Below are positions 1 through 64,000 of a stretch of DNA of 64,000 nucleotides, piece by piece (the stretch's first letter is position 1; every line of letters starts with the position of its first letter). Below the pieces are notes generated by a model. That model saw only the letters and a program-made list of their open reading frames with translations, was not told the DNA's origin and made no database searches. The position numbers and the translations under genes are program-made. Source of the DNA: an uncultured Allomuricauda sp. (GTDB lineage Bacteria; Bacteroidota; Bacteroidia; Flavobacteriales; Flavobacteriaceae); NCBI RefSeq assembly GCF_947499585.1, contig NZ_CANMOO010000002.1, forward strand, positions 62,001 through 126,000, written 5' to 3'.

Positions 1-622
1 CTACTAGAGGATGGTCTTGGTTCACCAAAGAGGCACCTGAAACTTTAGCTTTATCTTCTTTTGATCGTATATCTACATGGATTTCCGAACAAGGTCCGCA
101 GGGGCCTTGATCTCCCATCTCCCAAAAATTATCCTTTTTGTTCCCCATGATAATTCGGTCTTCAGGAACAATGGCCTTCCATAACTCAAAGGCTTCTTTG
201 TCCATTTCCAAATTATCTGCATCATCACTTCCCTCAAAAACAGAAACATAAAGACTGTCCTTGTCAATTTTATAAACTTCGGTTAATAACTCCCATGCCC
301 ATTGTATTGCTTCCTTTTTGAAGTAATCGCCAAAACTCCAGTTCCCCAACATCTCAAACATGGTATGGTGGTAGGTGTCCTTGCCCACTTCTTCCAAATC
401 GTTATGCTTACCGCTAACCCTAAGACATTTTTGGCTATCTGAAACTCGCTTGGATTTTGGAATGGAATTCCCTAAGAAAAACTCCTTAAACTGGTTCATT
501 CCCGCATTAGTAAACATCAAAGTAGGGTCATCTTTCATGACCATTGGGGCAGAAGCGACTATTTTATGCTTTTTCTCTTTAAAAAAGTCTAAAAACTGAG
601 CTCTAACTTCTTGGGATGTCAT
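1..622 (-). CDS. alaS: Alanyl-tRNA synthetase, N-terminal part (cut by window edge)
   Basis: Charges tRNA-Ala with alanine in the cytoplasm. Reading the minus strand from the ATG at 622 gives an open frame of about 207 residues that runs off the window at base 1, so the editing and C-terminal domains are outside. The start [14 protein letters not shown], followed by [11 protein letters not shown], then [20 protein letters not shown] and [13 protein letters not shown], are hallmark stretches of the class II AlaRS catalytic domain. It is divergent from the M23 peptidase gene at 727, with 104 bases between the start codons. Identification is very secure; only the end is missing. Confidence 0.97.
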
Positions 623-672
623 TGTAATTGCTAGGGTTTTATTAAATTTAACATTTTATACAAAACAATTTT

Positions 673-680
673 TATATTTG
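673..680 (+). promoter_or_regulatory. Putative -7 element of the M23 peptidase operon (TATATTTG)
   Basis: TATATTTG matches the Bacteroidota TAnnTTTG consensus and sits 46 bases before the ATG at 727, a sensible distance for a short leader. The -33 element is not obvious in this AT-rich stretch. Confidence 0.4.
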
Positions 681-703
681 TTTGTTTTGATTAAAAGAAT
701 GCG

Positions 704-711
704 CAAAAATA
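704..711 (-). promoter_or_regulatory. Putative alaS -7 element (TATTTTTG)
   Basis: On the minus strand the bases 711 to 704 read TATTTTTG, matching the Bacteroidota -7 consensus TAnnTTTG. It lies about 80 bases before the alaS start codon. No clear -33 TTG is placed at the usual distance, so this rests on one element only. Confidence 0.35.
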
Positions 712-726
712 GGATAAAATCCCTTC

Positions 727-1704
727 ATGTCTAAAGTTAAGTACTATTACGATCCAGATACGCTTTCCTACAGGAAGATTGAACCTAAAAAGTCTAAAAA
801 GTATCGGAATCTCTTCTTTTTCATAGTAGGCGCTGCTTTGTTTGGCCTTATTGGCCTTATTATATTGTTGAACACGAATTGGTTAAACACTCCAAAAGAA
901 CTCTCTCTAGATCGTGAGGTTCATAATTATGAGCTTCAGTTTGAAATCTTGACAAGGAAAATGGAACAGATTGAGCAGGTTTTAGCCAACATTGAAGACC
1001 GAGACAACAACATCTATAGATTATATTTTGAAGCAAATCCCATACCTGAAGAGCAACGTAAGGCTGGTTTTGGTGGTATAAACAGATACAATTCCTTAGA
1101 AGGTTTTAATAATTCTGAAATCATTATCAATGCTACAAAGCGCTTAGATATTATTCAAAAACAAATGGTCATTCAATCCAAGTCTTTGGATGAAATTGCC
1201 AAATTGGCCGAAGAAAAGGAAAAGCTTTTAGCGGCCATTCCAGCGATACAACCTGTAAGAAATGAAGATTTAACCCGAATGGCATCTGGTTATGGATGGC
1301 GTTCAGATCCGTTTACCAAAGCTAGAAAAATGCATTGGGGCATGGATTTTACCGCACCAAGAGGTGTGCCAATTTATGCAACCGGTGACGGAACAGTTAA
1401 ACGGGCCGATAATAGATCTTCAGGATACGGGAAACACATTAGAATAGACCATGGGTATGGCTATATGTCCCTATATGCCCATTTAAGTAAATACAATGTT
1501 AGCAAAGGCCAAAAAGTAAAACGGGGAGATTTAATAGGCTTTGTAGGAAATACAGGCCGTTCAGAAGCTCCTCACTTACATTATGAGGTCTTTAAAGATG
1601 AGGAACGCATCAACCCTATTAACTTCTACTATGGAAGTTTGACGGCGGAAGAGTTTGAAAATATGCTCAAATTCGCCAACCAAGAGAACCAATCCCTGGA
1701 TTAA
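727..1704 (+). CDS. Membrane-anchored M23 family metallopeptidase
   Basis: Predicted zinc endopeptidase that cuts peptide cross-links in peptidoglycan. The 325 residues comprise a short basic cytoplasmic tail, one membrane segment at about 28-48, a helical, probably coiled-coil region to about 175, and a C-terminal LytM/M23 domain. The zinc-site pattern is complete: HxxxD at H203-D207 (HWGMD), H252 (AHL) and HxH at 283-285 (HLHYE). All active-site residues are present, so it should be catalytic rather than a scaffold. The stop overlaps the start of the next gene in a TAATG, suggesting translational coupling. It is probably an envelope-anchored MepM-like hydrolase; the precise substrate cannot be read from sequence. 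Confidence 0.93.
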   Translation: MSKVKYYYDPDTLSYRKIEPKKSKKYRNLFFFIVGAALFGLIGLIILLNTNWLNTPKELSLDREVHNYELQFEILTRKMEQIEQVLANIEDRDNNIYRLYFEANPIPEEQRKAGFGGINRYNSLEGFNNSEIIINATKRLDIIQKQMVIQSKSLDEIAKLAEEKEKLLAAIPAIQPVRNEDLTRMASGYGWRSDPFTKARKMHWGMDFTAPRGVPIYATGDGTVKRADNRSSGYGKHIRIDHGYGYMSLYAHLSKYNVSKGQKVKRGDLIGFVGNTGRSEAPHLHYEVFKDEERINPINFYYGSLTAEEFENMLKFANQENQSLD

Positions 1705-2033
1705 TGTATGTAGATCTTCCTGAAAAACGATATTACGGCATTGGTGAAGTAGCCAAAGCGTTTGGCGTGAACACTTCTCTGATTCGGTTTTGGGAAAAAG
1801 AGTTTGATGTGCTTCAGCCTAAAAAGAATGCCAAGGGCAATCGAAAATTTACTCCACAGGATATTACAAATTTGCAATTGATTTACCACTTGGTAAAGGA
1901 ACGTGGGTTTACCCTGGAAGGAGCAAAAATCCATTTGAAAGAAGAAAAACAAAAAACCCTCTCCAATTTTGAAGTGGTCCAAAAACTGCAAAAAGTAAAG
2001 GCCGAACTTCTAAAAATTAAAGAACAACTATAA
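1704..2033 (+). CDS. Small MerR-family transcriptional regulator
   Basis: Putative DNA-binding regulator of 109 residues. The N-terminal winged helix-turn-helix is clear (YYGIGEVAKAFGVNTSLIRFW, residues about 8-28, followed by GNRKFTPQDI), and a short coiled-coil dimerisation helix ends the protein (QKLQKVKAELLKIKEQL). There is no C-terminal effector domain and no cysteine cluster, unlike metal- or drug-sensing MerR proteins. It overlaps the M23 gene by one base and lies 28 bases before lemA, so it belongs to this envelope operon. Its target is not evident; autoregulation or control of the operon is an inference. Confidence 0.9.
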   Translation: MYVDLPEKRYYGIGEVAKAFGVNTSLIRFWEKEFDVLQPKKNAKGNRKFTPQDITNLQLIYHLVKERGFTLEGAKIHLKEEKQKTLSNFEVVQKLQKVKAELLKIKEQL

Positions 2034-2061
2034 CATAACTATAAACACTAAAAACAAGAAC

Positions 2062-2661
2062 ATGAAAAAGGGTATTCTTACCATCATCATTCTTATTGTG
2101 ATTGCTGTATTACTTGGCGGCTGGTATGTAAGAACCAACAATACACTTGTTGATATGAAAGGACAGTCTACAAAGCAGTGGGCCAATGTAGAAAGCTCAT
2201 ATCAACGAAGAAGTGACCTAATTGGGAATTTGGTGAAAACGGTTCAAGGAGCTGCGGATTTTGAAAGAGGCACATTAAAAGATGTTATTGAAGCACGTGC
2301 AAAAGCAACTTCCACCACTATAGATGCCAATAATATTACTCCGGAACAATTAGCTCAGTTTCAACAAGCGCAAACAGGGCTATCTTCTGCGCTTTCAAGG
2401 CTTTTGGTCACTGTGGAACGGTATCCAGATTTAAAGTCCAATCAAAACTTTCTGGAACTACAATCACAATTGGAAGGCACTGAAAACCGAATCAACGTAG
2501 AACGAAACCGATTCAATGATTTGGCTGGAGAATACAATATTAAAATTGAAAAAATCCCAACCAATATTATTGCCAGCCTTGCTAATTTTGATCCAGTTGC
2601 ATTATTTAGCTCCAATCCAGGTGCTGAAAATGCGCCAGATGTAAACTTCGATTTTAATTAG
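2062..2661 (+). CDS. lemA: LemA family membrane protein
   Basis: LemA proteins have one N-terminal membrane helix and a long helical bundle facing the periplasm; their biochemical role is unresolved. The 199 residues begin with a membrane segment at 4-22 and continue with the conserved LemA run NTLVDMKGQSTKQWANVESS (about 28-47), then RRSDLIGNLVKTVQGAADFE and, later, RNRFNDLAGEYNIKI. Two TPM-domain genes follow directly (4-base gap, then an overlap), the usual LemA-TPM neighbourhood. Functional pairing with those proteins is inferred from context. Confidence 0.95.
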   Translation: MKKGILTIIILIVIAVLLGGWYVRTNNTLVDMKGQSTKQWANVESSYQRRSDLIGNLVKTVQGAADFERGTLKDVIEARAKATSTTIDANNITPEQLAQFQQAQTGLSSALSRLLVTVERYPDLKSNQNFLELQSQLEGTENRINVERNRFNDLAGEYNIKIEKIPTNIIASLANFDPVALFSSNPGAENAPDVNFDFN

Positions 2662-2665
2662 ATAC

Positions 2666-3103
2666 ATGTCGCACGTAGAGGAATTTTTGACCGCTGGGGA
2701 GGAACAAGAAATTATTGAAGCCATTCTCGAGGCTGAAAAAAACACTTCAGGAGAAATAAGGGTACATATTGAAGCAACTACCAAAATAGATCATTTTAGT
2801 AGGGCGCAACAAGTATTTCACTTTCTCAAAATGGATAATACCAAAGAAGAAAATGGCGTCTTACTTTATGTAGCCGTTGATGACAAAAAGTTTGTTATTT
2901 ATGGAGATAGTGGTATTGACCGTGCTGTTCCAAAAGGTTTCTGGGATACTACAAAAGACCTTATCTCATCCCATTTTAAACAAGGGCATTTTAAGCAAGG
3001 TATTGTAGAAGGCGTGATAAAAGCTGGAAAAGAACTAGAAGCTCATTTTCCTTGGAACCATAATGATACCAATGAACTGAGCGATGCCATATCAAAAGGT
3101 TAG
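2666..3103 (+). CDS. TPM-domain protein (no signal peptide)
   Basis: A 145-residue TPM (TLP18.3/Psb32/MOLO-1) domain protein. The fold is recognised by SGEIRVHIEATTKID near residue 30, ENGVLLYVAVDDKKFVIYGD near 70 and GIDRAVPKGFWDT near 86. It lacks a signal peptide and the glycine-rich tail of its neighbour, so it is predicted to be cytoplasmic or to associate with the membrane through a partner. The 3' end overlaps the start of the next TPM gene by 20 bases. Bacterial TPM proteins have been linked to photosystem repair relatives and to phosphatase activity, but no role is established for this type. Confidence 0.88.
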   Translation: MSHVEEFLTAGEEQEIIEAILEAEKNTSGEIRVHIEATTKIDHFSRAQQVFHFLKMDNTKEENGVLLYVAVDDKKFVIYGDSGIDRAVPKGFWDTTKDLISSHFKQGHFKQGIVEGVIKAGKELEAHFPWNHNDTNELSDAISKG

Positions 3104-3866
3104 TTTTCTTATTGCCCTATTCTGTGTTTCTCTAGGGTGGGGGCAATTTACTATTCCTGAAAAGCCGCAAAAACAAACCAGTGTTTACGATTATGTAAAC
3201 CTGTTGTCCGCACCCCAAAGCAAAGCTTTAGAACAAAAACTAATTCGGTACTCCGATAGTACTTCCACGCAAATTGTAGTTGCTATCATCAACTCTACAG
3301 AAGGAGAGAACATTAATTTCCTAGGGGCACAATGGGGGCAAAAATGGGGCATAGGCCAAGCGGACCAAGACAACGGTGTACTTGTTCTTCTGGCAAGGGA
3401 TGACCGCAGAATAGCCATCAACACAGGTTATGGCGTAGAAGGTTCTTTAACGGATTTTATGTCTAAGCGCATTATAGAATCCGTTATTATTCCTGAGTTC
3501 AAAAAAGGTGACTATTACGGCGGATTAGATAAAGGTTCTGATGCCATTTTTCAAGTATTAAATGGAGAATTTAAAGAGGATCGTACTTTTGGCAATGACC
3601 AAGGGTTTTCATTAAAGTCTTTACTGCCTTTTATCATCTTTCTTATTATCATCATTATTCTTTCCAGAAGAAATAACCGCAACAACAAAGGTGGCAGAGG
3701 TGGTAAAAATAAAGGCATGGATATCTGGGACATGATTATCCTCAGCAATATGGGACGTGGTGGATATCGCGGTTCTTCTTCAGGAGGTGGTTTTGGATCT
3801 GGAGGATTTGGTGGCGGCTTCGGCGGAGGCGGTTTTGGAGGCGGTGGTGCCTCTGGGGGTTGGTAA
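3084..3866 (+). CDS. TPM-domain protein, YgcG-like, with glycine-rich tail
   Basis: The 260-residue protein has a cleavable-looking signal peptide (residues 1-21, ending GWGQ), a TPM domain at about 30-155 (VYDYVNLL near the start, QDNGVLVLLARDDRRIAIN and GYGVEGSLTD in the middle), a membrane segment at about 177-195 followed by RRNNRNN, and a low-complexity GGGFGSGGFGGG tail. This is the standard layout of YgcG-like TPM proteins, which expose the TPM domain to the periplasm. It starts inside the preceding TPM gene, indicating coupled expression. It ends the five-gene M23-MerR-LemA-TPM-TPM unit. Confidence 0.92.
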   Translation: MPYQKVSFLIALFCVSLGWGQFTIPEKPQKQTSVYDYVNLLSAPQSKALEQKLIRYSDSTSTQIVVAIINSTEGENINFLGAQWGQKWGIGQADQDNGVLVLLARDDRRIAINTGYGVEGSLTDFMSKRIIESVIIPEFKKGDYYGGLDKGSDAIFQVLNGEFKEDRTFGNDQGFSLKSLLPFIIFLIIIIILSRRNNRNNKGGRGGKNKGMDIWDMIILSNMGRGGYRGSSSGGGFGSGGFGGGFGGGGFGGGGASGGW

Positions 3867-3953
3867 TCTATAGTTTTTAGTGGATTATGTTAAGTTTTAA
3901 TTGTTAAACGCAACACTTGATCAAGTTCCCCATCTTTTGGAAAACCCAATACT

Positions 3954-4433
3954 ATGCTTTTAAAAAGGTTGTTTTTCTCTTCCCTTCTTTTATACACTTT
4001 TTTAGGCTGTAAGGAAGATGATAAAGTTGACTGCTCTCTTGTAGATTGCCTATCCGTTGACAATTCGATATACTTTAAAGTTATAGACAAAACTACCGGG
4101 GAAAACCTCATTAGCAATGGTACCTATCTAGCGTCTCAAATTAACATTCAGGATTTAGATTCTAACATTGTGGATTTTGAACTCCAAAAGGACTTTGAAA
4201 ATCAAGACCTTCTGGTTCATCATTTGCAAAACAACCATTTTGGAGACCTTGGTTATCAAATAACGATAGAAGATGAAAACCCATTCAACCTCACTTTAAC
4301 CGCCTTTTTTATACAAGGAGACGAATGTTGTGGTCCATACATTGGCACGGATGACATATCCCTAACTGGAATTGAGGGTGAATTCGTAAACCAAGGCACC
4401 TTACCTATTACAGTCACCGTTTTTGTTCCGTAG
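3954..4433 (+). CDS. Hypothetical lipoprotein
   Basis: I do not recognise a family. The 159-residue product begins with a lipoprotein signal (LYTFLGC, cysteine at 19) followed by KEDDK and two further cysteines in the mature N-terminus (VDCSLVDC). The rest reads as a small beta-sandwich-like secreted domain (IYFKVIDKTTGENLIS, then DECCGPYIGTDDISLTG). A charged stretch after the lipidation cysteine (KEDD) is compatible with surface export in Bacteroidota, but this is inference. It is 87 bases downstream of the TPM gene and converges with the next gene, leaving only 11 bases between stops. Confidence 0.8.
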   Translation: MLLKRLFFSSLLLYTFLGCKEDDKVDCSLVDCLSVDNSIYFKVIDKTTGENLISNGTYLASQINIQDLDSNIVDFELQKDFENQDLLVHHLQNNHFGDLGYQITIEDENPFNLTLTAFFIQGDECCGPYIGTDDISLTGIEGEFVNQGTLPITVTVFVP

Positions 4434-4444
4434 AAAAGAAGGAA

Positions 4445-4858
4445 TCAATCTACTCTTTTATAAAAAATCTTGCTTACAATTTTCCATTCACCATCAACCT
4501 TTAACAAGTTCATATAGTCGACAAAAGTGAAATTCTCATACTCCAACTCCAAGCGAGCATTAGCTGCATGACCAGATATGGTTATCTCAGCAATTCTATT
4601 TTTTCTGTTTGACTTTGGTTTTGAGGCATCCATGCCCGAAAAAAACTCCAATGCATTTACCTCCTTATAACCTTCTTTGGTAATGTATTTCATTGTGGCA
4701 GTTTCGTGAAATGCTTTTTTTAAAATATTGAAATCATTATTGGTACCACCTTCCATGTAATAATTCAAAGTTTGTTCCACAAGTTGATAGTCAGACTCTT
4801 GAGCATTTGCAGTAAAAAAAATACCAGCAGTAAATAATAAAAGAATAAGATTTCGCAT
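4445..4858 (-). CDS. Secreted NTF2/SnoaL-like protein (lumazine-binding-like)
   Basis: A 137-residue protein with a signal peptide (MRNLILLLFTAGIFFTANAQ) and a domain resembling the NTF2-like 'putative lumazine-binding' group: YQLVEQTLNYYMEGGTNNDF near the N-terminus, AFHETATMKYIT, and the closing KVDGEWKIVSKIFYK. I chose the start at 4858 because it opens exactly on the signal peptide; an in-frame extension to 4951 would place 31 unrelated residues before it. The fold is often enzymatic or ligand-binding, but no catalytic residues can be assigned. Expressed alone, on the opposite strand to its neighbours. Confidence 0.85.
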   Translation of the reverse strand: MRNLILLLFTAGIFFTANAQESDYQLVEQTLNYYMEGGTNNDFNILKKAFHETATMKYITKEGYKEVNALEFFSGMDASKPKSNRKNRIAEITISGHAANARLELEYENFTFVDYMNLLKVDGEWKIVSKIFYKRVD

Positions 4859-5071
4859 GATGTTCGTTTTTAGGTTGTTTAACGATTTCAAGTTATCTTT
4901 TTTGGTATTAAATGTGATAATGTAAATCATAAATGTTTCATAACGTTCCATCCATCAACTAAAAACCATTCGTAAATCAATACGAACCACCTATAAACTT
5001 TAAAGCCCCTCCACCTATTTTTAAGCTATCTTAGTCATGGTCAACTATTAGTTTAATTAATTCCTTTTGGC

Positions 5072-8000
5072 ATGTCACGTTTTGTTCGAGTCCTAGTTAT
5101 TTCCATACTTGTTTTGTTAGTTTCTTGTAAAAAGAAGACAGACTCTGCTGATACGGATAACCTATTTAAATTCAAGGATTATATTAGTTATCATACCAAT
5201 GGAAATCAAAGTATTTCCACCCCTATCACTATTGTCTTAGCTCAACAACTGAATCAGTTTGAGCTTGCTCAAGAACTCCCAACAGAATACTTGAAAATAA
5301 CACCAAAAGTTGAAGGGAAACTGGCTATTGAAAATGGAAGAGAACTAACTTTTCAACCTTCAGAATATTTAAAACCCAATACGGAATACGTTGTTAATCT
5401 TTCACTGGGTAAGCTTTTTGAGAATATTAAAAGTGATTTCAAAAACTATACGTTTAGTTTTAAAACGATTACTCCAAATTTTAAAATCAATTTAGGGAAT
5501 CTACAATCCCATAGTAAAAATTGGCAATACCTAACAGGTACTTTAGAAGCCTCTGATATTCTGAGTGCTGAAAAAATAAATAGTGTTCTCTCCGTTGCCC
5601 AAGGTGAGAATAATGTTCCAGTAAAATGGGACAATGTAAGTGAAGACGCTAGGTATTTCACCTTCAAAATTGATAGTATTCCGCGCAAAACAGATGATAC
5701 TGAGCTAATCATTAATTGGAACGGAAAAGATATTGGTGCAGATAATAATGGCTCTGAAAAATATGCAATCCCTGGATTAAACAAATTTATTGTCATAGAT
5801 GCCAAAACCTCAACGGCTCCCAATGCTGCTTTGACCCTTAATTTTTCAGATCCCTTGAAAAAGAATCAAAATCTGAATGGGTTGGTCACCATTGAAAATG
5901 CCCAAAGTTTACGATATGAAATCAACGGAAATGTTTTGAAGGTCTACCCTTCAAACCGAATAATGGGTCAAGTACGTGTTAATGCATTTGAAGGCATTAA
6001 AAGTGAATATGGTTACGCACTTAAAAAATCATTTTCAGAATTGGTCTCTTTTGAACAGTTAAAACCAAACGTACGGCTAATTTCCAAAGGAACCATTTTA
6101 CCCAACGCTACATCAACACCCATCTATTTTGAAACCGTTAACCTTTCTGCTGTCGAAGTACGGGTGATACAGGTTTTTGAAAATAATATGTTGCAATACC
6201 TCCAAAACAGCAACCTTACACAAGAATACAACTCAGACCTTAGACCTGTGGGACGCAGAGTAGCTTACAAAGTAATTCCACTTACAGAAACTAAGGATGA
6301 TGACACGAGTTTTTGGAAGGCGCATGCTCTTGATTTATCAGAATTAATAAAAGTGAATCCCGGGTCCTTATATCGAATAGAATTCAGTTTTAAAAAAGAA
6401 CATACTTCTTATGAATGTATAGGTTCAGAAAGTTCCGAAGGCGAAACAGAAAATTATGCATCAAATGATACTGATTCCCAAGATCTAAGTGATGAAGCTT
6501 TAGAAGAACGCTATTGGGACAATGAGATCTATTATTGGAGAAACTACAATTATAACTGGGAAGAAGAAGATAACCCTTGCCACCAAGCTTATTATAATGC
6601 AAACAGAATTGCAACAACAAATCTTTTAGGAAGTGATTTGGGACTTATTGTAAAAAAAGGAAATAATCGTTCTTACCATTTTGTTACAACGAATCTTTTG
6701 ACCACAAACCCCGAAGCAAATACAAATATCAAATTGTATAATTTTCAGCAGCAGCTTCTGGCTGAAGTAACAACGGATGCTTCTGGATTTGGAATTTACG
6801 ATGGAGAAGAATCTATTGCTTTTGCTGTTGCCAAAAAGAACAACAATTTTGCCTATGTAAAACTTGCGGACGGTAATGCACTTTCATTAAGTAAGTTTGA
6901 TGTTTCTGGAGAAGAATTACAAAGTGGACTGCAAGGTTTTATCTATACGGAAAGAGGTGTGCACCGACCTGGCGATCCTGTCCATCTTACCTTTGTCCTT
7001 GATGATAAAGCAAATCCATTACCTGCAAGCCACCCCGTAACCATAGAAGTTAATGATGCGCGAGGAAAATTAGTGCAAAGAAATGTACTTAAAGATGGTA
7101 CCCTACCTGTTGCTGATGGATTGTATGCCAAAAAAGAGGGTGATTTTTATTACTTCCCCATCCCTACAAAAGCTACTTCGCCCACAGGAACTTGGAACGC
7201 CAAAATCATTGTTGGTGGAGCACAATTCAACAAAAGCCTAAAAATTGCTACCGTTAAACCCAATAGGTTGAAGGTTGATTTTGCTTTTGAAGATGAAGTT
7301 TTAAAAGCTAATCAAAATAACAAAGGGAAAGCCATAGTACAGTGGCTACATGGAGCACCTGCTAGGAATTTAAAAATTGATATCAACGCTAAATTGCAGC
7401 AAGCGTCCAATGCATTTCCTAGTCATAAGGGATATGTTTTTCAAGATCCCGTTCGGACCTTTAATGAAACGGAACTTCAATTTATTTCTTCAAAACTGGA
7501 TGGAGAGGGATTGCTCAATATTGACAAAAAAATCAATACTAACACCAATGCCTCCGGTATGTTACAGGCCACTTTCACTACCAAAGTATTTGAAGGAGGC
7601 GGTGATTTTTCAATTGATGTTTTCTCAAAGAAACTGGCACCCTTTTCGCATTTTGTAGGGCTACGCTCCCCAAAAGCAAGGCAATACGGTTCATTTTTAA
7701 CGGATGAGAATACAACGTTTGACGTGGTCTCTGTAAATGCAGACGGCAAACAGGCTGGAAATCGCAAGTTAAAAGTCAAAGTTTACAAAATAGAATGGCG
7801 TTGGTGGTGGAACCGTGGTTACGACAATCTTTCCCGTTATGAAAATGCAACAGTGCATCGTCCATTTAAGGAGATGTCGGTAACAACTGGAGCCGATGGA
7901 AAAGCTAATTTTAAAGTGAATATTCCCGATGATGACGGAGGACGGTTTCTAATTCGTGTCATTGACGAAGATTCTGGCCATGCTACCGGAAGAACGGCCT

Positions 8001-10645
8001 ATTTCTATAGAAACTGGTGGAGAAGACCAGCATCTGGTGATACGGAAAGTTCAAAAATTTTGATTTTTTCAGCAGATAAAGAAAAGTATTCACTTGGCGA
8101 TCAGGCAGTAGTTACTTTTCCATCAGATACAGGAGGGCGAGCTCTATTAAGTATTGAAAATGGTTCTGAAGTTTTATCACAGCAATGGATTGAAACCTCT
8201 GCAAAAGAGACCAAAGCAACCATTCCCATTACTGCAGACATGGCGCCCAATGCCTACATCAACATATCATTATTGCAACCACACGGACAAGTCGTAAATG
8301 ATTTACCCATTCGTTTGTATGGCGTTGTACCTCTATTGGTCGAAAATCCAGCTACTTATTTAAAGCCTGAGCTCAAAATGCCAGAAGCTCTGGAACCGGA
8401 AAAATCCTTTAAGGTGACCGTCTCGGAGGCCAATGAAAAGTCAATGACCTATTCCTTGGCGGTTGTTGACGAAGGTCTATTGGATTTAACACGATTCAAA
8501 ACCCCAGATATTCATGCTTCGTTCTATGCCAGACAAGCTTTGGGCGTAAAGACTTTTGATATTTTTGACGATGTCATGGGTGCATACTCCATCAGTGTAG
8601 ATAATATTTATGCCATCGGTGGTGGTGGAATTGGTGAGGGAGCTAAAAATAGAAAAGCACAACGGTTTAAGCCTGTTGTTACCTATTTAGGCCCGTTTAC
8701 CTTAAAAGCAGGTGAAAAAGCATCCCACACTATAAACATGCCAAATTATGTAGGCTCAGTGCGCACCATGGTCGTTGCAGGAAATAAAAACAGTGCCTAT
8801 GGCAATACAGAAAAGGCTACCCCAGTACGCAAACCATTGATGGTATTGACCTCAATACCCAGAAAATTATCTCCAGGTGAAAAAGTGACCATTCCTGTTA
8901 CCGTGTTTGCTATGGATAAAAAAGTAAAAAACGTAACCGTTTCAATTGATGCAGGAAAAGCTCTGGAAGCAATCGGGCCTACATCAAAAAATATCACCTT
9001 CAATTCAGTTGGCGAGCAAATTGTAAATTTTGATTTTAAGGTAAATCCAACAAAATCATTTCAAACCATAAAAGTCACAGCATCTGGGAATGGAGAAAGC
9101 GCAAGCAACGAAACTGAAATCGACGTAGAAAACCCTAATCCAATAACTACTAAAAGTACATTGTACACGATAACCGAAAATCAATCAGAGACCATTTCTT
9201 TTGAAACTTTTGGAACCTCAGGAACCAACACGGCATTTGTTGAATTTTCAACCCTTCCGCCTATGGATTTTTCAAAAAGAATGGAGTACTTACTTCAGTA
9301 TCCCCATGGTTGTGTAGAACAAACTACATCTGCAGCTTTCCCACAATTGTTTTTAGCAGAAGTACTAGATATCACTTTTGACAAGAAAAAGGAAATTGAA
9401 AAAAATATAAAAGCGGCCATTAAGAGACTGAATGATTTTCAAGTACCGAGTGGTGGTTTAAGCTATTGGTCCGGTTATGGAAGTGCCAATGACTGGGGGA
9501 CATCGTACGCCGGACATTTTATGTTGGAAGCCAAACAAAAAGGGTATCAGCTACCGTTGACATTTTTGAGCAATTGGCTACGCTATCAAAAAAATACGGC
9601 CCGTCAATGGAGCAATCAAAGTACTCGTTACAATAATGATATTGCCCAAGCATATCGTCTGTACACCTTGGCTTTAGCACAGCAGCCAGAATTGGCAGCT
9701 ATGAACAGATTGCGTGAATCCAAAAATCTAAGTAATGAAGCTAAATGGAGATTGGCAGCAGCTTACGCGTTAGTGGGCAAAAAGGAAGTAGCACAAAAAC
9801 TCGCACAAATCGCAAATGTCAATTTTACACCTAATTCTTATAATTACCGAACTTATGGTTCAGTATTCAGGAATAGGGCGATGGCTTTGGAAACTATGGT
9901 CATACTTGGAGACTCCCAACAACGGGAATTGGCTGTTTCATTGGCAAAAAACCTATCCTCACAAAGATGGTATAGCACGCAAGAGACCGCATTTGCTTTA
10001 TTGTCCATGTCCAAAATGGTTGCAAAAAATGGAGGTAAATCCCTTGATTTGACTTTCACAAATAATGGAAAAGAAGTAGCGGTAAAAACAGATAGGGCTA
10101 TTGCGCAACGAAGTATTTCAATCTCCTCAGCAAAAGGTGAAATACTTATCAAAAATAATCAAGGCAATACCATTTATGCTACGCTTACCCAAACTGGAAA
10201 ACTACCCGTGGGTCAAGAATTGGCGCAACAGCAAAATCTAACATTATCTGTAAAGTATCTTGATGCTGTTGGAAATTCTATTAATGTAACTGAGCTTCGT
10301 CAAGGAACTGAGTTACAAGCACAGTTGACCGTTTTCAACTCCACCAATGATTATTATGATAACTTGGCATTGACACAGATTGTTCCAAGCGGATGGGAAA
10401 TTGTGAATACATCCTATGCAGGTGGAGGTGACCCAAATTCTAGCAAGGCCGATTATATTGATACCCGTGATGATAGCACTAATTTCTATTTTGATTTAGG
10501 TGCAAAGAAGACCAAAACTTTTACCATAAAACTGAATGCTTCCTTTTTGGGTGACTATTATTTACCTGGCTCCCAGGTTGAAGCTATGTACGACAATACC
10601 GCTTATGCTCGGAATAAGGGCAAATGGATTAAAGTATCACGATGA
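5072..10645 (+). CDS. Alpha-2-macroglobulin family lipoprotein with thioester
   Basis: Bacterial alpha-2-macroglobulins are giant lipoproteins thought to trap invading proteases in the periplasm. The 1857 residues start with a lipobox (LLVSC, cysteine 19), contain an MG2-type region (GLQGFIYTERGVHRPGDPVH at about 620-640), the alpha-2-macroglobulin core (SLAVVDEGLLDLTRFKTPD at about 1130; VTYLGPFTLKAGE at about 1205) and the thioester motif GCVEQ with C1414 and Q1417. The thioester domain continues as QVPSGGLSYWSG. The Cys and Gln are both present, so covalent trapping is possible. The pbpC gene starts 9 bases after the stop, the same pairing as E. coli yfhM-pbpC. It is longer than the E. coli protein. 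Confidence 0.95.
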   Translation: MSRFVRVLVISILVLLVSCKKKTDSADTDNLFKFKDYISYHTNGNQSISTPITIVLAQQLNQFELAQELPTEYLKITPKVEGKLAIENGRELTFQPSEYLKPNTEYVVNLSLGKLFENIKSDFKNYTFSFKTITPNFKINLGNLQSHSKNWQYLTGTLEASDILSAEKINSVLSVAQGENNVPVKWDNVSEDARYFTFKIDSIPRKTDDTELIINWNGKDIGADNNGSEKYAIPGLNKFIVIDAKTSTAPNAALTLNFSDPLKKNQNLNGLVTIENAQSLRYEINGNVLKVYPSNRIMGQVRVNAFEGIKSEYGYALKKSFSELVSFEQLKPNVRLISKGTILPNATSTPIYFETVNLSAVEVRVIQVFENNMLQYLQNSNLTQEYNSDLRPVGRRVAYKVIPLTETKDDDTSFWKAHALDLSELIKVNPGSLYRIEFSFKKEHTSYECIGSESSEGETENYASNDTDSQDLSDEALEERYWDNEIYYWRNYNYNWEEEDNPCHQAYYNANRIATTNLLGSDLGLIVKKGNNRSYHFVTTNLLTTNPEANTNIKLYNFQQQLLAEVTTDASGFGIYDGEESIAFAVAKKNNNFAYVKLADGNALSLSKFDVSGEELQSGLQGFIYTERGVHRPGDPVHLTFVLDDKANPLPASHPVTIEVNDARGKLVQRNVLKDGTLPVADGLYAKKEGDFYYFPIPTKATSPTGTWNAKIIVGGAQFNKSLKIATVKPNRLKVDFAFEDEVLKANQNNKGKAIVQWLHGAPARNLKIDINAKLQQASNAFPSHKGYVFQDPVRTFNETELQFISSKLDGEGLLNIDKKINTNTNASGMLQATFTTKVFEGGGDFSIDVFSKKLAPFSHFVGLRSPKARQYGSFLTDENTTFDVVSVNADGKQAGNRKLKVKVYKIEWRWWWNRGYDNLSRYENATVHRPFKEMSVTTGADGKANFKVNIPDDDGGRFLIRVIDEDSGHATGRTAYFYRNWWRRPASGDTESSKILIFSADKEKYSLGDQAVVTFPSDTGGRALLSIENGSEVLSQQWIETSAKETKATIPITADMAPNAYINISLLQPHGQVVNDLPIRLYGVVPLLVENPATYLKPELKMPEALEPEKSFKVTVSEANEKSMTYSLAVVDEGLLDLTRFKTPDIHASFYARQALGVKTFDIFDDVMGAYSISVDNIYAIGGGGIGEGAKNRKAQRFKPVVTYLGPFTLKAGEKASHTINMPNYVGSVRTMVVAGNKNSAYGNTEKATPVRKPLMVLTSIPRKLSPGEKVTIPVTVFAMDKKVKNVTVSIDAGKALEAIGPTSKNITFNSVGEQIVNFDFKVNPTKSFQTIKVTASGNGESASNETEIDVENPNPITTKSTLYTITENQSETISFETFGTSGTNTAFVEFSTLPPMDFSKRMEYLLQYPHGCVEQTTSAAFPQLFLAEVLDITFDKKKEIEKNIKAAIKRLNDFQVPSGGLSYWSGYGSANDWGTSYAGHFMLEAKQKGYQLPLTFLSNWLRYQKNTARQWSNQSTRYNNDIAQAYRLYTLALAQQPELAAMNRLRESKNLSNEAKWRLAAAYALVGKKEVAQKLAQIANVNFTPNSYNYRTYGSVFRNRAMALETMVILGDSQQRELAVSLAKNLSSQRWYSTQETAFALLSMSKMVAKNGGKSLDLTFTNNGKEVAVKTDRAIAQRSISISSAKGEILIKNNQGNTIYATLTQTGKLPVGQELAQQQNLTLSVKYLDAVGNSINVTELRQGTELQAQLTVFNSTNDYYDNLALTQIVPSGWEIVNTSYAGGGDPNSSKADYIDTRDDSTNFYFDLGAKKTKTFTIKLNASFLGDYYLPGSQVEAMYDNTAYARNKGKWIKVSR

Positions 10646-10653
10646 TGTTGTAA

Positions 10654-13026
10654 ATGAAGGCTTTTTTATTGGCTTTAAAGAGAATTGTGTTGAAGCACCG
10701 AATTAAACTTTTGGTTGTTCTTACACTTTTCTTGTTTTGGTTTTTCTGCTTACCCAAACAGCTTTTTAAGGACCCCACCTCAACCGTAGTGACCAGTTCT
10801 GATAATGTATTGATTGGTGCTCGAATCGCTCATGATGGACAGTGGCGTTTTCCCCAGATTGACTCCATTCCAGAGCGTTTTAAACAAAGTGTTCTCTTGT
10901 TTGAAGACGAATATTTTTATAAGCATCCCGGTTTTAATCCAATCTCTATTTTTAATGCCATAAAACACAATCTTACCAAGGATACACGCAGAGGAGGAAG
11001 TACGATAACCCAACAGGTCATTCGTATGAGCAGAAAAAATAAGAGGCGTACTTATTTTGAAAAATGCATTGAAATCTTCATGGCCACTCGGTTGGAGTTA
11101 CGTTATTCCAAAGACGACATTTTAAAACTCTATGCCACACATACACCTTATGGCGGTAATGTGGTAGGCTTAGAAACCGCTTCATGGCGTTATTTTGGAA
11201 TTCCCGCACAAGAATTAAGTTGGGGGCAATCAGCTACTTTAGCCGTCTTGCCCAATGCGCCATCGCTTATTTTTCCAGGTAGAAACGAACAATTGCTCCT
11301 GAAGAAACGCAATCGCCTCCTTAAAAAATTATGGGAAGAAAATCATATCGATGAAACTACCTATAAACTGGCCATTTCCGAACCTTTACCACAAAAACCC
11401 ATTGCTCTTCCCAATATAACGCCTCATCTTACGGAGCGCATTAAAAAAGAGCACCAAGGCAAACGAATACAAACTTCTATTGACAGACATTTACAGTATC
11501 AAGCAAATATTGTGGCAGAACGCCATTACCAGCGATTAAAAAGTAACGAAATCCATAACCTTGCCATTTTAATATTGGATGTGGAAACCCGGAAGGTTTT
11601 AAGTTATGTGGGCAATTCCCCTTCTGGAAAAACTCATGGTAACTATGTAGATATTATTACTAAAAATCGAAGTACAGGCAGCACGTTGAAGCCTTTCCTA
11701 TTTGCTTCACTCATGCATGAAGGCCAATTGTTGCCCAATACTTTGGTGAAAGATATTCCGACGGTAATCAATGGTTACAATCCAAAAAACTTCAATAAAA
11801 AGCATTCTGGCGCTGTACCAGCCAACAGGGCACTTTCCCGCTCGTTAAATGTGCCAGCCGTTCGGTTATTGCGACAATATGGACTTCAAAAATTTTACAA
11901 CAAACTTCATAAAATGAATTTGAAATCCGTGGACAAACCAGCTGGACATTATGGTTTGGCCTTAATTTTGGGAGGAGCTGAAAGCTCACTATGGGACCTT
12001 ACCAAAACCTATGCCTCCGCTGCATCAACTTTAAACTATTTTGAATCCAATTCCAGCACGTATCGTACTAATGAATTTGTAGAACCTAATTATCTGCTCA
12101 ACACTGAAATCGATTTTGGGGAACAACAATTTGAAGCGCCAGTTTTAAATGCTGGTTCGCTTTACCATACTATTAAATCTTTACAAGAAGTCAATAGACC
12201 AGAGGGTGATGAAAATTGGCAGTTTTTTGATTCTTCTAAACGTATTGCATGGAAAACGGGAACCAGCTTTGGTTTTAAAGACGCATGGGCCGTTGGAGTA
12301 ACTCCAAAATATGCTATAGGTATTTGGGCAGGAAATGCTGATGGAGAAGGAAGGCCAGGATTAACAGGGGTTACTGCAGCAGCACCTATTCTTTTTGATG
12401 TATTGGACGTATTGCCCAACAGTGGTTGGTTTCAACAACCATTTGATGATTTAATTGAACTGGAAATCTGTTCCCAAAGTGGGCATCTAGCTTCCGCTTT
12501 TTGTAATAACGTAAGAAAGGAGTGGCTACCTATTAACGGAACAAAAAGCAGACAATGCCCATATCATAGACAAGTTTTTTTGGATGTTTCAGAAGCATTT
12601 AGGGTAAATTCCGAGTGTTATCCATTGGAAGATATGGTAGCCAAAAATTGGTTTACCCTTCCTCCTGTAATTGAATATTATTACTCCACTTCAAATCCAA
12701 ATTACAAGCCATTACCTGTTTATTTGCAAGGGTGTTATATTTCAGAATCACAATTAATGGAGTTTATCTATCCAAAGAAAAATGAAGAGGTTCTGTTACC
12801 AAAAGACTTAGGTAATAGTAAAACTGAAATCATATTCAAGCTGGCGCACCAACGAGCAGATAGCATGGTCTATTGGTACTTGGATGAAACCTATATTGGA
12901 ACTACTGAAAGCTTTCATGAACTCATCAACCAGGCTAAATCTGGAGAATATGTATTGACCGTAGTTGATGATCAAGGCAATCGCATTCAGCAAAAAGTAT
13001 CGGTAAAACGGGCTTCGGAGAACTAG
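10654..13026 (+). CDS. pbpC: Penicillin-binding protein 1C
   Basis: Bifunctional peptidoglycan synthase anchored in the inner membrane. The 790 residues have a membrane helix at about 18-33, a GT51 glycosyltransferase domain (EDEYFYKHPGF with catalytic-type E84; RRGGSTITQQ; later RKNKRR), a transpeptidase domain with S343-x-x-K346 (STLK), SRSLN as SxN and K534-T-G-T, and a C-terminal extension of the BiPBP type. All catalytic motifs are intact. The partner alpha-2-macroglobulin is immediately upstream, which supports a joint role in defending or repairing the periplasm. It converges with der, with only 4 bases between stop codons. Confidence 0.96.
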   Translation: MKAFLLALKRIVLKHRIKLLVVLTLFLFWFFCLPKQLFKDPTSTVVTSSDNVLIGARIAHDGQWRFPQIDSIPERFKQSVLLFEDEYFYKHPGFNPISIFNAIKHNLTKDTRRGGSTITQQVIRMSRKNKRRTYFEKCIEIFMATRLELRYSKDDILKLYATHTPYGGNVVGLETASWRYFGIPAQELSWGQSATLAVLPNAPSLIFPGRNEQLLLKKRNRLLKKLWEENHIDETTYKLAISEPLPQKPIALPNITPHLTERIKKEHQGKRIQTSIDRHLQYQANIVAERHYQRLKSNEIHNLAILILDVETRKVLSYVGNSPSGKTHGNYVDIITKNRSTGSTLKPFLFASLMHEGQLLPNTLVKDIPTVINGYNPKNFNKKHSGAVPANRALSRSLNVPAVRLLRQYGLQKFYNKLHKMNLKSVDKPAGHYGLALILGGAESSLWDLTKTYASAASTLNYFESNSSTYRTNEFVEPNYLLNTEIDFGEQQFEAPVLNAGSLYHTIKSLQEVNRPEGDENWQFFDSSKRIAWKTGTSFGFKDAWAVGVTPKYAIGIWAGNADGEGRPGLTGVTAAAPILFDVLDVLPNSGWFQQPFDDLIELEICSQSGHLASAFCNNVRKEWLPINGTKSRQCPYHRQVFLDVSEAFRVNSECYPLEDMVAKNWFTLPPVIEYYYSTSNPNYKPLPVYLQGCYISESQLMEFIYPKKNEEVLLPKDLGNSKTEIIFKLAHQRADSMVYWYLDETYIGTTESFHELINQAKSGEYVLTVVDDQGNRIQQKVSVKRASEN

Positions 13027-13030
13027 GTTT

Positions 13031-14332
13031 CTATTTCTTTCTCAAGAAAATGGTAACGGGCACTCCACTAAAATCAAAGTTTTCCCGCAGTTTGTTTTCC
13101 AAAAAACGTTTGTAGGGATCCCGCACATACTGCGGCAGATTACAGAAAAAAGCAAATTGTGGGTATGGCGTGGGCAATTGGGTACAGAACTTGATTTTCA
13201 CATATTTGCCTTTGTAAGCTGGTGGTGGCGTATGTTCAATAATAGGCAACATGATATCATTCAGTTTTCTGGTCACTACCTTTTTTGAACGGTTTTTGTA
13301 GACATCGACAGCCGTTTCAATTGCTTTAAAGATTCTTTGCTTAGTCAATACTGAAATGAAGAGAATTGGCACATCGGTAAAAGGCTCCATTGCTTTTTTA
13401 ATTTTTGCCTCGTATTCCTTTACAGAATTGGTTTCCTTTTCAACCAAGTCCCACTTATTCACTAATATAACTATCCCTTTATTGTTGCGTTGCGCCAACC
13501 AAAAGATGTTCTGTACTTGCCCATCAAATCCTCGGGTAGCATCAAGAAGCAATATGCAGACGTCACAATGTTCTATTGCTCTTACAGATCGCATTACGGA
13601 ATAAAATTCCAAATCTTCTTTTACCTTGGCTTTTCTTCGGATTCCTGCGGTATCAACCAAATTAAATTCAAACCCGAATCTATTGTATTTGGTATCTATA
13701 CTGTCCCGAGTAGTTCCTGCAATATCTGTAACTATATAGCGATCTTCCCCTATAAGTGCATTGATAAAAGATGATTTTCCAGCATTGGGCCTTCCCACGA
13801 CTGCAAATCTTGGCAATTCACTTTCTTCTTCTTCAATTTCAGGCAGTTCCTTAACCAACGCATCCAACAACTCCCCTGTTCCGCTGCCATTAATACTTGA
13901 TAAAGTATAGTAATTTTCCAGGCCCAATGAGTAGAATTCTACTGCATCTGCCTCCCTTTGGGCATTGTCCACTTTGTTTATCGCTAGAAAAACAGGTTTA
14001 TTCACTCTTCTAAGTAATTTGGATACATCCTGATCCATGCCAGTTACACCAGATTCCACATCAACCATAAAAACAATGGCGTCTGCTTCATCTATGGCAA
14101 GTTCTACTTGTCTATCAATCTCTTTTTCAAAGACATCATCGCTTCCAAGTACATACCCACCAGTATCTATTACTGAAAATTCCTTCCCATTCCAATCACT
14201 TTTTCCGTAATGACGATCACGCGTAACACCACTAACGGCATCCACGATAGCCTCTCGACGTTGAATCAATCGGTTAAAAAAAGTAGATTTTCCAACATTT
14301 GGTCTTCCAACAATGGCCACAATAGCACTCAT
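13031..14332 (-). CDS. der: Ribosome biogenesis GTPase Der
   Basis: Tandem-GTPase factor needed for assembly of the 50S ribosomal subunit. Two full G domains are visible, each with a P-loop (GRPNVGKST near residue 9 and GRPNAGKSS near 180), DTGG or DTAG switch II and NKVD or NKWD specificity motifs, followed by a KH-like C-terminal domain ([22 protein letters not shown]). I place the start at 14332 ([12 protein letters not shown]), the form conserved in the family; an ATG two codons upstream at 14338 is the alternative. Length is normal at 433 residues. Confidence 0.97.
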
Positions 14333-14348
14333 CTGCATTAAATTTTTG

Positions 14349-14356
14349 CAAAAATA
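14349..14356 (-). promoter_or_regulatory. Putative der -7 element (TATTTTTG)
   Basis: Bases 14356 to 14349 read TATTTTTG on the minus strand, matching TAnnTTTG. Transcription would begin only about 10 bases before the chosen der start, implying a very short leader. No confident -33 element was placed. Confidence 0.4.
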
Positions 14357-14408
14357 CCACTATTTATGAAGAAAAAATGATACCTTTTTTAATCAATTTC
14401 AATTAGTT

Positions 14409-14927
14409 ATGAGTGATTTTGCCAATGAAATTGTTTTGCGTCCGCGTTTTGAAGTTTCTTTAAAAGAAGATATTGAACAATTAAAGTTAGTTTTTGACAA
14501 AAGCTCCAAAGATCCATTCCTGATAAAACGGCTGGACGAGCATATCTACATACGGTTTAAAAAAACGGATACTACGTTTTGGTCGCCACAACTTCACTTA
14601 GAACTTACCTCATTTGAGAAAGGGATAAGTAAAATTCATGGCGTCTTTGGTCCTAATCCTACGCTTTGGACATTTTTTATGTTCCTGCATTTTGGTATAG
14701 GTACACTTTTCATTATTCTGGGAGTTTTTGCATACTCCAACTATTCCCTTGGGCATGATGTAACTTATTGGCTTACCGGAATGTTTTTTTTGGTTTTAAT
14801 ATGGTTTGCGCTATACGCTTTTGGAAGAATGGGAAAGGTTAAAGGTAGGAGTCAGATGAGCCAGCTTAAGGATTATCTTAGGGAGATAATTTCAGATTTT
14901 AAAAACAATGGGAAAGGCACAGACTAA
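14409..14927 (+). CDS. Conserved small membrane protein between der and era
   Basis: No function is recognisable. The 172-residue product has a soluble N-terminal half (about 1-90, with VLRPRFEVSLKEDIEQL and HIYIRFKKTD), two membrane segments at about 95-115 and 122-143, and a basic C-terminal tail (GRMGKVKGRSQMSQLKDYL). It lacks any P-loop, so a label of GTP-binding protein, which such neighbours may receive by proximity, is not supported here. It is transcribed opposite to both der and era. A membrane-bound sensor or lipid-associated role is possible but not shown. Confidence 0.8.
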   Translation: MSDFANEIVLRPRFEVSLKEDIEQLKLVFDKSSKDPFLIKRLDEHIYIRFKKTDTTFWSPQLHLELTSFEKGISKIHGVFGPNPTLWTFFMFLHFGIGTLFIILGVFAYSNYSLGHDVTYWLTGMFFLVLIWFALYAFGRMGKVKGRSQMSQLKDYLREIISDFKNNGKGTD

Positions 14928-14958
14928 TGCCTTCTTCCTTTTACTTAATTCAATTATG

Positions 14959-14980
14959 AAACATAGACTATCTTATGTTT
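14959..14980. terminator. Weak hairpin between convergent genes
   Basis: AAACATA (14959-14965) and TATGTTT (14974-14980) form a 7-bp stem with an 8-base loop between the 3' ends of the membrane-protein gene and era, touching the era stop codon. The stem is AT-rich and the T run is short, so termination is only a possibility. Confidence 0.25.
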
Positions 14981-15864
14981 TAGTTATTGTAACCAAAACG
15001 TTTAAGTTGGCGTGAATTGCTACGCCAATTTTTATTTACCTTAACATAGAGTTCAATATGAACCTGCTTATCAAAGAATTTTTCCAAGTCTTTTCGTGAT
15101 TCTACCCCAACTCTTTTAAGGGCACTTCCTTTATGGCCTATAATTATGCCTTTTTGCGTATCCCGTTCAACCATAATCACCGATCGAATCCTAATAATAT
15201 CTTGGTCCTCAAAAAATTCTTCCGTTTCTATCTCTACAGCATATGGAATTTCTTTTTTGTAGTGCATCAATATTTTCTCTCGGATAGTCTCGTTCACAAA
15301 AAACCGTTCTGGTTTATCTGTTAACTGATCTTTAGGATAATAAGGTGGGGCTTCGGGCAATAACTCCAAAATACGTTCAAAAACTTCCTTTACATTAAAA
15401 TTTTCCAATGCCGAAATTGCATGTAGTTCCGCTTTGGGAAGTAACCCTTGCCAATATTGTATTTGTTCTTCCAATACCTGTTGTTCAGAAGTGTCTATTT
15501 TATTCAATAGCAGTAATACAGGAATTTTACTATTGGTGATTTTAGTAAAGAAAGCTTCATCTTTCAATGCTTTTTCTCCAATCTCAACCATATACAGTAG
15601 AACATCTGCATCTTCAAATGCTGATTTTACAAAATTCATCATGGAACTTTGTAATTCGTATGCCGGTTTTATGATTCCAGGGGTATCTGAAAGAATTACT
15701 TGAAAATCATCCCCATTGACAATACCTAAAATTCGATGTCTTGTAGTTTGCGCTTTGGACGTTATAATAGAAAGTTTTTCACCAACAAAAGCATTCATCA
15801 AAGTGGACTTGCCCACATTTGGATTACCTATAATATTTACAAAACCCGATTTATGCTTTTTCAT
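14980..15864 (-). CDS. era: GTPase Era
   Basis: Essential GTPase that binds 16S rRNA during 30S maturation. The 294 residues show the G1 motif GNPNVGKST near residue 12, the switch II motif DTPGI, NKID near 121 and a C-terminal KH domain containing GHKGSALKRVGVESR (about 246-260), the RNA-binding loop. Length is typical. The start overlaps the 3' end of the downstream-lying symporter gene (15851-15864), so both are likely on one transcript starting upstream of the symporter. Confidence 0.97.
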   Translation of the reverse strand: MKKHKSGFVNIIGNPNVGKSTLMNAFVGEKLSIITSKAQTTRHRILGIVNGDDFQVILSDTPGIIKPAYELQSSMMNFVKSAFEDADVLLYMVEIGEKALKDEAFFTKITNSKIPVLLLLNKIDTSEQQVLEEQIQYWQGLLPKAELHAISALENFNVKEVFERILELLPEAPPYYPKDQLTDKPERFFVNETIREKILMHYKKEIPYAVEIETEEFFEDQDIIRIRSVIMVERDTQKGIIIGHKGSALKRVGVESRKDLEKFFDKQVHIELYVKVNKNWRSNSRQLKRFGYNN

Positions 15865-17218
15865 ACTTCATTTTTGAAAAATACTTTTTGGCTGCTAAAT
15901 TAACTCTAGGAGATAGATAAAGCACCGCTATCATATTTGGAATTACCATGAGTGCATAGGCCAAATCTATCAAATTAATGACCAAATCTACTGAGGCTAC
16001 TGCAGCAAAAACAATAGTAACCACAAAATACCAGTTGTAGTATTTTCCAATTTTAGCATTGGTCAAAAAAGAAAGACACTTTACACCATAATATGAATAG
16101 GTGAATAATGTGGATAGCGCAAATGCTGAAACAATAATCATCAATAAAACATCACCATAACCAAACAATGTTTTTTTAAAGGCAATCAGTGTCATCAATA
16201 TTCCATTGCTTTCTGCCTCTAAATAAGCTCCGCTTAGAATAATAACTATTGCTGTTAAGGTGCAGACGATAATGGTATCAATAAAAGGACCCAACATAGC
16301 AACCAATCCTTCTTGAACCGGCTCATCTGTTTTGGACTGACCATGATACATTGGCGCACTACCCAACCCGGCCTCATTTGAAAACATTGCTCGACGAACC
16401 CCAAGAATAACCAGTCCCCAGAAGCCTCCTTTAGCCATGGTATTAAAATTAAAGGCTTCTGTAACGATTAGTTTTAGAGAAGGCCATACTTCGCTTGCAT
16501 TGGTTGCCATAACGATCACTACGGCCGTAAAATATACAAGCACCATAAAAGGAACAATCGTTGAAGCTACTTTAGCTATTTTTTTGAGTCCCCCAAAAAT
16601 GACAAATGATGTTATAATAGCAAGGGTAATCCCTATAATCAATTTCCAATTAAAATCTCCCAATAAGGCCAAATTTTCATTTGGCTTTACCACATTCATA
16701 AAGGTTTGTGTAAACTGATTTGCTGTAAACACTCCTAAAAACCCAAAGAGACCTGCGACGCAGAAAAAAGTTGCCAAAGGCTTTGCTTTTTTACCCATGC
16801 CTTGTGCAATATAAAACATTGGTCCTCCCTGAAGCTTGCCTTCTGAATCAGTTCCTCTAAACATTATGGAAAGACTACAGGAATAAAACTTTATGCACAT
16901 TCCTATAAGCGCCGTTATCCATATCCAGAAAACAACTCCTGGACCTCCCATGTAAATGGCTATCGCCACCCCAGAAATATTCCCAAGACCAACGGTTGCG
17001 GCCACCGCGGCGGATAGCGCTTGAAGATGACTCACATCTCCCTTTGCCCCTTCTTTATCATGTTTACCAGCTGTTATTGCTATAGCGTGACCGAAATAGC
17101 GATATGGTAAAAATTTAGATTGAAAAACGAGGAATAATCCACCACCAATTAAGAGAACAAGCATAGCCCACTCTGTGTAGGGCAGCATTGCAGACAAAAA
17201 ATCATTAAAACCTTCCAT
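15851..17218 (-). CDS. Alanine/glycine:cation symporter (AgcS family)
   Basis: Inner-membrane secondary transporter predicted to import alanine or glycine with sodium or protons. The 455 residues form about 11 hydrophobic segments. Family signatures include the early VAATVGLGNISGVAIAIYMG (about 73-92), GPGVVFWIWITALIGM immediately after, and VRRAMFSNEAGLGSAPMYHG (about 277-296). The C-terminus overlaps the era start by 14 bases. Substrate choice between alanine and glycine cannot be decided from sequence. No obvious regulatory site lies in the 114 bases before the start, shared with the tRNA promoter region. Confidence 0.94.
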   Translation of the reverse strand: MEGFNDFLSAMLPYTEWAMLVLLIGGGLFLVFQSKFLPYRYFGHAIAITAGKHDKEGAKGDVSHLQALSAAVAATVGLGNISGVAIAIYMGGPGVVFWIWITALIGMCIKFYSCSLSIMFRGTDSEGKLQGGPMFYIAQGMGKKAKPLATFFCVAGLFGFLGVFTANQFTQTFMNVVKPNENLALLGDFNWKLIIGITLAIITSFVIFGGLKKIAKVASTIVPFMVLVYFTAVVIVMATNASEVWPSLKLIVTEAFNFNTMAKGGFWGLVILGVRRAMFSNEAGLGSAPMYHGQSKTDEPVQEGLVAMLGPFIDTIIVCTLTAIVIILSGAYLEAESNGILMTLIAFKKTLFGYGDVLLMIIVSAFALSTLFTYSYYGVKCLSFLTNAKIGKYYNWYFVVTIVFAAVASVDLVINLIDLAYALMVIPNMIAVLYLSPRVNLAAKKYFSKMKYEKA

Positions 17219-17289
17219 AGAGTAAAAACTCGAATTTATGGATTTTAAGCTGGACTTGCGTCAAACGTTTTAGTGAATATTGGTTTTAA

Positions 17290-17322
17290 TTTGGAAATAA
17301 GTGAAAAACCGTTGTATCTTTG
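17290..17322 (+). promoter_or_regulatory. Promoter of the initiator tRNA gene
   Basis: TTTG at 17290-17293 and TATCTTTG at 17315-17322 match the -33 and -7 consensus elements of the Bacteroidota housekeeping sigma factor (TTTG and TAnnTTTG) with a 21-base spacer. The tRNA begins 10 bases after the -7 element. This is the best promoter match I found in the window. Confidence 0.75.
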
Positions 17323-17332
17323 CCGTCCACAT

Positions 17333-17405
<73 letters not shown>

Positions 17406-17414
17406 CTACAAAAG

Positions 17415-17446
17415 AAAAGGCTTCTGATTTCTCGGAAGCCTTTTTT
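17415..17446 (+). terminator. Rho-independent terminator of the tRNA
   Basis: AAAAGGCTTC (17415-17424) pairs with GAAGCCTTTT (17435-17444) around a 10-base loop and runs into TTTTTT at 17441-17446, ten bases after the tRNA. Confidence 0.85.
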
Positions 17447-17522
17447 AATTTCTACCTAAAACTAATTTTATATACAGTATTCCCCTGAAAATCTTTGCTA
17501 TATAAATATTGATTGATATGTA

Positions 17523-17657
17523 TCAATCAATAGTAGCATAATGTCTTAGGTACTCTACTGGTGGTTTTAGTATCAATATGACCTCAAAAGTTTCCTCATT
17601 GGTCAAAGCCTCTACAATTACATGCATAATTTTACTCGCCGTCAAACCAATTTTCAT
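17523..17657 (-). CDS. Possible 44-residue ORF, unknown
   Basis: An ATG at 17657 opens a 44-codon frame ending in TGA at 17523 (MKIGLTASKIMHVIVEALTN at the start, KPPVEYLRHYATID at the end). The amino-acid mix is protein-like, with an amphipathic first half, but I recognise no family and see no convincing ribosome-binding or promoter signal. It may be a remnant of a larger gene in this accessory patch after the tRNA. Confidence 0.25.
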   Translation of the reverse strand: MKIGLTASKIMHVIVEALTNEETFEVILILKPPVEYLRHYATID

Positions 17658-17718
17658 CTTGTATTTTAGTTTTTTAGAATTTTTCTAATATACATTATCT
17701 AAATCTGTGTTATGCATC

Positions 17719-17740
17719 GTTTATTCAAACTTATATATTC
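17719..17740 (+). repeat. Direct repeat copy 1 (diverged)
   Basis: CGTTTATTCAAACTTATATATTC-like sequence related to the copies at 18151 and 18786. It lies just beyond the 3' end of the 135-residue unknown gene. It is the most diverged of the three copies. Confidence 0.4.
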
Positions 17741-18146
17741 ATTGCTTTAAAAATTCCCTGCATTTATCACAATAAATTACATCAACATTTTTGGGATAGC
17801 TAAACCTTTCTAAATTCCTTGGAGCATTTACATTCGCCATTGGGAAAAATTCTTTTTCCTTTTCATTGGAAAAATTGGAGCTTATTGAATTCCCATCTAC
17901 AATTGGAACATTGTCATTCTTTAGTTCATAATTATGAACAGGACAATGGTTGAATATCTTGTGAGCTTGTCTCAATTCTATTAGCTCCAGGTCATATTCA
18001 TTTGTAAATTCCTTCAATAATTGTTCTTGCCAGAAGAAAAGTCTATTTCTTAATGGGAATGCTTCATAAAGAGTCAGAATGAAGTGGTTATATTTATCAT
18101 TTCCCACATATTTTTCAAAACTCGTTCTGATTTCTCCAGTAGTCAT
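17739..18146 (-). CDS. Unknown protein with CxxH and CxxC motifs
   Basis: No family recognised. The 135-residue soluble protein has an amphipathic helical first half (NKYNHF-like start, LRNRLFFWQEQLLKEF at about 32-47) and two potential metal-binding pairs: HCPVH at about 67-71 and YCDKC at about 124-128, ending with REFLKQ. A CxxH plus CxxC arrangement could bind one zinc ion. It lies 18 bases after the ParE-like gene on the same strand and between two of the direct repeats described here, so it looks like part of a small accessory insertion rather than a core gene. Confidence 0.7.
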   Translation of the reverse strand: MTTGEIRTSFEKYVGNDKYNHFILTLYEAFPLRNRLFFWQEQLLKEFTNEYDLELIELRQAHKIFNHCPVHNYELKNDNVPIVDGNSISSNFSNEKEKEFFPMANVNAPRNLERFSYPKNVDVIYCDKCREFLKQ

Positions 18147-18150
18147 TTAT

Positions 18151-18170
18151 CGTTTATTTGAACTTTATTC
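18151..18170 (+). repeat. Direct repeat copy 2
   Basis: CGTTTATTTGAACTTTATTC. It lies between the start of the unknown 135-residue gene and the end of the ParE-like gene, overlapping the toxin stop codon. The copy at 18786 matches it apart from one substitution and one extra A. Confidence 0.6.
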
Positions 18171-18461
18171 CAAGAACCTAATCAAATCTCGCCCACCATA
18201 CAAAACCCTTACAATACGAAGTTTGCCTTTTAGTTTTCTATAAAAAATAATATGTGAAATGTAAGGCAGGCTATATAGGCCTTTTTTGATGTCGCCCCTC
18301 TCTCGACCGATATCAGGGTTATCACTTAATTGATTAAAGTGTTCTTCTAAACCAATCAGGTATTTGATAGCCTGGGTGTTACCAAATTTATGTTCGCCAA
18401 ACTCAAAGATTTCATTTATATCAGCAGCGGCCTCTTCAGAGAGAACGTAAGTATATGTCAT
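18165..18461 (-). CDS. ParE/RelE-family toxin
   Basis: Predicted toxin of a type II toxin-antitoxin pair; ParE toxins poison DNA gyrase and RelE toxins cleave mRNA, and this sequence looks closer to ParE. From the ATG at 18461 it is 98 residues: YVLSEEAAADINEIFEFGEHKFG in the N-terminal helical hairpin, then NPDIGRERGDIKKGLYSLPY and the closing strands IIFYRKLKGKLRIVRVLYGGRDL. I chose 18461 because its ATG overlaps the antitoxin stop in ATGA; a longer frame to 18521 would run deep into the antitoxin gene. Length and order (antitoxin first) are standard. Confidence 0.9.
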   Translation of the reverse strand: MTYTYVLSEEAAADINEIFEFGEHKFGNTQAIKYLIGLEEHFNQLSDNPDIGRERGDIKKGLYSLPYISHIIFYRKLKGKLRIVRVLYGGRDLIRFLE

Positions 18462-18682
18462 ACGTTTTTCTTGGACGCTATTATTTGATTCATAGATAGT
18501 TTGCTGTCTGGGCCATCCCACCCTTTCTCGATTTCCCTTCGAAGGTCTTGGATAACTTTTTCTCTATAAATTCCGTGCAACCGAAGAGCATCCCTGATTA
18601 CTTCACTATTATTTTGATACTCCCCAGAAGCAACCTGCTCGCTTATATACTCCTGCTGTTTTTTGGTGAAACTAATGTTCAT
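18458..18682 (-). CDS. ParD-like ribbon-helix-helix antitoxin
   Basis: Predicted antitoxin of 74 residues. The N-terminus has the ribbon-helix-helix pattern of ParD (NISFTKKQQEYISEQVASGE then NNSEVIRDALRLH, residues about 2-35), which should dimerise and bind the operator, while the C-terminal half (IEKGWDGPDSKLSMNQII) would wrap the toxin. It overlaps the toxin gene by 4 bases. A 14-bp perfect inverted repeat 27 bases upstream is the likely autoregulatory operator. Confidence 0.9.
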   Translation of the reverse strand: MNISFTKKQQEYISEQVASGEYQNNSEVIRDALRLHGIYREKVIQDLRREIEKGWDGPDSKLSMNQIIASKKNV

Positions 18683-18708
18683 GTCCTACTAAATTTACAA
18701 CTAATATA

Positions 18709-18749
18709 ACAAATAATGTCCATATAAGACATATTTGGACATTATTTGT
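18709..18749. promoter_or_regulatory. Perfect 14-bp inverted repeat, probable ParD operator
   Basis: ACAAATAATGTCCA (18709-18722) is repeated in perfect inverted form at 18736-18749, with a 13-base centre that itself contains another ATGTC half-site in inverted order (AGACAT at 18728-18733). Such dyads upstream of a ParD antitoxin commonly serve as the autorepression site. No T-run follows, arguing against a terminator. Confidence 0.65.
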
Positions 18750-18785
18750 AATGATCCTGGAAAGATTTGACAATCGTTTCCTCAT

Positions 18786-18806
18786 CCTTTATTTGAACTT
18801 TAATTC
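18786..18806 (+). repeat. Direct repeat copy 3
   Basis: CCTTTATTTGAACTTTAATTC, almost the same as the copy at 18151 and in the same orientation. The two copies bracket the ParDE pair and its operator. A weaker related string (CGTTTATTTAACATC) occurs at 22956-22970. Confidence 0.55.
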
Positions 18807-18856
18807 ATCTTTTTCATTAAAAGAATAAGAAACTACATAATTCGAAAAATAGTGGT

Positions 18857-19543
18857 CTATTGCAACAGCTGTTGTAACACCGCCCAAACATTGTCCCTTA
18901 CGATTTGATGTCCCTTCGGGGTAGGGTGTATCCCGTCTTCCAAATTCAGCTCAGGAATACCTGCAACCCCATCCAACAAAAAAGGAATCAAAGCGATTTG
19001 ATTTGCTTCGGCCAACTTGGGAAAGGTTTTGCGAAACTCCGTAGTATATTCTGGGCCCATATTGGGTGGAATTTGCATGCCTGCCAGTACAATTTGGGTA
19101 TCAGCATTCTTTTTTCTTACTAAATCAATCATTGCTTGCAAATTCTTGTGGGTTTCAGATATGGGAATACCGCGAAGCCCATCGTTCGCACCTAGTTCCA
19201 ACACAAAAACATCGACCTTTTGGTTCAATACCCAATTCAAACGGTTACGTCCGCCAGAAGTGGTCTCCCCACTTAGCCCTGAATTGATTACGGTATAATC
19301 GAGACCTAACGAATCCAAACGGTTTTGGATAAGCGCTGGAAAAGCCTCTTCCAGTTCCAAACCGTAACCTGCGGTAAGACTATCCCCAAAGAATAAAATC
19401 ACTTTTTCGGAGGTTTCTTCGGCAACGACATTTTCTGTATTACTATTGCCATCTGATACATCTGAGGCTTTTTGGGGGGCATCACGACAGGAAATTAGGC
19501 ATAAAATCAGAAAAAAATAACGAAACTTTAAGAGGTCTTGCAT
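18857..19543 (-). CDS. TesA-like SGNH/GDSL esterase lipoprotein
   Basis: Arylesterase/lysophospholipase of the SGNH fold. The 228 residues begin with a lipobox (LCLISC, cysteine 19), then an acidic linker, then block I FFGDSLTAGYG with nucleophile S55, block III LGANDG with N120 and block V DGIHP with D203 and H206, so the catalytic triad and oxyanion residues are complete. E. coli TesA is soluble in the periplasm, whereas this copy is predicted to be lipid-anchored. It diverges from a YbbA/YbbP-like ABC exporter, the same tesA-ybbA-ybbP association as in E. coli, suggesting a linked role in lipid or hydrophobic-compound handling. Confidence 0.93.
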   Translation of the reverse strand: MQDLLKFRYFFLILCLISCRDAPQKASDVSDGNSNTENVVAEETSEKVILFFGDSLTAGYGLELEEAFPALIQNRLDSLGLDYTVINSGLSGETTSGGRNRLNWVLNQKVDVFVLELGANDGLRGIPISETHKNLQAMIDLVRKKNADTQIVLAGMQIPPNMGPEYTTEFRKTFPKLAEANQIALIPFLLDGVAGIPELNLEDGIHPTPKGHQIVRDNVWAVLQQLLQ

Positions 19544-19614
19544 AGGTTACGGGCCTTAAAATCAAAATCATTTGCCTATTTTCCTAGTTTGAGAAAAAAG
19601 GAAGCAAAAGTGTT

Positions 19615-20304
19615 ATGCCAAAGATATTAAACGTTGAGCACCTAGGGAAGACCTATACGAGTGGCTCCAAACAATTAACGGTATTGGATGACATCAATTT
19701 CAGTATTGAAGCAGGGGAGACCTTTGCAATCGTAGGACCTTCAGGGAGTGGAAAGACAACTCTATTGGGTCTCTGCGCTGGACTTGATTATCCCGATACC
19801 GGTGTAGTGGAACTGAGTGGTGCCAATTTAGCAAATTTGAACGAGGATGAGCGTGCCCGATTGCGCAACGAAAAGGTGGGTTTTATCTTTCAGAATTTTC
19901 AGTTGCTCCCCACCCTGACAGCTCTCGAAAACGTAATTGTCCCTTTGGAGCTTCAGGGAGCAAAAAATCCTGCAATAATCGGTAGGGAACTATTGAGTAA
20001 GGTTGGTCTGGGTGACCGTCTCCAGCATTATCCTTCCCAACTTTCTGGTGGAGAGCAGCAACGCGTGGCTCTGGCCCGTGCTTTTTCAAATAGCCCATCT
20101 ATTTTATTTGCTGATGAACCTACGGGCAATCTCGACCAAGATACAGGCGACCGTGTCGTCCAACTATTGTTCGAACTTAATCAGGAGGCGGGCACCACTT
20201 TGGTCATTGTCTCCCACGATTTGGAATTGGCACAAAAATGCAATCGTTTATTGCGATTACGAGGTGGAAAAGTGGTATCGAATGAAGTATTGATTGAATC
20301 GTGA
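19615..20304 (+). CDS. ABC transporter ATP-binding protein, YbbA/LolD-like
   Basis: ATPase subunit of a MacB/LolD-type exporter. The 229 residues have Walker [10 protein letters not shown] (about 42-50), the Q-loop region [16 protein letters not shown], signature LSGGEQQRV (about 143-151), Walker [13 protein letters not shown] and the H-loop SHD. Family resemblance is strongest to YbbA by context: the permease of the YbbP type follows and a TesA-like esterase lies divergently upstream. The stop overlaps the permease start (GTGA), so the two are translationally coupled. Confidence 0.95.
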
Positions 20305-22856
20305 TAAATTCTCCAACAAAGCAATCCGGAGCCGGATGGAAATGGCTGTTAAAAATGGCTTGGCGAGACAGCAAGGCTAGTGGCGGTCGTCTCCTACTGT
20401 TTATGGCTTCCATTATTTTGGGCATAGCTGCGGTAGTTTCCATCCAGTCTTTTAGCCAGAACCTGGAAGAAAATATTGCCATTCAATCCAAGACCTTGAT
20501 GGGTGCCGATTTTGTCATTGATAGTAACCAACCCCCTAATGAAAAGGTATTGGCCATTATCGATTCCCTCGGAGGGGCTGATGGACGTTCCGTAGGGTTT
20601 CCTTCAATGGCGGTTTTTCCAAAAAGTGGAGATGCCAAATTGGTTGGAGTACGCGGTATTGAAGGTGGATATCCATTCTACGGCGAACTGGAAACCAAGC
20701 CAGAAACTGCAGCGCAGACCTACCAAAAGTCCGGCGGTGCTCTGGTAGATGCAACACTCATGTTGCAATATGGAGTGCAAACAGGTGATTCTATCAAATT
20801 AGGCAATACAGTGTTTCCTATTATGGGCACTTTGATTTCCGCTCCCGGAACATCGGGAATAGGGGCTTCTGTGGCTCCACCTGTAATTATTCCCTACGAT
20901 GCAGTGGAAGGCACAGGACTCATACAAGTGGGAAGTCGAATCGGATATGACTATTATTTTGTCGCCGAACCTGAGCAAGATCTGGCAGCATTGGATGAGA
21001 AGGTTGACCCTCAACTCGATGTTGAAAACGCGGACCTCGATACGCACATCAGTACCGCTAAACGGCTTGGCAGAAGTTATGATAATTTCGGGAAGTTTCT
21101 TAACCTTATTGCTTTTATAGCGCTGCTGTTGGGTTGTGTAGGCGTTGCCAGTTCAGTACATATCTATATCAAGGAGAAATTACGTTCGGTAGCCGTATTG
21201 AAATGCATAGGAGCTACCCGAAGACAAAGTTTTTTAATCTATCTACTACAGATTGCAGGTATGGGTCTACTCGGAGGCATTCTTGGAGTGTTGAGTGGAT
21301 TGCTCCTACAGCAATCCTTTCCTTTGCTGTTGGAAGGATTCTTGCCGTTTGAAGTTCAGATTTCCCTAGTACCCAATGCGCTTTGGTCAGGACTGATATT
21401 GGGTGTTTTGTTGTCAGTATTATTTGCCTTAATGCCTTTATTGAACACATGGTTTGTTTCACCTTTACAGGTGTTGCGGGTCGAGGAGAGCGGATATCAA
21501 AAATCACGAAAAGCCCAGTTGTGGGTAGTATTGGGTATTGTTCTATTTATTTTTTCCTTCTCCTTTTGGTTATTGGGAAGTATTCGCTATGCCCTCTATT
21601 TCGTTCTCGGCATCTTGGTGGTCTTTGCGCTTTTGGGAGGTGTAGCCACTTTTTTTATGCGAGCCATCAAGAAATATTTTCCAACGTCTTGGGGGTTTAC
21701 TTCGCGACAGAGTCTCTTGAATCTCTACCGTCCCAATAACCAGACCACGGTCTTAATTTTGGCCATAGGTGTGGGCACCTTTTTAATAAGTACGCTCTAT
21801 TTCACCAAAGATATTTTATTGGCTCAGGTTTCCTTGGAAGCTTCGGAGGACACCCCAAATCTTATTTTGATGGATGTCCAAACTGATGAAAAACTTGCTG
21901 CGGCCAATAGCATCGAAGCGTCGGGATTTGATGTATTGAACAATATTCCCATCATCACCATGCGGATGCATCAAATCAAAAATCGGCCTGTACGTGAACT
22001 TATTCTTGATTCCACTGCGACCCAAAATCGATGGGTTTTGTTCCATGAATTTAGAGTTACCTATCGCGATTCCTTGGTGGCCTCAGAACGAACAGTAGAA
22101 GGCACCTGGCCACTTGAACGCAAAGGCAACGGTATGATTCCTATTTCGATGTCTAATAATGTTGCAGCCGATGCCCAGGTCAAAGTTGGAGACACACTTG
22201 TGTTTAATGTGCAGGGTGTATTAATGGAAACCAAAGTGGCCCATCTTCGTGAGGTGGATTGGGCTCGAATGCAGATTAACTTTTCGATTCTGTTCCCTTC
22301 TGGAGTATTAGAAGAAGCGCCTCAGTTCCATGTGTTGACCACCAAAGCCCCAGATGCGGCCAAATCGGCCGCATTGCAACGTGACCTCGTTCGAAAATTT
22401 CCAACAGTGTCCATTATCGATTTACGACAGATACTTCTGGTTATAGAAGAGATTCTGAACAAAATAGCTTGGGTAATCAACTTTATGGCTTTCTTCAGTA
22501 TTCTTACTGGGATCATTGTGCTCATTGGATCGGTACGAACGAGCAAATACCAAAGGATAAAGGAAAATGTGTTGTTACGCACCTTAGGGGCCAAAAGCAA
22601 ACAAATTCTTCGTATTACAGCACTTGAATATCTCTATTTAGGGCTATTGGGCGGAAGTATCGGTATTATATTGTCATTATTAGGCAGTCTCTTGTTGGCA
22701 CGATTTGTTTTTGAAGTTAGCTTTGTGCCTTCCGCAGTTCCTTTTCTAGTTGTTTTACCGAGTATTATGGCTTTGGTACTTTTGATTGGTTTGTTAAACA
22801 GCAAAAGTGTGCTGCAAAGTCCTCCATTGGAAGTGCTTAGGAAAGAAGGGGGCTAA
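20301..22856 (+). CDS. ABC transporter permease, YbbP-like (FtsX domains)
   Basis: Membrane subunit of 851 residues starting at a GTG that overlaps the ATPase stop. Layout: membrane helix at about 25-45, large extracytoplasmic MacB-like region to about 260, three FtsX membrane helices to about 390 (LIAFIALLLGCVGVASSVHI; VAVLKCIGATRRQSF loop), a further block of helices at about 405-450, a second extracytoplasmic region from about 500 to 715, and a final three-helix FtsX unit (VLLRTLGAKSKQILR loop near 760). The two-FtsX architecture and length match YbbP. The transported substrate is unknown; lipoprotein or lipid extraction is a family-based guess. Confidence 0.93.
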   Translation: MINSPTKQSGAGWKWLLKMAWRDSKASGGRLLLFMASIILGIAAVVSIQSFSQNLEENIAIQSKTLMGADFVIDSNQPPNEKVLAIIDSLGGADGRSVGFPSMAVFPKSGDAKLVGVRGIEGGYPFYGELETKPETAAQTYQKSGGALVDATLMLQYGVQTGDSIKLGNTVFPIMGTLISAPGTSGIGASVAPPVIIPYDAVEGTGLIQVGSRIGYDYYFVAEPEQDLAALDEKVDPQLDVENADLDTHISTAKRLGRSYDNFGKFLNLIAFIALLLGCVGVASSVHIYIKEKLRSVAVLKCIGATRRQSFLIYLLQIAGMGLLGGILGVLSGLLLQQSFPLLLEGFLPFEVQISLVPNALWSGLILGVLLSVLFALMPLLNTWFVSPLQVLRVEESGYQKSRKAQLWVVLGIVLFIFSFSFWLLGSIRYALYFVLGILVVFALLGGVATFFMRAIKKYFPTSWGFTSRQSLLNLYRPNNQTTVLILAIGVGTFLISTLYFTKDILLAQVSLEASEDTPNLILMDVQTDEKLAAANSIEASGFDVLNNIPIITMRMHQIKNRPVRELILDSTATQNRWVLFHEFRVTYRDSLVASERTVEGTWPLERKGNGMIPISMSNNVAADAQVKVGDTLVFNVQGVLMETKVAHLREVDWARMQINFSILFPSGVLEEAPQFHVLTTKAPDAAKSAALQRDLVRKFPTVSIIDLRQILLVIEEILNKIAWVINFMAFFSILTGIIVLIGSVRTSKYQRIKENVLLRTLGAKSKQILRITALEYLYLGLLGGSIGIILSLLGSLLLARFVFEVSFVPSAVPFLVVLPSIMALVLLIGLLNSKSVLQSPPLEVLRKEGG

Positions 22857-23058
22857 TTAGAGAAACGATGAAGTAAGGCTCATTTCTGACCTGAGAATCT
22901 TGAGATAAGAAATCTCGTGAAGCATGTAAGTTTTGTTATGGGGTTACTTTTTCATCGTTTATTTAACATCAGAAATGTGAATGTTCAAAAAAAGGTTATA
23001 ACACCATTTACAAAGGAAGAATATTCGAATAAGAAATGAATTCGTTCCTCACAATAGC

Positions 23059-23086
23059 GTGATATACATCATATGATCCGTATCAC
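23059..23086. promoter_or_regulatory. 28-bp interrupted palindrome before the AraC-type gene
   Basis: GTGATA (23059-23064), a 10-bp self-palindrome ATCATATGAT (23068-23077) and TATCAC (23081-23086) are arranged symmetrically with 3-base spacers on each side. Only the spacers break the symmetry. It ends 25 bases before the regulator's start, a good position for an operator. Confidence 0.6.
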
Positions 23087-23111
23087 TACATTGTACCTAA
23101 TTTAGAAAGCA

Positions 23112-23930
23112 TTGAATCGACAAAACGAAAATACCGTACCCTTAAAAAAAGGGAATTATTTAGCTCCTCATTTCAGTATATCAAGCTTCGATGATTTATT
23201 AGTCGGCATCACTACATATGATGCTCCAATAGAGACCGGTGTGTGGCATTTTCATGAAATACCCATGATTAGTTTTGTGCTTTATGGTAGCAATACTGAA
23301 TATCGTAAAGGAAGGTCCATTAGAAGGAATTCCGGTAGCGCAAATTACTACCACGCACATGAATTGCATAAAAACGTTTATGACCAATTTCCTTCAAAAC
23401 ACATAAGTTTGGAATTGGATCTGAACTATTTGAAGAAGCTTGAATATACTGAAGCGGACATACAGTTGGCTGTTGAGAAAAGTCAAGATTCTATTTTTAC
23501 ATTTATTAGATTAATGAATGAGGCACAGACAAATGATGTCCAATCAAAAAACACAGTGGAAATGTTATTCCTATCATTTATGGAAAACGCTCTTGTTTCT
23601 AAAGATAATGCCCAATTCCCTCCTTGGATGAGTTTAGTTCGAGAAATATTGAATGATCGTTGGAATGAGAATATCTCCCTTAAAGAATTATCAAACAAAG
23701 TACATGTTCATCCGACCACGATCTCAAAACACTTTCGCAAATTTTTTGGATGTACTCTTGGAGAATATACTAGAAAACTTAAAGTGGAGCATTCGATCAA
23801 CTTCTTACATTCTTCCAATTATTCCCTCACGGAAATAGCATATATCTGTGGGTTTTCCGATCAAAGTCATTTTATCAGGACATTTAAATCAATGACAGGA
23901 TATTTGCCTAAAAAATACTGCTCTGTATAA
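23112..23930 (+). CDS. AraC-family transcriptional regulator
   Basis: One-component regulator of 272 residues. The N-terminal half is cupin-like, with histidines in the expected region (GVWHFHEIPMISFVLYG, YYHAHELH), and the C-terminal half has two helix-turn-helix motifs (ISLKELSNKVHVHPTTISKHF at about 194-214, and LTEIAYICGFSDQSHFIRTF at about 238-257) ending MTGYLPKKY. The start is assigned to TTG at 23112: an in-frame TAG at 23103 closes the frame upstream and the next ATG would delete the cupin core. A 28-bp palindrome precedes it. The ligand is unknown. The nearest downstream gene on this strand is a DUF6624-like lipoprotein. Confidence 0.9.
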   Translation: MNRQNENTVPLKKGNYLAPHFSISSFDDLLVGITTYDAPIETGVWHFHEIPMISFVLYGSNTEYRKGRSIRRNSGSANYYHAHELHKNVYDQFPSKHISLELDLNYLKKLEYTEADIQLAVEKSQDSIFTFIRLMNEAQTNDVQSKNTVEMLFLSFMENALVSKDNAQFPPWMSLVREILNDRWNENISLKELSNKVHVHPTTISKHFRKFFGCTLGEYTRKLKVEHSINFLHSSNYSLTEIAYICGFSDQSHFIRTFKSMTGYLPKKYCSV

Positions 23931-23997
23931 GAGGCAAATTTGGTTCTATTTTAATTAAGGATTACATCATTTCTTTGGTATTAATTTTATTAGATAG

Positions 23998-25308
23998 ATG
24001 ATGAAAAGAATACTTAGAACAATTATTTGTTTAGCAGTTGTTGTTACTGGTTGCAAGCAAGCAACAAAAAACAATCACAAACTTGAAACTAAGTATTCGA
24101 TTCAAAAAGATACCCAGGAATGGGTTGGCTTGATGATCGAAGGTTATCGAAACTTTAATACCGATCGAAGTACTAAAGCGGCCGATCAAATTTTTGAGGC
24201 TACCGAACTTATGCCAATTAAAAATTTGGAAAACTATTTGGTGAGTGCCATGGTTTATGCGCCTAAAGGTGAACGAGAAAAAGCATTTCTATCTATTGAA
24301 AGAGCTATTGAAGAAGGTTTTAAAAATTCTGACATACTTAGCTCTATTTCTGAATATTCATCATTACATAATGATCCTAGATGGGATGCGCTAATTTCAA
24401 AAGTGAACAAGAAACAAGAAGAATATGAAAAAACCATTCAGAACCCTGAACTGTTAGAAATGTTGAAATACCTTTGGGCACAGGACCAGGAAGTACTAGC
24501 TCAATATGAAAAAAATGTAGAATCCCTTGATAGTACAGCAACGGACGGGGACTATAGCCGGCTTTTTATACCTGTTGAAAATCGATGGGAAATAAACAAA
24601 AATAAACTAGATAGTATTATTAGTATCCATGGTTGGCCTGGAAACAAATTAGTGGGTGAAGAGGGTTCAAAAGTTGCATGGGGCATCCCTCAACATCACC
24701 CCGATATTTTCTTCAAAACAAAATGCTTGCTTTTAATAAAGGAAGCCACGGAAAAAGGTGATGTTGATCCGATTCATTACGCACAATTAAAAGACCGGAT
24801 AGCAAGGGAAACTTGGCAAAAGCAGAAATATGGTACAAGTATGGGTGAAAGTGCTCCTTATCCTATCGAAGATCCTGCCAGTGTCAACAAAAAACGATCT
24901 CAGTTAGGGCTTTTAGAACCAATAGAAGTTTATGCAATTTACCATGGATTTGAATACACTCCACCTTCTCAAGAGGCAATCCAATCATCACATGAGAAAG
25001 CACAAGTGAATTACAAAAAATTTGAAAATTTTATAGATTTAAAAAAGATTGATTCTGCCAACACTTGCATTGCAAAAGCTATTTCTGCTTATGGAGACAT
25101 AAATAATGAACAACTTTATGATGCTTCTATGCTGCTTGCCCAATTAAATAACAAACGTTCACAACATATCAGTTTGAGTATCCTAAAAGTTTTGATTTGG
25201 CGAAAGTGGGACAAAAGAGTTGAAATTTTAGAACAGGATGAATTCGATCGATTACATAGTCAAAACGAATGGGAAGAAATTAAAAGGCTAGTTAAAATGA
25301 GTATATAA
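23998..25308 (+). CDS. Lipoprotein with C-terminal DUF6624-like domain
   Basis: The 436-residue product starts with a lipobox (VVTGC at about 16-20). The N-terminal part to about 150 is helical with TPR-like spacing (LENYLVSAMVYAPKGEREKAFLS). The middle carries a DUF6624-like domain: ISIHGWPGNKLVGEEGSKVAW, then QHHPDIF, YAQLKDRIARE, QKYGTSMGE and YPIEDPASVNKKRSQLGL (about 205-315). That domain has no established activity. The tail (about 330-436) is again helical. Its position behind the AraC-type regulator could mean common control, but 67 bases separate them and there is no direct evidence. Confidence 0.82.
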   Translation: MMKRILRTIICLAVVVTGCKQATKNNHKLETKYSIQKDTQEWVGLMIEGYRNFNTDRSTKAADQIFEATELMPIKNLENYLVSAMVYAPKGEREKAFLSIERAIEEGFKNSDILSSISEYSSLHNDPRWDALISKVNKKQEEYEKTIQNPELLEMLKYLWAQDQEVLAQYEKNVESLDSTATDGDYSRLFIPVENRWEINKNKLDSIISIHGWPGNKLVGEEGSKVAWGIPQHHPDIFFKTKCLLLIKEATEKGDVDPIHYAQLKDRIARETWQKQKYGTSMGESAPYPIEDPASVNKKRSQLGLLEPIEVYAIYHGFEYTPPSQEAIQSSHEKAQVNYKKFENFIDLKKIDSANTCIAKAISAYGDINNEQLYDASMLLAQLNNKRSQHISLSILKVLIWRKWDKRVEILEQDEFDRLHSQNEWEEIKRLVKMSI

Positions 25309-25309
25309 A

Positions 25310-25530
25310 AACCATGTAAAACAACGGCTGTACATCCATCGCTAGATGTTGTTCCCCAGAAAATCTATCGAGAAATTCACCAACTTCACCATGGGGTAAT
25401 AAATCAACATGGTTCTCCGATGCACGGCTGAATGGTACATTTCATCTCCTTCCTGTACTTTGTACCGCAGGATTTTCCGAGTAGCACTGCACCAAGCAAT
25501 TAATTTTGTACGGTGTTGGCATTAATATTA
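25310..25530. other. Non-coding segment downstream of the LRR gene, unusual composition
   Basis: This stretch has no plausible ORF, is richer in G and C than its surroundings, and contains short repeated strings: CGGCTGTACATCCATC (25326) resembles CGGCTGAATGGTACATTTCATC (25425), and TTTGTACCGC (about 25459) resembles TTTGTACGGT (about 25506). It ends in GTACGGTGTTGGC. From memory, strings such as GATTTTCCGAGTAGC recur between genes in other Flavobacteriaceae genomes. I could not verify this. Confidence 0.4.
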
Positions 25531-25580
25531 ATCCATATTTTAATAATACAGTAATTTCTATTGAATGAATGATTATACTT

Positions 25581-26615
25581 TTAGAATACAATTTCCAAAT
25601 TCTTATTTACTTGTTGATATTTCTTTAGAGCTCTTTTGCTAATACTATTGTTACTAAGTATTAGTTTTTCCAAGTTCGTTACTCTAAATGAATTAGTAGA
25701 TAATTTGTTAATGTTGTTGTCACTCAGATTTAAAACTTTTACCGAAGACGGAATTGATTTTAGAACTTTATCAAAATTCATATTTGGGTTTTTAACAAAT
25801 GATAAATATTCTAAATTTTTAAATTGAATTATTCCGTTTGGAATCTGGGACAAGTTGCAACTATTTAGAGAAAGTTGTGATAGTTTCGGGAGGTATTGAA
25901 GTGCGTTCAAGTTTTCCCATTTGTTACCACTCAGCCATAGATTATAGATGTTTTTTAATAGGGTGACTTCATTAGGCAGTTGAGTTTGATCATTACCACC
26001 AAGACCCATTTGTCCAAGATTATCAAGTTTTGAAAGTTTTGAAAACGTATCTTTCAAATCCAAATTAGGGTTTTTGCCTAACCAAATCATTTCAAGGGAG
26101 CTAAGCCCTGTAATACTCTTTGGTAATTTTTTATAATTATTATACATCAAAGCAATGTTGACGAGCTTTGGTATTTTTGATAAATGTAAAAATGTCTTGT
26201 GCCAGTCAAGGTTTGGATTGCCAATAAGACTGATTGAGATAATATTTTCCAATTTTTGGATTGATTTAGGAATCTTAAAAAGATTTAGATTCTGTTTTTC
26301 TAGATGCTCAACTTCTAAGAATTGTAAGCTTTTTAACGCACCGATCGACGATGGAATTTCAGAAATAAACGTATTGGATAATACTAATTCACGCAAATTT
26401 TGAAATTGCTGAAGTGATTCTCTGAGCAATTTTTCATCTAAATTAGAATTATTCAAATTTAGTCGATAGACCTCTTTTGGGGTTGTTAACGCTTCTTCAA
26501 TAGAACTGTACACTCTGTATTGATCAATATCCTTTCTGATTTCAATAAATGACTGTCCCCAGCTTGTAATAGATACAAATAATACTAAAAGAATAACGGC
26601 TTGTGCAAATTTCAT
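25581..26615 (-). CDS. Secreted leucine-rich-repeat protein
   Basis: A 344-residue exported protein with a signal peptide (ending ITSWGQS, residue about 22) followed by leucine-rich repeats over about 50-340 (for example LRELVLSNTFISEIPSSIG and LEKLILSNNSISK). In several repeats a longer insert of the form NPNLD-x-KTF or NPNMNFDKVL recurs, giving a two-repeat period of about 50 residues. There is no catalytic domain, membrane anchor or obvious sorting tail, so it is probably a protein-protein interaction module in the periplasm or outside. The gene stands alone, bracketed on both sides by unusual non-coding DNA, and may be a recently acquired single-gene insert. Confidence 0.88.
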   Translation of the reverse strand: MKFAQAVILLVLFVSITSWGQSFIEIRKDIDQYRVYSSIEEALTTPKEVYRLNLNNSNLDEKLLRESLQQFQNLRELVLSNTFISEIPSSIGALKSLQFLEVEHLEKQNLNLFKIPKSIQKLENIISISLIGNPNLDWHKTFLHLSKIPKLVNIALMYNNYKKLPKSITGLSSLEMIWLGKNPNLDLKDTFSKLSKLDNLGQMGLGGNDQTQLPNEVTLLKNIYNLWLSGNKWENLNALQYLPKLSQLSLNSCNLSQIPNGIIQFKNLEYLSFVKNPNMNFDKVLKSIPSSVKVLNLSDNNINKLSTNSFRVTNLEKLILSNNSISKRALKKYQQVNKNLEIVF

Positions 26616-26962
26616 TTTGACTAGTTAATTAATGGTAACGACCCGCTAAACGTAGTTCCGGGATTTTTATGGAAATATAGCGAAATTGATTGACTGTCAA
26701 GAAGGCCGCATGTCAGCCGTATCTTGTCGATTTTGCGTTATTGGGAATAAAAATTTCGGGGCCAAATTGCTTTTAGCCACTGTTGTTGCACCGCGAGGTT
26801 TGAATTATTTGCCTTGTGCTTGGTTTTCCCTCCATATGCAGTTAAAGCTACAATTTGGTTTAACTGGTCGTTGTAGTTTTTAACTGGATTCTAGATAATT
26901 TCTCTATAATTAGTATGCGTTAGAAAAGATTTACATAATCAACAAAAAATAAATCTTCCTCT
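26616..26962. other. Non-coding segment upstream of the LRR gene
   Basis: No convincing gene in 347 bases. Composition and strings (CCCGCTAAACGTAGTTCCGGG at 26642, GCACCGCGAGG at 26789, GCCTTGTGCTTGG at 26811) differ from ordinary intergenic DNA here. CCGGGATTTTTAT near 26658 has a rough inverted partner, ATAAAAATTTCGGGG, near 26747, so the block may fold into a long imperfect hairpin. With the segment at 25310-25530 it brackets the LRR gene. Confidence 0.4.
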
Positions 26963-27712
26963 CTAATATGTGGATTGATTTATTTTTACTATTTCCATTT
27001 CCTGACCAAGTACATCTACTCTAATAACTATATGAGGCTCTTGTTTAGTAATATAAATCATATTGGAAACCCCTTCTTCTGCCTCCAGATTGATCTTATA
27101 GGTTTCAAAAGCACCTGCAGGCACAGTGATTTTTTCCTCACCTGTATACTTTAAGGTCATAGGTTCAATCGCCCCACTACTGAGAAAAAAAACATCTAAA
27201 TTTTCATCAAGATTTTTTGGTTTAACAATACCTGAGATTAATCCAAATATTTCAGGTCGTAATATTACTTCTTTCGAGTATGTAGTATCTATTTTTTTTA
27301 CTCTTGAAATGTTTCCAGACAATTGATAATTTGCCAACATATCCATTTTATGGTTTCTTGAAATCTGTGCTTCCAATTTAAACTCTGCAGTTTTCAGTTT
27401 TAGGTCTACTTTCTTTGTAACCAATTCTTTTAAATCAAAAATCATTGTAGACTGTTCTTCTACGACGCCCTCAAGTACCGAGATGTCTTTGAATTTGATT
27501 TGTTTTTCTGTTTTTAATGTCTCCCAAACCCAATACCCCTTAGTCTTTCCATTCTGTTTCATTAAAAAGGAGTCTTTTCTCGACAGAATGTTTGATAAAT
27601 CAATCTTATTGTTTGCCCAGGTGGTTTCTTGAGCTGTTAATTTTGTAGTTCCAAAAATTAGAATAAGCAATAAATGAAGGCCTAATCTTTGTATTATTCG
27701 ATTTATTTCCAT
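26963..27712 (-). CDS. Secreted DUF3108-like hypothetical protein
   Basis: The 249-residue product has a signal peptide (to about residue 28, TKLTAQE) and a beta-rich mature part. The stretch IEPMTLKYTGEEKITVPAGAFETYKINLEAEEGVSN-type sequence near 190-225, followed by a strand pair ending in EPHIVIRVDVLGQEMEIV, resembles the C-terminal half of DUF3108 proteins, whose function is unknown. No enzymatic motif. It sits 31 bases after the NTF2-like gene on the same strand, so the two are probably cotranscribed. Confidence 0.72.
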   Translation of the reverse strand: MEINRIIQRLGLHLLLILIFGTTKLTAQETTWANNKIDLSNILSRKDSFLMKQNGKTKGYWVWETLKTEKQIKFKDISVLEGVVEEQSTMIFDLKELVTKKVDLKLKTAEFKLEAQISRNHKMDMLANYQLSGNISRVKKIDTTYSKEVILRPEIFGLISGIVKPKNLDENLDVFFLSSGAIEPMTLKYTGEEKITVPAGAFETYKINLEAEEGVSNMIYITKQEPHIVIRVDVLGQEMEIVKINQSTY

Positions 27713-27743
27713 TTCTGAAAGTTCAGTTTATTAAGTAAATAAA

Positions 27744-28259
27744 TTATTCCTTCTTTTCTTTAACCTGAAAAGAAATTTGCTTTTGGTAGGAATTATAATC
27801 TACATAATCAAAATGGGAGCTAATTTTTTTCTCATCAAATTTTAAAATAGTAACCATAGGGACAGACACAAAGATTTTGCCTAGAGCGCTGTCGCCAAAC
27901 CAGCTTTTTGGGAGAACAAGTTCGAAGTTGGAGTTAATAATGGCATGGGTTCCAGAAACAAAATGCTCTTTTACCTTAAAAGAAGCATATTCTGGAGGGG
28001 CATCAGGAAAAACACTTTTTAATAAAGACATTACCTTGTCTTTACCCACTAGATCAAAATTGGTCTGAAAAGCTTCAACAGCAGTTGGATCTTTAAAATG
28101 AACCGAATCTTTATAAAAGGCACCCATTTTCTCAACATTCCATTCGCTATAAGCGCTCATGTAATCAAGAGCCATTTTACTCAAAGAATCTTGTGAAACC
28201 TGTGCACAAATTATATTGGCCGCAAACAAAAACAAAAAATAAACACTCATTTTTTTCAT
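27744..28259 (-). CDS. Secreted NTF2/SnoaL-like protein
   Basis: From the ATG at 28259 the product is 171 residues with a signal peptide (MKKMSVYFLFLFAANIICAQ) and an NTF2-like domain: ALDYMSAYSEWNVEKMGAFY with KDSVHFKDPTA, the pattern of SnoaL-like proteins, then MSLLKSVFPDAPPEYASF and a final sheet ending DYVDYNSYQKQ. The start at 28259 is preferred because the longer frame to 28316 would add 19 residues in front of a good signal peptide. The fold includes polyketide cyclases and isomerases; no activity can be assigned. Confidence 0.85.
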   Translation of the reverse strand: MKKMSVYFLFLFAANIICAQVSQDSLSKMALDYMSAYSEWNVEKMGAFYKDSVHFKDPTAVEAFQTNFDLVGKDKVMSLLKSVFPDAPPEYASFKVKEHFVSGTHAIINSNFELVLPKSWFGDSALGKIFVSVPMVTILKFDEKKISSHFDYVDYNSYQKQISFQVKEKKE

Positions 28260-28530
28260 ATTCGAAGTATTAAAAAGGTCATTTAAAAAGGAATTATGGC
28301 AATGAACACAATTCAATGTTGTTTATTTATCCAGTGCCAACAAGTAAAAAACAACAGTAAACTAACTACTTTTTTTACTGCAATAAATTAATAAGAAGTG
28401 AACGACCTAAAAACGTATCCTGTCATATCGAATCATGATTTGAAGTACTTGTTTTGCGCTGTTAAGTATATTTATCGGTTTTCCTTTTAAGAATAGAATA
28501 GTTAAAATTGAAGTGTTTTAATAATAAAAT

Positions 28531-29301
28531 ATGGGCCTAACCTCAATTATTGTAGATGATGAGCACATGGCAAGACAAAGGTTGGTGAATTTGATAAAAG
28601 AAGTCCCGGCCATAGACTTAGCTAAGGAGTGCAAAACAGGAAGAGAAGCTTTGAAAAGTATACATTTGATAAAACCTGATTTGGTTTTTTTAGATGTAAG
28701 CTTAAAAGATGCCAATGGTCTGGAAATGTGGAAAAGTGTCTTGAATAAGGAACCACCATTGCTCATAGTGGTTAGTGCGCATCATACGCATGGCATTAAC
28801 GCGTTTGAGGCGTATGCTATAGATTATCTTTTAAAACCTTTTCATGATGCCCGTTTTTTTAAGTCTATTAATAGAGTGCTAGTAGCTCATGAAAAAAAAC
28901 AGCTTTTTAAACAATTTGAGTTGAGCAAATTTGAGGATTCTGTTATTCCAGCTACGCCTTACACCAAAAAAGACATTCTTCCCGTTAGAGAATCTAACAA
29001 ATTATTTTTTGTTAAGTTTTCCGAAATAATGTACTTTATTTCATCTGGCCATTATATAGAAATATTTACGGAAGCCAAAAAATATACCTTTAGGGACAGG
29101 TTAAGCCAGTTGGATAAAAAACTAGATGAAAAACAATTTTTACGTATTCATAGATCGGTAGTCATTAACCTAAACTTTATAAAAGATTTAGTTCATTCAG
29201 ATTTTGGGGAATTGGATATTAGGATGAGAGATAAAAGATTACTTAGAATTAGTAGGGGCTATAGGGCTCAGTTTCTTAATAAAGTAGGATTGACAAAATG
29301 A
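28531..29301 (+). CDS. LytTR-family response regulator (RR1)
   Basis: The 256 residues have an N-terminal receiver domain with the acidic pocket D9-D10, phospho-acceptor D55 (LVFLDVSL), S82 and K102 (LLKPF), then a LytTR DNA-binding domain from about 150 (FVKFSEIMYFISSGHYIEIF; FLRIHRSVVINLNFI). The receiver is intact for phosphorylation, although the segment after S82 reads AHHTHG instead of the usual AYDEYA. The stop overlaps the start of the histidine kinase by 4 bases, making the kinase its natural partner. Confidence 0.94.
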   Translation: MGLTSIIVDDEHMARQRLVNLIKEVPAIDLAKECKTGREALKSIHLIKPDLVFLDVSLKDANGLEMWKSVLNKEPPLLIVVSAHHTHGINAFEAYAIDYLLKPFHDARFFKSINRVLVAHEKKQLFKQFELSKFEDSVIPATPYTKKDILPVRESNKLFFVKFSEIMYFISSGHYIEIFTEAKKYTFRDRLSQLDKKLDEKQFLRIHRSVVINLNFIKDLVHSDFGELDIRMRDKRLLRISRGYRAQFLNKVGLTK

Positions 29302-30398
29302 ACAAAAAACTATTTTCAATTCTTTTTTTATTCTCTTTTTCTTACCATTTCATAAACATGGTAAAAAATTCTGTTCTCAAGTATTTAGGAATACAGCACT
29401 TGGAAACTAGCTGGTTCAAGTTATTGCTCGATGTTTTTATTATTGAATTAGTTTTCGGTATGCTGTTGATTGTCTTTCTGATATTCATTTCCAAAAAAAT
29501 GATGACAAAGGCATATAGTTGGTTTACTGTAATATCTGTTCACTTTATACTATATTTAGTATCATTACTAATTACATACTTCATTTATTATTTTTATTTG
29601 TTATCAATAAAGGCCCCCGAAGGCGAAGGGTCATTTACTTATCATATCGTAAATATTACGTACTACCTTAATATTCACTTTCTTATATATTTTGTCAATA
29701 TATTTATTATCTACACCTATTATTACTTGGAAAAAATTTCAAAAATTGAATTGAATCGAAGTAATTTGCGCGAACAATTGGTCAAGGTCAAGGTCAATAT
29801 TCTCAAATACAAGTTACACCCTCATTTCTTTTTTAATACTCTAAACACAATTACCAATTTAATAACCACCGACACTAAGTTGGCACAAAAGACTTTGGTT
29901 GATTTTAGTGGACTCTTGCGGGATATCCTTTATTTGAAGGATTCGAACTTATTGACCCTTTCAGAAGAAGTGGCTATACTTAGGAAGTATTTGGATATTT
30001 TATCAGTTCGATTTTCTGAGGATTTGACAATAAAAATGAATATTGAAGATGGATTGGAAAATGCCCTTATTCCCAGTCTCATCCTACAGCCAATTATAGA
30101 AAATAGTATTATGCATGGGTATTCTTACAATCACACAACCCTTAAAATGTGTTTGGAAATAAGTTCTTATGATCGCCGTCTAATTTGTCAGGTTTCTAAT
30201 GACGGGCAAAGAGTTGATGAAGATAATATACAGTATGGCAATGGGCTGCAAAATACTATAGACAGACTCATGACTTTATTTGATGATAATTATGGGTTTT
30301 CTATTAAAAATAGACCCGATAACAGAGGTGTGATTACCGAATTACAATTTCCGCTGGAATTTGTGGATTCAAATAATGAAGAGCTCTCCTCCTTTTAG
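29298..30398 (+). CDS. LytS/YehU-type sensor histidine kinase
   Basis: The 366 residues have four membrane segments between about 4 and 140 with no large extracellular domain, then a His_kinase (PF06580-type) core: KYKLHPHFFFNTLN with phospho-accepting H176 and an ATPase N box PSLILQPIIENSIMHGY at about 257-273, then YGNGLQNTIDRL. It is coupled to RR1 by a 4-base overlap. Its stop codon also overlaps, tail to tail, the stop codon of the second LytTR regulator. The signal is probably sensed within or at the membrane. Confidence 0.93.
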   Translation: MNKKLFSILFLFSFSYHFINMVKNSVLKYLGIQHLETSWFKLLLDVFIIELVFGMLLIVFLIFISKKMMTKAYSWFTVISVHFILYLVSLLITYFIYYFYLLSIKAPEGEGSFTYHIVNITYYLNIHFLIYFVNIFIIYTYYYLEKISKIELNRSNLREQLVKVKVNILKYKLHPHFFFNTLNTITNLITTDTKLAQKTLVDFSGLLRDILYLKDSNLLTLSEEVAILRKYLDILSVRFSEDLTIKMNIEDGLENALIPSLILQPIIENSIMHGYSYNHTTLKMCLEISSYDRRLICQVSNDGQRVDEDNIQYGNGLQNTIDRLMTLFDDNYGFSIKNRPDNRGVITELQFPLEFVDSNNEELSSF

Positions 30399-31177
30399 AG
30401 ATTGAATTTATTTTGAAAACTTTTCTTGTAGCTTTTACTTACTCTAAACTTTTCATCATCACTCATAACTACTTCAATATCGCCGTATAACGCATATTCA
30501 AGTTCTCTAATGTAGTTACTGTTGATGATGGTCGATCTATGTATTCTTATAAAATCCGGCTGAAGTTTTGAAATAAGTTTGGTCAATGACTCCCTTAATA
30601 AAAACTTTTTTTCTAAAGTAAATATTTCAACATAATACCCTGAAGCAGTAATATACTTTATGCTATTTTGTTCTACAAACTCAATTTTGGCACCAAGCCT
30701 AATAGGTAGTTTAAAATTGTTGTATCCCGATTTTTGGGATTTACTTTCTTCCACATATGTTAGTAATTCGGAAAGTTTAGATTCAAAAGTATCATCTTTT
30801 CTAATTTCCAATTCCCCAATGGCCCTTTCTATAGATATATTGAAACGCTCATCTTCATAAGGCTTTAAAAGATAATCAAATGCAAAAAAATCAAATGCTT
30901 GGATAGCGTACTCGTCATAAGCTGTTACAAATATAACCAGGGGGCCATTACCTTTATTTATTCCTTTCAGAACCTCAAAACCTGTCATATCCTTTAGTCT
31001 AATATCCAAGAAAATGAGATGGGGGCGCAATAGGTTTATCTTTTTTATAGCATCTTTTCCATTTCCGCATTCAGCAATCACGTTGGCGGTAGAATAGTTG
31101 GAAATCAGACGGACAATTCTTTCCCTTGAGTGGGATTCATCATCTATTACAATAATATTGACGCTTTTTTTGGACAT
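30395..31177 (-). CDS. LytTR-family response regulator (RR2)
   Basis: Second regulator of the same type, on the opposite strand. From the ATG at 31177 it is 260 residues; a start 5 codons upstream (31192) is possible. Receiver: D12-D13, D58 (LIFLDIRL), T85 in FVTAYDEYA, K105 in LLKPY, all canonical. LytTR domain from about 160 (IEFVEQNSIKYITASGYYVEIF; FIRIHRSTIINSNYI). It has no adjacent kinase of its own other than the LytS-type gene it converges on. Its 5' end faces the SusC/SusD operon at 31641, which it might control. Confidence 0.93.
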   Translation of the reverse strand: MSKKSVNIIVIDDESHSRERIVRLISNYSTANVIAECGNGKDAIKKINLLRPHLIFLDIRLKDMTGFEVLKGINKGNGPLVIFVTAYDEYAIQAFDFFAFDYLLKPYEDERFNISIERAIGELEIRKDDTFESKLSELLTYVEESKSQKSGYNNFKLPIRLGAKIEFVEQNSIKYITASGYYVEIFTLEKKFLLRESLTKLISKLQPDFIRIHRSTIINSNYIRELEYALYGDIEVVMSDDEKFRVSKSYKKSFQNKFNL

Positions 31178-31192
31178 ATGACTATTATGCAA

Positions 31193-31640
31193 CAGAAAAC
31201 TAAAACAATATTCTTTACAAAAAAAATAAACATAGATGTTGCGTTCCGGGTTTGATTTTTTGATTAAATATATGGTTTCTCTCGATTTAGGTAAAAAACA
31301 ATGAGGTTGTGGGAGTTAATACATCGTTCTAATTGCCTATTAAAGATTGTACCATTAATCTGCCTAAATTTTTATTTTTTAGTTCACTTCATCTTTTTGC
31401 CGTTTCAAGACATATTCCAAATAGTTGAAATCAAAGTTTACAAAACGATATGTTAATTGCTCTTTTTTTACGCTGCAATTGTAAAGGTAGGGCGGTGAGA
31501 AGCCTTATTTGTATGTGAATATCTCCATAAGGTTTTGTTCTCATTTTAAGAGTCATTTGAATTAGCTGTCAATGCGCAATCTTCCCGTCCACCTTTCTCA
31601 ATTGCTCTAACTCATTAATTTATAACAAAACTCAAACTCT
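31193..31640. other. Regulatory intergenic region between RR2 and the first SusC
   Basis: 448 bases with no gene. A hairpin (GCCTTAT near 31502 with ATAAGG at 31527-31532, then TTTT) lies in the SusC leader about 110 bases before its start and could act as an attenuator. I could not place a full TTTG/TAnnTTTG promoter. The region should carry the promoters of both divergent genes and any LytTR binding sites. Confidence 0.4.
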
Positions 31641-34600
31641 ATGAAAGTAAAGAAACTGTTCGGGGTAATGGTTCTTATGGTGACATGCTGCGCCACAGTC
31701 ATTGCTCAGGAAAAAACAATTTCTGGTACAGTTACAGACCAAGAAGGTCTTGAGCTTCCAGGCGTCAACATAGTCATTGAAGGTACCACTAACGGTACTC
31801 AAACGGACTTTGACGGAAACTATTCCATAAATACTAGTACGGGACAGGTCTTGGTATTTACATATATAGGTCAACAAGAGGTGCGGAGAACAGTGGGAAC
31901 TTCTAATATTGTTGATGTTCAAATGCAAGAAGATGCACAAGCTCTTGAAGAAGTGGTGGTAACTGCCCTTGGTATTAAAAGAGAAAAGCAAGCGTTGGGC
32001 TATGCAGTAACCGAAGTTGGGGAAGATCAGTTGGAATCTAGACCAGATGGTGATGTTGCCCGTGTTCTCCAAGGTAAAGCTTCCGGGGTACAGATCACCC
32101 AGCAAAGTGGGCTTTCTGGTTCAGGAACCAATATTGTAATTAGAGGGCAAACAACCTTTAGTGGAAGTAACCAAGCGTTGTTTATTGTTGATGGTGTTCC
32201 TTTTAGCACAGACACCAACTCACAAGGTCTGAACGGGGATAGACAAGATTTTATAAACGGTAATAACGGTTCCAGTAGGTTCTTGGATCTGGACCCAAAC
32301 AGTATAGAAAGTGTCAACGTTCTTAAAGGACTTGCGGCTGCTACGCTGTATGGTTCCCAAGGACGTAATGGAGTTGTTTTGATTACGACAAAAGGAGGTT
32401 CGGTTTCTGAAGGGCCAAAGAAAACTGAAATTACAGTTAACTCTTCTTTCTTTTTCAATGAGATTTCTTCACTTCCAGATTACCAAGATGTATACGGAAA
32501 CGGATTTGACCAGGCTTTTGGCTGGTTCTTCAGTAACTGGGGACCTGCATTTGCCGAAGAAGGCGCCTCTGGATGGGCCAATCAAAACGCCATTAACGGT
32601 ACACTTTCTGGTCAACCAGGATTCTTAAGACACCCATATTCTACATCTACTGCCGGCATTCAATCAGCATTCCCAGAATTTCAAGGGGCAGGATATGAGT
32701 GGAGACCTTATGACGGTGTAAAAAACTTCTTTAGAACAGGAACCATATCCAATACGTCGGTTAATGTTAGTGGGGCTTCCAGTGATGGTAAAGTTGGTTA
32801 CAATATGAATTATGGTTACTTAAAGGATAATGGTTTTACCCCTAACAACAGTGTTACACGTAACACTCTTTCTGTTGGAGGACGCGCTATTCTATCAAAT
32901 AAATTTACCGTAAATGGAACATTGAACTTTGCTAGGACCAAGTTTGTGTCACCACCTGTTGCTTTGAGCCAAGGTAATGGTTCTACAGGAACAGGTTCTT
33001 CTGTATTCGGTGACCTTTGGTTTACACCAAGAAGTATCGATATTCAAGGACTTCCTTTCCAGGACCCAATTACAGGGGGTAGTGTATACTACAGACAGAA
33101 CAACTCTATCCAGCATCCACTTTGGACAGTAAACAATGCAGCAAGTATTCAGGAAACAAATCGGGTTTTTGGACAAGCTTCAGTACAATACGAATTGAAC
33201 GACAACCTGAGCTTTATTTACAGAGCTGGTATTGACGTTTACAATGAGAGCAATACAAACTATCAAAACAAGGGAGGTGTAAACAGTAATTCTGGAGATG
33301 TAAGATTGGCAAGTGGTATATATAGTACATGGAATAATGTTAGAACCATTTGGGACCATAACCTTGTGTTGAACGGGGATTACGATATCACAGAAAAGAT
33401 TGGGTCTACATTTAATGTTGGTGCAACTTCACGAAGATCTATTTTTGATCAAAACGGTGTTGCCAGTGATGGACAGCAAGTATTTGGTGTGTTGAGACAT
33501 TTCAACTTCTTGAACCAAAATGAGATTCAATCCTTTAGTGAGCAAAATATAGTTGGAGTCTATGCGCAGGCAGATTTTGACTATGACAATTACTTATATT
33601 TGACTCTAGCAGCGAGAAATGACTGGGTATCCAACTTCTCCAAGGATAACCGCTCTCAATTCTATCCAAGTGCCAGTGTGTCTTTTATTCCAACAAAGGC
33701 TATAGATGGCTTAAAATCGGAAAAAGTATTGAACTATTTAAAGGTAAGAGGTGGTATAGGAGTATCAGCTAACTTCTCAACCTTAGGAAATAACTACCCA
33801 GTAGCGAATGTGCTGTTTTTGGATACTCAGGATTCACAGGATGATGGAGGACAAAACGTAGTCACAAATACATCAGGGGTGCAATTAGGAAATCCCAACC
33901 TTAAACCTGAAACGTTAGAAGAGATTGAGATTGGAATAGAGTCCAGATGGTGGAACAGCAGGGTTACCTTGGATGCCTCTATTTACAAACGAACCACAAA
34001 TGACCTTATAATAAACCAACCTTTGGATCCAGCAACTGGGTTTACGGTTACGGCCACAAACATTGGTGAGATAGGATCAGAAGGTGTTGAGCTTGACTTG
34101 GGAGTTAACTGGATAAGAGGAAAAGAAGAAGGTGGTTTTGACTGGACTACCAATATCAACTTTACCGCTAATGAAACCACGGTGGAGGATTTAGGGTTGG
34201 ATACCGATCAAGTGGTATATTCTGGTTTTGGCAATTTGGGGAATGCTGCTATTGAAGGACAACCTCTAGGCGTACTTTTTGGAAGTAGAATTTTAAGGGA
34301 TGACAATGGAAACTTTGTGGTAGGTGCAGATGGCAACTATGTACAAGATCCAACAGATGGTATCATAGGTGATCCAAACCCTGACTGGGTGGCCAACGTA
34401 AGAAACACGCTTTCTTATAAGAACTTTACATTGGGCTTCCAGTGGAACTATACCCAAGGTGGAGATATTTACTCTTCAACCATTTCAACTTTATTGGGTA
34501 GAGGATTGATTACTGAGACTATTGATAGGGAGAACACATTTATCCTTCCAGGTGTAGATGCAAATGGAAATGTCAACAATAGACAGATTAACAACTCCAC

Positions 34601-34907
34601 CTATTTCTTTAGTAACCTTTTATTTGGACCCAGGGAATTACAGGTGTACGATGCTACCACAGTTAGGCTACAAGAAGCTTCTCTTAGCTATAGCCTTCCA
34701 TCTAAATTTTTGGATAAGACTCCATTTGGGGCACTTACGTTCACGGTATCAGGTAACAATCTATGGTACAGAGCTATAAACACTCCTAAAGGCGCAAACT
34801 TTGATCCGAATACAAGTGGTACTGGAGTAGGTAATGGATTTGGTTTTGACTTTATCAACGGACCAAGTTCAAGAAGGTACGGGTTTAGTGTAAAAGCATC
34901 ATTCTAA
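31641..34907 (+). CDS. SusC/RagA-type TonB-dependent outer-membrane transporter
   Basis: Outer-membrane importer of 1088 residues that forms a lidded complex with the SusD-like protein encoded next. Signal peptide to about residue 22; carboxypeptidase-like regulatory domain at about 25-97 (ISGTVTDQEGLELPGVNIVI); conserved EEVVVTALG at about 103-111; plug domain about 115-235 (GKASGVQITQQSG, FIVDGVPF, GVVLITTKGG); then a long beta-barrel ending in RRYGFSVKASF with the C-terminal aromatic. The LGIKREKQALGYAV string is typical of one SusC subgroup. No polysaccharide-degrading enzyme follows, so the ligand may not be a glycan. Confidence 0.95.
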   Translation: MKVKKLFGVMVLMVTCCATVIAQEKTISGTVTDQEGLELPGVNIVIEGTTNGTQTDFDGNYSINTSTGQVLVFTYIGQQEVRRTVGTSNIVDVQMQEDAQALEEVVVTALGIKREKQALGYAVTEVGEDQLESRPDGDVARVLQGKASGVQITQQSGLSGSGTNIVIRGQTTFSGSNQALFIVDGVPFSTDTNSQGLNGDRQDFINGNNGSSRFLDLDPNSIESVNVLKGLAAATLYGSQGRNGVVLITTKGGSVSEGPKKTEITVNSSFFFNEISSLPDYQDVYGNGFDQAFGWFFSNWGPAFAEEGASGWANQNAINGTLSGQPGFLRHPYSTSTAGIQSAFPEFQGAGYEWRPYDGVKNFFRTGTISNTSVNVSGASSDGKVGYNMNYGYLKDNGFTPNNSVTRNTLSVGGRAILSNKFTVNGTLNFARTKFVSPPVALSQGNGSTGTGSSVFGDLWFTPRSIDIQGLPFQDPITGGSVYYRQNNSIQHPLWTVNNAASIQETNRVFGQASVQYELNDNLSFIYRAGIDVYNESNTNYQNKGGVNSNSGDVRLASGIYSTWNNVRTIWDHNLVLNGDYDITEKIGSTFNVGATSRRSIFDQNGVASDGQQVFGVLRHFNFLNQNEIQSFSEQNIVGVYAQADFDYDNYLYLTLAARNDWVSNFSKDNRSQFYPSASVSFIPTKAIDGLKSEKVLNYLKVRGGIGVSANFSTLGNNYPVANVLFLDTQDSQDDGGQNVVTNTSGVQLGNPNLKPETLEEIEIGIESRWWNSRVTLDASIYKRTTNDLIINQPLDPATGFTVTATNIGEIGSEGVELDLGVNWIRGKEEGGFDWTTNINFTANETTVEDLGLDTDQVVYSGFGNLGNAAIEGQPLGVLFGSRILRDDNGNFVVGADGNYVQDPTDGIIGDPNPDWVANVRNTLSYKNFTLGFQWNYTQGGDIYSSTISTLLGRGLITETIDRENTFILPGVDANGNVNNRQINNSTYFFSNLLFGPRELQVYDATTVRLQEASLSYSLPSKFLDKTPFGALTFTVSGNNLWYRAINTPKGANFDPNTSGTGVGNGFGFDFINGPSSRRYGFSVKASF

Positions 34908-34926
34908 GAATAAAAACTATAAAACA

Positions 34927-36642
34927 ATGAGAAACATAAACAGATATATGACTTTGATGGTCTTGGGAGGATTGCTTGCATTCACCTCTTGTGAGACTAC
35001 AGAGCTTGACCTTACTGCAAATCCAAATCAACTTACGCCAGAACAGGCAGGGGTTGACTTCTTCTTGAACTCGATCCAGGAGGATTTTGTTTTGGAATTT
35101 GAGGGAAATGCCGATTTTGACCTTAACGACAACTTTCAGGGGGGTGGAGTTACACTTGGTGATGGTTTCAATGAATTGGGTACGCAGCTGACCCGAACAA
35201 CCAATATGCTAGGGCGACAGTACGCCACGGTATATCAAGCTAGTGATATGGATGATGAATGGATCAATGCCTATAGAGGGGTACTTGCTGATATTCGCGC
35301 AATGACTCCGTTAGCAGAAAAAGCAGAGCAGTTCAAACACATTGGCATTAGCCAATTCATTGAGGCGTATTTGATGATAAGTATGGTAGATTTTTTTGGT
35401 GATGTCCCTTACACTGAAATAATTCAGGCTTCTAATCAGGTCTTTAACCCTGTTTTAGATTCCGGAGCGAGCATCTATGATGCCATGTTGCTTCTTTTGG
35501 ATGAGGCAATTGCTAATTTTAACAACACATCGGCTCCAGATCTTGCAGTTGATTTCTTCTACGATAACGATTATGACAAATGGGTCAATGCGGCCAATAC
35601 GCTTAAACTTAAAATCTATGTTCAACGTAGACTGGTAGATTCAGGAGCAGGGGCTAGTTTTGACGCCATCATCAACAGTGGAAATTATATTCAGGATACT
35701 GCTGATGATTTTGTTTGGAACTGGCCGGCAACTAGCGCTTCGCAACCAGACACAAGACATCCTAGATATGGACTTAATTATACTGCTGCCGGTGCCGGTG
35801 ACTATATGTCCAATTGGTTGATGAATCTTATGGATACTACAGATGATCCAAGAATTCGTTACTATTTCTACAGGCAGACCAGTGCAGTTCCTGGTGTTAG
35901 TATTGCTCCTGATGAAGAGTTGTTGACATGTTCGTTTACAACAGCACCACAACATTATGTAGATAGTGGCTTCACGTTCTGCAATCTGCCAAATGGCTAC
36001 TGGGGAAGAGATCATGGAAATGCTGAAGGAACACCTCCTGACGGATTACTCAGAACAACTTGGGGTACCTATCCAGTAGGAGGAAGGTTTGACGATGATA
36101 GCTTTCAAGCAATTAGCGTAAGCGAAGGAGGCAATGGAACAGGGATCACTAACCTATTGACAGCTTTCGGAGTGGACTTCATGAGAGCTGAAATGGCAAT
36201 GGTAGATGGGAACATAGCCAATGCGCGAACGTTCATACTTGCAGGCTATGATAAGTCCGTTGCAAAAGTACAGGCTTTCCTAACCGGAAGAACGGCTGGA
36301 GCAGATATTTCTTTTGAACCGAATGCAACAGCAATCAACGATTATGCCACTGCTATTGGAACAAAATTCGATGATGCCGACATGGATGGGAAATGGGATG
36401 TATTGGCAGAGCAATATTTTATAGCTCATTATGGCAACGGAGTTGAAACATATAACTTCTATAGAAGAACAGGTTTCCCAACAACGCTTCAGGCTAATTT
36501 GGAGCCCGACCCAGGCACGTTCATCAGATCGATGTATTATCCAACAAATGCTGTGAACACGAATTCCAATATTACACAAAAAGCGAGTCAGTCAGAACCA
36601 GTTTTTTGGGATACGAATCCAAGTGCCCCTGTGGCCAACTAA
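34927..36642 (+). CDS. SusD/RagB-like lipoprotein (SusD-like_2 type)
   Basis: Surface lipoprotein lid for the SusC pore, 571 residues, lipobox LLAFTSC with cysteine 22. It shows the SusD-like_2 pattern: LTANPNQLTPEQAGVDFFLN at the N-terminus, SQFIEAYLMISMVDFFGDVPY with TPR-like helices, and DKWVNAANTLKLKIYVQRRL. The long central loop contains two cysteines (LLTCSFT and FTFCNLP) that might form a disulfide. It starts 19 bases after SusC. The ligand is not readable from sequence. Confidence 0.94.
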   Translation: MRNINRYMTLMVLGGLLAFTSCETTELDLTANPNQLTPEQAGVDFFLNSIQEDFVLEFEGNADFDLNDNFQGGGVTLGDGFNELGTQLTRTTNMLGRQYATVYQASDMDDEWINAYRGVLADIRAMTPLAEKAEQFKHIGISQFIEAYLMISMVDFFGDVPYTEIIQASNQVFNPVLDSGASIYDAMLLLLDEAIANFNNTSAPDLAVDFFYDNDYDKWVNAANTLKLKIYVQRRLVDSGAGASFDAIINSGNYIQDTADDFVWNWPATSASQPDTRHPRYGLNYTAAGAGDYMSNWLMNLMDTTDDPRIRYYFYRQTSAVPGVSIAPDEELLTCSFTTAPQHYVDSGFTFCNLPNGYWGRDHGNAEGTPPDGLLRTTWGTYPVGGRFDDDSFQAISVSEGGNGTGITNLLTAFGVDFMRAEMAMVDGNIANARTFILAGYDKSVAKVQAFLTGRTAGADISFEPNATAINDYATAIGTKFDDADMDGKWDVLAEQYFIAHYGNGVETYNFYRRTGFPTTLQANLEPDPGTFIRSMYYPTNAVNTNSNITQKASQSEPVFWDTNPSAPVAN

Positions 36643-36653
36643 AAAAAAGAGCA

Positions 36654-37952
36654 ATGAACATAAAATTTAAATTCATGAAAAATTTTAAGATATATGCACT
36701 GTTGGCGGTAGCAATCTTTATTACCTCATGCAGTGAAGACGATAAGGTTACCATACTTGTGCAGGAAACAGTTGGGAGTGGTGCAATCCTGAGAACCCTG
36801 GACTCATCCGGTTCCTTGGACATGTTCAACATCGCCAGTACATTATCATTCACAATACAGGAACAAGATGCAGAAGGAGGTGATCTTTTGGATCGCGTGG
36901 AAATCACGGGAAGCTTTGTAGACAACAATGGCGATGATAATTCCGTTTCAGGAGCAGCTCTTGCCACAATAACGGCAAGTGAGTTTGGTGAGACCGAAGA
37001 ACTTCCTAGTTTTGACTATAGCATTACATTGGCAGAGTTTCTTACCGCGGTTGGAATAGACCTTACCCAGGTATTGCCAGGTGATCAGTTTGTAGTGGAC
37101 ATGGAGCTTTTTACCACCGATGGAAGATCTTTTAAGAACTCAGATACAACCGGTAATGTGAGCGGCGGTTCTTTCTTTAGCTCTCCTTACCAATATACGG
37201 AAGAGGTAGATGACGGGATAGAGTTTGACATTACCGATGTAAACGCAAATGAGATATCCCTTACCAATCCCAATATGGATTACTCTGTGATGATAACTAT
37301 AGATGATGGGAATGACCAGACATTAGTGGAGACTCTGAACATCTATCGTGCATTTATCGACAGAAGCGTTATTGACGATATCAATGTATCTGAAGAAGAG
37401 GAGCTTTTTGCTACATTCAACATTGCAGATTTAGATATTACTGATGGTGTAAGCTCTCTTGACTATCTCATAACTTTGGCAGACCTATATGGTCCAAACC
37501 TTACGTTTGATGACCTTGGTGTAAACGATGAGTTCCAATTACGATATGAAGTAGTTACTGCTGACGGAAGAGTTGTTACCACGGATGAAAACGATACTGA
37601 ATATTACAGGGCCGTGTTCGTTACAGAGTGTATCCAATTAAATGCTGATGCACCATTCGCAGGAGAATATACCATTAACTTTCTTGACAGTTTTGAGGAT
37701 GGTTGGGATGGCGCGTTCATTAGCGTTTCCATTGATGGTGGTTCTGCCGAAGATTTTACTTTGGAGACCGGAGGAAGTGGGTCATCTACTTTTACGGTTC
37801 CAGAAGGAGCAACAACTTTGTTAGTAACGTACACTGCTGGTAATTTTGAGGAAGAACATACCTTCACTATTCTAGACCCTAATGGCAGTTCAGCTGCAAG
37901 TGGTGGGCCGTTCATTCCAGAAGGGGAAATTATAATTCTTGTATGTGAATAA
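36654..37952 (+). CDS. Lipoprotein with C-terminal 'DSFEDGWDG' domain
   Basis: The third member of the SusCD operon, 432 residues from the ATG at 36654; an ATG 7 codons later (36675) and a frame reaching back into susD (36606) are alternatives. Lipobox FITSC (cysteine 26). Four beta-sandwich-like segments up to about 320 repeat a similar pattern (LDSSGSLDMFN, YSVMITIDDGND), then a C-terminal module with YTINFLDSFEDGWDGAF, a motif shared with secreted adhesive or carbohydrate-binding modules of Bacteroidota. It is probably a surface-exposed ligand-binding partner. A strong terminator follows. Confidence 0.85.
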   Translation: MNIKFKFMKNFKIYALLAVAIFITSCSEDDKVTILVQETVGSGAILRTLDSSGSLDMFNIASTLSFTIQEQDAEGGDLLDRVEITGSFVDNNGDDNSVSGAALATITASEFGETEELPSFDYSITLAEFLTAVGIDLTQVLPGDQFVVDMELFTTDGRSFKNSDTTGNVSGGSFFSSPYQYTEEVDDGIEFDITDVNANEISLTNPNMDYSVMITIDDGNDQTLVETLNIYRAFIDRSVIDDINVSEEEELFATFNIADLDITDGVSSLDYLITLADLYGPNLTFDDLGVNDEFQLRYEVVTADGRVVTTDENDTEYYRAVFVTECIQLNADAPFAGEYTINFLDSFEDGWDGAFISVSIDGGSAEDFTLETGGSGSSTFTVPEGATTLLVTYTAGNFEEEHTFTILDPNGSSAASGGPFIPEGEIIILVCE

Positions 37953-37972
37953 CAATATGGTCGGCAATTATT

Positions 37973-38006
37973 AAAAAAGGCCGTTTTAATTAAAACGGCC
38001 TTTTTT
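37973..38006 (+). terminator. Terminator: perfect 34-bp palindrome
   Basis: AAAAAAGGCCGTTTTAA followed directly by its exact reverse complement TTAAAACGGCCTTTTTT. It lies 20 bases after the last gene of the first SusCD operon. Because it is symmetric with A- and T-runs on both flanks, it would work in either direction. Confidence 0.85.
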
Positions 38007-38186
38007 AATAATCTGAAATTAATGAACACCCTGCTCTCCGGAATTGTAAAAACGTTTTACATCTATGACCAAAATCAAAATAGATAAATGGTTGAAAATT
38101 CCGATAAGGATGGCAACCTATTAGAATGAACCTTTGTTTCATTGGTATAACAAACTAGCACTTGAAGATGCACTTAATTTCTGCAT

Positions 38187-38627
38187 ATGAAAAACTTCAC
38201 CTTAAGTATTGATGAACTGAATACCGAAATTTATCAAACTATTAGAAACACCACTAATTGGGAATCAATAGAAAATCATCAAGTAGAAATTGCATTAAAA
38301 AAAGATCTGTTCTCAATTATGGTGTCTCATTTTGGAAAACCGGTTGGAATTGGTAGAGTGATTGGTGATGGGGCGATTTATTTCTATATTCAGGATGTTA
38401 TTGTCATCCCTGACTACCAAGGAATAGGGGTTGGCAGTCTAATTATGGAAGGGATTGAGAACTATTTATCAATTCATGCCACAGGGTCATCTTTTATAGG
38501 ACTCATGGCAGCCGAAAGAGTAGAGGGCTTTTATGAAAAATACGGATACAAGGCAAGGCCTGCATCCAAACCAGGAATGTATAGAATTGGATACCGGAAA
38601 TTATCCAAGAATGGGCCACAAGACTAA
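38187..38627 (+). CDS. GNAT-family N-acetyltransferase
   Basis: Predicted acetyl-CoA-dependent acetyltransferase of 146 residues. The acetyl-CoA binding motif is complete: QDVIVIPDYQGIGVGSLIM (about 69-87), with the Q/R-x-x-G-x-G core as YQGIGVG, followed by the GLMAAERVEGFYEKYGYKAR stretch that forms the last strand and helix. Acceptor unknown; similar small acetyltransferases act on amines or antibiotics. It stands alone after the terminator and before a degenerate region. Confidence 0.9.
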   Translation: MKNFTLSIDELNTEIYQTIRNTTNWESIENHQVEIALKKDLFSIMVSHFGKPVGIGRVIGDGAIYFYIQDVIVIPDYQGIGVGSLIMEGIENYLSIHATGSSFIGLMAAERVEGFYEKYGYKARPASKPGMYRIGYRKLSKNGPQD

Positions 38628-39397
38628 CTTAAAAACAGTCCAGTTGAAACGAATGCTTTTAGCATAAAGTTGAACGTTTTCAAATAAATTTAACATTACG
38701 TAAAACAATTCAAAAATGTACAGAGCGCCAAATCGGTTTAGTAAATGGAAAGCAAAAAGGGGGTATGAAGTCCTTGCCTCTGTCGGATTCGATTCATACA
38801 AAAATGGGGTGAGATTGAATACGGGGTTGGATGCTTATTAACCAGAAAAAGCCATTCTTTCTGAAATGAATTTGTAGAACAAGTTGGGTATTCCTATAAG
38901 TGAGGTATTAAAAAATAGTAATAATAAACAATGCTAAACCTATGGGTCTAGATTCTATTTACTGATCTATAGAGATAGGTAAAAAGGCAAATGTGATACT
39001 TTTTAATAAAAGTCCTTTAGAGAATTCACAGAATTTTTTTGGAAATAAAAAAGTTATAAAAGACGGTTTGATATGGAGCCGGCAGAAGTAAAGTATTTTT
39101 AAACATAGACTCTAATTTTTAATTGATAATGAATTTATTTACTACCAAACATTTTCTTTTATTCATTAGAAAAAGATAAAATCAAATATGGCCATGAATT
39201 TCTATAAGCTCAAGGTAATAGGATTTTAGATATGCCTGATTATTAGTTATTGGCTGCAATTTTTCTACAGAAGATTAATCATTTAAGGGTGTCCACTGCA
39301 TTACACAAAACAGACTTGAATCGATTGCCTATTTTTAAATAAAATGCAAGCAATGGATTTCTAAATGTGGTTGCATAAATATACAAAAACGACCCTA
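38628..39397. other. Degenerate, largely non-coding stretch
   Basis: 770 bases without an intact gene, broken by stops in all frames. Parts still read like protein: 38716 onward (see separate entry) and about 39165-39340, where frames give fragments such as KDKIKYGHEFL and LAAIFLQKINHL interrupted by stops. It is probably the graveyard of one or more genes. No transposase or tRNA was found. Confidence 0.5.
38716..38930 (+). pseudogene. Possible decayed gene fragment
   Basis: From the ATG at 38716 the frame reads 41 residues (RFSKWKAKRGYEVLASVGF, then RLNTGLDAY), hits TAA at 38839, continues protein-like as PEKAILSEMNL to a TAG, then NKLGIPISEVLKN. Three coding-looking segments in one frame separated by stops suggest a decayed gene. 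I cannot name the family. Confidence 0.3.
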
Positions 39398-39423
39398 GTG
39401 AAAGTTAAAATCCTATTTTTTTA

Positions 39424-39864
39424 TTGGCAGTTTCATCTTCTATTGCTCAAGATAGTGCCACTGAAAAATTTGCTAGCAAGTTCATGGAAGCTATAGAAAA
39501 TAGAGATTCGGAAGCGGCTATAGCAATGTATCAAGATACGGCGTTATATAGAGATTTGATACTGAATACCTCAGACAGATTTTCCTTAAATGAAATAGGG
39601 CCGGTATACACAGAAACTTTTGACCTGAAGAATGGTTGGAGAATCGATGTGGTTTCAAGATCATTTGATATGGAATCCCAGACGGGAACCCTTAAATTGG
39701 ATGTTACCAACCTCAATGGTAATTCTGGAGAATATATAGGCTGGCCTAGATTTTTAGACGGAAAGATAGCTGAACATCTCGATGTATATAATTATTCAGC
39801 AAAGGAGTTATTGGAATCAAAGAAGTTCAAAAATTATCTTGTAATAAAGCCAAAAATAGATTGA
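39424..39864 (+). CDS. NTF2/SnoaL-like protein with a disrupted signal peptide
   Basis: The 146-residue frame begins at a TTG inside what looks like a signal peptide (AVSSSIAQ), followed by an NTF2-like domain (FASKFMEAIENRDSEAAIAMYQ at about 17-38, the typical first helix; later DGKIAEHLDVYN). The natural start appears to be GTG at 39398, encoding VKVKILFF in another frame: a single extra T in the T7 tract at 39416-39422 would join it to LLAVSSSIAQ and give a normal signal peptide. As written, the gene has no good start, so it may be phase-variable, a fresh pseudogene or a sequencing error. Confidence 0.6.
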   Translation: MAVSSSIAQDSATEKFASKFMEAIENRDSEAAIAMYQDTALYRDLILNTSDRFSLNEIGPVYTETFDLKNGWRIDVVSRSFDMESQTGTLKLDVTNLNGNSGEYIGWPRFLDGKIAEHLDVYNYSAKELLESKKFKNYLVIKPKID

Positions 39865-39974
39865 TAAATAACAAGTTTTAACGTGTAATTACGAACCAGA
39901 TTGCCATAGTGGGTCTTTAAACAAGATACTATGAAATCATAATTAGTTTCATCAACTTAAATTATAGTTTAGAT

Positions 39975-40448
39975 ATGGATAATGACAATAGCATGACTTT
40001 AATGGTTAATGGACAGCACTATAACATTGAATGCAATAAAAAAATGCCTTTACTATGGGTGTTAAGGGATATTCTTGAACTTAATGGGACAAAGTATTCT
40101 TGTGGTATAGGAGCATGTGGAGCATGTACAGTGCATTTAGATGGACAACCTGTACGTTCTTGTTCCATAAATGTTGATAGCATATTAGACAAAGAGATAA
40201 CCACAATAGAAGGCTTGTCTAAAAACGCTGAATTGGATGTTGTTCAGCAGGCATGGTTGAAAGAAGATGTGCCCCAATGTGGATATTGCCAAAGCGGTCA
40301 AATAATGAGCGCCGCTTGGCTACTAAAAACAAACAAAGACCCTTCTGATAAAGATATTGATGAAGCAATGAGTGGAAATCTATGCAGGTGTGGAACGTAT
40401 TTACGCATTAGGAAAGCAATTGAAAATGCCGCTTCATCAATGCAATAA
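39975..40448 (+). CDS. (2Fe-2S) subunit of a molybdenum hydroxylase (IorA-like)
   Basis: Small electron-transfer subunit of the xanthine dehydrogenase/isoquinoline 1-oxidoreductase family, 157 residues. The plant-type 2Fe-2S cluster ligands are C43, C48, C51 and C63 (SCGIGACGACTVH), and the second cluster uses C102, C105, C137 and C139 (QCGYCQSGQ, LCRCGTYLRIR). All eight cysteines are present. The large molybdopterin subunit follows on the same strand, with 56 bases between the stop codon and its preferred start. There is no FAD subunit nearby, so electrons probably go to a separate acceptor such as cytochrome c. Confidence 0.95.
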   Translation: MDNDNSMTLMVNGQHYNIECNKKMPLLWVLRDILELNGTKYSCGIGACGACTVHLDGQPVRSCSINVDSILDKEITTIEGLSKNAELDVVQQAWLKEDVPQCGYCQSGQIMSAAWLLKTNKDPSDKDIDEAMSGNLCRCGTYLRIRKAIENAASSMQ

Positions 40449-40504
40449 ATACCATTTTGCCTTGGCACTACAAGAAATTAAATAACACAAATCATCAAAG
40501 CACT

Positions 40505-42655
40505 ATGAAACGGAGGGATTTTTTTAAAACAACGTCATTGGCTGGCGGCGGATTATTAATAAGTACGTTTATTCCTTTAAGTTGTAATGTGCCAGCTGAG
40601 CAGTCAGTCAGTTGGGAACCTAACTTTTTCTTAAGAATAGACACCAATAACAAAATTACATTTATTTGTTCAAGAACCGAGCTTGGCCAAGGCACATCAA
40701 CGGGGCTAGCGATGATAGTGGCAGATGAGCTTTTGATTGATTTAGAGAATCTGAGCATTGAATTTGCAGATGGAGCACTGGAAAAGTATGGTGATTTTCA
40801 AGATACTGGAGGAAGTAATGGTATCAGACTTCTCTGGAATCCCTTACGAGAAGCAATGGCGGTTACTCGAGAGATTTTTATTATGGCAGCTGCTCAAATA
40901 TGGGATATGGAACCCAAAGATTGCTACAGCGAACAGGGCTTGGTATATGATAAATCCAATGACAGAAAGGCTACTTATGCTAGTCTTATTTACTTGGCAA
41001 AAACGCTTCCCGCACCTTTTGAGGTTAAACTTAGAAATGCTTCGGAATACAAGTACATTGGAAAACCTGTAATTGGAAAAAGAATAAAAACTATTGTACA
41101 AGGAAAATACCCCTATGGCATCGATGTTAAACTACCAAATCTTGTTTACGCAGCAATAGAACGCTGTCCCGTATGGGAAGGGAAGTTAGTTAGTTTTAAT
41201 GATAAAAAGGCAAGAGAGTTTCCTGGGGTTATTGATGTAATGGAAGTTCCAAGCACAGAGATTCAAACCAGTGATTTCAAGGGAGGGGTGAGACCAGGAG
41301 TTGCCATTTTGGCCAATAATACCTGGGTAGCTCTTGAAGCTAAAAAGTTGCTCAATGTAAATTGGGATTTAGGTCCATTTGCAGAAAAATCAGATAGCGA
41401 TGTAGAGAAAGAATTAAAAGAACAATTAAAAAAACCTAAAACTATTCATTCTGATTTCAATAATGCTTCCGAATTACTTAAAGCTTCAAATAAGAAAATT
41501 GTTGCGACCTATGTTTCTTCATATCAAGCTAATGCTTGTATGGAACCACTTAATGCTACAGCCTATCATCGCGGAAATATTATAGAAATTTGGGCAGGAA
41601 GTCAAGGCCCAGCAATGTTTAGAGAACGTATTCATGAACTTACGGGACTTCCTGAGGCAGCAATAATTTCTCATAATTTGCCGTCTGGTGGTGGATTTGG
41701 CAGACGATTTCATTCTGATTATGTAGAAGAAGCGGTATTAATATCTCAAAAAATAAGACTGCCCGTAAAAGTAACTTGGTCTCGTGAAGATACTATTACA
41801 ACCTCTAAGTATCATCCATTCTGCGTTGATTCTTGGGAGGCAAGTTTTGATAAGAATAATAAAATCATGGCCATAGGATATCAAGGAACGGTAAGTAACA
41901 CCAACGGATATCGCCCTTATCCCTATTCATTGCCAATGGTTCATTTTAATAGATTAACTGAAAACTCAGGACGACTATTGCCTAGAAGCTCATGGAGAAG
42001 TGTATTTGCCCATCCTTGGATATTAAGTCTAGAATGTTTTATAGATGAATTGGCAGCGACGCAAAAAATGGATGCTTTGTCATTCAGATTTGAGCTATTA
42101 AAGGAAGCTAAAGTCATTGAACAACTAATGGAAGTATGGGTTGGGGATAACTTATATCCTAAAAAACTATTAAGAACATTAGAATCGGTGCAAAAAAAAT
42201 CAAATTGGGGAAATAGCGGAGATGGCATATTTCAAGGCGTAGCCTGTGCCTCTTACAATACATCTTATTGCTCACTGGTATTTGATATATCTTTAGTTGA
42301 TGATATGATTAAGATACATAAAGCTACTGCTGTGGTTGATTGTGGTTTGATAATTAACCCAAGTAAGGTTAAGGCTCAAATAGAAGGGAGTATTATTTGG
42401 GGACTTACTGCTGCCCTAAAGTCAGGAATCACTGTTAAAAAAGGGAGGGTGGTCCAAAGTAATTTTCATGATTATAATTTACTCAGAATAGATGAAACAC
42501 CAACCATTCAAGTTTGTTTATTGGAGAGCAGCGATGCGCCATCAGGAGCTGGTGAAGTGGCCGTCCCAGTAGTAGCTCCAGCATTGCTCAATGCCATATA
42601 CGCGGCAACAGGCAAAAGAATTAGGAAACTGCCAGTTCAAAACCATGCATTTTAA
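40505..42655 (+). CDS. Molybdopterin-binding subunit, IorB/aldehyde oxidase type
   Basis: Catalytic subunit of the two-gene molybdenum hydroxylase, 716 residues from the ATG at 40505. I chose this start because it opens on a twin-arginine signal (RRDFFKTTSLAGGG); a longer frame to 40457 lacks support. A lipobox-like IPLSC follows the signal, hinting at a periplasmic lipoprotein. Molybdopterin-binding stretches include ELGQGTSTGLAMIVADEL, SGGGFGRRF and, near the C-terminus, PSGAGEVAVP with E684 in the position of the catalytic glutamate. The substrate (an aldehyde or N-heterocycle) cannot be told. No XdhC-type maturation gene lies in the window. Confidence 0.93.
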   Translation: MKRRDFFKTTSLAGGGLLISTFIPLSCNVPAEQSVSWEPNFFLRIDTNNKITFICSRTELGQGTSTGLAMIVADELLIDLENLSIEFADGALEKYGDFQDTGGSNGIRLLWNPLREAMAVTREIFIMAAAQIWDMEPKDCYSEQGLVYDKSNDRKATYASLIYLAKTLPAPFEVKLRNASEYKYIGKPVIGKRIKTIVQGKYPYGIDVKLPNLVYAAIERCPVWEGKLVSFNDKKAREFPGVIDVMEVPSTEIQTSDFKGGVRPGVAILANNTWVALEAKKLLNVNWDLGPFAEKSDSDVEKELKEQLKKPKTIHSDFNNASELLKASNKKIVATYVSSYQANACMEPLNATAYHRGNIIEIWAGSQGPAMFRERIHELTGLPEAAIISHNLPSGGGFGRRFHSDYVEEAVLISQKIRLPVKVTWSREDTITTSKYHPFCVDSWEASFDKNNKIMAIGYQGTVSNTNGYRPYPYSLPMVHFNRLTENSGRLLPRSSWRSVFAHPWILSLECFIDELAATQKMDALSFRFELLKEAKVIEQLMEVWVGDNLYPKKLLRTLESVQKKSNWGNSGDGIFQGVACASYNTSYCSLVFDISLVDDMIKIHKATAVVDCGLIINPSKVKAQIEGSIIWGLTAALKSGITVKKGRVVQSNFHDYNLLRIDETPTIQVCLLESSDAPSGAGEVAVPVVAPALLNAIYAATGKRIRKLPVQNHAF

Positions 42656-42672
42656 CCCATTCTTGGTATAAG

Positions 42673-43062
42673 ATGAAAAAGCACAAAGTATTTGCCTTAA
42701 TTGGCTGTTTATTACTGGTCATTGGAATTTCGGCTTAGTCGGTCGGTTCGGTAAGCAAGGTTGGTGCTGCTGTGATTAGTTTGAAATTGGAAGAAGATGG
42801 AAAATTGGATATTGATGCGCATGTAAATCAATATTTGAAATCGTGGAAAATACCCAAGAGCCAGTATACCCAAAAACAAGCTGTAACTCTTAGGCACATT
42901 ATGTCGCATATTGGTGGGCTTACCGTTCATGGTTTTGCGGACTTTGACCCCAATGAAACTTTGCCCACTATTATTCAAATATTAAATGGCGAGTGGCCGG
43001 TCAAGCAACAGGTTTCAACAGCATCTACCATGGTGCCAACTCACCTACTCATCCAATGTTAG
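42673..43062 (+). pseudogene. Remnant of a serine hydrolase (class C beta-lactamase family)
   Basis: The ATG at 42673 opens a signal peptide (MKKHKVFALIGCLLLVIGIS) that hits TAG at 42736. In the same frame the sequence then continues as SVGSVSKVGAAVISLKLEE, containing an SxxK (SVSK) of the serine beta-lactamase fold, then VNQYLKSWKIP and VTLRHIMSHIGGLTVHGF, all typical of the family, before breaking up near 43020. The segment between signal peptide and SxxK (normally about 60 residues) and the C-terminal two-thirds with the YxN and HxG motifs are missing. The gene is dead. Confidence 0.8.
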
Positions 43063-43170
43063 GATTCAAGTTTTACATTTAGCTCACATCAAACTATGAA
43101 GTAGAAATGATGTAGAAAAACATTGCTAAAACAGCTGTTAAGCATAGGTGTTTCACTTTTTCAATACATA

Positions 43171-43178
43171 TAGTTTTG
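43171..43178 (+). promoter_or_regulatory. Putative -7 element of the propeller regulator gene (TAGTTTTG)
   Basis: TAGTTTTG fits TAnnTTTG, 51 bases before the ATG at 43230. No exact -33 TTTG is present at the usual distance. Confidence 0.35.
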
Positions 43179-43229
43179 TATATTCATTTTAAGCAACCTA
43201 TACTTTTCATACTTAAGCAGTAAACCTAA

Positions 43230-45986
43230 ATGTTCAATTCTTCTAGAATAGTTATCCTTTTATCCCTAATTCCAATGCTAACCATTGGACAAAATTTGCT
43301 CCCTCCCATTTACAATTATAAGCCACTCGAGTATAAAGGAGCAAGCAAAAACTGGGGATTGGCTGTAAACGAAAAAGGTGAGCTTTTTGTGGCCAATAAC
43401 AAAGGACTCCTTTATTTTAATGGCGAAAAATGGAGCCTTAATAAGTTGCCAAATAATACCATAATACGTTCAGCTGTATCAGTGGGAGACCTCATTTACA
43501 CAGGATCCTATGAAGAGTTTGGGTGTTGGAAAAAAAATGAAGTCGGAGTTTTAGAATACACTTCATTAACTCACCTAATCAAAAATCATCTCTTCACCAG
43601 TGAAGAGTTTTGGGAAATTTTTCATGTTAACGATAAAATCTTATTTAGGTCTTTTTCGGCAATCTATATTTATGAAAATGATAAAATTACGGTAATAGAC
43701 CCAACAGAAATTATTTCTGATATCGTTGTTTATGAGAACAAAATCATTGTGGCCGCCGGAACCGAAGGTCTCTTTGAATTAAAAGGCGAAACGATAGTTC
43801 CTTTAATAAATCAGGAATTGCTATTTGGTAAAACAATTACGGATATGGTCGTAATTGAAGATGGCCTATTGATAGGAACTAAATTGAATGGGTGCTATTT
43901 ATTGAATGGCGCAAAGCTAGAACCATGGAAAGCTATGGTAAATGAAGAATTAAAAATGCACCAATTAAACAAAGTGCTTAATCTCTCCACAAAAAAGATA
44001 GCTTTCGGAACAATTAAAAACGGGGTATATCTTTTTGACCCAGATACACAAACTTCACAAATACTTAATAAGGAATCTGGGTTACAAAACAACACAGTAC
44101 TTTCAATGCTCCAGTTTAACAATCAGTTATGGTTAGGGCTCGATAATGGTATTGCCAGAGTAAGACTCAACAACCCCATTACATATTATACGGATTACTA
44201 TGGAACCTTGGGAATGGTATATGATATGGCTTTTCATAACAATAGGCTCTATGTAGGCAGCAATACGGGAGTGTTCTATTTTGAAAACAATGAACTACAA
44301 TTTGTTGATGGCTCCCAGGGTCATGTTTGGGACTTAGAGGTTGTTGCTGACGATTTATTCTGCGGACATAACACTGGCACCTATAAGCTAAACAATACAA
44401 ATCTTGAGAAAATTTCAGACTTTTCAGGAGGATATGAAATTAAGAAAGTACCAGGGCAAAATTCTTCCTATATGCAAGGGACATATAATGGACTTGTTAA
44501 ATATAAAAAGAGAGAAAATGGTTCTTGGGAAGTTACAAAGGTTGAGGGAGACATCAACTTTCCCATAAAGCAATTATGTTTTGAAACTCCAAATATTCTA
44601 TGGGCGGCACACCCCTACAAAGGATTTTATAGAATCCACATTAACGATGATTTTAATGAAGTAGTTAGCATAAACCAATATATAGGTGAAAATGCACCTA
44701 GTGAGTTTAATATTAAAATTTACAACATTAAAAACCAGATTGTTTTCTTCAATGATAGTACATGGTACAAATATGACCCCATTCTTGATCGTATCATCCT
44801 TTTTGAAGAATTTCAAAAATTTAATAACAAAGAGCTTTTATTTTTTGATGACAGCTACTTCTGGTTTGTAGACAATGAAGAAGAGAAGGAAATTATCCAT
44901 ACAAATCTTAGAACGGATAGTTTATTAATCACAGACCTTCAGTTACGCGAAAGATTGGTGTCTGATTCTCAAAACATGATAAAATTAAGTGATAGTCTGA
45001 CATTCATCACATTAAGTGATGGCTTTGCAAAAATCAATCGTTCAAAATTTCAAAAACAGTTGGACAGTTTCGCTTTACCAACCCCCATATTGAATTTTGT
45101 TAAAGATGAAAAGGATACCCATACCGTAAATAAGAACTTTTTGAAAATCCCTTTTAAATATTCACACAATATAACTATTGAGGTAGCTTCTCCAGAATTG
45201 ATACAACCTCGCTACTATTATAAATTACAAGGTCCTAAAAGCTATGAGGCGTATGCAAGCAATGGTTTCATCAACTTTCAAAACCTTCCTTATGGAGACT
45301 ATTTCTTTAGCGTTTCAACAGTAGGCATTGATAATGAAACCTCCTCCCCAAGGACGGTAGAATTTGAAATAGCTCCCCCTTGGTACCTTTCTAAGATCAG
45401 CATCGCTCTTTATATCCTAATAGCAATAGCAAGTGTCTTTATTATTAGATGGTACAATGCGAGGAAATTGGAACGAAAGCGAGAGGAGCTTGAGTTGCAA
45501 ATGAAAAAAGAGCAAAAAGAAAAATTGGCCACACTTGAAAAAGAAAAATTGGCAAAGGAAATCAAGCTTAAGCAAAACGAATTGGCCAGTACAACTCTGA
45601 ATATTGCAAAAAAGAATGAGATGATTTTAGAATTAAAGAACATGCTCGTACTCCACAAGGATAAATTCTCCAATTCTCAACGATACAGGTCATTTATCAA
45701 AAAATTGAACAATTCAGTAAAAGATACAGAAGATTGGAAAAGATTTGAAGTAAATTTTAAAGAGTTACATGAAGATTTTTTCGAACGTCTTTTAAAAGAA
45801 TATCCAACTTTAACTCCAAAAGACCTAAAACTATGTGCATATCTAAAGATGAACCTCTCCACCAAAGAAATTGCGCCATTAATGGCTATTACAATTAGGG
45901 GTGTGGAAATACATCGGTATAGATTAAGAAAAAAACTACAGATTGACAACTCAAAAAACCTATCTAACTTTTTAATAACCTTCTAA
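43230..45986 (+). CDS. Membrane-spanning propeller/Y_Y_Y sensor with LuxR-type HTH
   Basis: One-component sensor-regulator of 918 residues that probably controls the polysaccharide locus downstream. Signal peptide to about 20; a beta-propeller with repeats such as GLLYFNGEKW, GVYLFDPDTQ and GLDNGIARVRLN up to about 600; a Y_Y_Y-type beta-sandwich before the membrane (RYYYKLQGPKSYEAY, about 665-720); one membrane helix at about 722-742; a long coiled coil (KREELELQMKKEQKEK); and a C-terminal LuxR-like helix-turn-helix (LTPKDLKLCAYLKMNLSTKEIA, about 860-882). It lacks kinase and receiver domains, unlike hybrid two-component regulators of many such loci. Confidence 0.92.
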   Translation: MFNSSRIVILLSLIPMLTIGQNLLPPIYNYKPLEYKGASKNWGLAVNEKGELFVANNKGLLYFNGEKWSLNKLPNNTIIRSAVSVGDLIYTGSYEEFGCWKKNEVGVLEYTSLTHLIKNHLFTSEEFWEIFHVNDKILFRSFSAIYIYENDKITVIDPTEIISDIVVYENKIIVAAGTEGLFELKGETIVPLINQELLFGKTITDMVVIEDGLLIGTKLNGCYLLNGAKLEPWKAMVNEELKMHQLNKVLNLSTKKIAFGTIKNGVYLFDPDTQTSQILNKESGLQNNTVLSMLQFNNQLWLGLDNGIARVRLNNPITYYTDYYGTLGMVYDMAFHNNRLYVGSNTGVFYFENNELQFVDGSQGHVWDLEVVADDLFCGHNTGTYKLNNTNLEKISDFSGGYEIKKVPGQNSSYMQGTYNGLVKYKKRENGSWEVTKVEGDINFPIKQLCFETPNILWAAHPYKGFYRIHINDDFNEVVSINQYIGENAPSEFNIKIYNIKNQIVFFNDSTWYKYDPILDRIILFEEFQKFNNKELLFFDDSYFWFVDNEEEKEIIHTNLRTDSLLITDLQLRERLVSDSQNMIKLSDSLTFITLSDGFAKINRSKFQKQLDSFALPTPILNFVKDEKDTHTVNKNFLKIPFKYSHNITIEVASPELIQPRYYYKLQGPKSYEAYASNGFINFQNLPYGDYFFSVSTVGIDNETSSPRTVEFEIAPPWYLSKISIALYILIAIASVFIIRWYNARKLERKREELELQMKKEQKEKLATLEKEKLAKEIKLKQNELASTTLNIAKKNEMILELKNMLVLHKDKFSNSQRYRSFIKKLNNSVKDTEDWKRFEVNFKELHEDFFERLLKEYPTLTPKDLKLCAYLKMNLSTKEIAPLMAITIRGVEIHRYRLRKKLQIDNSKNLSNFLITF

Positions 45987-46053
45987 AGCTGCATAGGTTA
46001 TAAATTTATTGTCAAAAGAGGCCATTTTTCCACTACGTCATTACCACATCACA

Positions 46054-46082
46054 GTGTTAAATTTTAAGGTTCTTTTTAACAC
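46054..46082 (+). other. Hairpin in the leader between regulator and second SusC
   Basis: GTGTTAAA (46054-46061) and TTTAACAC (46075-46082) form an 8-bp stem with a 13-base loop, 68 bases after the regulator stop and 139 bases before susC. It could limit read-through from the regulator gene; there is no strong T-run after it. Confidence 0.3.
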
Positions 46083-46221
46083 CTTCCCTACTGCAAAGCC
46101 CCATACATGGGAGGATTTAGGTATTCTTTCAATGATGTATTTTTTATGTAATCGTATTGCGCACCAATCGGCATCTCTCTTTAATAATTTAGCAAAAATA
46201 TAACTCAATCTTTGAACAATT

Positions 46222-49200
46222 ATGAAAATTAGAAGCGTCTTATTATTAATCTCGTTTATGTTGTTTCAAGTTGCTCTTTTCTCACAAAACAACATTACGG
46301 TAGCTGGAACTGTTTCTGATAGTGAAGGGCAGCCTTTGCCTGGGGCAAATGTTATTTTAAAAGGTACTACAACAGGCGTACAAACCGATTTTGATGGAAA
46401 TTACATTTTGACCAATGTGTCTGATAACGGTATACTGATATTTAGTTATATCGGCTTTAGCCCAAAGGAAATTGATATCAATGGCCAAACTACTATCAAT
46501 CTTACACTTCAGGAGGACACAAATGTTTTAGATGAAGTAGTGGTAGTTGGGTATGGAGAATTAAAAGTAAAAGACCTTACCTCTTCCATAGTAACCGTAG
46601 ACTCGGAAGTATTAGATCTGGCTCCTGTAGGGCAAGCTATGCAAGCTATTCAGGGCCGAGTAGCGGGGGTCCAAATAGTAAACAACGGCGGACCCGGACA
46701 ATCCCCAACAGTTAGAGTGCGTGGAATTGGTTCTTATAGTGCAGGTGCTTCAGGCCCCCTATTTGTGGTTGATGGTGCATTTTTTGACGACATAGATTTT
46801 TTAAATCCTTCAGATATAGAATCTATATCAATTTTAAAAGATGCCTCTGCTTCTGCTATTTACGGTGTCCGTGCTGCAAACGGGGTGGTTCTAATAGAAA
46901 CAAAGTCAGGCTCCCATAATCAGAAACCGCAAATCACTTATGATGGCTATACAGGCTATCAAGTACCCCAAAATGTACTTGCCATGGCCAATGCGGAGCA
47001 GTTTACCACTTTGGCTTTGGAATCTGGATCGGATCCAGATGCACAATTTATCCTAAATGCTATGCAACGCTACGGGAGAAGCAGGGTAAATCCGAATATT
47101 CCTGATGTAAATACGGATTGGTACGATGAGGTAATGCGAGTTGCTTTAATACAAAACCATAGCATGGGTATCACAGGAGGTAGTGAAGATGCCACCTACG
47201 CCATAGGCGTAAACTATTTTGAACAAGGAGGCCTTCTAAAAATGAAAAATGAATATGAACGTTTCAACTTACGAAGTAAAATAGATTTTAAAGTAAATGA
47301 TTGGTTAAAGGTTGGTGGCAATGTTGTGTTGAGCAATGCTACTCGCTATGACGCTGAAAATTCAGCTTGGCGATTAGCATACTTTGCCGTACCAATATTA
47401 CCTGTTTTTGACCCCCAACTTGCTGACAATCCTGATGTTTTCCCTACAAACTATGCGAATGCGCAAGATTTGGGATATCGGGGAGGTCAAAACCCTTTTC
47501 CCACCATGGACTTTAGCGAGAACCGAGAGGAAATCAGAAATGTATTGGCAAACTTTTATGCCGAAGTTGATCTGATTCCTGAAAAACTAAAGTTTAAAAC
47601 AGCATACAATCACAATTTTGAAAGTGTAAATCGCCGTGAAGTTAGATTACCATATTTCATAGGCGACAATTTTCAACGTGTAGATGCAAATCTTTTAAAA
47701 CGAAATATCACTATATCCAATCAAATTTGGGACAATACATTGACCTATACTGAGTCTTTTGATAAACATAATTTAACAGCATTAGCGGGCACTTCCTTTA
47801 GAGATGAAGCTTTCGACTTATTACAAGCCAGGGGGCTAAACTTTCCGTTGACTGGAGAAGAATCATACTTTATCAATCTTGCCCAAACCATTGTTCAGGA
47901 AGATACTTTTGATGGAGGGGCCAGAGAATTCGGTTTCTCTTATTTTGGAAGGCTTAACTATAACTATGACAACCGCTACTTGCTATATGGAACTTTCAGA
48001 GCGGATGGCACAAATAAATACCAAGAAAAATGGGGTTACTTCCCTACGATTGGCGTAGGTTGGGTACTAACAGGCGAATCTTTTATGGAAAACAATGGCA
48101 TCTTCGATTTTTTAAAGTTACGAGGTAGCTGGGGAGAATTAGGAAACGATAGAGTTCCTTCTAGTGAAGGCTCTATTACTTCCGAAGTGGTCACTACTGC
48201 CTTGGGTGACATCTTCTTTAGCGGATTAAATACCAGCAGCGATTTTACTGCACTGAAATGGGAGGTAACTGAAGAAATTAATGCAGGGCTTACAGCACGT
48301 TTACTCAATAATAATCTATCCATAGAAGCAGACTATTATGTTAGGGATACCAAGGACGCGGTAATACCCGTATTAAGGCCACTCATTCCGGGTGCAACAA
48401 GACAAAATGTGGGTGAAATAAGAAATACAGGTTTAGAAATAGCCATTAATTGGGATAAGCGGGTATCCGAAGATTTCAGCTATAGTGTTGGAGGTAATTT
48501 TACAACGTTGGACAACGAAGTATTAGGTCTAGGTGGTGCTGAATTTCTGGACGCGGGTAGCGCTGAATTCCGTCAACGGTCTATAGTAGGAGAATCCATT
48601 TTTGCCTTTTTCGGTAGAGAGGTCATTGGAGTATATCAAAATGATGCTCAAATTCAAGCAGATCCCGTTGCTGTTGCCAATGACTTAGCGCCAGGTGATT
48701 TTATCTATAGAGATATCAATGGAGATGGAGATATTACAGATGATGATAGAACCGTTTTGGGTTCATTCCTGCCGTCTTATTCCTTCGGAATCAATATAGG
48801 GTTTAACTATAAAAATTGGGATTTCTCTGCAAGCGGCACAGGGCAAGGTGGAAACTCTATCTTAAACCGTAAACGAGGAGAGGTGATTTTTACCAATGAC
48901 ACCAATTGGGATCGAGATTTTGCCATAAATCGTTGGCATGGAGAAGGAACAACCAATAGTTATCCGTCATCAGCTGGAATTAGAAAAGGTTGGAACCAAC
49001 GTTTAAACAATTTCTTTGTGGAAGATGGAGATTTCTTTAGAATTCAAAATATAACACTTGGGTACACCATCAATAAAGATGGACAACTTAAAGGAATACC
49101 TCAAGTACGAATATATGCCACCGCTGAAAAACCTTTGACACTCTTTAACTACAATGGGTTTAACCCAGAGGTAGCGGATGGTATAGACAACCAAACTTAC

Positions 49201-49245
49201 CCAATACCTGCCGTGTACACCATAGGTGTAAATGTCAAAATCTAA
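46222..49245 (+). CDS. SusC/RagA-type TonB-dependent transporter of the glucan locus
   Basis: Outer-membrane importer of oligosaccharides, 1007 residues. Signal peptide to about 21; regulatory domain at about 25-95 (VAGTVSDSEGQPLPGANVIL); DEVVVVGYGELKVKDLTSSI as the conserved TonB-box region at about 106-125; plug domain with GRVAGVQIVNNGG, VRGIGSY, FVVDGAFFDD and ASAIYGVRAANGVVLI; beta-barrel to an aromatic-containing end (YTIGVNVKI). Compared with the first SusC it belongs to the subgroup that commonly accompanies glycan loci. The SusD partner starts 12 bases after its stop. Confidence 0.96.
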   Translation: MKIRSVLLLISFMLFQVALFSQNNITVAGTVSDSEGQPLPGANVILKGTTTGVQTDFDGNYILTNVSDNGILIFSYIGFSPKEIDINGQTTINLTLQEDTNVLDEVVVVGYGELKVKDLTSSIVTVDSEVLDLAPVGQAMQAIQGRVAGVQIVNNGGPGQSPTVRVRGIGSYSAGASGPLFVVDGAFFDDIDFLNPSDIESISILKDASASAIYGVRAANGVVLIETKSGSHNQKPQITYDGYTGYQVPQNVLAMANAEQFTTLALESGSDPDAQFILNAMQRYGRSRVNPNIPDVNTDWYDEVMRVALIQNHSMGITGGSEDATYAIGVNYFEQGGLLKMKNEYERFNLRSKIDFKVNDWLKVGGNVVLSNATRYDAENSAWRLAYFAVPILPVFDPQLADNPDVFPTNYANAQDLGYRGGQNPFPTMDFSENREEIRNVLANFYAEVDLIPEKLKFKTAYNHNFESVNRREVRLPYFIGDNFQRVDANLLKRNITISNQIWDNTLTYTESFDKHNLTALAGTSFRDEAFDLLQARGLNFPLTGEESYFINLAQTIVQEDTFDGGAREFGFSYFGRLNYNYDNRYLLYGTFRADGTNKYQEKWGYFPTIGVGWVLTGESFMENNGIFDFLKLRGSWGELGNDRVPSSEGSITSEVVTTALGDIFFSGLNTSSDFTALKWEVTEEINAGLTARLLNNNLSIEADYYVRDTKDAVIPVLRPLIPGATRQNVGEIRNTGLEIAINWDKRVSEDFSYSVGGNFTTLDNEVLGLGGAEFLDAGSAEFRQRSIVGESIFAFFGREVIGVYQNDAQIQADPVAVANDLAPGDFIYRDINGDGDITDDDRTVLGSFLPSYSFGINIGFNYKNWDFSASGTGQGGNSILNRKRGEVIFTNDTNWDRDFAINRWHGEGTTNSYPSSAGIRKGWNQRLNNFFVEDGDFFRIQNITLGYTINKDGQLKGIPQVRIYATAEKPLTLFNYNGFNPEVADGIDNQTYPIPAVYTIGVNVKI

Positions 49246-49257
49246 AAAAAAGTTACT

Positions 49258-50799
49258 ATGAAAAAACTATTTAAAAGAACAAAAGCAACAACCTTAATAG
49301 CCGGCCTTTTAATCGTTGGTATAGGATGCTCGGACAAACTGGAAGAACCTGAATTGAACAACAATTTTGCAGGGGGAACAGACTTCACAAAAACGGAAGA
49401 TATGGAACTCTCTATCATTGGAGTGTATGAGGCCTTTCAATCTCGTGGATGGGAACAACCACTTCTAATTTCAGTTCGTGGAGATGATGTAAATGCTGGT
49501 GGTTTGGGAGATCAGCAAGATTTTGCTGAGACTGACCTCTTCAATTACAACAAAGATTACTGGATGTACAATTCGCTTTGGGAAAATGTATATGTAGATG
49601 TAATTACCTCACATACTGCTATGGATCAAATAATGAGGTATCAAGAGTTGGCAGATGATGCAGGCAAGGCTCTAGGTGACCAATATATTGCTGAAGCCAA
49701 GGTACTTCGTGCCATTATGCTTTTCCACATTTCACAAGTTTGGGGTGAAGTATTCATTCCTACATCTTCAGACACGGCCGAACTTTTTGATGTAGAAACC
49801 GTTCCAACCCAAGAAGAGGTAATGCAGCATATCTCAAATCAAATGGACGAGGCCATACCCTTTTTGTTGGATACGCACCCAAATAAAAGAGAAGATCTTC
49901 CTGGTGGGGTAACACTGTATACCGCATTGGCCATAAAAGCTTTGGCTAATCAGGAGTTGGGCAATTACCAAGCCGTGGCAGATGCCGCGGGCCAAATCAT
50001 AAATTCCAATGAATTCAGCTTGTTTCCAGATTTTTATGAACTTTTCAAAATACCGGGAAAATTAAGTGATGAGAGCATTTTAGATATGCAATATTCTGAT
50101 TTTGGACAGGGAGAAGGCGATAGAGAAGCACATCTTTATGCCCCTTATGGCCCACAAGGTTGGACACCTGCTGTTGATGGAGCAGCAAGTGGATGGGGAT
50201 TCTATGAACCAAGTATGAAATTCATCAAATTCATGTTGGATCGTGGTGAAACCGTAAGATTGGAAACCAGCGTTCTGTTTACAGACAGAGGCATTGCCGA
50301 AATTCAGACTGATCCAAATTACGCAACCTTACCAGCTTTTGTTTCAAACACAACCAGAGATGGTGATATTATTAACGACTATGCAAGAGCACTCTTTGCC
50401 AGTGGCAAGCACTATTTACCTTCAAATCAATTAATCTCTGGAAGAACATCGTATGGCAGTAATAAAAACTACAATATAATCCGATATGCTGAAATTCTAT
50501 TGGTTTATGCCGAAGCGTTGACTCAAGGAGCCTCTGCTTCTGGTATGACAGCTGATCAAGCTGTAAACCTGGTAAGACAAAGAGTTGGAATGTCAGCCTT
50601 ATCAGGAGTAACATTAGATCAGGTTATTGACGAGAAGTTTGCCGAGTTAGGTATGGAATGGGGCAAACGCTACTATGACATGATTAGGTTAGGAAGAGTG
50701 AACGAATTAAGTTATGATGGAAGAACATTTACAGAAGATAAGAGTTTCCTTCCCTACCCTCAGGCTCAAGTAGACCAATTTCCTATCCTAGATAAATAA
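49258..50799 (+). CDS. SusD/RagB-like glycan-binding lipoprotein
   Basis: Surface lid protein of the SusCD complex, 513 residues, lipobox IVGIGC (cysteine 24). SusD features include the helical TPR-like region (EAKVLRAIMLFHISQVWGEV at about 150-169, the typical RALAYF-like stretch), YTALAIKALANQELGNY, and the C-terminal RYAEILLVYAEAL and LGMEWGKRYYDMIRLG. It is cotranscribed with SusC. Binding residues for the sugar cannot be singled out without a structure. Confidence 0.95.
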   Translation: MKKLFKRTKATTLIAGLLIVGIGCSDKLEEPELNNNFAGGTDFTKTEDMELSIIGVYEAFQSRGWEQPLLISVRGDDVNAGGLGDQQDFAETDLFNYNKDYWMYNSLWENVYVDVITSHTAMDQIMRYQELADDAGKALGDQYIAEAKVLRAIMLFHISQVWGEVFIPTSSDTAELFDVETVPTQEEVMQHISNQMDEAIPFLLDTHPNKREDLPGGVTLYTALAIKALANQELGNYQAVADAAGQIINSNEFSLFPDFYELFKIPGKLSDESILDMQYSDFGQGEGDREAHLYAPYGPQGWTPAVDGAASGWGFYEPSMKFIKFMLDRGETVRLETSVLFTDRGIAEIQTDPNYATLPAFVSNTTRDGDIINDYARALFASGKHYLPSNQLISGRTSYGSNKNYNIIRYAEILLVYAEALTQGASASGMTADQAVNLVRQRVGMSALSGVTLDQVIDEKFAELGMEWGKRYYDMIRLGRVNELSYDGRTFTEDKSFLPYPQAQVDQFPILDK

Positions 50800-50829
50800 T
50801 TGAACACGAAATAATTAAAACAAAAACCA

Positions 50830-52611
50830 ATGAAACATTTAAAACAACTAGGTTTTTATATAATAGCCATGTCATTTCTTTTGGGATGTGAACAAGGCAT
50901 AGATAGCATTACCGCAGTAGATTCCGGTGCGGATGCTTCAGCTCCGGCGGTTGTAATTAACTCCCCAACAGAAGGTAGCAAAATAAAAGTACTGGAGGTC
51001 GTGACTTCAATAACTGTAGATTTTGAAGTAACAGACGATATTGAGGTTGCTTCTATCGAAATATTATTGGATGGAACTAAAATTGGAGATTTCAATAGTT
51101 TCAAGGACTATCGTCGCGTCCTAATTGATGATTTCGTTTATGATCAATTAACAGACGGTACTCACGAGTTAACTATCAGGGCTACAGATTTAGACGGTAA
51201 AACCACTTCTTCCTCTGTTAATTTTGAAAAAGAACCAGCCTACACACCGCTATATGCAGGAGAAACGCTCTACATGCCTTTTGATGGAGACAACTTTGAT
51301 TTAGTAAACATTCGTCAAGCTGATAAAGTTGGAGATCCTGGATTCACTGGTGAAGGATTTGTTGGCAACAATGCATATGCAGGCGCGCCAGATTCCTATC
51401 TCACCTTGCCTACAGACGGCATGTTAACAAATGAATTTAGTGCTATTTTTTGGTACAAAGTAAACGCTGATCCAGATAGAGCAGGTATTTTGGTTATTGG
51501 TCCTCCAGATGAGGCCAATCCCGATGCTCAAAACAATCGTCAAAATGGATTTAGATTTTTCCGTGAAAACGCAGGAGGAAACCAACGATTTAAACTTAAT
51601 GTAGGTACTGGAGCAGGAGAATCTTGGTTTGATGGTGGTGCAGCTGCAGATGTTGCTCCAGGGACTGATTGGACCCATATGGCATTTACTATTTCACAAA
51701 ACCAAGCTACCGTTTACATAAATGGTCAGATTGTAAGCCAAGGTGATTTTGACGGCGTGGATTGGACCAATTGTGATTTGCTTTCCATTATGTCTGGAGA
51801 ACCTCGTTTTTCTGGATGGAACCATAAATATGATGGCAGTAATATGGACGAATTGCGAATGTTCAACAGAGTACTTCCACAGTCTGAAATCCAAAATATA
51901 ATGACCGCAGAAGCAGGTGGTTTTGTTGGTTCTTTTGATGCAGAAATGTTCTATATGCCTTTTGATGGAAATAATTCAGAAATGTTCACCAGCAGTGATG
52001 CTACTGTTGTTGGCACTCCTAGTTTTGCCGGAGAAAGTGCCTCAGGAAGTGATGCATATGCCGGAGCAACAGATGCATATCTAACATTTCCAACCAATGG
52101 ATTGACCACAGGTGAGTTTAGTGCAACTATGTGGTATAAAATAAACGCAGATCCCGATAGAGCTGGAATACTGGTTATGGGACCTCCAGATACAGAAGGA
52201 GCGGAATATCCAGATATTCAGAATTTAAGAACAAATGGTTTCCGCTTCTTTAGGGAAGCAGGCGGGGATGGACAGATTTTCAAACTAAATGTGGGCAACG
52301 GAACAGCAGATAGCTGGTATGATGGCGGAGTAACAGCTTCCATACCATCAGACACCGCAGACTGGGTTCATTTGGCCTTCACCATTTCCAATACAGAATG
52401 TGTGGTCTATATAGACGGAGAAGTAGTAGCACAAGGAGATTTTACGGGAGTAGATTGGACTGGTTGCGACATACTGTCCATTGGCTCAGGTGCACCAAGG
52501 TTTAATCAATGGAATCACTTATCCGATTTAAGTTACATAGATGAATTACGATTGTTTGACAAAGCATTATCTCAAGGAGAAGTGCAAAGTGTCAGAAATT
52601 CAGATTTGTAA
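50830..52611 (+). CDS. Surface lipoprotein with tandem LamG-like domains
   Basis: Likely surface glycan-binding protein of the locus, 593 residues. Lipobox LLGC (cysteine 20), then an Ig-like domain at about 38-135 (PTEGSKIKVLEVVTSITVDF), then two concanavalin/LamG-like modules at about 145-357 and 370-588. The two modules are clear duplicates: each carries YMPFDG, a FSA-x-x-WYK strand, NADPDRAGIL, NGFRFFRE, FKLNVG and DELR-(M/L)-F near its end. No catalytic motif is visible. Position directly after SusD matches that of SGBP genes. Its duplicated modules may give bivalent binding. Confidence 0.88.
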   Translation: MKHLKQLGFYIIAMSFLLGCEQGIDSITAVDSGADASAPAVVINSPTEGSKIKVLEVVTSITVDFEVTDDIEVASIEILLDGTKIGDFNSFKDYRRVLIDDFVYDQLTDGTHELTIRATDLDGKTTSSSVNFEKEPAYTPLYAGETLYMPFDGDNFDLVNIRQADKVGDPGFTGEGFVGNNAYAGAPDSYLTLPTDGMLTNEFSAIFWYKVNADPDRAGILVIGPPDEANPDAQNNRQNGFRFFRENAGGNQRFKLNVGTGAGESWFDGGAAADVAPGTDWTHMAFTISQNQATVYINGQIVSQGDFDGVDWTNCDLLSIMSGEPRFSGWNHKYDGSNMDELRMFNRVLPQSEIQNIMTAEAGGFVGSFDAEMFYMPFDGNNSEMFTSSDATVVGTPSFAGESASGSDAYAGATDAYLTFPTNGLTTGEFSATMWYKINADPDRAGILVMGPPDTEGAEYPDIQNLRTNGFRFFREAGGDGQIFKLNVGNGTADSWYDGGVTASIPSDTADWVHLAFTISNTECVVYIDGEVVAQGDFTGVDWTGCDILSIGSGAPRFNQWNHLSDLSYIDELRLFDKALSQGEVQSVRNSDL

Positions 52612-52668
52612 CCTAAATACAGTCCAAGAACAGAAGAAAATATTTGAATTAGTTAGTTTTTATTACTT

Positions 52669-54045
52669 ATGAGGTTAGTTTTAATTTCAGTTTTCTTGGC
52701 TGTTGCATCTTTAGTAGCGGGATGCAATGGCCAAAAAACTACTAAAGAAAAAGCATTAGTTGCCCAAAATATTGTTAAGTCAACCTTTTCAGATGAAGAA
52801 TTGATGGACATGGTTCAACGGCAAACCTTTGAATATTTCTGGAGTGGTGCTGAACCCATTTCTGGTCTAGCACGAGAGCGCATACACCTTGACAACATTT
52901 ATCCCACACATGATAAAGATATCATTACCACAGGAGGCTCAGGTTTTGGTCTTATGGCCATATTGGTTGGTGTAGAACGCAAATTTATAACCAGACAACA
53001 AGCATTGGAACGTTTTGAAAAAGCAGTTGACTATCTAGCTTCCGCAGATCGGTATCACGGTGCTTGGCCACACTGGCTGCTATCCAGCGGAAAAACCACA
53101 CCCTTCAGCACCAAGGATGAAGGCGGGGATTTGGTAGAAACCGCTTTCTTAATTCAAGGATTGCTTACAGTAAAACAATATTTTAAAAACGGGAATAAAA
53201 GAGAACAAGAACTGGCTCAAAAAATTCAAAAACTTTGGGAAGAAGTAGAATGGGATTGGTATACCAAAAATGGTGAAAATGTTCTTTATTGGCATTGGAG
53301 TCCTAACTATGGATGGGAAATGAATTTTCCGGTTGGTGGATATAATGAAGCCCTTATCATGTATGTTTTGGGAGCATCTTCTCCCACCCACCCCATAAAG
53401 AAAGAGGTTTATGAAAAAGGATGGGGAAGAAATGGAGATATCGCAAAAAGTATCATGTACTATGATTTGGACACCGAACTGAACCACTATGAACATGATT
53501 CCTCTCCTGTAGGCCCACTATTTTGGGCTCATTATTCGTATTTGGGATTGAATCCAAACGGACTTACCGATCAATATGGTGATTATTGGAAACTAAATAC
53601 CAATCATGCCCTTATCCATTACAAACATTGTGTAGAAAACCCAAAAAAATATAAAGGATATGGTGAAAACTATTGGGGATTAACCTCAAGTTATTCTGTT
53701 GATGGTTATGCCGCGCATAGACCAAATAAAGATCTTGGAGTTATATCACCTACAGCAGCGCTTTCATCCATGCCTTATACCCCAAAGGAGAGCATTAAAT
53801 TCCTAAGACATTTATATGTGGACCAAGATAGCTTGATCGGCAAGTTTGGTCCTTTTGATGCCTTTAGTCATGAAAAAAACTGGTTTCTACCAAGATATCT
53901 AGCCATAGATCAAGGTCCAATTCCTGTAATGATTGAAAACTATAGGACCGGATTGCTCTGGAAGTTGTTTATGGCGAATAAAGATGTTCAGAAAGGTTTG
54001 AAAAAATTGGATTTCCAAAGTCCTTATTTAAAAGCGGATGAATAA
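52669..54045 (+). CDS. GH144-type glucanase, copy 1
   Basis: Lipoprotein (VAGC, cysteine 19) of 458 residues with a glycoamylase-like domain (PF10091 type), the domain of family GH144 whose characterised members hydrolyse beta-1,2-glucan. Recognisable stretches: QRQTFEYFWSGAEP near 50, GGSGFGLMAILVGVERKFI near 85-105, DRYHGAWPHWL near 124, GGDLVETAFLIQGLL near 147-161, then WYTKNGENVLYWHWSPNYGW and YRTGLLWKLF. The start of the second copy lies within its last 8 bases. GH144 assignment is by domain recognition; endo versus exo action is open. Confidence 0.88.
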   Translation: MRLVLISVFLAVASLVAGCNGQKTTKEKALVAQNIVKSTFSDEELMDMVQRQTFEYFWSGAEPISGLARERIHLDNIYPTHDKDIITTGGSGFGLMAILVGVERKFITRQQALERFEKAVDYLASADRYHGAWPHWLLSSGKTTPFSTKDEGGDLVETAFLIQGLLTVKQYFKNGNKREQELAQKIQKLWEEVEWDWYTKNGENVLYWHWSPNYGWEMNFPVGGYNEALIMYVLGASSPTHPIKKEVYEKGWGRNGDIAKSIMYYDLDTELNHYEHDSSPVGPLFWAHYSYLGLNPNGLTDQYGDYWKLNTNHALIHYKHCVENPKKYKGYGENYWGLTSSYSVDGYAAHRPNKDLGVISPTAALSSMPYTPKESIKFLRHLYVDQDSLIGKFGPFDAFSHEKNWFLPRYLAIDQGPIPVMIENYRTGLLWKLFMANKDVQKGLKKLDFQSPYLKADE

Positions 54046-55414
54046 AATTTTACTTTTTGTTGTAGTCACTTTTTTACTTTTTTCATGTGGCAAAGATGAT
54101 TACACCTACACTCCTCCTGAATTCCCAGATGATGATGCCGGGGAAGTACCTGATGAAGTACCTCAGATCTCAGATGAAGAATTATTGACACTAACCCAAA
54201 AAGAAACCTTCAAATATTTCTGGGATTTTGCAGAAAGTAATTCAGGAGGGGCTAAAGAAAGGTATCACCCAAATGACCCAACTAGAGACGCCCAAGTAGT
54301 TACCTCAGGAGGTACAGGATTTGGACTTATGGCAATTGTAGTGGGTATTGAAAGAGGTTTTATTACAAGAAGTGAAGGTATTGAACGATTAACCACTCTT
54401 CTAGATTTTCTAGAAACCGCGGATAGGTTTCATGGAGCTTGGTCACATTGGATAAATGGCACCAATGGCTCTGTAATCCCTTTCAGTCCTAATGATAACG
54501 GGGGAGATCTTGTTGAGACCGCATTTTTGACCCAAGGCTTAATCTGTATCAAGGAATATTTAAAAAACGGAACGGATGAAGAAAAAGTTTTAGCACAAAA
54601 GGCAGATGACCTTTGGAAAGGAGTTGAATGGAATTGGTATACTCAAAACAACGATGCCCTGTATTGGCACTGGAGCCCAAATCTAGGGTTTGCCATAAAC
54701 CTAGAACTTAAAGGATACAACGAAGTTCTAATTGCTTACGTTCTTGCGGCAGCTTCACCAGATTATAGTATTGCAAAAGAAGTTTATACAAATGGATGGG
54801 CTTCCAATGGAAGTATCGCTTACCCTAATAACAAATATGGATTCCCCCTGCTGGTAAGACATGCCGGTTCAAATGAGTTTGGCGGTCCATTATTTTGGGC
54901 CCACTATTCATATCTAGGTTTAAATCCGAAAAACCTCACAGACGATTATGTAAGCTATTGGGATGTCAATGTAAATCATTCTAAAATTAATTACAGCTAC
55001 TGTGTTGAAAATCCAAAAAACTTCAAAGGTTATGGTGAGGATTGTTGGGGGCTTACCGCAAGTTATACACGAAACACTGATGGCGGTTTGGGTTATAATG
55101 CTCATCACCCTGCAAATGACACTGGTATAATCTCACCAACAGCAGCTATAAGCTCCATACCCTATACCCCAACAGAATCCTTAAAGGCACTACATCACTT
55201 TTATAGCAAAAAAGAAAAGCTTTTAGGGCCAGCCGGATTTTATGATGCATTTAGCCCAGAATATAATGATTGGGTAGCTGAGGCATACTTAGCCATTGAC
55301 CAAGGCCCAGAGATTATTATGATTGAAAATCATAGAACTGGGCTATTGTGGAGTTTGTTCATGCAGAACGAAGATGTACAAGCCGGTCTTGATAAATTAG
55401 GTTTCAACTATTGA
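54038..55414 (+). CDS. GH144-type glucanase, copy 2
   Basis: Paralogue of the preceding gene, also 458 residues, with its own lipobox (LLFSC, cysteine 17) and an acidic, proline-rich linker (DDDAGEVPDEVP). The same landmarks are present: KETFKYFWDFAES, GGTGFGLMAIVVGIERGFI, DRFHGAWSHWI, GGDLVETAFLTQGLI, YWHWSPNLGF, HRTGLLWSLF. It has local insertions (GTNGSVIPF; TRNTDGGLGY) relative to copy 1, near the expected substrate cleft, so the two may divide the work between endo- and exo-cleavage. The 8-base overlap indicates coupled translation. Confidence 0.88.
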   Translation: MNKILLFVVVTFLLFSCGKDDYTYTPPEFPDDDAGEVPDEVPQISDEELLTLTQKETFKYFWDFAESNSGGAKERYHPNDPTRDAQVVTSGGTGFGLMAIVVGIERGFITRSEGIERLTTLLDFLETADRFHGAWSHWINGTNGSVIPFSPNDNGGDLVETAFLTQGLICIKEYLKNGTDEEKVLAQKADDLWKGVEWNWYTQNNDALYWHWSPNLGFAINLELKGYNEVLIAYVLAAASPDYSIAKEVYTNGWASNGSIAYPNNKYGFPLLVRHAGSNEFGGPLFWAHYSYLGLNPKNLTDDYVSYWDVNVNHSKINYSYCVENPKNFKGYGEDCWGLTASYTRNTDGGLGYNAHHPANDTGIISPTAAISSIPYTPTESLKALHHFYSKKEKLLGPAGFYDAFSPEYNDWVAEAYLAIDQGPEIIMIENHRTGLLWSLFMQNEDVQAGLDKLGFNY

Positions 55415-55457
55415 AATAAGTTGATATGATTGTAAAATCCCAGTTTAAGATTTGACC

Positions 55458-57182
55458 ATGAAGAACATTTGCAATACATATTGTTTTCTTTTCCTATGCT
55501 TGTCATCCGTACTTATCGCTCAAAATAGGCAACAAACCTATTGCAACCCAATTAACTTAGATTATACCTACATGATCTATAATGCCCATAAAAATCTATC
55601 ATATCGCTCAGGCGCGGATCCCGCAGTAGTCAAATTTCAAGATGAGTACTACATGTTTGTAACTCGCTCTATGGGTTATTGGCATTCTTCTGACTTGACC
55701 AATTGGAAATTCATTACTCCTAAACAGTGGTATTTTCAAGGATCAAATGCCCCAGCGACATTCGGCTATAAAGATTCTGTGTTGTATGTAGCAGGTAATC
55801 CGTCAGGTTCAATGAGCGTGTTGTATTCCAATAATCCAAAAAAAGGTGAATGGAAAGCCACCCCCTCAATTTTGAGCGACTTACAAGACCCTGCACTTTT
55901 CATTGATGATGATGGTGAGAGCTATATGTATTGGGGCTCCTCCAATAAGTTTCCAATACGTGCTAAAAAATTGGATCGATTAAACCGTTTTAAACCTTCA
56001 GAAAAAATACATGAACTTTTTAACCTTCAGCCAGAAAAACACGGTTGGGAACGTTTTGGAGAAAATCATTCTGACACTATTTTAGGCGGATATATTGAAG
56101 GGCCGTGGATGAACAAATACAAAAACAAATACTATTTACAATATGCTGCACCGGGTACGGAGTTCAACGTATATGGTGATGGTGTTTATATAGGCGATTC
56201 ACCTTTGGGGCCATTTACCTATGCGCCCAACAATCCCTTTTCTTACAAACCTGGGGGTTTTATCAATGGAGCTGGACATGGTAGTACGGTGTTGGGGCCA
56301 GAAAATGTGTATTGGCATTTTTCCTCAATGGCAGTAAATGTAAATATTGGGTGGGAACGTCGTATTGGTGCATTTTCAACATTTTTTGATGATGATGGAC
56401 TCATGTACAGTGACACCTATTTTGGGGATTATCCACATTATGCGCCATCCGCAACTGACAAGGAAGGATGTTTTAGAGGGTGGATGTTACTTTCTTATAA
56501 AAAACCTGTAAAAGTTTCTTCGGAAACCAGAGAATACAAAGGTGGAAATTTAGTGGATGAGAACATTAAAACCTTTTGGCTTGCACAAAAAAATGATGAC
56601 AAGCAATCAGTTGAAATAGATTTGCTCAAACCCTTACTGGTATATGCCATACAAGTAAACTACAATGATTATAAATCTGATATGTACGGAAAGATTCCCG
56701 GGTTGTATCATCAATATCTGGTGGAAGGTTCCCTTGATGGTAAAAAATGGACGTTGTTGATAGATCAAAGTACCAATATAAAAGATGTTCCTAATGATTA
56801 TTCTGAACTCCCTACCCCTGAGAAAGTTCGATTTATTCGATATAAAAATATACACGTTCCAACACCTTATTTATCCATTTCTGACATTCGGGTTTTTGGT
56901 AAGGGATACGGTAGAGCTCCAAAAGCGCCTAAAAACCTTTCTGCTACCAGAAAAAAAGACAAAAGAGAGGCGATAATTACTTGGGATTTGGTCAAAGGAA
57001 GTCAAGGTTATAATATACTATGGGGGATAACGCCTGATAAATTGTATAGTTCTTGGCTAGTATATGGTAAAAACAGTTTAGAGTTAAAGTTCTTAAATAC
57101 AGATCAGAACTATTATGTAACTATCGAAGCCTTCAATGAAGATGGTATCTCAGAAAGGGTGACGCCAATTATTATTGAATAA
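55458..57182 (+). CDS. GH43-like glycosidase with discoidin and fibronectin modules
   Basis: Secreted enzyme of 574 residues from the ATG at 55458 (a TTG two codons upstream is the alternative). Signal peptide to about 21. Counting from the TTG, the five-bladed propeller has all three acids expected of GH43-type enzymes: D56 (GADPAVV), D146 (LQDPALF) and E216 (YIEGPWM). After it come an F5/8-type C (discoidin) module at about 350-485 (GGNLVDENIKTFWLA, IQVNYNDY) and a fibronectin-like module to the end. GH43 enzymes usually remove arabinose, xylose or galactose, which is odd in a pure glucan locus. Subfamily not determined. Confidence 0.85.
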   Translation: MKNICNTYCFLFLCLSSVLIAQNRQQTYCNPINLDYTYMIYNAHKNLSYRSGADPAVVKFQDEYYMFVTRSMGYWHSSDLTNWKFITPKQWYFQGSNAPATFGYKDSVLYVAGNPSGSMSVLYSNNPKKGEWKATPSILSDLQDPALFIDDDGESYMYWGSSNKFPIRAKKLDRLNRFKPSEKIHELFNLQPEKHGWERFGENHSDTILGGYIEGPWMNKYKNKYYLQYAAPGTEFNVYGDGVYIGDSPLGPFTYAPNNPFSYKPGGFINGAGHGSTVLGPENVYWHFSSMAVNVNIGWERRIGAFSTFFDDDGLMYSDTYFGDYPHYAPSATDKEGCFRGWMLLSYKKPVKVSSETREYKGGNLVDENIKTFWLAQKNDDKQSVEIDLLKPLLVYAIQVNYNDYKSDMYGKIPGLYHQYLVEGSLDGKKWTLLIDQSTNIKDVPNDYSELPTPEKVRFIRYKNIHVPTPYLSISDIRVFGKGYGRAPKAPKNLSATRKKDKREAIITWDLVKGSQGYNILWGITPDKLYSSWLVYGKNSLELKFLNTDQNYYVTIEAFNEDGISERVTPIIIE

Positions 57183-57204
57183 CATATAAAATTCAAACAA
57201 ACAT

Positions 57205-59475
57205 ATGATAAAATATAGTGGAATGGGATTGGCGATCATCCTATCGTTATTGATGGTGCCTTTTGCAAACGGGCAAAATTCAATTCCAGAAGTAGAAGCC
57301 TTATTGGTAAAGATGACCTTAGAGGAAAAGATAGGCCAATTAAATTTACTTACGCCTGGTGGTGGGGTCGCAACCGGCGCTGTTGTAAGTAAAAATGTTG
57401 AGCAAAAAATAAAGGCTGGTCAAGTTGGAGGTTTGTTTGGAGCATCTGGTCCAGATAAGATACGTGTTGCCCAAGAGATGGCAGTAAACCATAGTCGTCT
57501 TAAGATTCCCTTGCTTATTGGTTCCGATGTAATTCATGGCTATAAAACCACCTTCCCAATACCCTTGGGGACCTCATGTAGCTGGGATATGGAACTAATC
57601 CAAAAAACAGCTCGTATTGCAGCTATTGAGGCTACGGCAGATGGCATCAATTGGAATTTTTCGCCAATGGTGGATATTGCCAGAGATCCTCGCTGGGGAC
57701 GTATTGCCGAAGGTGCTGGAGAGGATCCCTTCCTAGGTTCCGCTATAGCGAAAGCTATGGTAAAAGGATACCAAGGAGAAGATATCTCTGTTGCCAATAC
57801 TATGTTGGCCTGTGTAAAGCATTTTGCACTTTATGGTGCACCAGAGGCGGGACGGGACTACCATACGGTAGATATGGGTAGAATTAAAATGTTCAACCAA
57901 TACTTACCTCCTTACAAAGCAGCTGTTGAAGCAGGTGTTTTTAGCGTAATGACTTCCTTCAATGATATTGATGGGGTTCCTGCCACGGGAAACAAATGGC
58001 TGTTAAATGATGTATTGCGAGACCAATGGGGTTTTACTGGTTTTGTGGTATCTGACTATACTTCTGTTAATGAAATGATGGCTCATGGTCTTGGAGATTT
58101 ACAATCCGTATCTGCTTTAGCGCTAAAAGCTGGCTTGGATATGGATATGGTGGGGGAAGGTTTTCTTAGCACGCTAAAAAAATCCATTGCTGAGGGCAAA
58201 GTAACAGAAGTCGAAATAACAACTGCCTGTAGAAGAGTTTTGGAGGCTAAATACAAATTGGGGTTGTTTGATGATCCTTATCGATATTTGGATAGTAACC
58301 GCCCCAAAGAAAGTATTCTAACAAAAGAGCATCGCCAAACTGCAAGACAAATGGCTGCCAAGTCTTTTGTCTTGTTGAAAAACCATAATGACATTTTACC
58401 ACTCAAAAAAGATAGTAAAATAGCATTAGTTGGTCCTTTAGCGGATAGTAGAAAAAACATGTTGGGCACGTGGGCTCCTACAGGTGATTCCGATTTGGCG
58501 GTAACGATTGTAGAAGGATTTAAAAATGTAGCTCCAACAGCAGGTATCAGTATTGCAAAAGGGGCAAATATTTCTGACAATAATGAATTTGCAAAAAAGG
58601 TCAATGTATTTGGCCCAAGAATTGAAATTGACCGGAAATCTCCAGAAAAACTTCTTAAAGATGCATTGATTGCGGCTAACAAATCTGATGTGATAGTGGC
58701 TGTAATAGGTGAGGCAACAGAAATGAGTGGGGAAGCAGCCAGTAGAACAGATATTTCCATTCCAGAAAGTCAGAAAAAGCTAATCAGGGCATTGGTTGCC
58801 ACAGGTAAACCCGTTGCCTTGGTACTTATGAGTGGTCGTCCATTGACCATTCCTGAAGAATTTGACTTGCCCGTAGCTATTTTACAAGTTTGGCACCCTG
58901 GTGTGGAAGCGGGAAATGCAGTTGCTGATGTTGTCTTTGGCGATTATAATCCATCAGGTAAACTTACAGCAACTTGGCCCAGAAATGTTGGGCAAATACC
59001 GATTTACCATAGTGTGAAAAATACAGGAAGACCAGCATCCCCAAAATTTGAGAAATTCAAATCCAACTATTTAGATTCTCCGAACACACCTTTGCTTCCC
59101 TTTGGTTATGGTCTTAGTTATACCTCATTCGAATATTCAAACCTGACTTTGAACAAGACTAAAATCAACAAAGATGAAACGATAAATGCAAGTATCACGG
59201 TAGCAAATACTGGTAACTACGATGGAGAAGAAGTGGTACAGCTGTATTTGAGGGATATAGTCCGTAGCATTACCCCTCCTATGAGGCAATTAAAAGGTTT
59301 TAAAAAGGTTTTTCTGAAAAAAGGAGAACAGAAAACGGTCACCATCCAACTATTACCTGATGATTTAAAGTTTTACAATAGCTCGATGGAGTTTGTTTCG
59401 GAACCAGGAGAATTTGAAGTTTTTATGGGTACTAATTCCAATTGCAACTTAAAACAGTCATTCATCCTAAACTAA
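57205..59475 (+). CDS. GH3 beta-glucosidase (BglX-like)
   Basis: Periplasmic exo-beta-glucosidase, 756 residues, signal peptide to about 23 (FANGQ). GH3 landmarks: LLIGSDVIHGYKTTFPIPLG at about 104-123, DPRWGRIAEGAGEDPFLG at about 161-178, KHF at 205-207 and nucleophile D274 in GFVVSDYTSV. The C-terminal alpha/beta sandwich (VIAVIGEATEMSGEAASRTD, GRPLTIPE) and fibronectin-III-like tail (NASITVANTGNYDGEEVVQLY) are complete. It would release glucose from oligosaccharides such as sophorose made by the GH144 enzymes. It lies 22 bases after the GH43-like gene. Confidence 0.95.
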   Translation: MIKYSGMGLAIILSLLMVPFANGQNSIPEVEALLVKMTLEEKIGQLNLLTPGGGVATGAVVSKNVEQKIKAGQVGGLFGASGPDKIRVAQEMAVNHSRLKIPLLIGSDVIHGYKTTFPIPLGTSCSWDMELIQKTARIAAIEATADGINWNFSPMVDIARDPRWGRIAEGAGEDPFLGSAIAKAMVKGYQGEDISVANTMLACVKHFALYGAPEAGRDYHTVDMGRIKMFNQYLPPYKAAVEAGVFSVMTSFNDIDGVPATGNKWLLNDVLRDQWGFTGFVVSDYTSVNEMMAHGLGDLQSVSALALKAGLDMDMVGEGFLSTLKKSIAEGKVTEVEITTACRRVLEAKYKLGLFDDPYRYLDSNRPKESILTKEHRQTARQMAAKSFVLLKNHNDILPLKKDSKIALVGPLADSRKNMLGTWAPTGDSDLAVTIVEGFKNVAPTAGISIAKGANISDNNEFAKKVNVFGPRIEIDRKSPEKLLKDALIAANKSDVIVAVIGEATEMSGEAASRTDISIPESQKKLIRALVATGKPVALVLMSGRPLTIPEEFDLPVAILQVWHPGVEAGNAVADVVFGDYNPSGKLTATWPRNVGQIPIYHSVKNTGRPASPKFEKFKSNYLDSPNTPLLPFGYGLSYTSFEYSNLTLNKTKINKDETINASITVANTGNYDGEEVVQLYLRDIVRSITPPMRQLKGFKKVFLKKGEQKTVTIQLLPDDLKFYNSSMEFVSEPGEFEVFMGTNSNCNLKQSFILN

Positions 59476-59481
59476 ATAAAG

Positions 59482-61110
59482 ATGAATTGGAGGATAGGTG
59501 TTGCATGTTTATTCTATCTAATAATGTCGTGCAAGAAAAAAGAAAGCGACATCATTGAACAAATCAAGCCTCCAAATATTATTTTTATAATGTCCGATGA
59601 TCATGGAGCCCAAGCCATAAGTGCATACGGTCATGAATTAAGTCAACTTGCTCCAACACCCAATATTGACCGATTGGCACAAAATGGAGTTCTGTTTAAA
59701 AACGCCTTCTGTACGAATTCCATATGTGGCCCAAGCAGAGCTGTTATTCTCACTGGAAAACATAGCCACATCAACGGTTTCAGAATGAATGGGGATCGCT
59801 TTGATGGGAATCAGGCTACTTTGCCCAAATATTTACAAAAGCTAAGGTATAAAACCGCCATTGTTGGAAAATGGCATTTGCACGGAAAACCTCAAGGTTT
59901 TGATTATTGGGACATTCTTAATGATCAAGGAAATTACTATAATCCAGAGTTTATAAAAGGAGGCGACACCACTGTGGTAGAAGGTTATGCAACTGATATT
60001 ATCACTAAAAAGAGTCTGAACTGGTTAAAACAAAACCAAGATACTACCCAGCCCTTTTTTTTAATGGTACATCATAAAGCTCCGCACCGCAATTGGATGC
60101 CTGCTTTACGGCACACCAACCTCTATGATTCTATTCAATTTCCTCTTCCTGATACCTATTTTCAGTATTTTGAAAATCAACAAGCGGCCAAGGAGCAAAA
60201 GCAAACGATTTACGAAGACATGTATGAGGGACATGATCTAAAAATGAGTACCGCGTATGGTAGCACAGTATTGGCGCACAATCCATGGACAAAGGATTTT
60301 GATCGAATGAACACAGAACAGCGGAAAACATGGGACAATGCCTATTTGCAAAAAAACAATGCATTTCATAATGCTGACCTTCATGGTAAGGAGCTTGCCG
60401 CTTGGAAAGGTCAACGTTATTTACAAGACTATTTGGCAACTATAGCAGGGGTTGATGAAGGTGTGGGTAAAATTTTAGATTATTTAGAAAAAACTGGACT
60501 CGACCAAAACACTTTAGTGATTTATACTTCCGATCAAGGTTTTTATTTGGGTGAACGCGGTTGGTTTGATAAACGTTTCATGTACGAAGAATCCCTAAGA
60601 ATGCCCTTGTTAGCGCAACTACCAGGAAGAATAAAACGGGGAACAATAACAGATGCCATGGTTCAAAATTTGGATTTTGCTCCTACTCTGTTGGATCTAG
60701 CCGGAGGAATTCAGTACACCAAAAAGATGCAAGGCAAATCATTCAAAGCATTGTTGGATGGAACAGAGGTTGATTTTAAAGAAGCGATCTATTATCACTA
60801 TTATGATTATCCAGCTTTTCATATGGTAAAAAAACAATACGGAATACGCACCAAACGCTATAAATTAATCCATTTTTATGACGATATTGATGCTTGGGAA
60901 TTTTATGATTTGGAAAAAGACCCAAAAGAGCTGTACAATGCTATTGATAATGGAGGGTACAAAGACATAATCACCAAAATGCACCGGAAGTTGGACAGCT
61001 TACAAGAGCACTATTTAGTAACCGAAAAGGAATTTGAAACCACAACAAAAGCAGAAGTTGATGTTGCCAACAAAGCTTTTAAAAAATTAAGAGGTATCCC
61101 TATCAAATGA
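59482..61110 (+). CDS. S1-type sulfatase lipoprotein
   Basis: Sulfate ester hydrolase of the alkaline-phosphatase superfamily, 542 residues. Lipobox LIMSC (cysteine 17). Metal ligands D39-D40 (MSDDHG), formylglycine motif C82-x-P-S-R86 (CGPSRA) with TGK, then KWHLHG, HHKAPH and YTSDQGFYLGERGWFDKR. The active site is complete; the cysteine needs conversion by a maturase not in this window. The pattern resembles subfamilies that include glucosamine-6- and N-sulfatases, but the subfamily must be checked. It starts 6 bases after GH3 and overlaps the next gene by 4 bases. Confidence 0.93.
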   Translation: MNWRIGVACLFYLIMSCKKKESDIIEQIKPPNIIFIMSDDHGAQAISAYGHELSQLAPTPNIDRLAQNGVLFKNAFCTNSICGPSRAVILTGKHSHINGFRMNGDRFDGNQATLPKYLQKLRYKTAIVGKWHLHGKPQGFDYWDILNDQGNYYNPEFIKGGDTTVVEGYATDIITKKSLNWLKQNQDTTQPFFLMVHHKAPHRNWMPALRHTNLYDSIQFPLPDTYFQYFENQQAAKEQKQTIYEDMYEGHDLKMSTAYGSTVLAHNPWTKDFDRMNTEQRKTWDNAYLQKNNAFHNADLHGKELAAWKGQRYLQDYLATIAGVDEGVGKILDYLEKTGLDQNTLVIYTSDQGFYLGERGWFDKRFMYEESLRMPLLAQLPGRIKRGTITDAMVQNLDFAPTLLDLAGGIQYTKKMQGKSFKALLDGTEVDFKEAIYYHYYDYPAFHMVKKQYGIRTKRYKLIHFYDDIDAWEFYDLEKDPKELYNAIDNGGYKDIITKMHRKLDSLQEHYLVTEKEFETTTKAEVDVANKAFKKLRGIPIK

Positions 61111-61949
61111 AAAAAAATATTCTATTTGCTATTCTTACACTTGGCACTTCATTCATATACGCACAAACGTTGGATGTTATGTCCTATAATATAAGATATG
61201 ATAATCCCAAGGATAGTCTAAACAGTTGGGAACATCGAAAGGACTTTCTTATTTCGCAACTTAACTTTTATGCCCCGGGGATTTTTGGAACCCAGGAGGG
61301 GTTAATCCATCAATTAAAGCATATTGATGAAGGTTTAGCTGATTATTCATTTTTTGGAATTGGTAGGGACAATGGGGATGAAAAGGGTGAGTTTACAGCA
61401 ATTTTCTATAATAAAAAAATATACACTTTATTGGAGGAGAACACCTTTTGGTTATCCACAACTCCAGAAAAACCTTCAAAAGGATGGGATGCAGCATTGC
61501 CTAGAATATGCACCTACGGCTTGTTCAAAATAAATGGGAGCGAAAAGCAATTCTATGTTTTCAATACCCATTTTGACCATGTTGGAGAAGAAGCTCGCAA
61601 AAAAAGCGCACAACTTATTCTGAACAAAATTGAGCACTTAAATCCAAATGGGTTTCCCGTGGTTTTAATGGGAGATTTTAATCTAGAAAATAAGAGTGAT
61701 GGTGTCCAAATAATTGTCAAAAAACTGTCAGATACACATTTAAGTGCCGGCAAAAATGCCTTTGGCCCTGAAGGCACCTTTAATGGGTTTCATTTTACAC
61801 AACCAGTAACCCGAAGAATAGATTATGTCTTTGTTTCTGGGAATACGCTTAAGGTGCTTAAAAGTGGCATTTTAAGTGATTCTAAAAATTGCAGATACCC
61901 TTCTGACCACCTTCCCGTGCTTGCTAAACTTGTGTTTACTGATAAATAG
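61107..61949 (+). CDS. Secreted endonuclease/exonuclease/phosphatase-fold hydrolase
   Basis: Metal-dependent phosphoesterase-fold protein of 280 residues with a signal peptide (to about 19, FIYAQ). All EEP motifs are present: MSYNIRYDN, GTQEG, NTHFDHVG, MGDFNLE, RIDYVFVS and the closing SDHLPV. It is exported and co-translated with the sulfatase (ATGA overlap), which argues against a role in DNA repair and for a phosphodiesterase or phosphatase acting on a decorated glycan or on phosphate-containing breakdown products. The precise bond is inferred only from context. Last gene of the locus. Confidence 0.92.
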   Translation: MKKNILFAILTLGTSFIYAQTLDVMSYNIRYDNPKDSLNSWEHRKDFLISQLNFYAPGIFGTQEGLIHQLKHIDEGLADYSFFGIGRDNGDEKGEFTAIFYNKKIYTLLEENTFWLSTTPEKPSKGWDAALPRICTYGLFKINGSEKQFYVFNTHFDHVGEEARKKSAQLILNKIEHLNPNGFPVVLMGDFNLENKSDGVQIIVKKLSDTHLSAGKNAFGPEGTFNGFHFTQPVTRRIDYVFVSGNTLKVLKSGILSDSKNCRYPSDHLPVLAKLVFTDK

Positions 61950-61969
61950 ACAGCTAGATTGCATAAAAA

Positions 61970-62803
61970 TCAAATAAAACCGACAACTGTTTTGGCTATT
62001 ATTAAAACCATTACTCCTCCAAAAATCAGTCGTAATAGTGCGGGTTTGGTTCTATGGGCCATTTTTACACCAAACGGTGCTGCCAAAAACACACCCAACA
62101 ATATAGGCAATACCAAACTCATGGAGATGTAGCCAAACTGATTAGGCAGTACTTGTTGTATTTGCTCGGAGGCATTAAAACTTATATAGCTGGCAGTTAC
62201 CCCAATTGCCAATAACATTACAACTCCAATAGAAATAGAACTTGCTTTGCGTATTGGAACTCCAAAAACATCTGTTAGACTGGGGATTACAACAATGCCA
62301 CCACCAAAACCAGAAAGTGCTGTGGTCACTCCCGTAAACAAGCCAAGTACATAGTGCATTAGTTTCCCGTTTTGGAGTTTTTCTTGTCTATTAGAAACCG
62401 CACTTTTTGTGCGAAAGAGTAAAAACCTAATTGCCACAAGAGAGACCATAATTAAAAAGAGTATGTCAAAATAGATTTTATCGTACCAATCAGAGGTCCT
62501 AACTATTTCAGACATCATAAAACCGGCCAAAACTGCCGGAATACCAATGAGCAGAACTTCCTTAAGATAAAAATTGCCTATTCTATATTGCTTATAGCTC
62601 ACAGCAAATCCATTGAATACTGTTATAAAAAGAGAGTGGGCAATTATAAACTTTACAAGCTCTGGTTCTTCAATACCTAATGGTGCCAAAACCAAATCCA
62701 ATGCAGGAATAAGAATAACATTACCTCCTGTTCCCATTAATCCAGAATAAAAACCATTGGCAAGACCCACTAAAAATAGGATTATCACAAGGTTTAAAGT
62801 CAT
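61970..62803 (-). CDS. TSUP (TauE/SafE) family anion exporter
   Basis: Membrane transporter of 277 residues with about eight hydrophobic segments in two repeats. Family signatures: ANGFYSGLMGTGGNVILIPAL at about 15-35 and GVTTALSGFGGGIVVIPSL at about 157-175, the paired glycine-rich loops of TSUP proteins. Members export sulfite, sulfoacetate or other anions, or remain uncharacterised. It converges with the locus ending in a sulfatase and an EEP hydrolase, 20 bases apart, so a link to sulfur handling is possible but weakly supported. Confidence 0.9.
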   Translation of the reverse strand: MTLNLVIILFLVGLANGFYSGLMGTGGNVILIPALDLVLAPLGIEEPELVKFIIAHSLFITVFNGFAVSYKQYRIGNFYLKEVLLIGIPAVLAGFMMSEIVRTSDWYDKIYFDILFLIMVSLVAIRFLLFRTKSAVSNRQEKLQNGKLMHYVLGLFTGVTTALSGFGGGIVVIPSLTDVFGVPIRKASSISIGVVMLLAIGVTASYISFNASEQIQQVLPNQFGYISMSLVLPILLGVFLAAPFGVKMAHRTKPALLRLIFGGVMVLIIAKTVVGFI

Positions 62804-63008
62804 TAAAAAATTAGATTAAGAAGGTACTATTTCAACAATTGAATATGGCAATTTTCTCAAATTAAAGATAAGCATACAAAAATTCCTATCTAACCTTTTT
62901 TATAATTTGATTTACCTCCTTTTGTGATTAAAGCCAAGAAGTCAAATCTACTATTTGGCATGAATCAAATGCACATTTTTCTAACTTTTAAACCAAGTTT
63001 TAATAGCC

Positions 63009-64000
63009 TTAAGTACTCAGCTGTACCTGTTTCTTTCCTTGCATAAAATTGAAACTCATCAACGCAGTGATAATCAAAAAGATTATTCCTCCAATAGCGA
63101 AAACAGTAGTTGACAAGAATTCAAACAAAACACCACCTAAAATAAGACCAAACATACTGGCAATACTCCCCATACTATTACCATACCCTTGTATGGCTCC
63201 TTGCATTTTAGAGCTTCCAGTTCTAGATAGCAATGCCATAAAACTTGGCCACATTAAACCGTTCCCTATGGATAATAGGGTATTGGCCAAATAAATGATT
63301 ATCAAACTTTTAAAGGACAAAAGCAAAAATGAAGAGGCTAATATGAAAGATCCAACAAGTATTAACCTTTCATTGGTTATTTTCCCTTGTAACCTGGTCA
63401 AAACAGGTCCCTGAACTACAATCATAATAAGACTGGAATAAGCAAGGAAAATACCCAGTTCTGTTGATGACCAATCTAAGATGGTATTGGCATATATGGG
63501 TAGGCCGGCATAAAAGAGACTAAAGCCCAAAAAAGTTAAAAAGTAAACCATGTATAAAAGCGGAATACCAGGTTCTCTCAAAATTCTTTTTAATCCTGTT
63601 TTTTCAGGATTGGCTTGTAATTCTCCTTCTTGATAACAATTCTTATGTTCTACCTGAAAAAACCTCCGTAAAGATCGCAGGCGGACCTTTCCTGTATTTA
63701 CTACACAAGGTACACTCTCCTTTAATTGCGTATTTATTACAAAAATGGCAACAAGAGAAATTAATGCAGCTAATATTAGAGGCAATACTTCTCCAAGGAT
63801 GGTAGAAGCCAAGACTCCAGCAAAAGCTGGCCCCAATACAAAACCCAAACTTGTAGAAGCGCCCATTTTTCCAAAATTTGAATTTCTATCCTCATCTGTG
63901 GATATATCTGATAAATATGCATTGGCCACAGATATATTGCCCCCAGTAAAACCATCAAAAATTCGAGCTAAAAAAATAATTATTAAAGGCAACGTCATTG
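63009..64000 (-). CDS. MFS transporter, TetA-like (5' end outside window)
   Basis: Proton-driven major facilitator of the drug/tetracycline-efflux type. The visible part is 330 residues and starts inside the N-terminal half: ARIFDGFTGGNISVANAYLSDI is the typical motif of loop 4-5, with DRNSNFGKMGAS and GFVLGPAFAGVLAS right after. About eight more membrane helices follow to the C-terminus. Roughly 80 residues (first helices) are missing beyond base 64000, so an ATG at 63998 is probably internal. Substrate unknown; sugar or drug efflux are both possible. Confidence 0.88.
   Translation of the reverse strand, partial: MTLPLIIIFLARIFDGFTGGNISVANAYLSDISTDEDRNSNFGKMGASTSLGFVLGPAFAGVLASTILGEVLPLILAALISLVAIFVINTQLKESVPCVVNTGKVRLRSLRRFFQVEHKNCYQEGELQANPEKTGLKRILREPGIPLLYMVYFLTFLGFSLFYAGLPIYANTILDWSSTELGIFLAYSSLIMIVVQGPVLTRLQGKITNERLILVGSFILASSFLLLSFKSLIIIYLANTLLSIGNGLMWPSFMALLSRTGSSKMQGAIQGYGNSMGSIASMFGLILGGVLFEFLSTTVFAIGGIIFLIITALMSFNFMQGKKQVQLST

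Follow-up and report, generated by a model that had tools for sequence, protein, structure and literature searches.

A marine flavobacterial locus predicted to harvest a sulfated, probably 6-O-sulfated, beta-1,2-glucan

What kind of polysaccharide is served by a ten-gene locus that combines two beta-1,2-glucanase homologues with a sulfatase and a phosphoesterase? The locus occupies positions 43230-61949 on the plus strand of a 64,000-nucleotide stretch of Allomuricauda DNA (here termed the window), and the original prediction had named a substituted beta-1,2-glucan, for example one carrying phosphoglycerol, or a sulfated marine glycan as its target. The open reading frames of the window confirm the predicted gene set: regulator, SusC, SusD, a LamG protein, two GH144 enzymes, GH43, GH3, sulfatase, and an EEP-family phosphoesterase are all co-directional. 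Regulator and SusC genes are separated by 235 bases, and from SusC onward no intergenic gap exceeds 57 bases (SusC-SusD, 12; SusD-LamG, 30; LamG-GH144a, 57; GH43-GH3, 22; GH3-sulfatase, 6). The two GH144 genes overlap by 8 bases and the sulfatase and EEP genes by 4 (ATGA); GH144b is followed by GH43 after 37 bases if translation begins at a TTG, or after 43 if it begins at the ATG at 55458. Profile matches and gene positions thus reveal a SusC/SusD pair together with carbohydrate enzymes in the same direction, the arrangement that defines a PUL, and the locus is such a PUL, carried by a marine flavobacterium from the Allomuricauda/Flagellimonas (Muricauda) group. Since the same gene arrangement was found again in numerous other Flavobacteriaceae, it reflects more than chance. 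A window scan with what we take to be the Bacteroidetes promoter pattern gave 6 sites against 5.7 expected, none of them inside the locus, and a promoter scan of 45900-62100 remained at chance level (49 sites, 47.0 expected). Terminator-like sites in the latter region numbered 20 against 12.4 expected; no weight is placed on them.

The first gene (43230..45986) encodes a regulator of 918 aa with a signal peptide and a membrane helix, both assigned by eye, a sensor region, a Y_Y_Y domain, and a LuxR-type helix-turn-helix. The propeller/LuxR sensor proposed earlier is only partly recovered: the LuxR element is seen weakly (GerE/LuxR, 22.5 bits, Pfam cut-off 23.5), whereas no propeller model was reported in the profile search. 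The Y_Y_Y match (22.3 bits, cut-off 26.6) also falls slightly short, and a weak BT3442_fam match is present. By its layout the protein may be called SusR-like, a resemblance we presume and a weaker call than those made for the other genes. It is followed by a SusC-type TonB-dependent outer-membrane importer (46222..49245, 1007 aa; TIGR04056, 804 bits, cut-off 368) and a SusD-type surface glycan-binding lipoprotein (49258..50799, 513 aa; PF07980 SusD_RagB, 72.8 bits). The LamG protein (50830..52611, 593 aa), a lipoprotein by eye, carries one bacterial Ig domain and two LamG domains (PF17957, 36 bits; PF13385 Laminin_G_3, 140 bits in two stretches) and is likely a surface glycan-binding protein.

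The backbone of the target is best judged from the GH144 pair and the GH3 enzyme. GH144a (52669..54045), a lipoprotein by eye, and GH144b (54038..55414), both of 458 aa, score 258 and 264 bits with PF10091 and align to the endo-beta-1,2-glucanase CpSGL (5gzh; E=2.5e-179 and 4.6e-155, respectively) over about 415 residues, that is, the whole catalytic domain. CpSGL residues D135, D139, E142, E211, F268, and Y330 correspond, as read by eye from the alignments, to D150, D154, E157, E227, F285, and Y347 in GH144a and to D153, D157, E160, E229, F286, and Y353 in GH144b. All catalytic and clan-defining residues are therefore kept in both enzymes, six out of six being identical. The residues following a lipobox cysteine are linked by rule to surface export, and the Cys-Gly-Lys-Asp-Asp found at this place in GH144b suggests that this enzyme is exported to the surface. 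The GH3 enzyme (57205..59475, 756 aa) is a beta-glucosidase of the BglX type (NF011678, 898 bits, cut-off 666; Pfam matches of 243 and 178 bits). Its best PDB matches include 3u48 (E=4e-298) and 5xxl (E=4e-280), the latter of which we take to be BT_3567, an enzyme acting on beta-1,2-glucooligosaccharides. In line with the original prediction, the intact GH144 residues and the BglX-type GH3 indicate that the backbone is very probably a beta-1,2-glucan.

The sulfatase (59482..61110, 542 aa; PF00884 Sulfatase, 189 bits; PF16347 SGSH_C, 211 bits) contains the formylglycine motif C-x-P-S-R as C82-G-P-S-R. Position 82 is cysteine in 43 of 44 aligned sulfatases, the remaining one (L192) having serine, and D363, R365, and H447, assigned as the Asp/Arg/His triad by motif alignment and in part by our own presumption, are invariant across all 44. 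An FGE-sulfatase domain, which is required for formylglycine in aerobes yet occurs in other proteins too, is present in the genome, and the anSME model TIGR03942 found no match there. Structural comparison by Foldseek placed 5g2v (BT4656) and 7p24 (BT3177_S1_11) at ranks 1 and 2, with a TM-score of 0.86 by query length, followed by an Akkermansia sulfatase without a subfamily in its title (ranks 3-4) and by porphyran 6-sulfatases, including two entries titled BuS1_11 (ranks 5-9). By sequence, the nearest sulfatase with a solved structure is 9s03, whose label reads just 'putative sulfatase'; no paper on it was found, and it is absent among the best 50 Foldseek matches. The enzyme is assigned to the S1_11 type from its Foldseek neighbours and its triad, independently of any SulfAtlas classification. 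In the S1_11 account consulted, the described members are 6-O-sulfatases in which the His of the triad contacts O3 and the Asp/Arg pair contacts O4 of 6S-GlcNAc; the same triad also serves L-galactose, notably in aquatic members (PMC10154612).

Close relatives of this sulfatase travel with GH144. Counting GH144 as present at 40% identity or more, 28 of 30 loci whose sulfatase is at least 60% identical to that of the window hold GH144, compared with 8 of 50 below 60%, in both cases among the matches listed. The two loci that depart from this pattern (L155 and L175) are ones whose available DNA starts within a GH43 gene beside GH3, the upstream region lying outside it; a further two, L188 and L190, scored as unlinked, carry more distant GH144-type matches (35% and 27%) below the 40% line. 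Among the matches listed for 71 congeneric genomes, with the best nine or fewer candidates scored per genome, GH144 occurs in 50, the sulfatase (at least 65% identity) in 45, and both in 44, the two genes lying within 15 kb in 41 and on different contigs in 3; six of the 50 GH144-bearing genomes are without a listed sulfatase. At the level of congeneric loci (about 20 kb each), the sulfatase is present in 25 of 27. C82, D363, R365, and H447 are conserved in 23/23 close sulfatases and equally in 15/15 sulfatases unlinked to GH144; the triad thus carries no glucan-specific signal. Linkage and triad together support the substituted target of the original prediction, and specifically its option of a sulfated marine glycan: the polymer is likely to be sulfated, and we lean towards O6 of a gluco-configured unit as the site. 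GH144 match, S1_11 triad, and sulfatase-GH144 linkage point to a sulfated, probably 6-O-sulfated, beta-1,2-glucan as the likeliest target, and on balance the locus would harvest such a polymer, probably with the sulfate on O6 of glucose.

The last gene, encoding a phosphoesterase exported by eye (61107..61949, 280 aa; PF03372 Exo_endo_phos, 66 bits), bears on an alternative in which the food consists of ordinary beta-1,2-glucans, cyclic or periplasmic and derived from other bacteria, with phosphoglycerol or phosphate on O6; the sulfatase-fold enzyme would attack the phosphodiester and the EEP enzyme take off the phosphate group. OPGs do bear phosphoglycerol, the nearest named solved relatives of the EEP enzyme (3mpr and 4c1r, E about 2e-54) are titled 'mannosyl-6-phosphatase', and its start overlaps the sulfatase stop. 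In 29 congeneric genomes no more than 15 kb separates the gene from GH144, and among the matches listed it is found in 12 of the 30 loci with a sulfatase of at least 60% identity. It also goes with GH144 at the genome level (44/50 genomes with GH144 versus 12/21 without detected GH144, among the matches listed), which is the counterpoint to the distribution, place, and tree from which EEP was rejected as evidence for a phosphoglycerol substrate. Among the 56 EEP-bearing congeneric genomes the gene is not restricted to GH144 loci: 12 lack detected GH144, or 11 when G037 is left out, a genome whose EEP adjoins the sulfatase on a short contig. In 15 of the 44 genomes with both genes, EEP is far from GH144 (4) or on another contig (11, among which G058 and G010 have it on the contig of the sulfatase). 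Of 20 EEP places inspected outside a GH144 locus, 13 are near an AlkB-like oxygenase and 13 near a molybdenum-cofactor dehydrogenase. Tree labels show that EEP has changed place several times, in and out of the locus; forks in the EEP and sulfatase trees are weak, and label changes alone were used. Profile searches recognised no phosphoglycerol-specific gene among the ten, and the S1_11 type of the sulfatase argues for 6-O-desulfation. Phosphoglycerol substitution, as first proposed, is therefore highly improbable, and the EEP enzyme is probably an accessory of the locus.

A different alternative keeps the beta-1,2-glucan backbone and places the sulfate on another, side-branch sugar removed by GH43, making the target a mixed, branched marine glycan. 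The GH43 gene (55452..57182; 574-576 aa depending on the TTG or ATG start) encodes F5/8C and fn3 domains beside the catalytic one (PF04616, 88.4 bits), and its triad is intact, D54, D144, and E214 (numbered from 55458, with presumed catalytic roles) being invariant in 18 aligned sequences. Neither sequence nor structure searches gave a neighbour usable for its function: PDB matches are weak (best profile E=7e-16), and the best Foldseek match, BT_3662, shows 18% identity and a TM-score of 0.45 (model mean pLDDT 76.6). The clade tracks GH144, PF10091 occurring in 76/79 genomes with it versus 68/313 without it among the matches listed, in a survey that scored the best three or fewer candidates per genome and may miss some GH43 genes. 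Of 81 GH43 places, 39 are within 15 kb of a GH144 place among the matches listed, 23 are not near one, and 19 have no listed GH144 place; the association is thus strong by genome and physical only in part. Four of the 23 distant places were examined: one adjoins GH30, another has an esterase plus an outer-membrane receptor in its vicinity, and the other two have no glycan enzyme among the neighbouring genes scanned. Three plasmid homologues (below 40%) have other surroundings; one of them adjoins BglX and mannan-type enzymes. L-galactose-6-sulfatases also belong to S1_11, which would suit a sulfated side branch. However, GH43 at 35% identity or more was not found in 12 of the 27 congeneric loci, as against the sulfatase in 25; the two genes are therefore not coupled. 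The Fisher value computed at the level of loci takes no account of relatedness. The clade also occurs without a matched sulfatase in the BDI_3064 locus of Parabacteroides distasonis, a gut organism, and a side-branch sulfate appears rather unlikely. A shift of the GH144-type enzymes to another backbone, leaving the locus inactive on beta-1,2-glucan, could be argued from a GH35 of one GH144 locus, a beta-1,2-galactosidase inactive on beta-1,2-glucooligosaccharides, in that GH144 loci may have other targets. The CpSGL residues kept in both enzymes and the BglX type of the GH3 nevertheless make this very improbable.

The sequence itself shows to which families the proteins belong, which catalytic residues they keep, and that sulfatase and GH144 are linked; for the favoured sulfated beta-1,2-glucan, we infer the substrate, the sulfate position, the cell location, and the order of steps. 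Fragments would be sensed by the regulator; SusD, the LamG protein, and the surface GH144 would bind and cut the polymer, and oligosaccharides would be imported through SusC. A periplasmic S1_11 sulfatase would then strip the 6-O-sulfate, probably at the non-reducing end, and the second GH144 and GH3 would take digestion on to its end products, sophorose and glucose. GH43 probably serves to remove or cleave some further part of the glucan, and the EEP enzyme would be an optional phosphoesterase. Literature searches found no report of a sulfated beta-1,2-glucan; if real, it would be a new marine polysaccharide, known solely via its digestion genes. Bolder, and held only tentatively, is the view that a widespread, as yet unseen marine 6-O-sulfated beta-1,2-glucan is matched by an S1_11 lineage specialised on 6-sulfoglucose and a GH43 clade of new specificity, for example in side-group removal from marine and non-marine glucans alike. 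The GH43 clade offers a second testable lead on natural beta-1,2-glucan structure.

The combination was originally thought to be undescribed, but loci with GH144 and sulfatase had already been reported. For GH144 loci of marine organisms in which a sulfatase is also present, a polymer of terrestrial sugar composition, but sulfated, was proposed; the passage concerned gives no sulfatase subfamily, sulfate position, GH43, or EEP, which are assigned or predicted for the window (Lapebie et al. 2019, PMC6499787). Maribacter dokdonensis 62-1 carries susCD, one GH3, two GH144, and sulfatase genes upstream of AlgPUL1; its GH144s share about 50% identity with the Chitinophaga enzyme, the authors suggest solely glucosidase or endoglucanase activity, and the cluster as described there includes no mention of GH43 or EEP, both present in the window (PMC8072126, 2021). 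New here are the 6-O prediction, the linkage counts, and the uncharacterised GH43 clade tracking GH144; through linkage and O6 prediction, the suggestion made in 2019 becomes testable by assaying a single enzyme. The BDI_3064 locus (NZ_OY725801.1) shares SusD, two GH144s, and BglX-type GH3 with the window and has two GH43s belonging to this clade (61% and 46%), but it has two BglX genes and no sulfatase or EEP matched within the stretch. On plasmid pPP7 of Persicobacter psychrovividus (NZ_AP025299.1), SusC, SusD, BglX, a GH144-type enzyme, sulfatase (50%), and GH43 (58%) are adjacent; in contrast to the window, the GH144-type enzyme is single (42%), and no LamG protein or EEP was matched. Finally, BT3177 and BT4656 share with the window sulfatase, at 46-47% identity by Foldseek, a common fold, the position of the formylglycine motif, and the Asp/Arg/His triad; whereas their substrates are 6S-GlcNAc or 6S-GlcNS from mucin or heparin, the window sulfatase adjoins glucanases.

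Ten genes, each with a family match in profile searches, occupy positions 43230-61949 of the forward strand in the order regulator, SusC, SusD, LamG protein, two GH144 enzymes (GH144a and GH144b), GH43 (55452-57182), GH3, sulfatase (59482-61110), and the phosphoesterase EEP (61107-61949). Since the intergenic gaps from SusC to EEP do not exceed 57 bases and two overlaps occur, this stretch is likely to form one transcript. The regulator, whose domain matches fall slightly below the Pfam cut-offs, lies 235 bases ahead of SusC. The genome containing the window comprises 3.77 Mb and, judged by the nearest named organism for its sulfatase among the matches listed (Flagellimonas hymeniacidonis, 86%), its host appears to belong to the Allomuricauda/Flagellimonas group. 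Just upstream of the locus, a [2Fe-2S] protein is paired with a molybdopterin-binding dehydrogenase subunit (39975-42655); a second SusC/SusD-type pair, with a SusD of the SusD-like_2 type, is found at 31641-37952, then a 448-aa protein without Pfam match. Facing the locus end on the reverse strand are a TauE/SafE-type exporter (61970-62803) and an MFS transporter (63009-63998). Putative sulfate or sulfite export would fit a sulfatase locus; a TauE relative was matched in only 2 of 120 loci (L124 and L133), many of the 120 ending before that point.

Both GH144 proteins match CpSGL, a characterised endo-β-1,2-glucanase (PDB 5gzh), along their full length, and every residue tied to catalysis or clan identity in the accessible part of PMC12102758 is present in both. 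The GH3 scores above the BglX equivalog cut-off in a profile search. Taken together, these protein features support, without proving, β-1,2-glucan as the backbone target, so that the original prediction is probably right on this point. Matches to GH144b in many congeneric genomes (e.g., in loci L013, L016, and L018) contain one in-frame stop within the matched range, perhaps reflecting an alignment that extends upstream of the start.

That the target is substituted, as also proposed, is probably correct, given the S1_11-type sulfatase and its linkage to GH144. The sulfatase motif C82-G-P-S-R is intact, and the AlphaFold model (mean pLDDT 90.2) is closest to the solved S1_11 sulfatases BT4656 (5g2v) and BT3177 (7p24). 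According to the available portion of PMC10154612, an S1_11 histidine contacts O3 and an Asp/Arg pair contacts O4 of 6-O-sulfated GlcNAc; the region recognizing the C2 group is missing in about half of S1_11, aquatic members especially, and members without it apply the same triad to L-galactose. By sequence comparison, the triad (D363, R365, and H447) is retained in the window sulfatase. Terminal 6-sulfoglucose would offer the same O3 and O4 as 6-O-sulfated GlcNAc, with O2 free, and we infer that this sulfatase may accept it.

Among the best 80 of 587 confirmed sulfatase stretches, with loci scored by tblastn, GH144 (at least 40% identity) accompanies 28 of 30 sulfatases of at least 60% identity and 8 of 50 below that value. 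In the two exceptions (L155 and L175), the available DNA starts within the GH43 adjoining GH3; they are also the only unlinked rows in the main clade (24 rows) of the sulfatase tree. On this tree the linkage label changes 7 times, compared with 13.8 in shuffles, which implies that outside the main clade linkage to GH144 was gained or lost several times. GH144 was detected in 50 and the sulfatase in 45 of 71 congeneric genomes; 44 have both, no more than 15 kb apart in 41. Hand-picking from GH144 matches gave 27 same-genus loci (about 20 kb each, some with cut ends), containing the sulfatase in 25, GH3 in all 27, GH43 in 15, and EEP in 18. In a phylum-wide set of 80 loci, GH144 of at least 40% identity is present in 60 and a sulfatase of at least 60% in 6. 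Locus genes are also carried by a Candidatus Margulisbacteria record (GH144, 51%; sulfatase, 55%; GH43, 67%) and the alphaproteobacterium Qipengyuania (a distant GH144-type gene, 27%, with GH3, sulfatase, and EEP), listed as L189/L190, which suggests that they may have moved between phyla.

The phosphoglycerol substituent offered as an option finds no support, as EEP (at least 50% identity; 56 of 71 congeneric genomes) shifts its place and occurs not only in 44 of 50 genomes with GH144 but also in 12 of the 21 in which none was detected (Fisher p 0.008, kinship ignored). In one of these 12 (G037), EEP and the sulfatase sit side by side on a short contig, and its GH144 may thus be absent from the assembly. 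Where EEP and GH144 coexist (44 genomes), they lie within 15 kb in 29, far apart on the same contig in 4, and on different contigs in 11, EEP sharing its contig with the sulfatase in two of the latter (G058 and G010). A tree of 47 EEP rows requires 5 switches of the in-locus label, 3 of which well-supported branches make unavoidable. The best interpretation is that EEP is a mobile accessory gene. Within the genus, many genomes carry it inside the GH144 locus and others elsewhere (L233-L252); outside the locus, an AlkB-like oxygenase adjoins it in 13 of 20 places sampled.

The locus is a real, widespread, and ordinary-looking polysaccharide utilization locus of a type previously noted in print. 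The combination had been thought undescribed, which is wrong: the accessible text of PMC6499787 describes marine GH144 loci with an extra sulfatase, proposing a ubiquitous sulfated polysaccharide, and that of PMC8072126 a Maribacter version. No named sulfated β-1,2-glucan was found in the literature searched, mostly open-access; the identity of the sulfate-bearing polymer is an interesting question accessible to single-enzyme tests.

The same literature yielded no function for the GH43 clade, for which sequence and structure comparison found no close solved relative; its catalytic triad is intact in the alignment. Among GH144 homologues, a sophorose-releasing exo enzyme is covered in the part of the review PMC11842490 available. 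In a draw of 392 Bacteroidota genomes, 79 contain the GH43 clade (E 1e-60 or better), and PF10091, the Pfam family matched by the GH144 enzymes, is present in 76 of these 79 versus 68 of the 313 without it, so that the clade co-occurs with GH144 across the phylum; of 81 GH43-clade places, 39 have a listed GH144 no more than 15 kb away. The clade is present in a locus on the Persicobacter psychrovividus plasmid pPP7 (L258) as well. As in the window, it also occurs in the Parabacteroides distasonis locus (L257) of BDI_3064 (5z06), which we take to be the sophorose-releasing enzyme.
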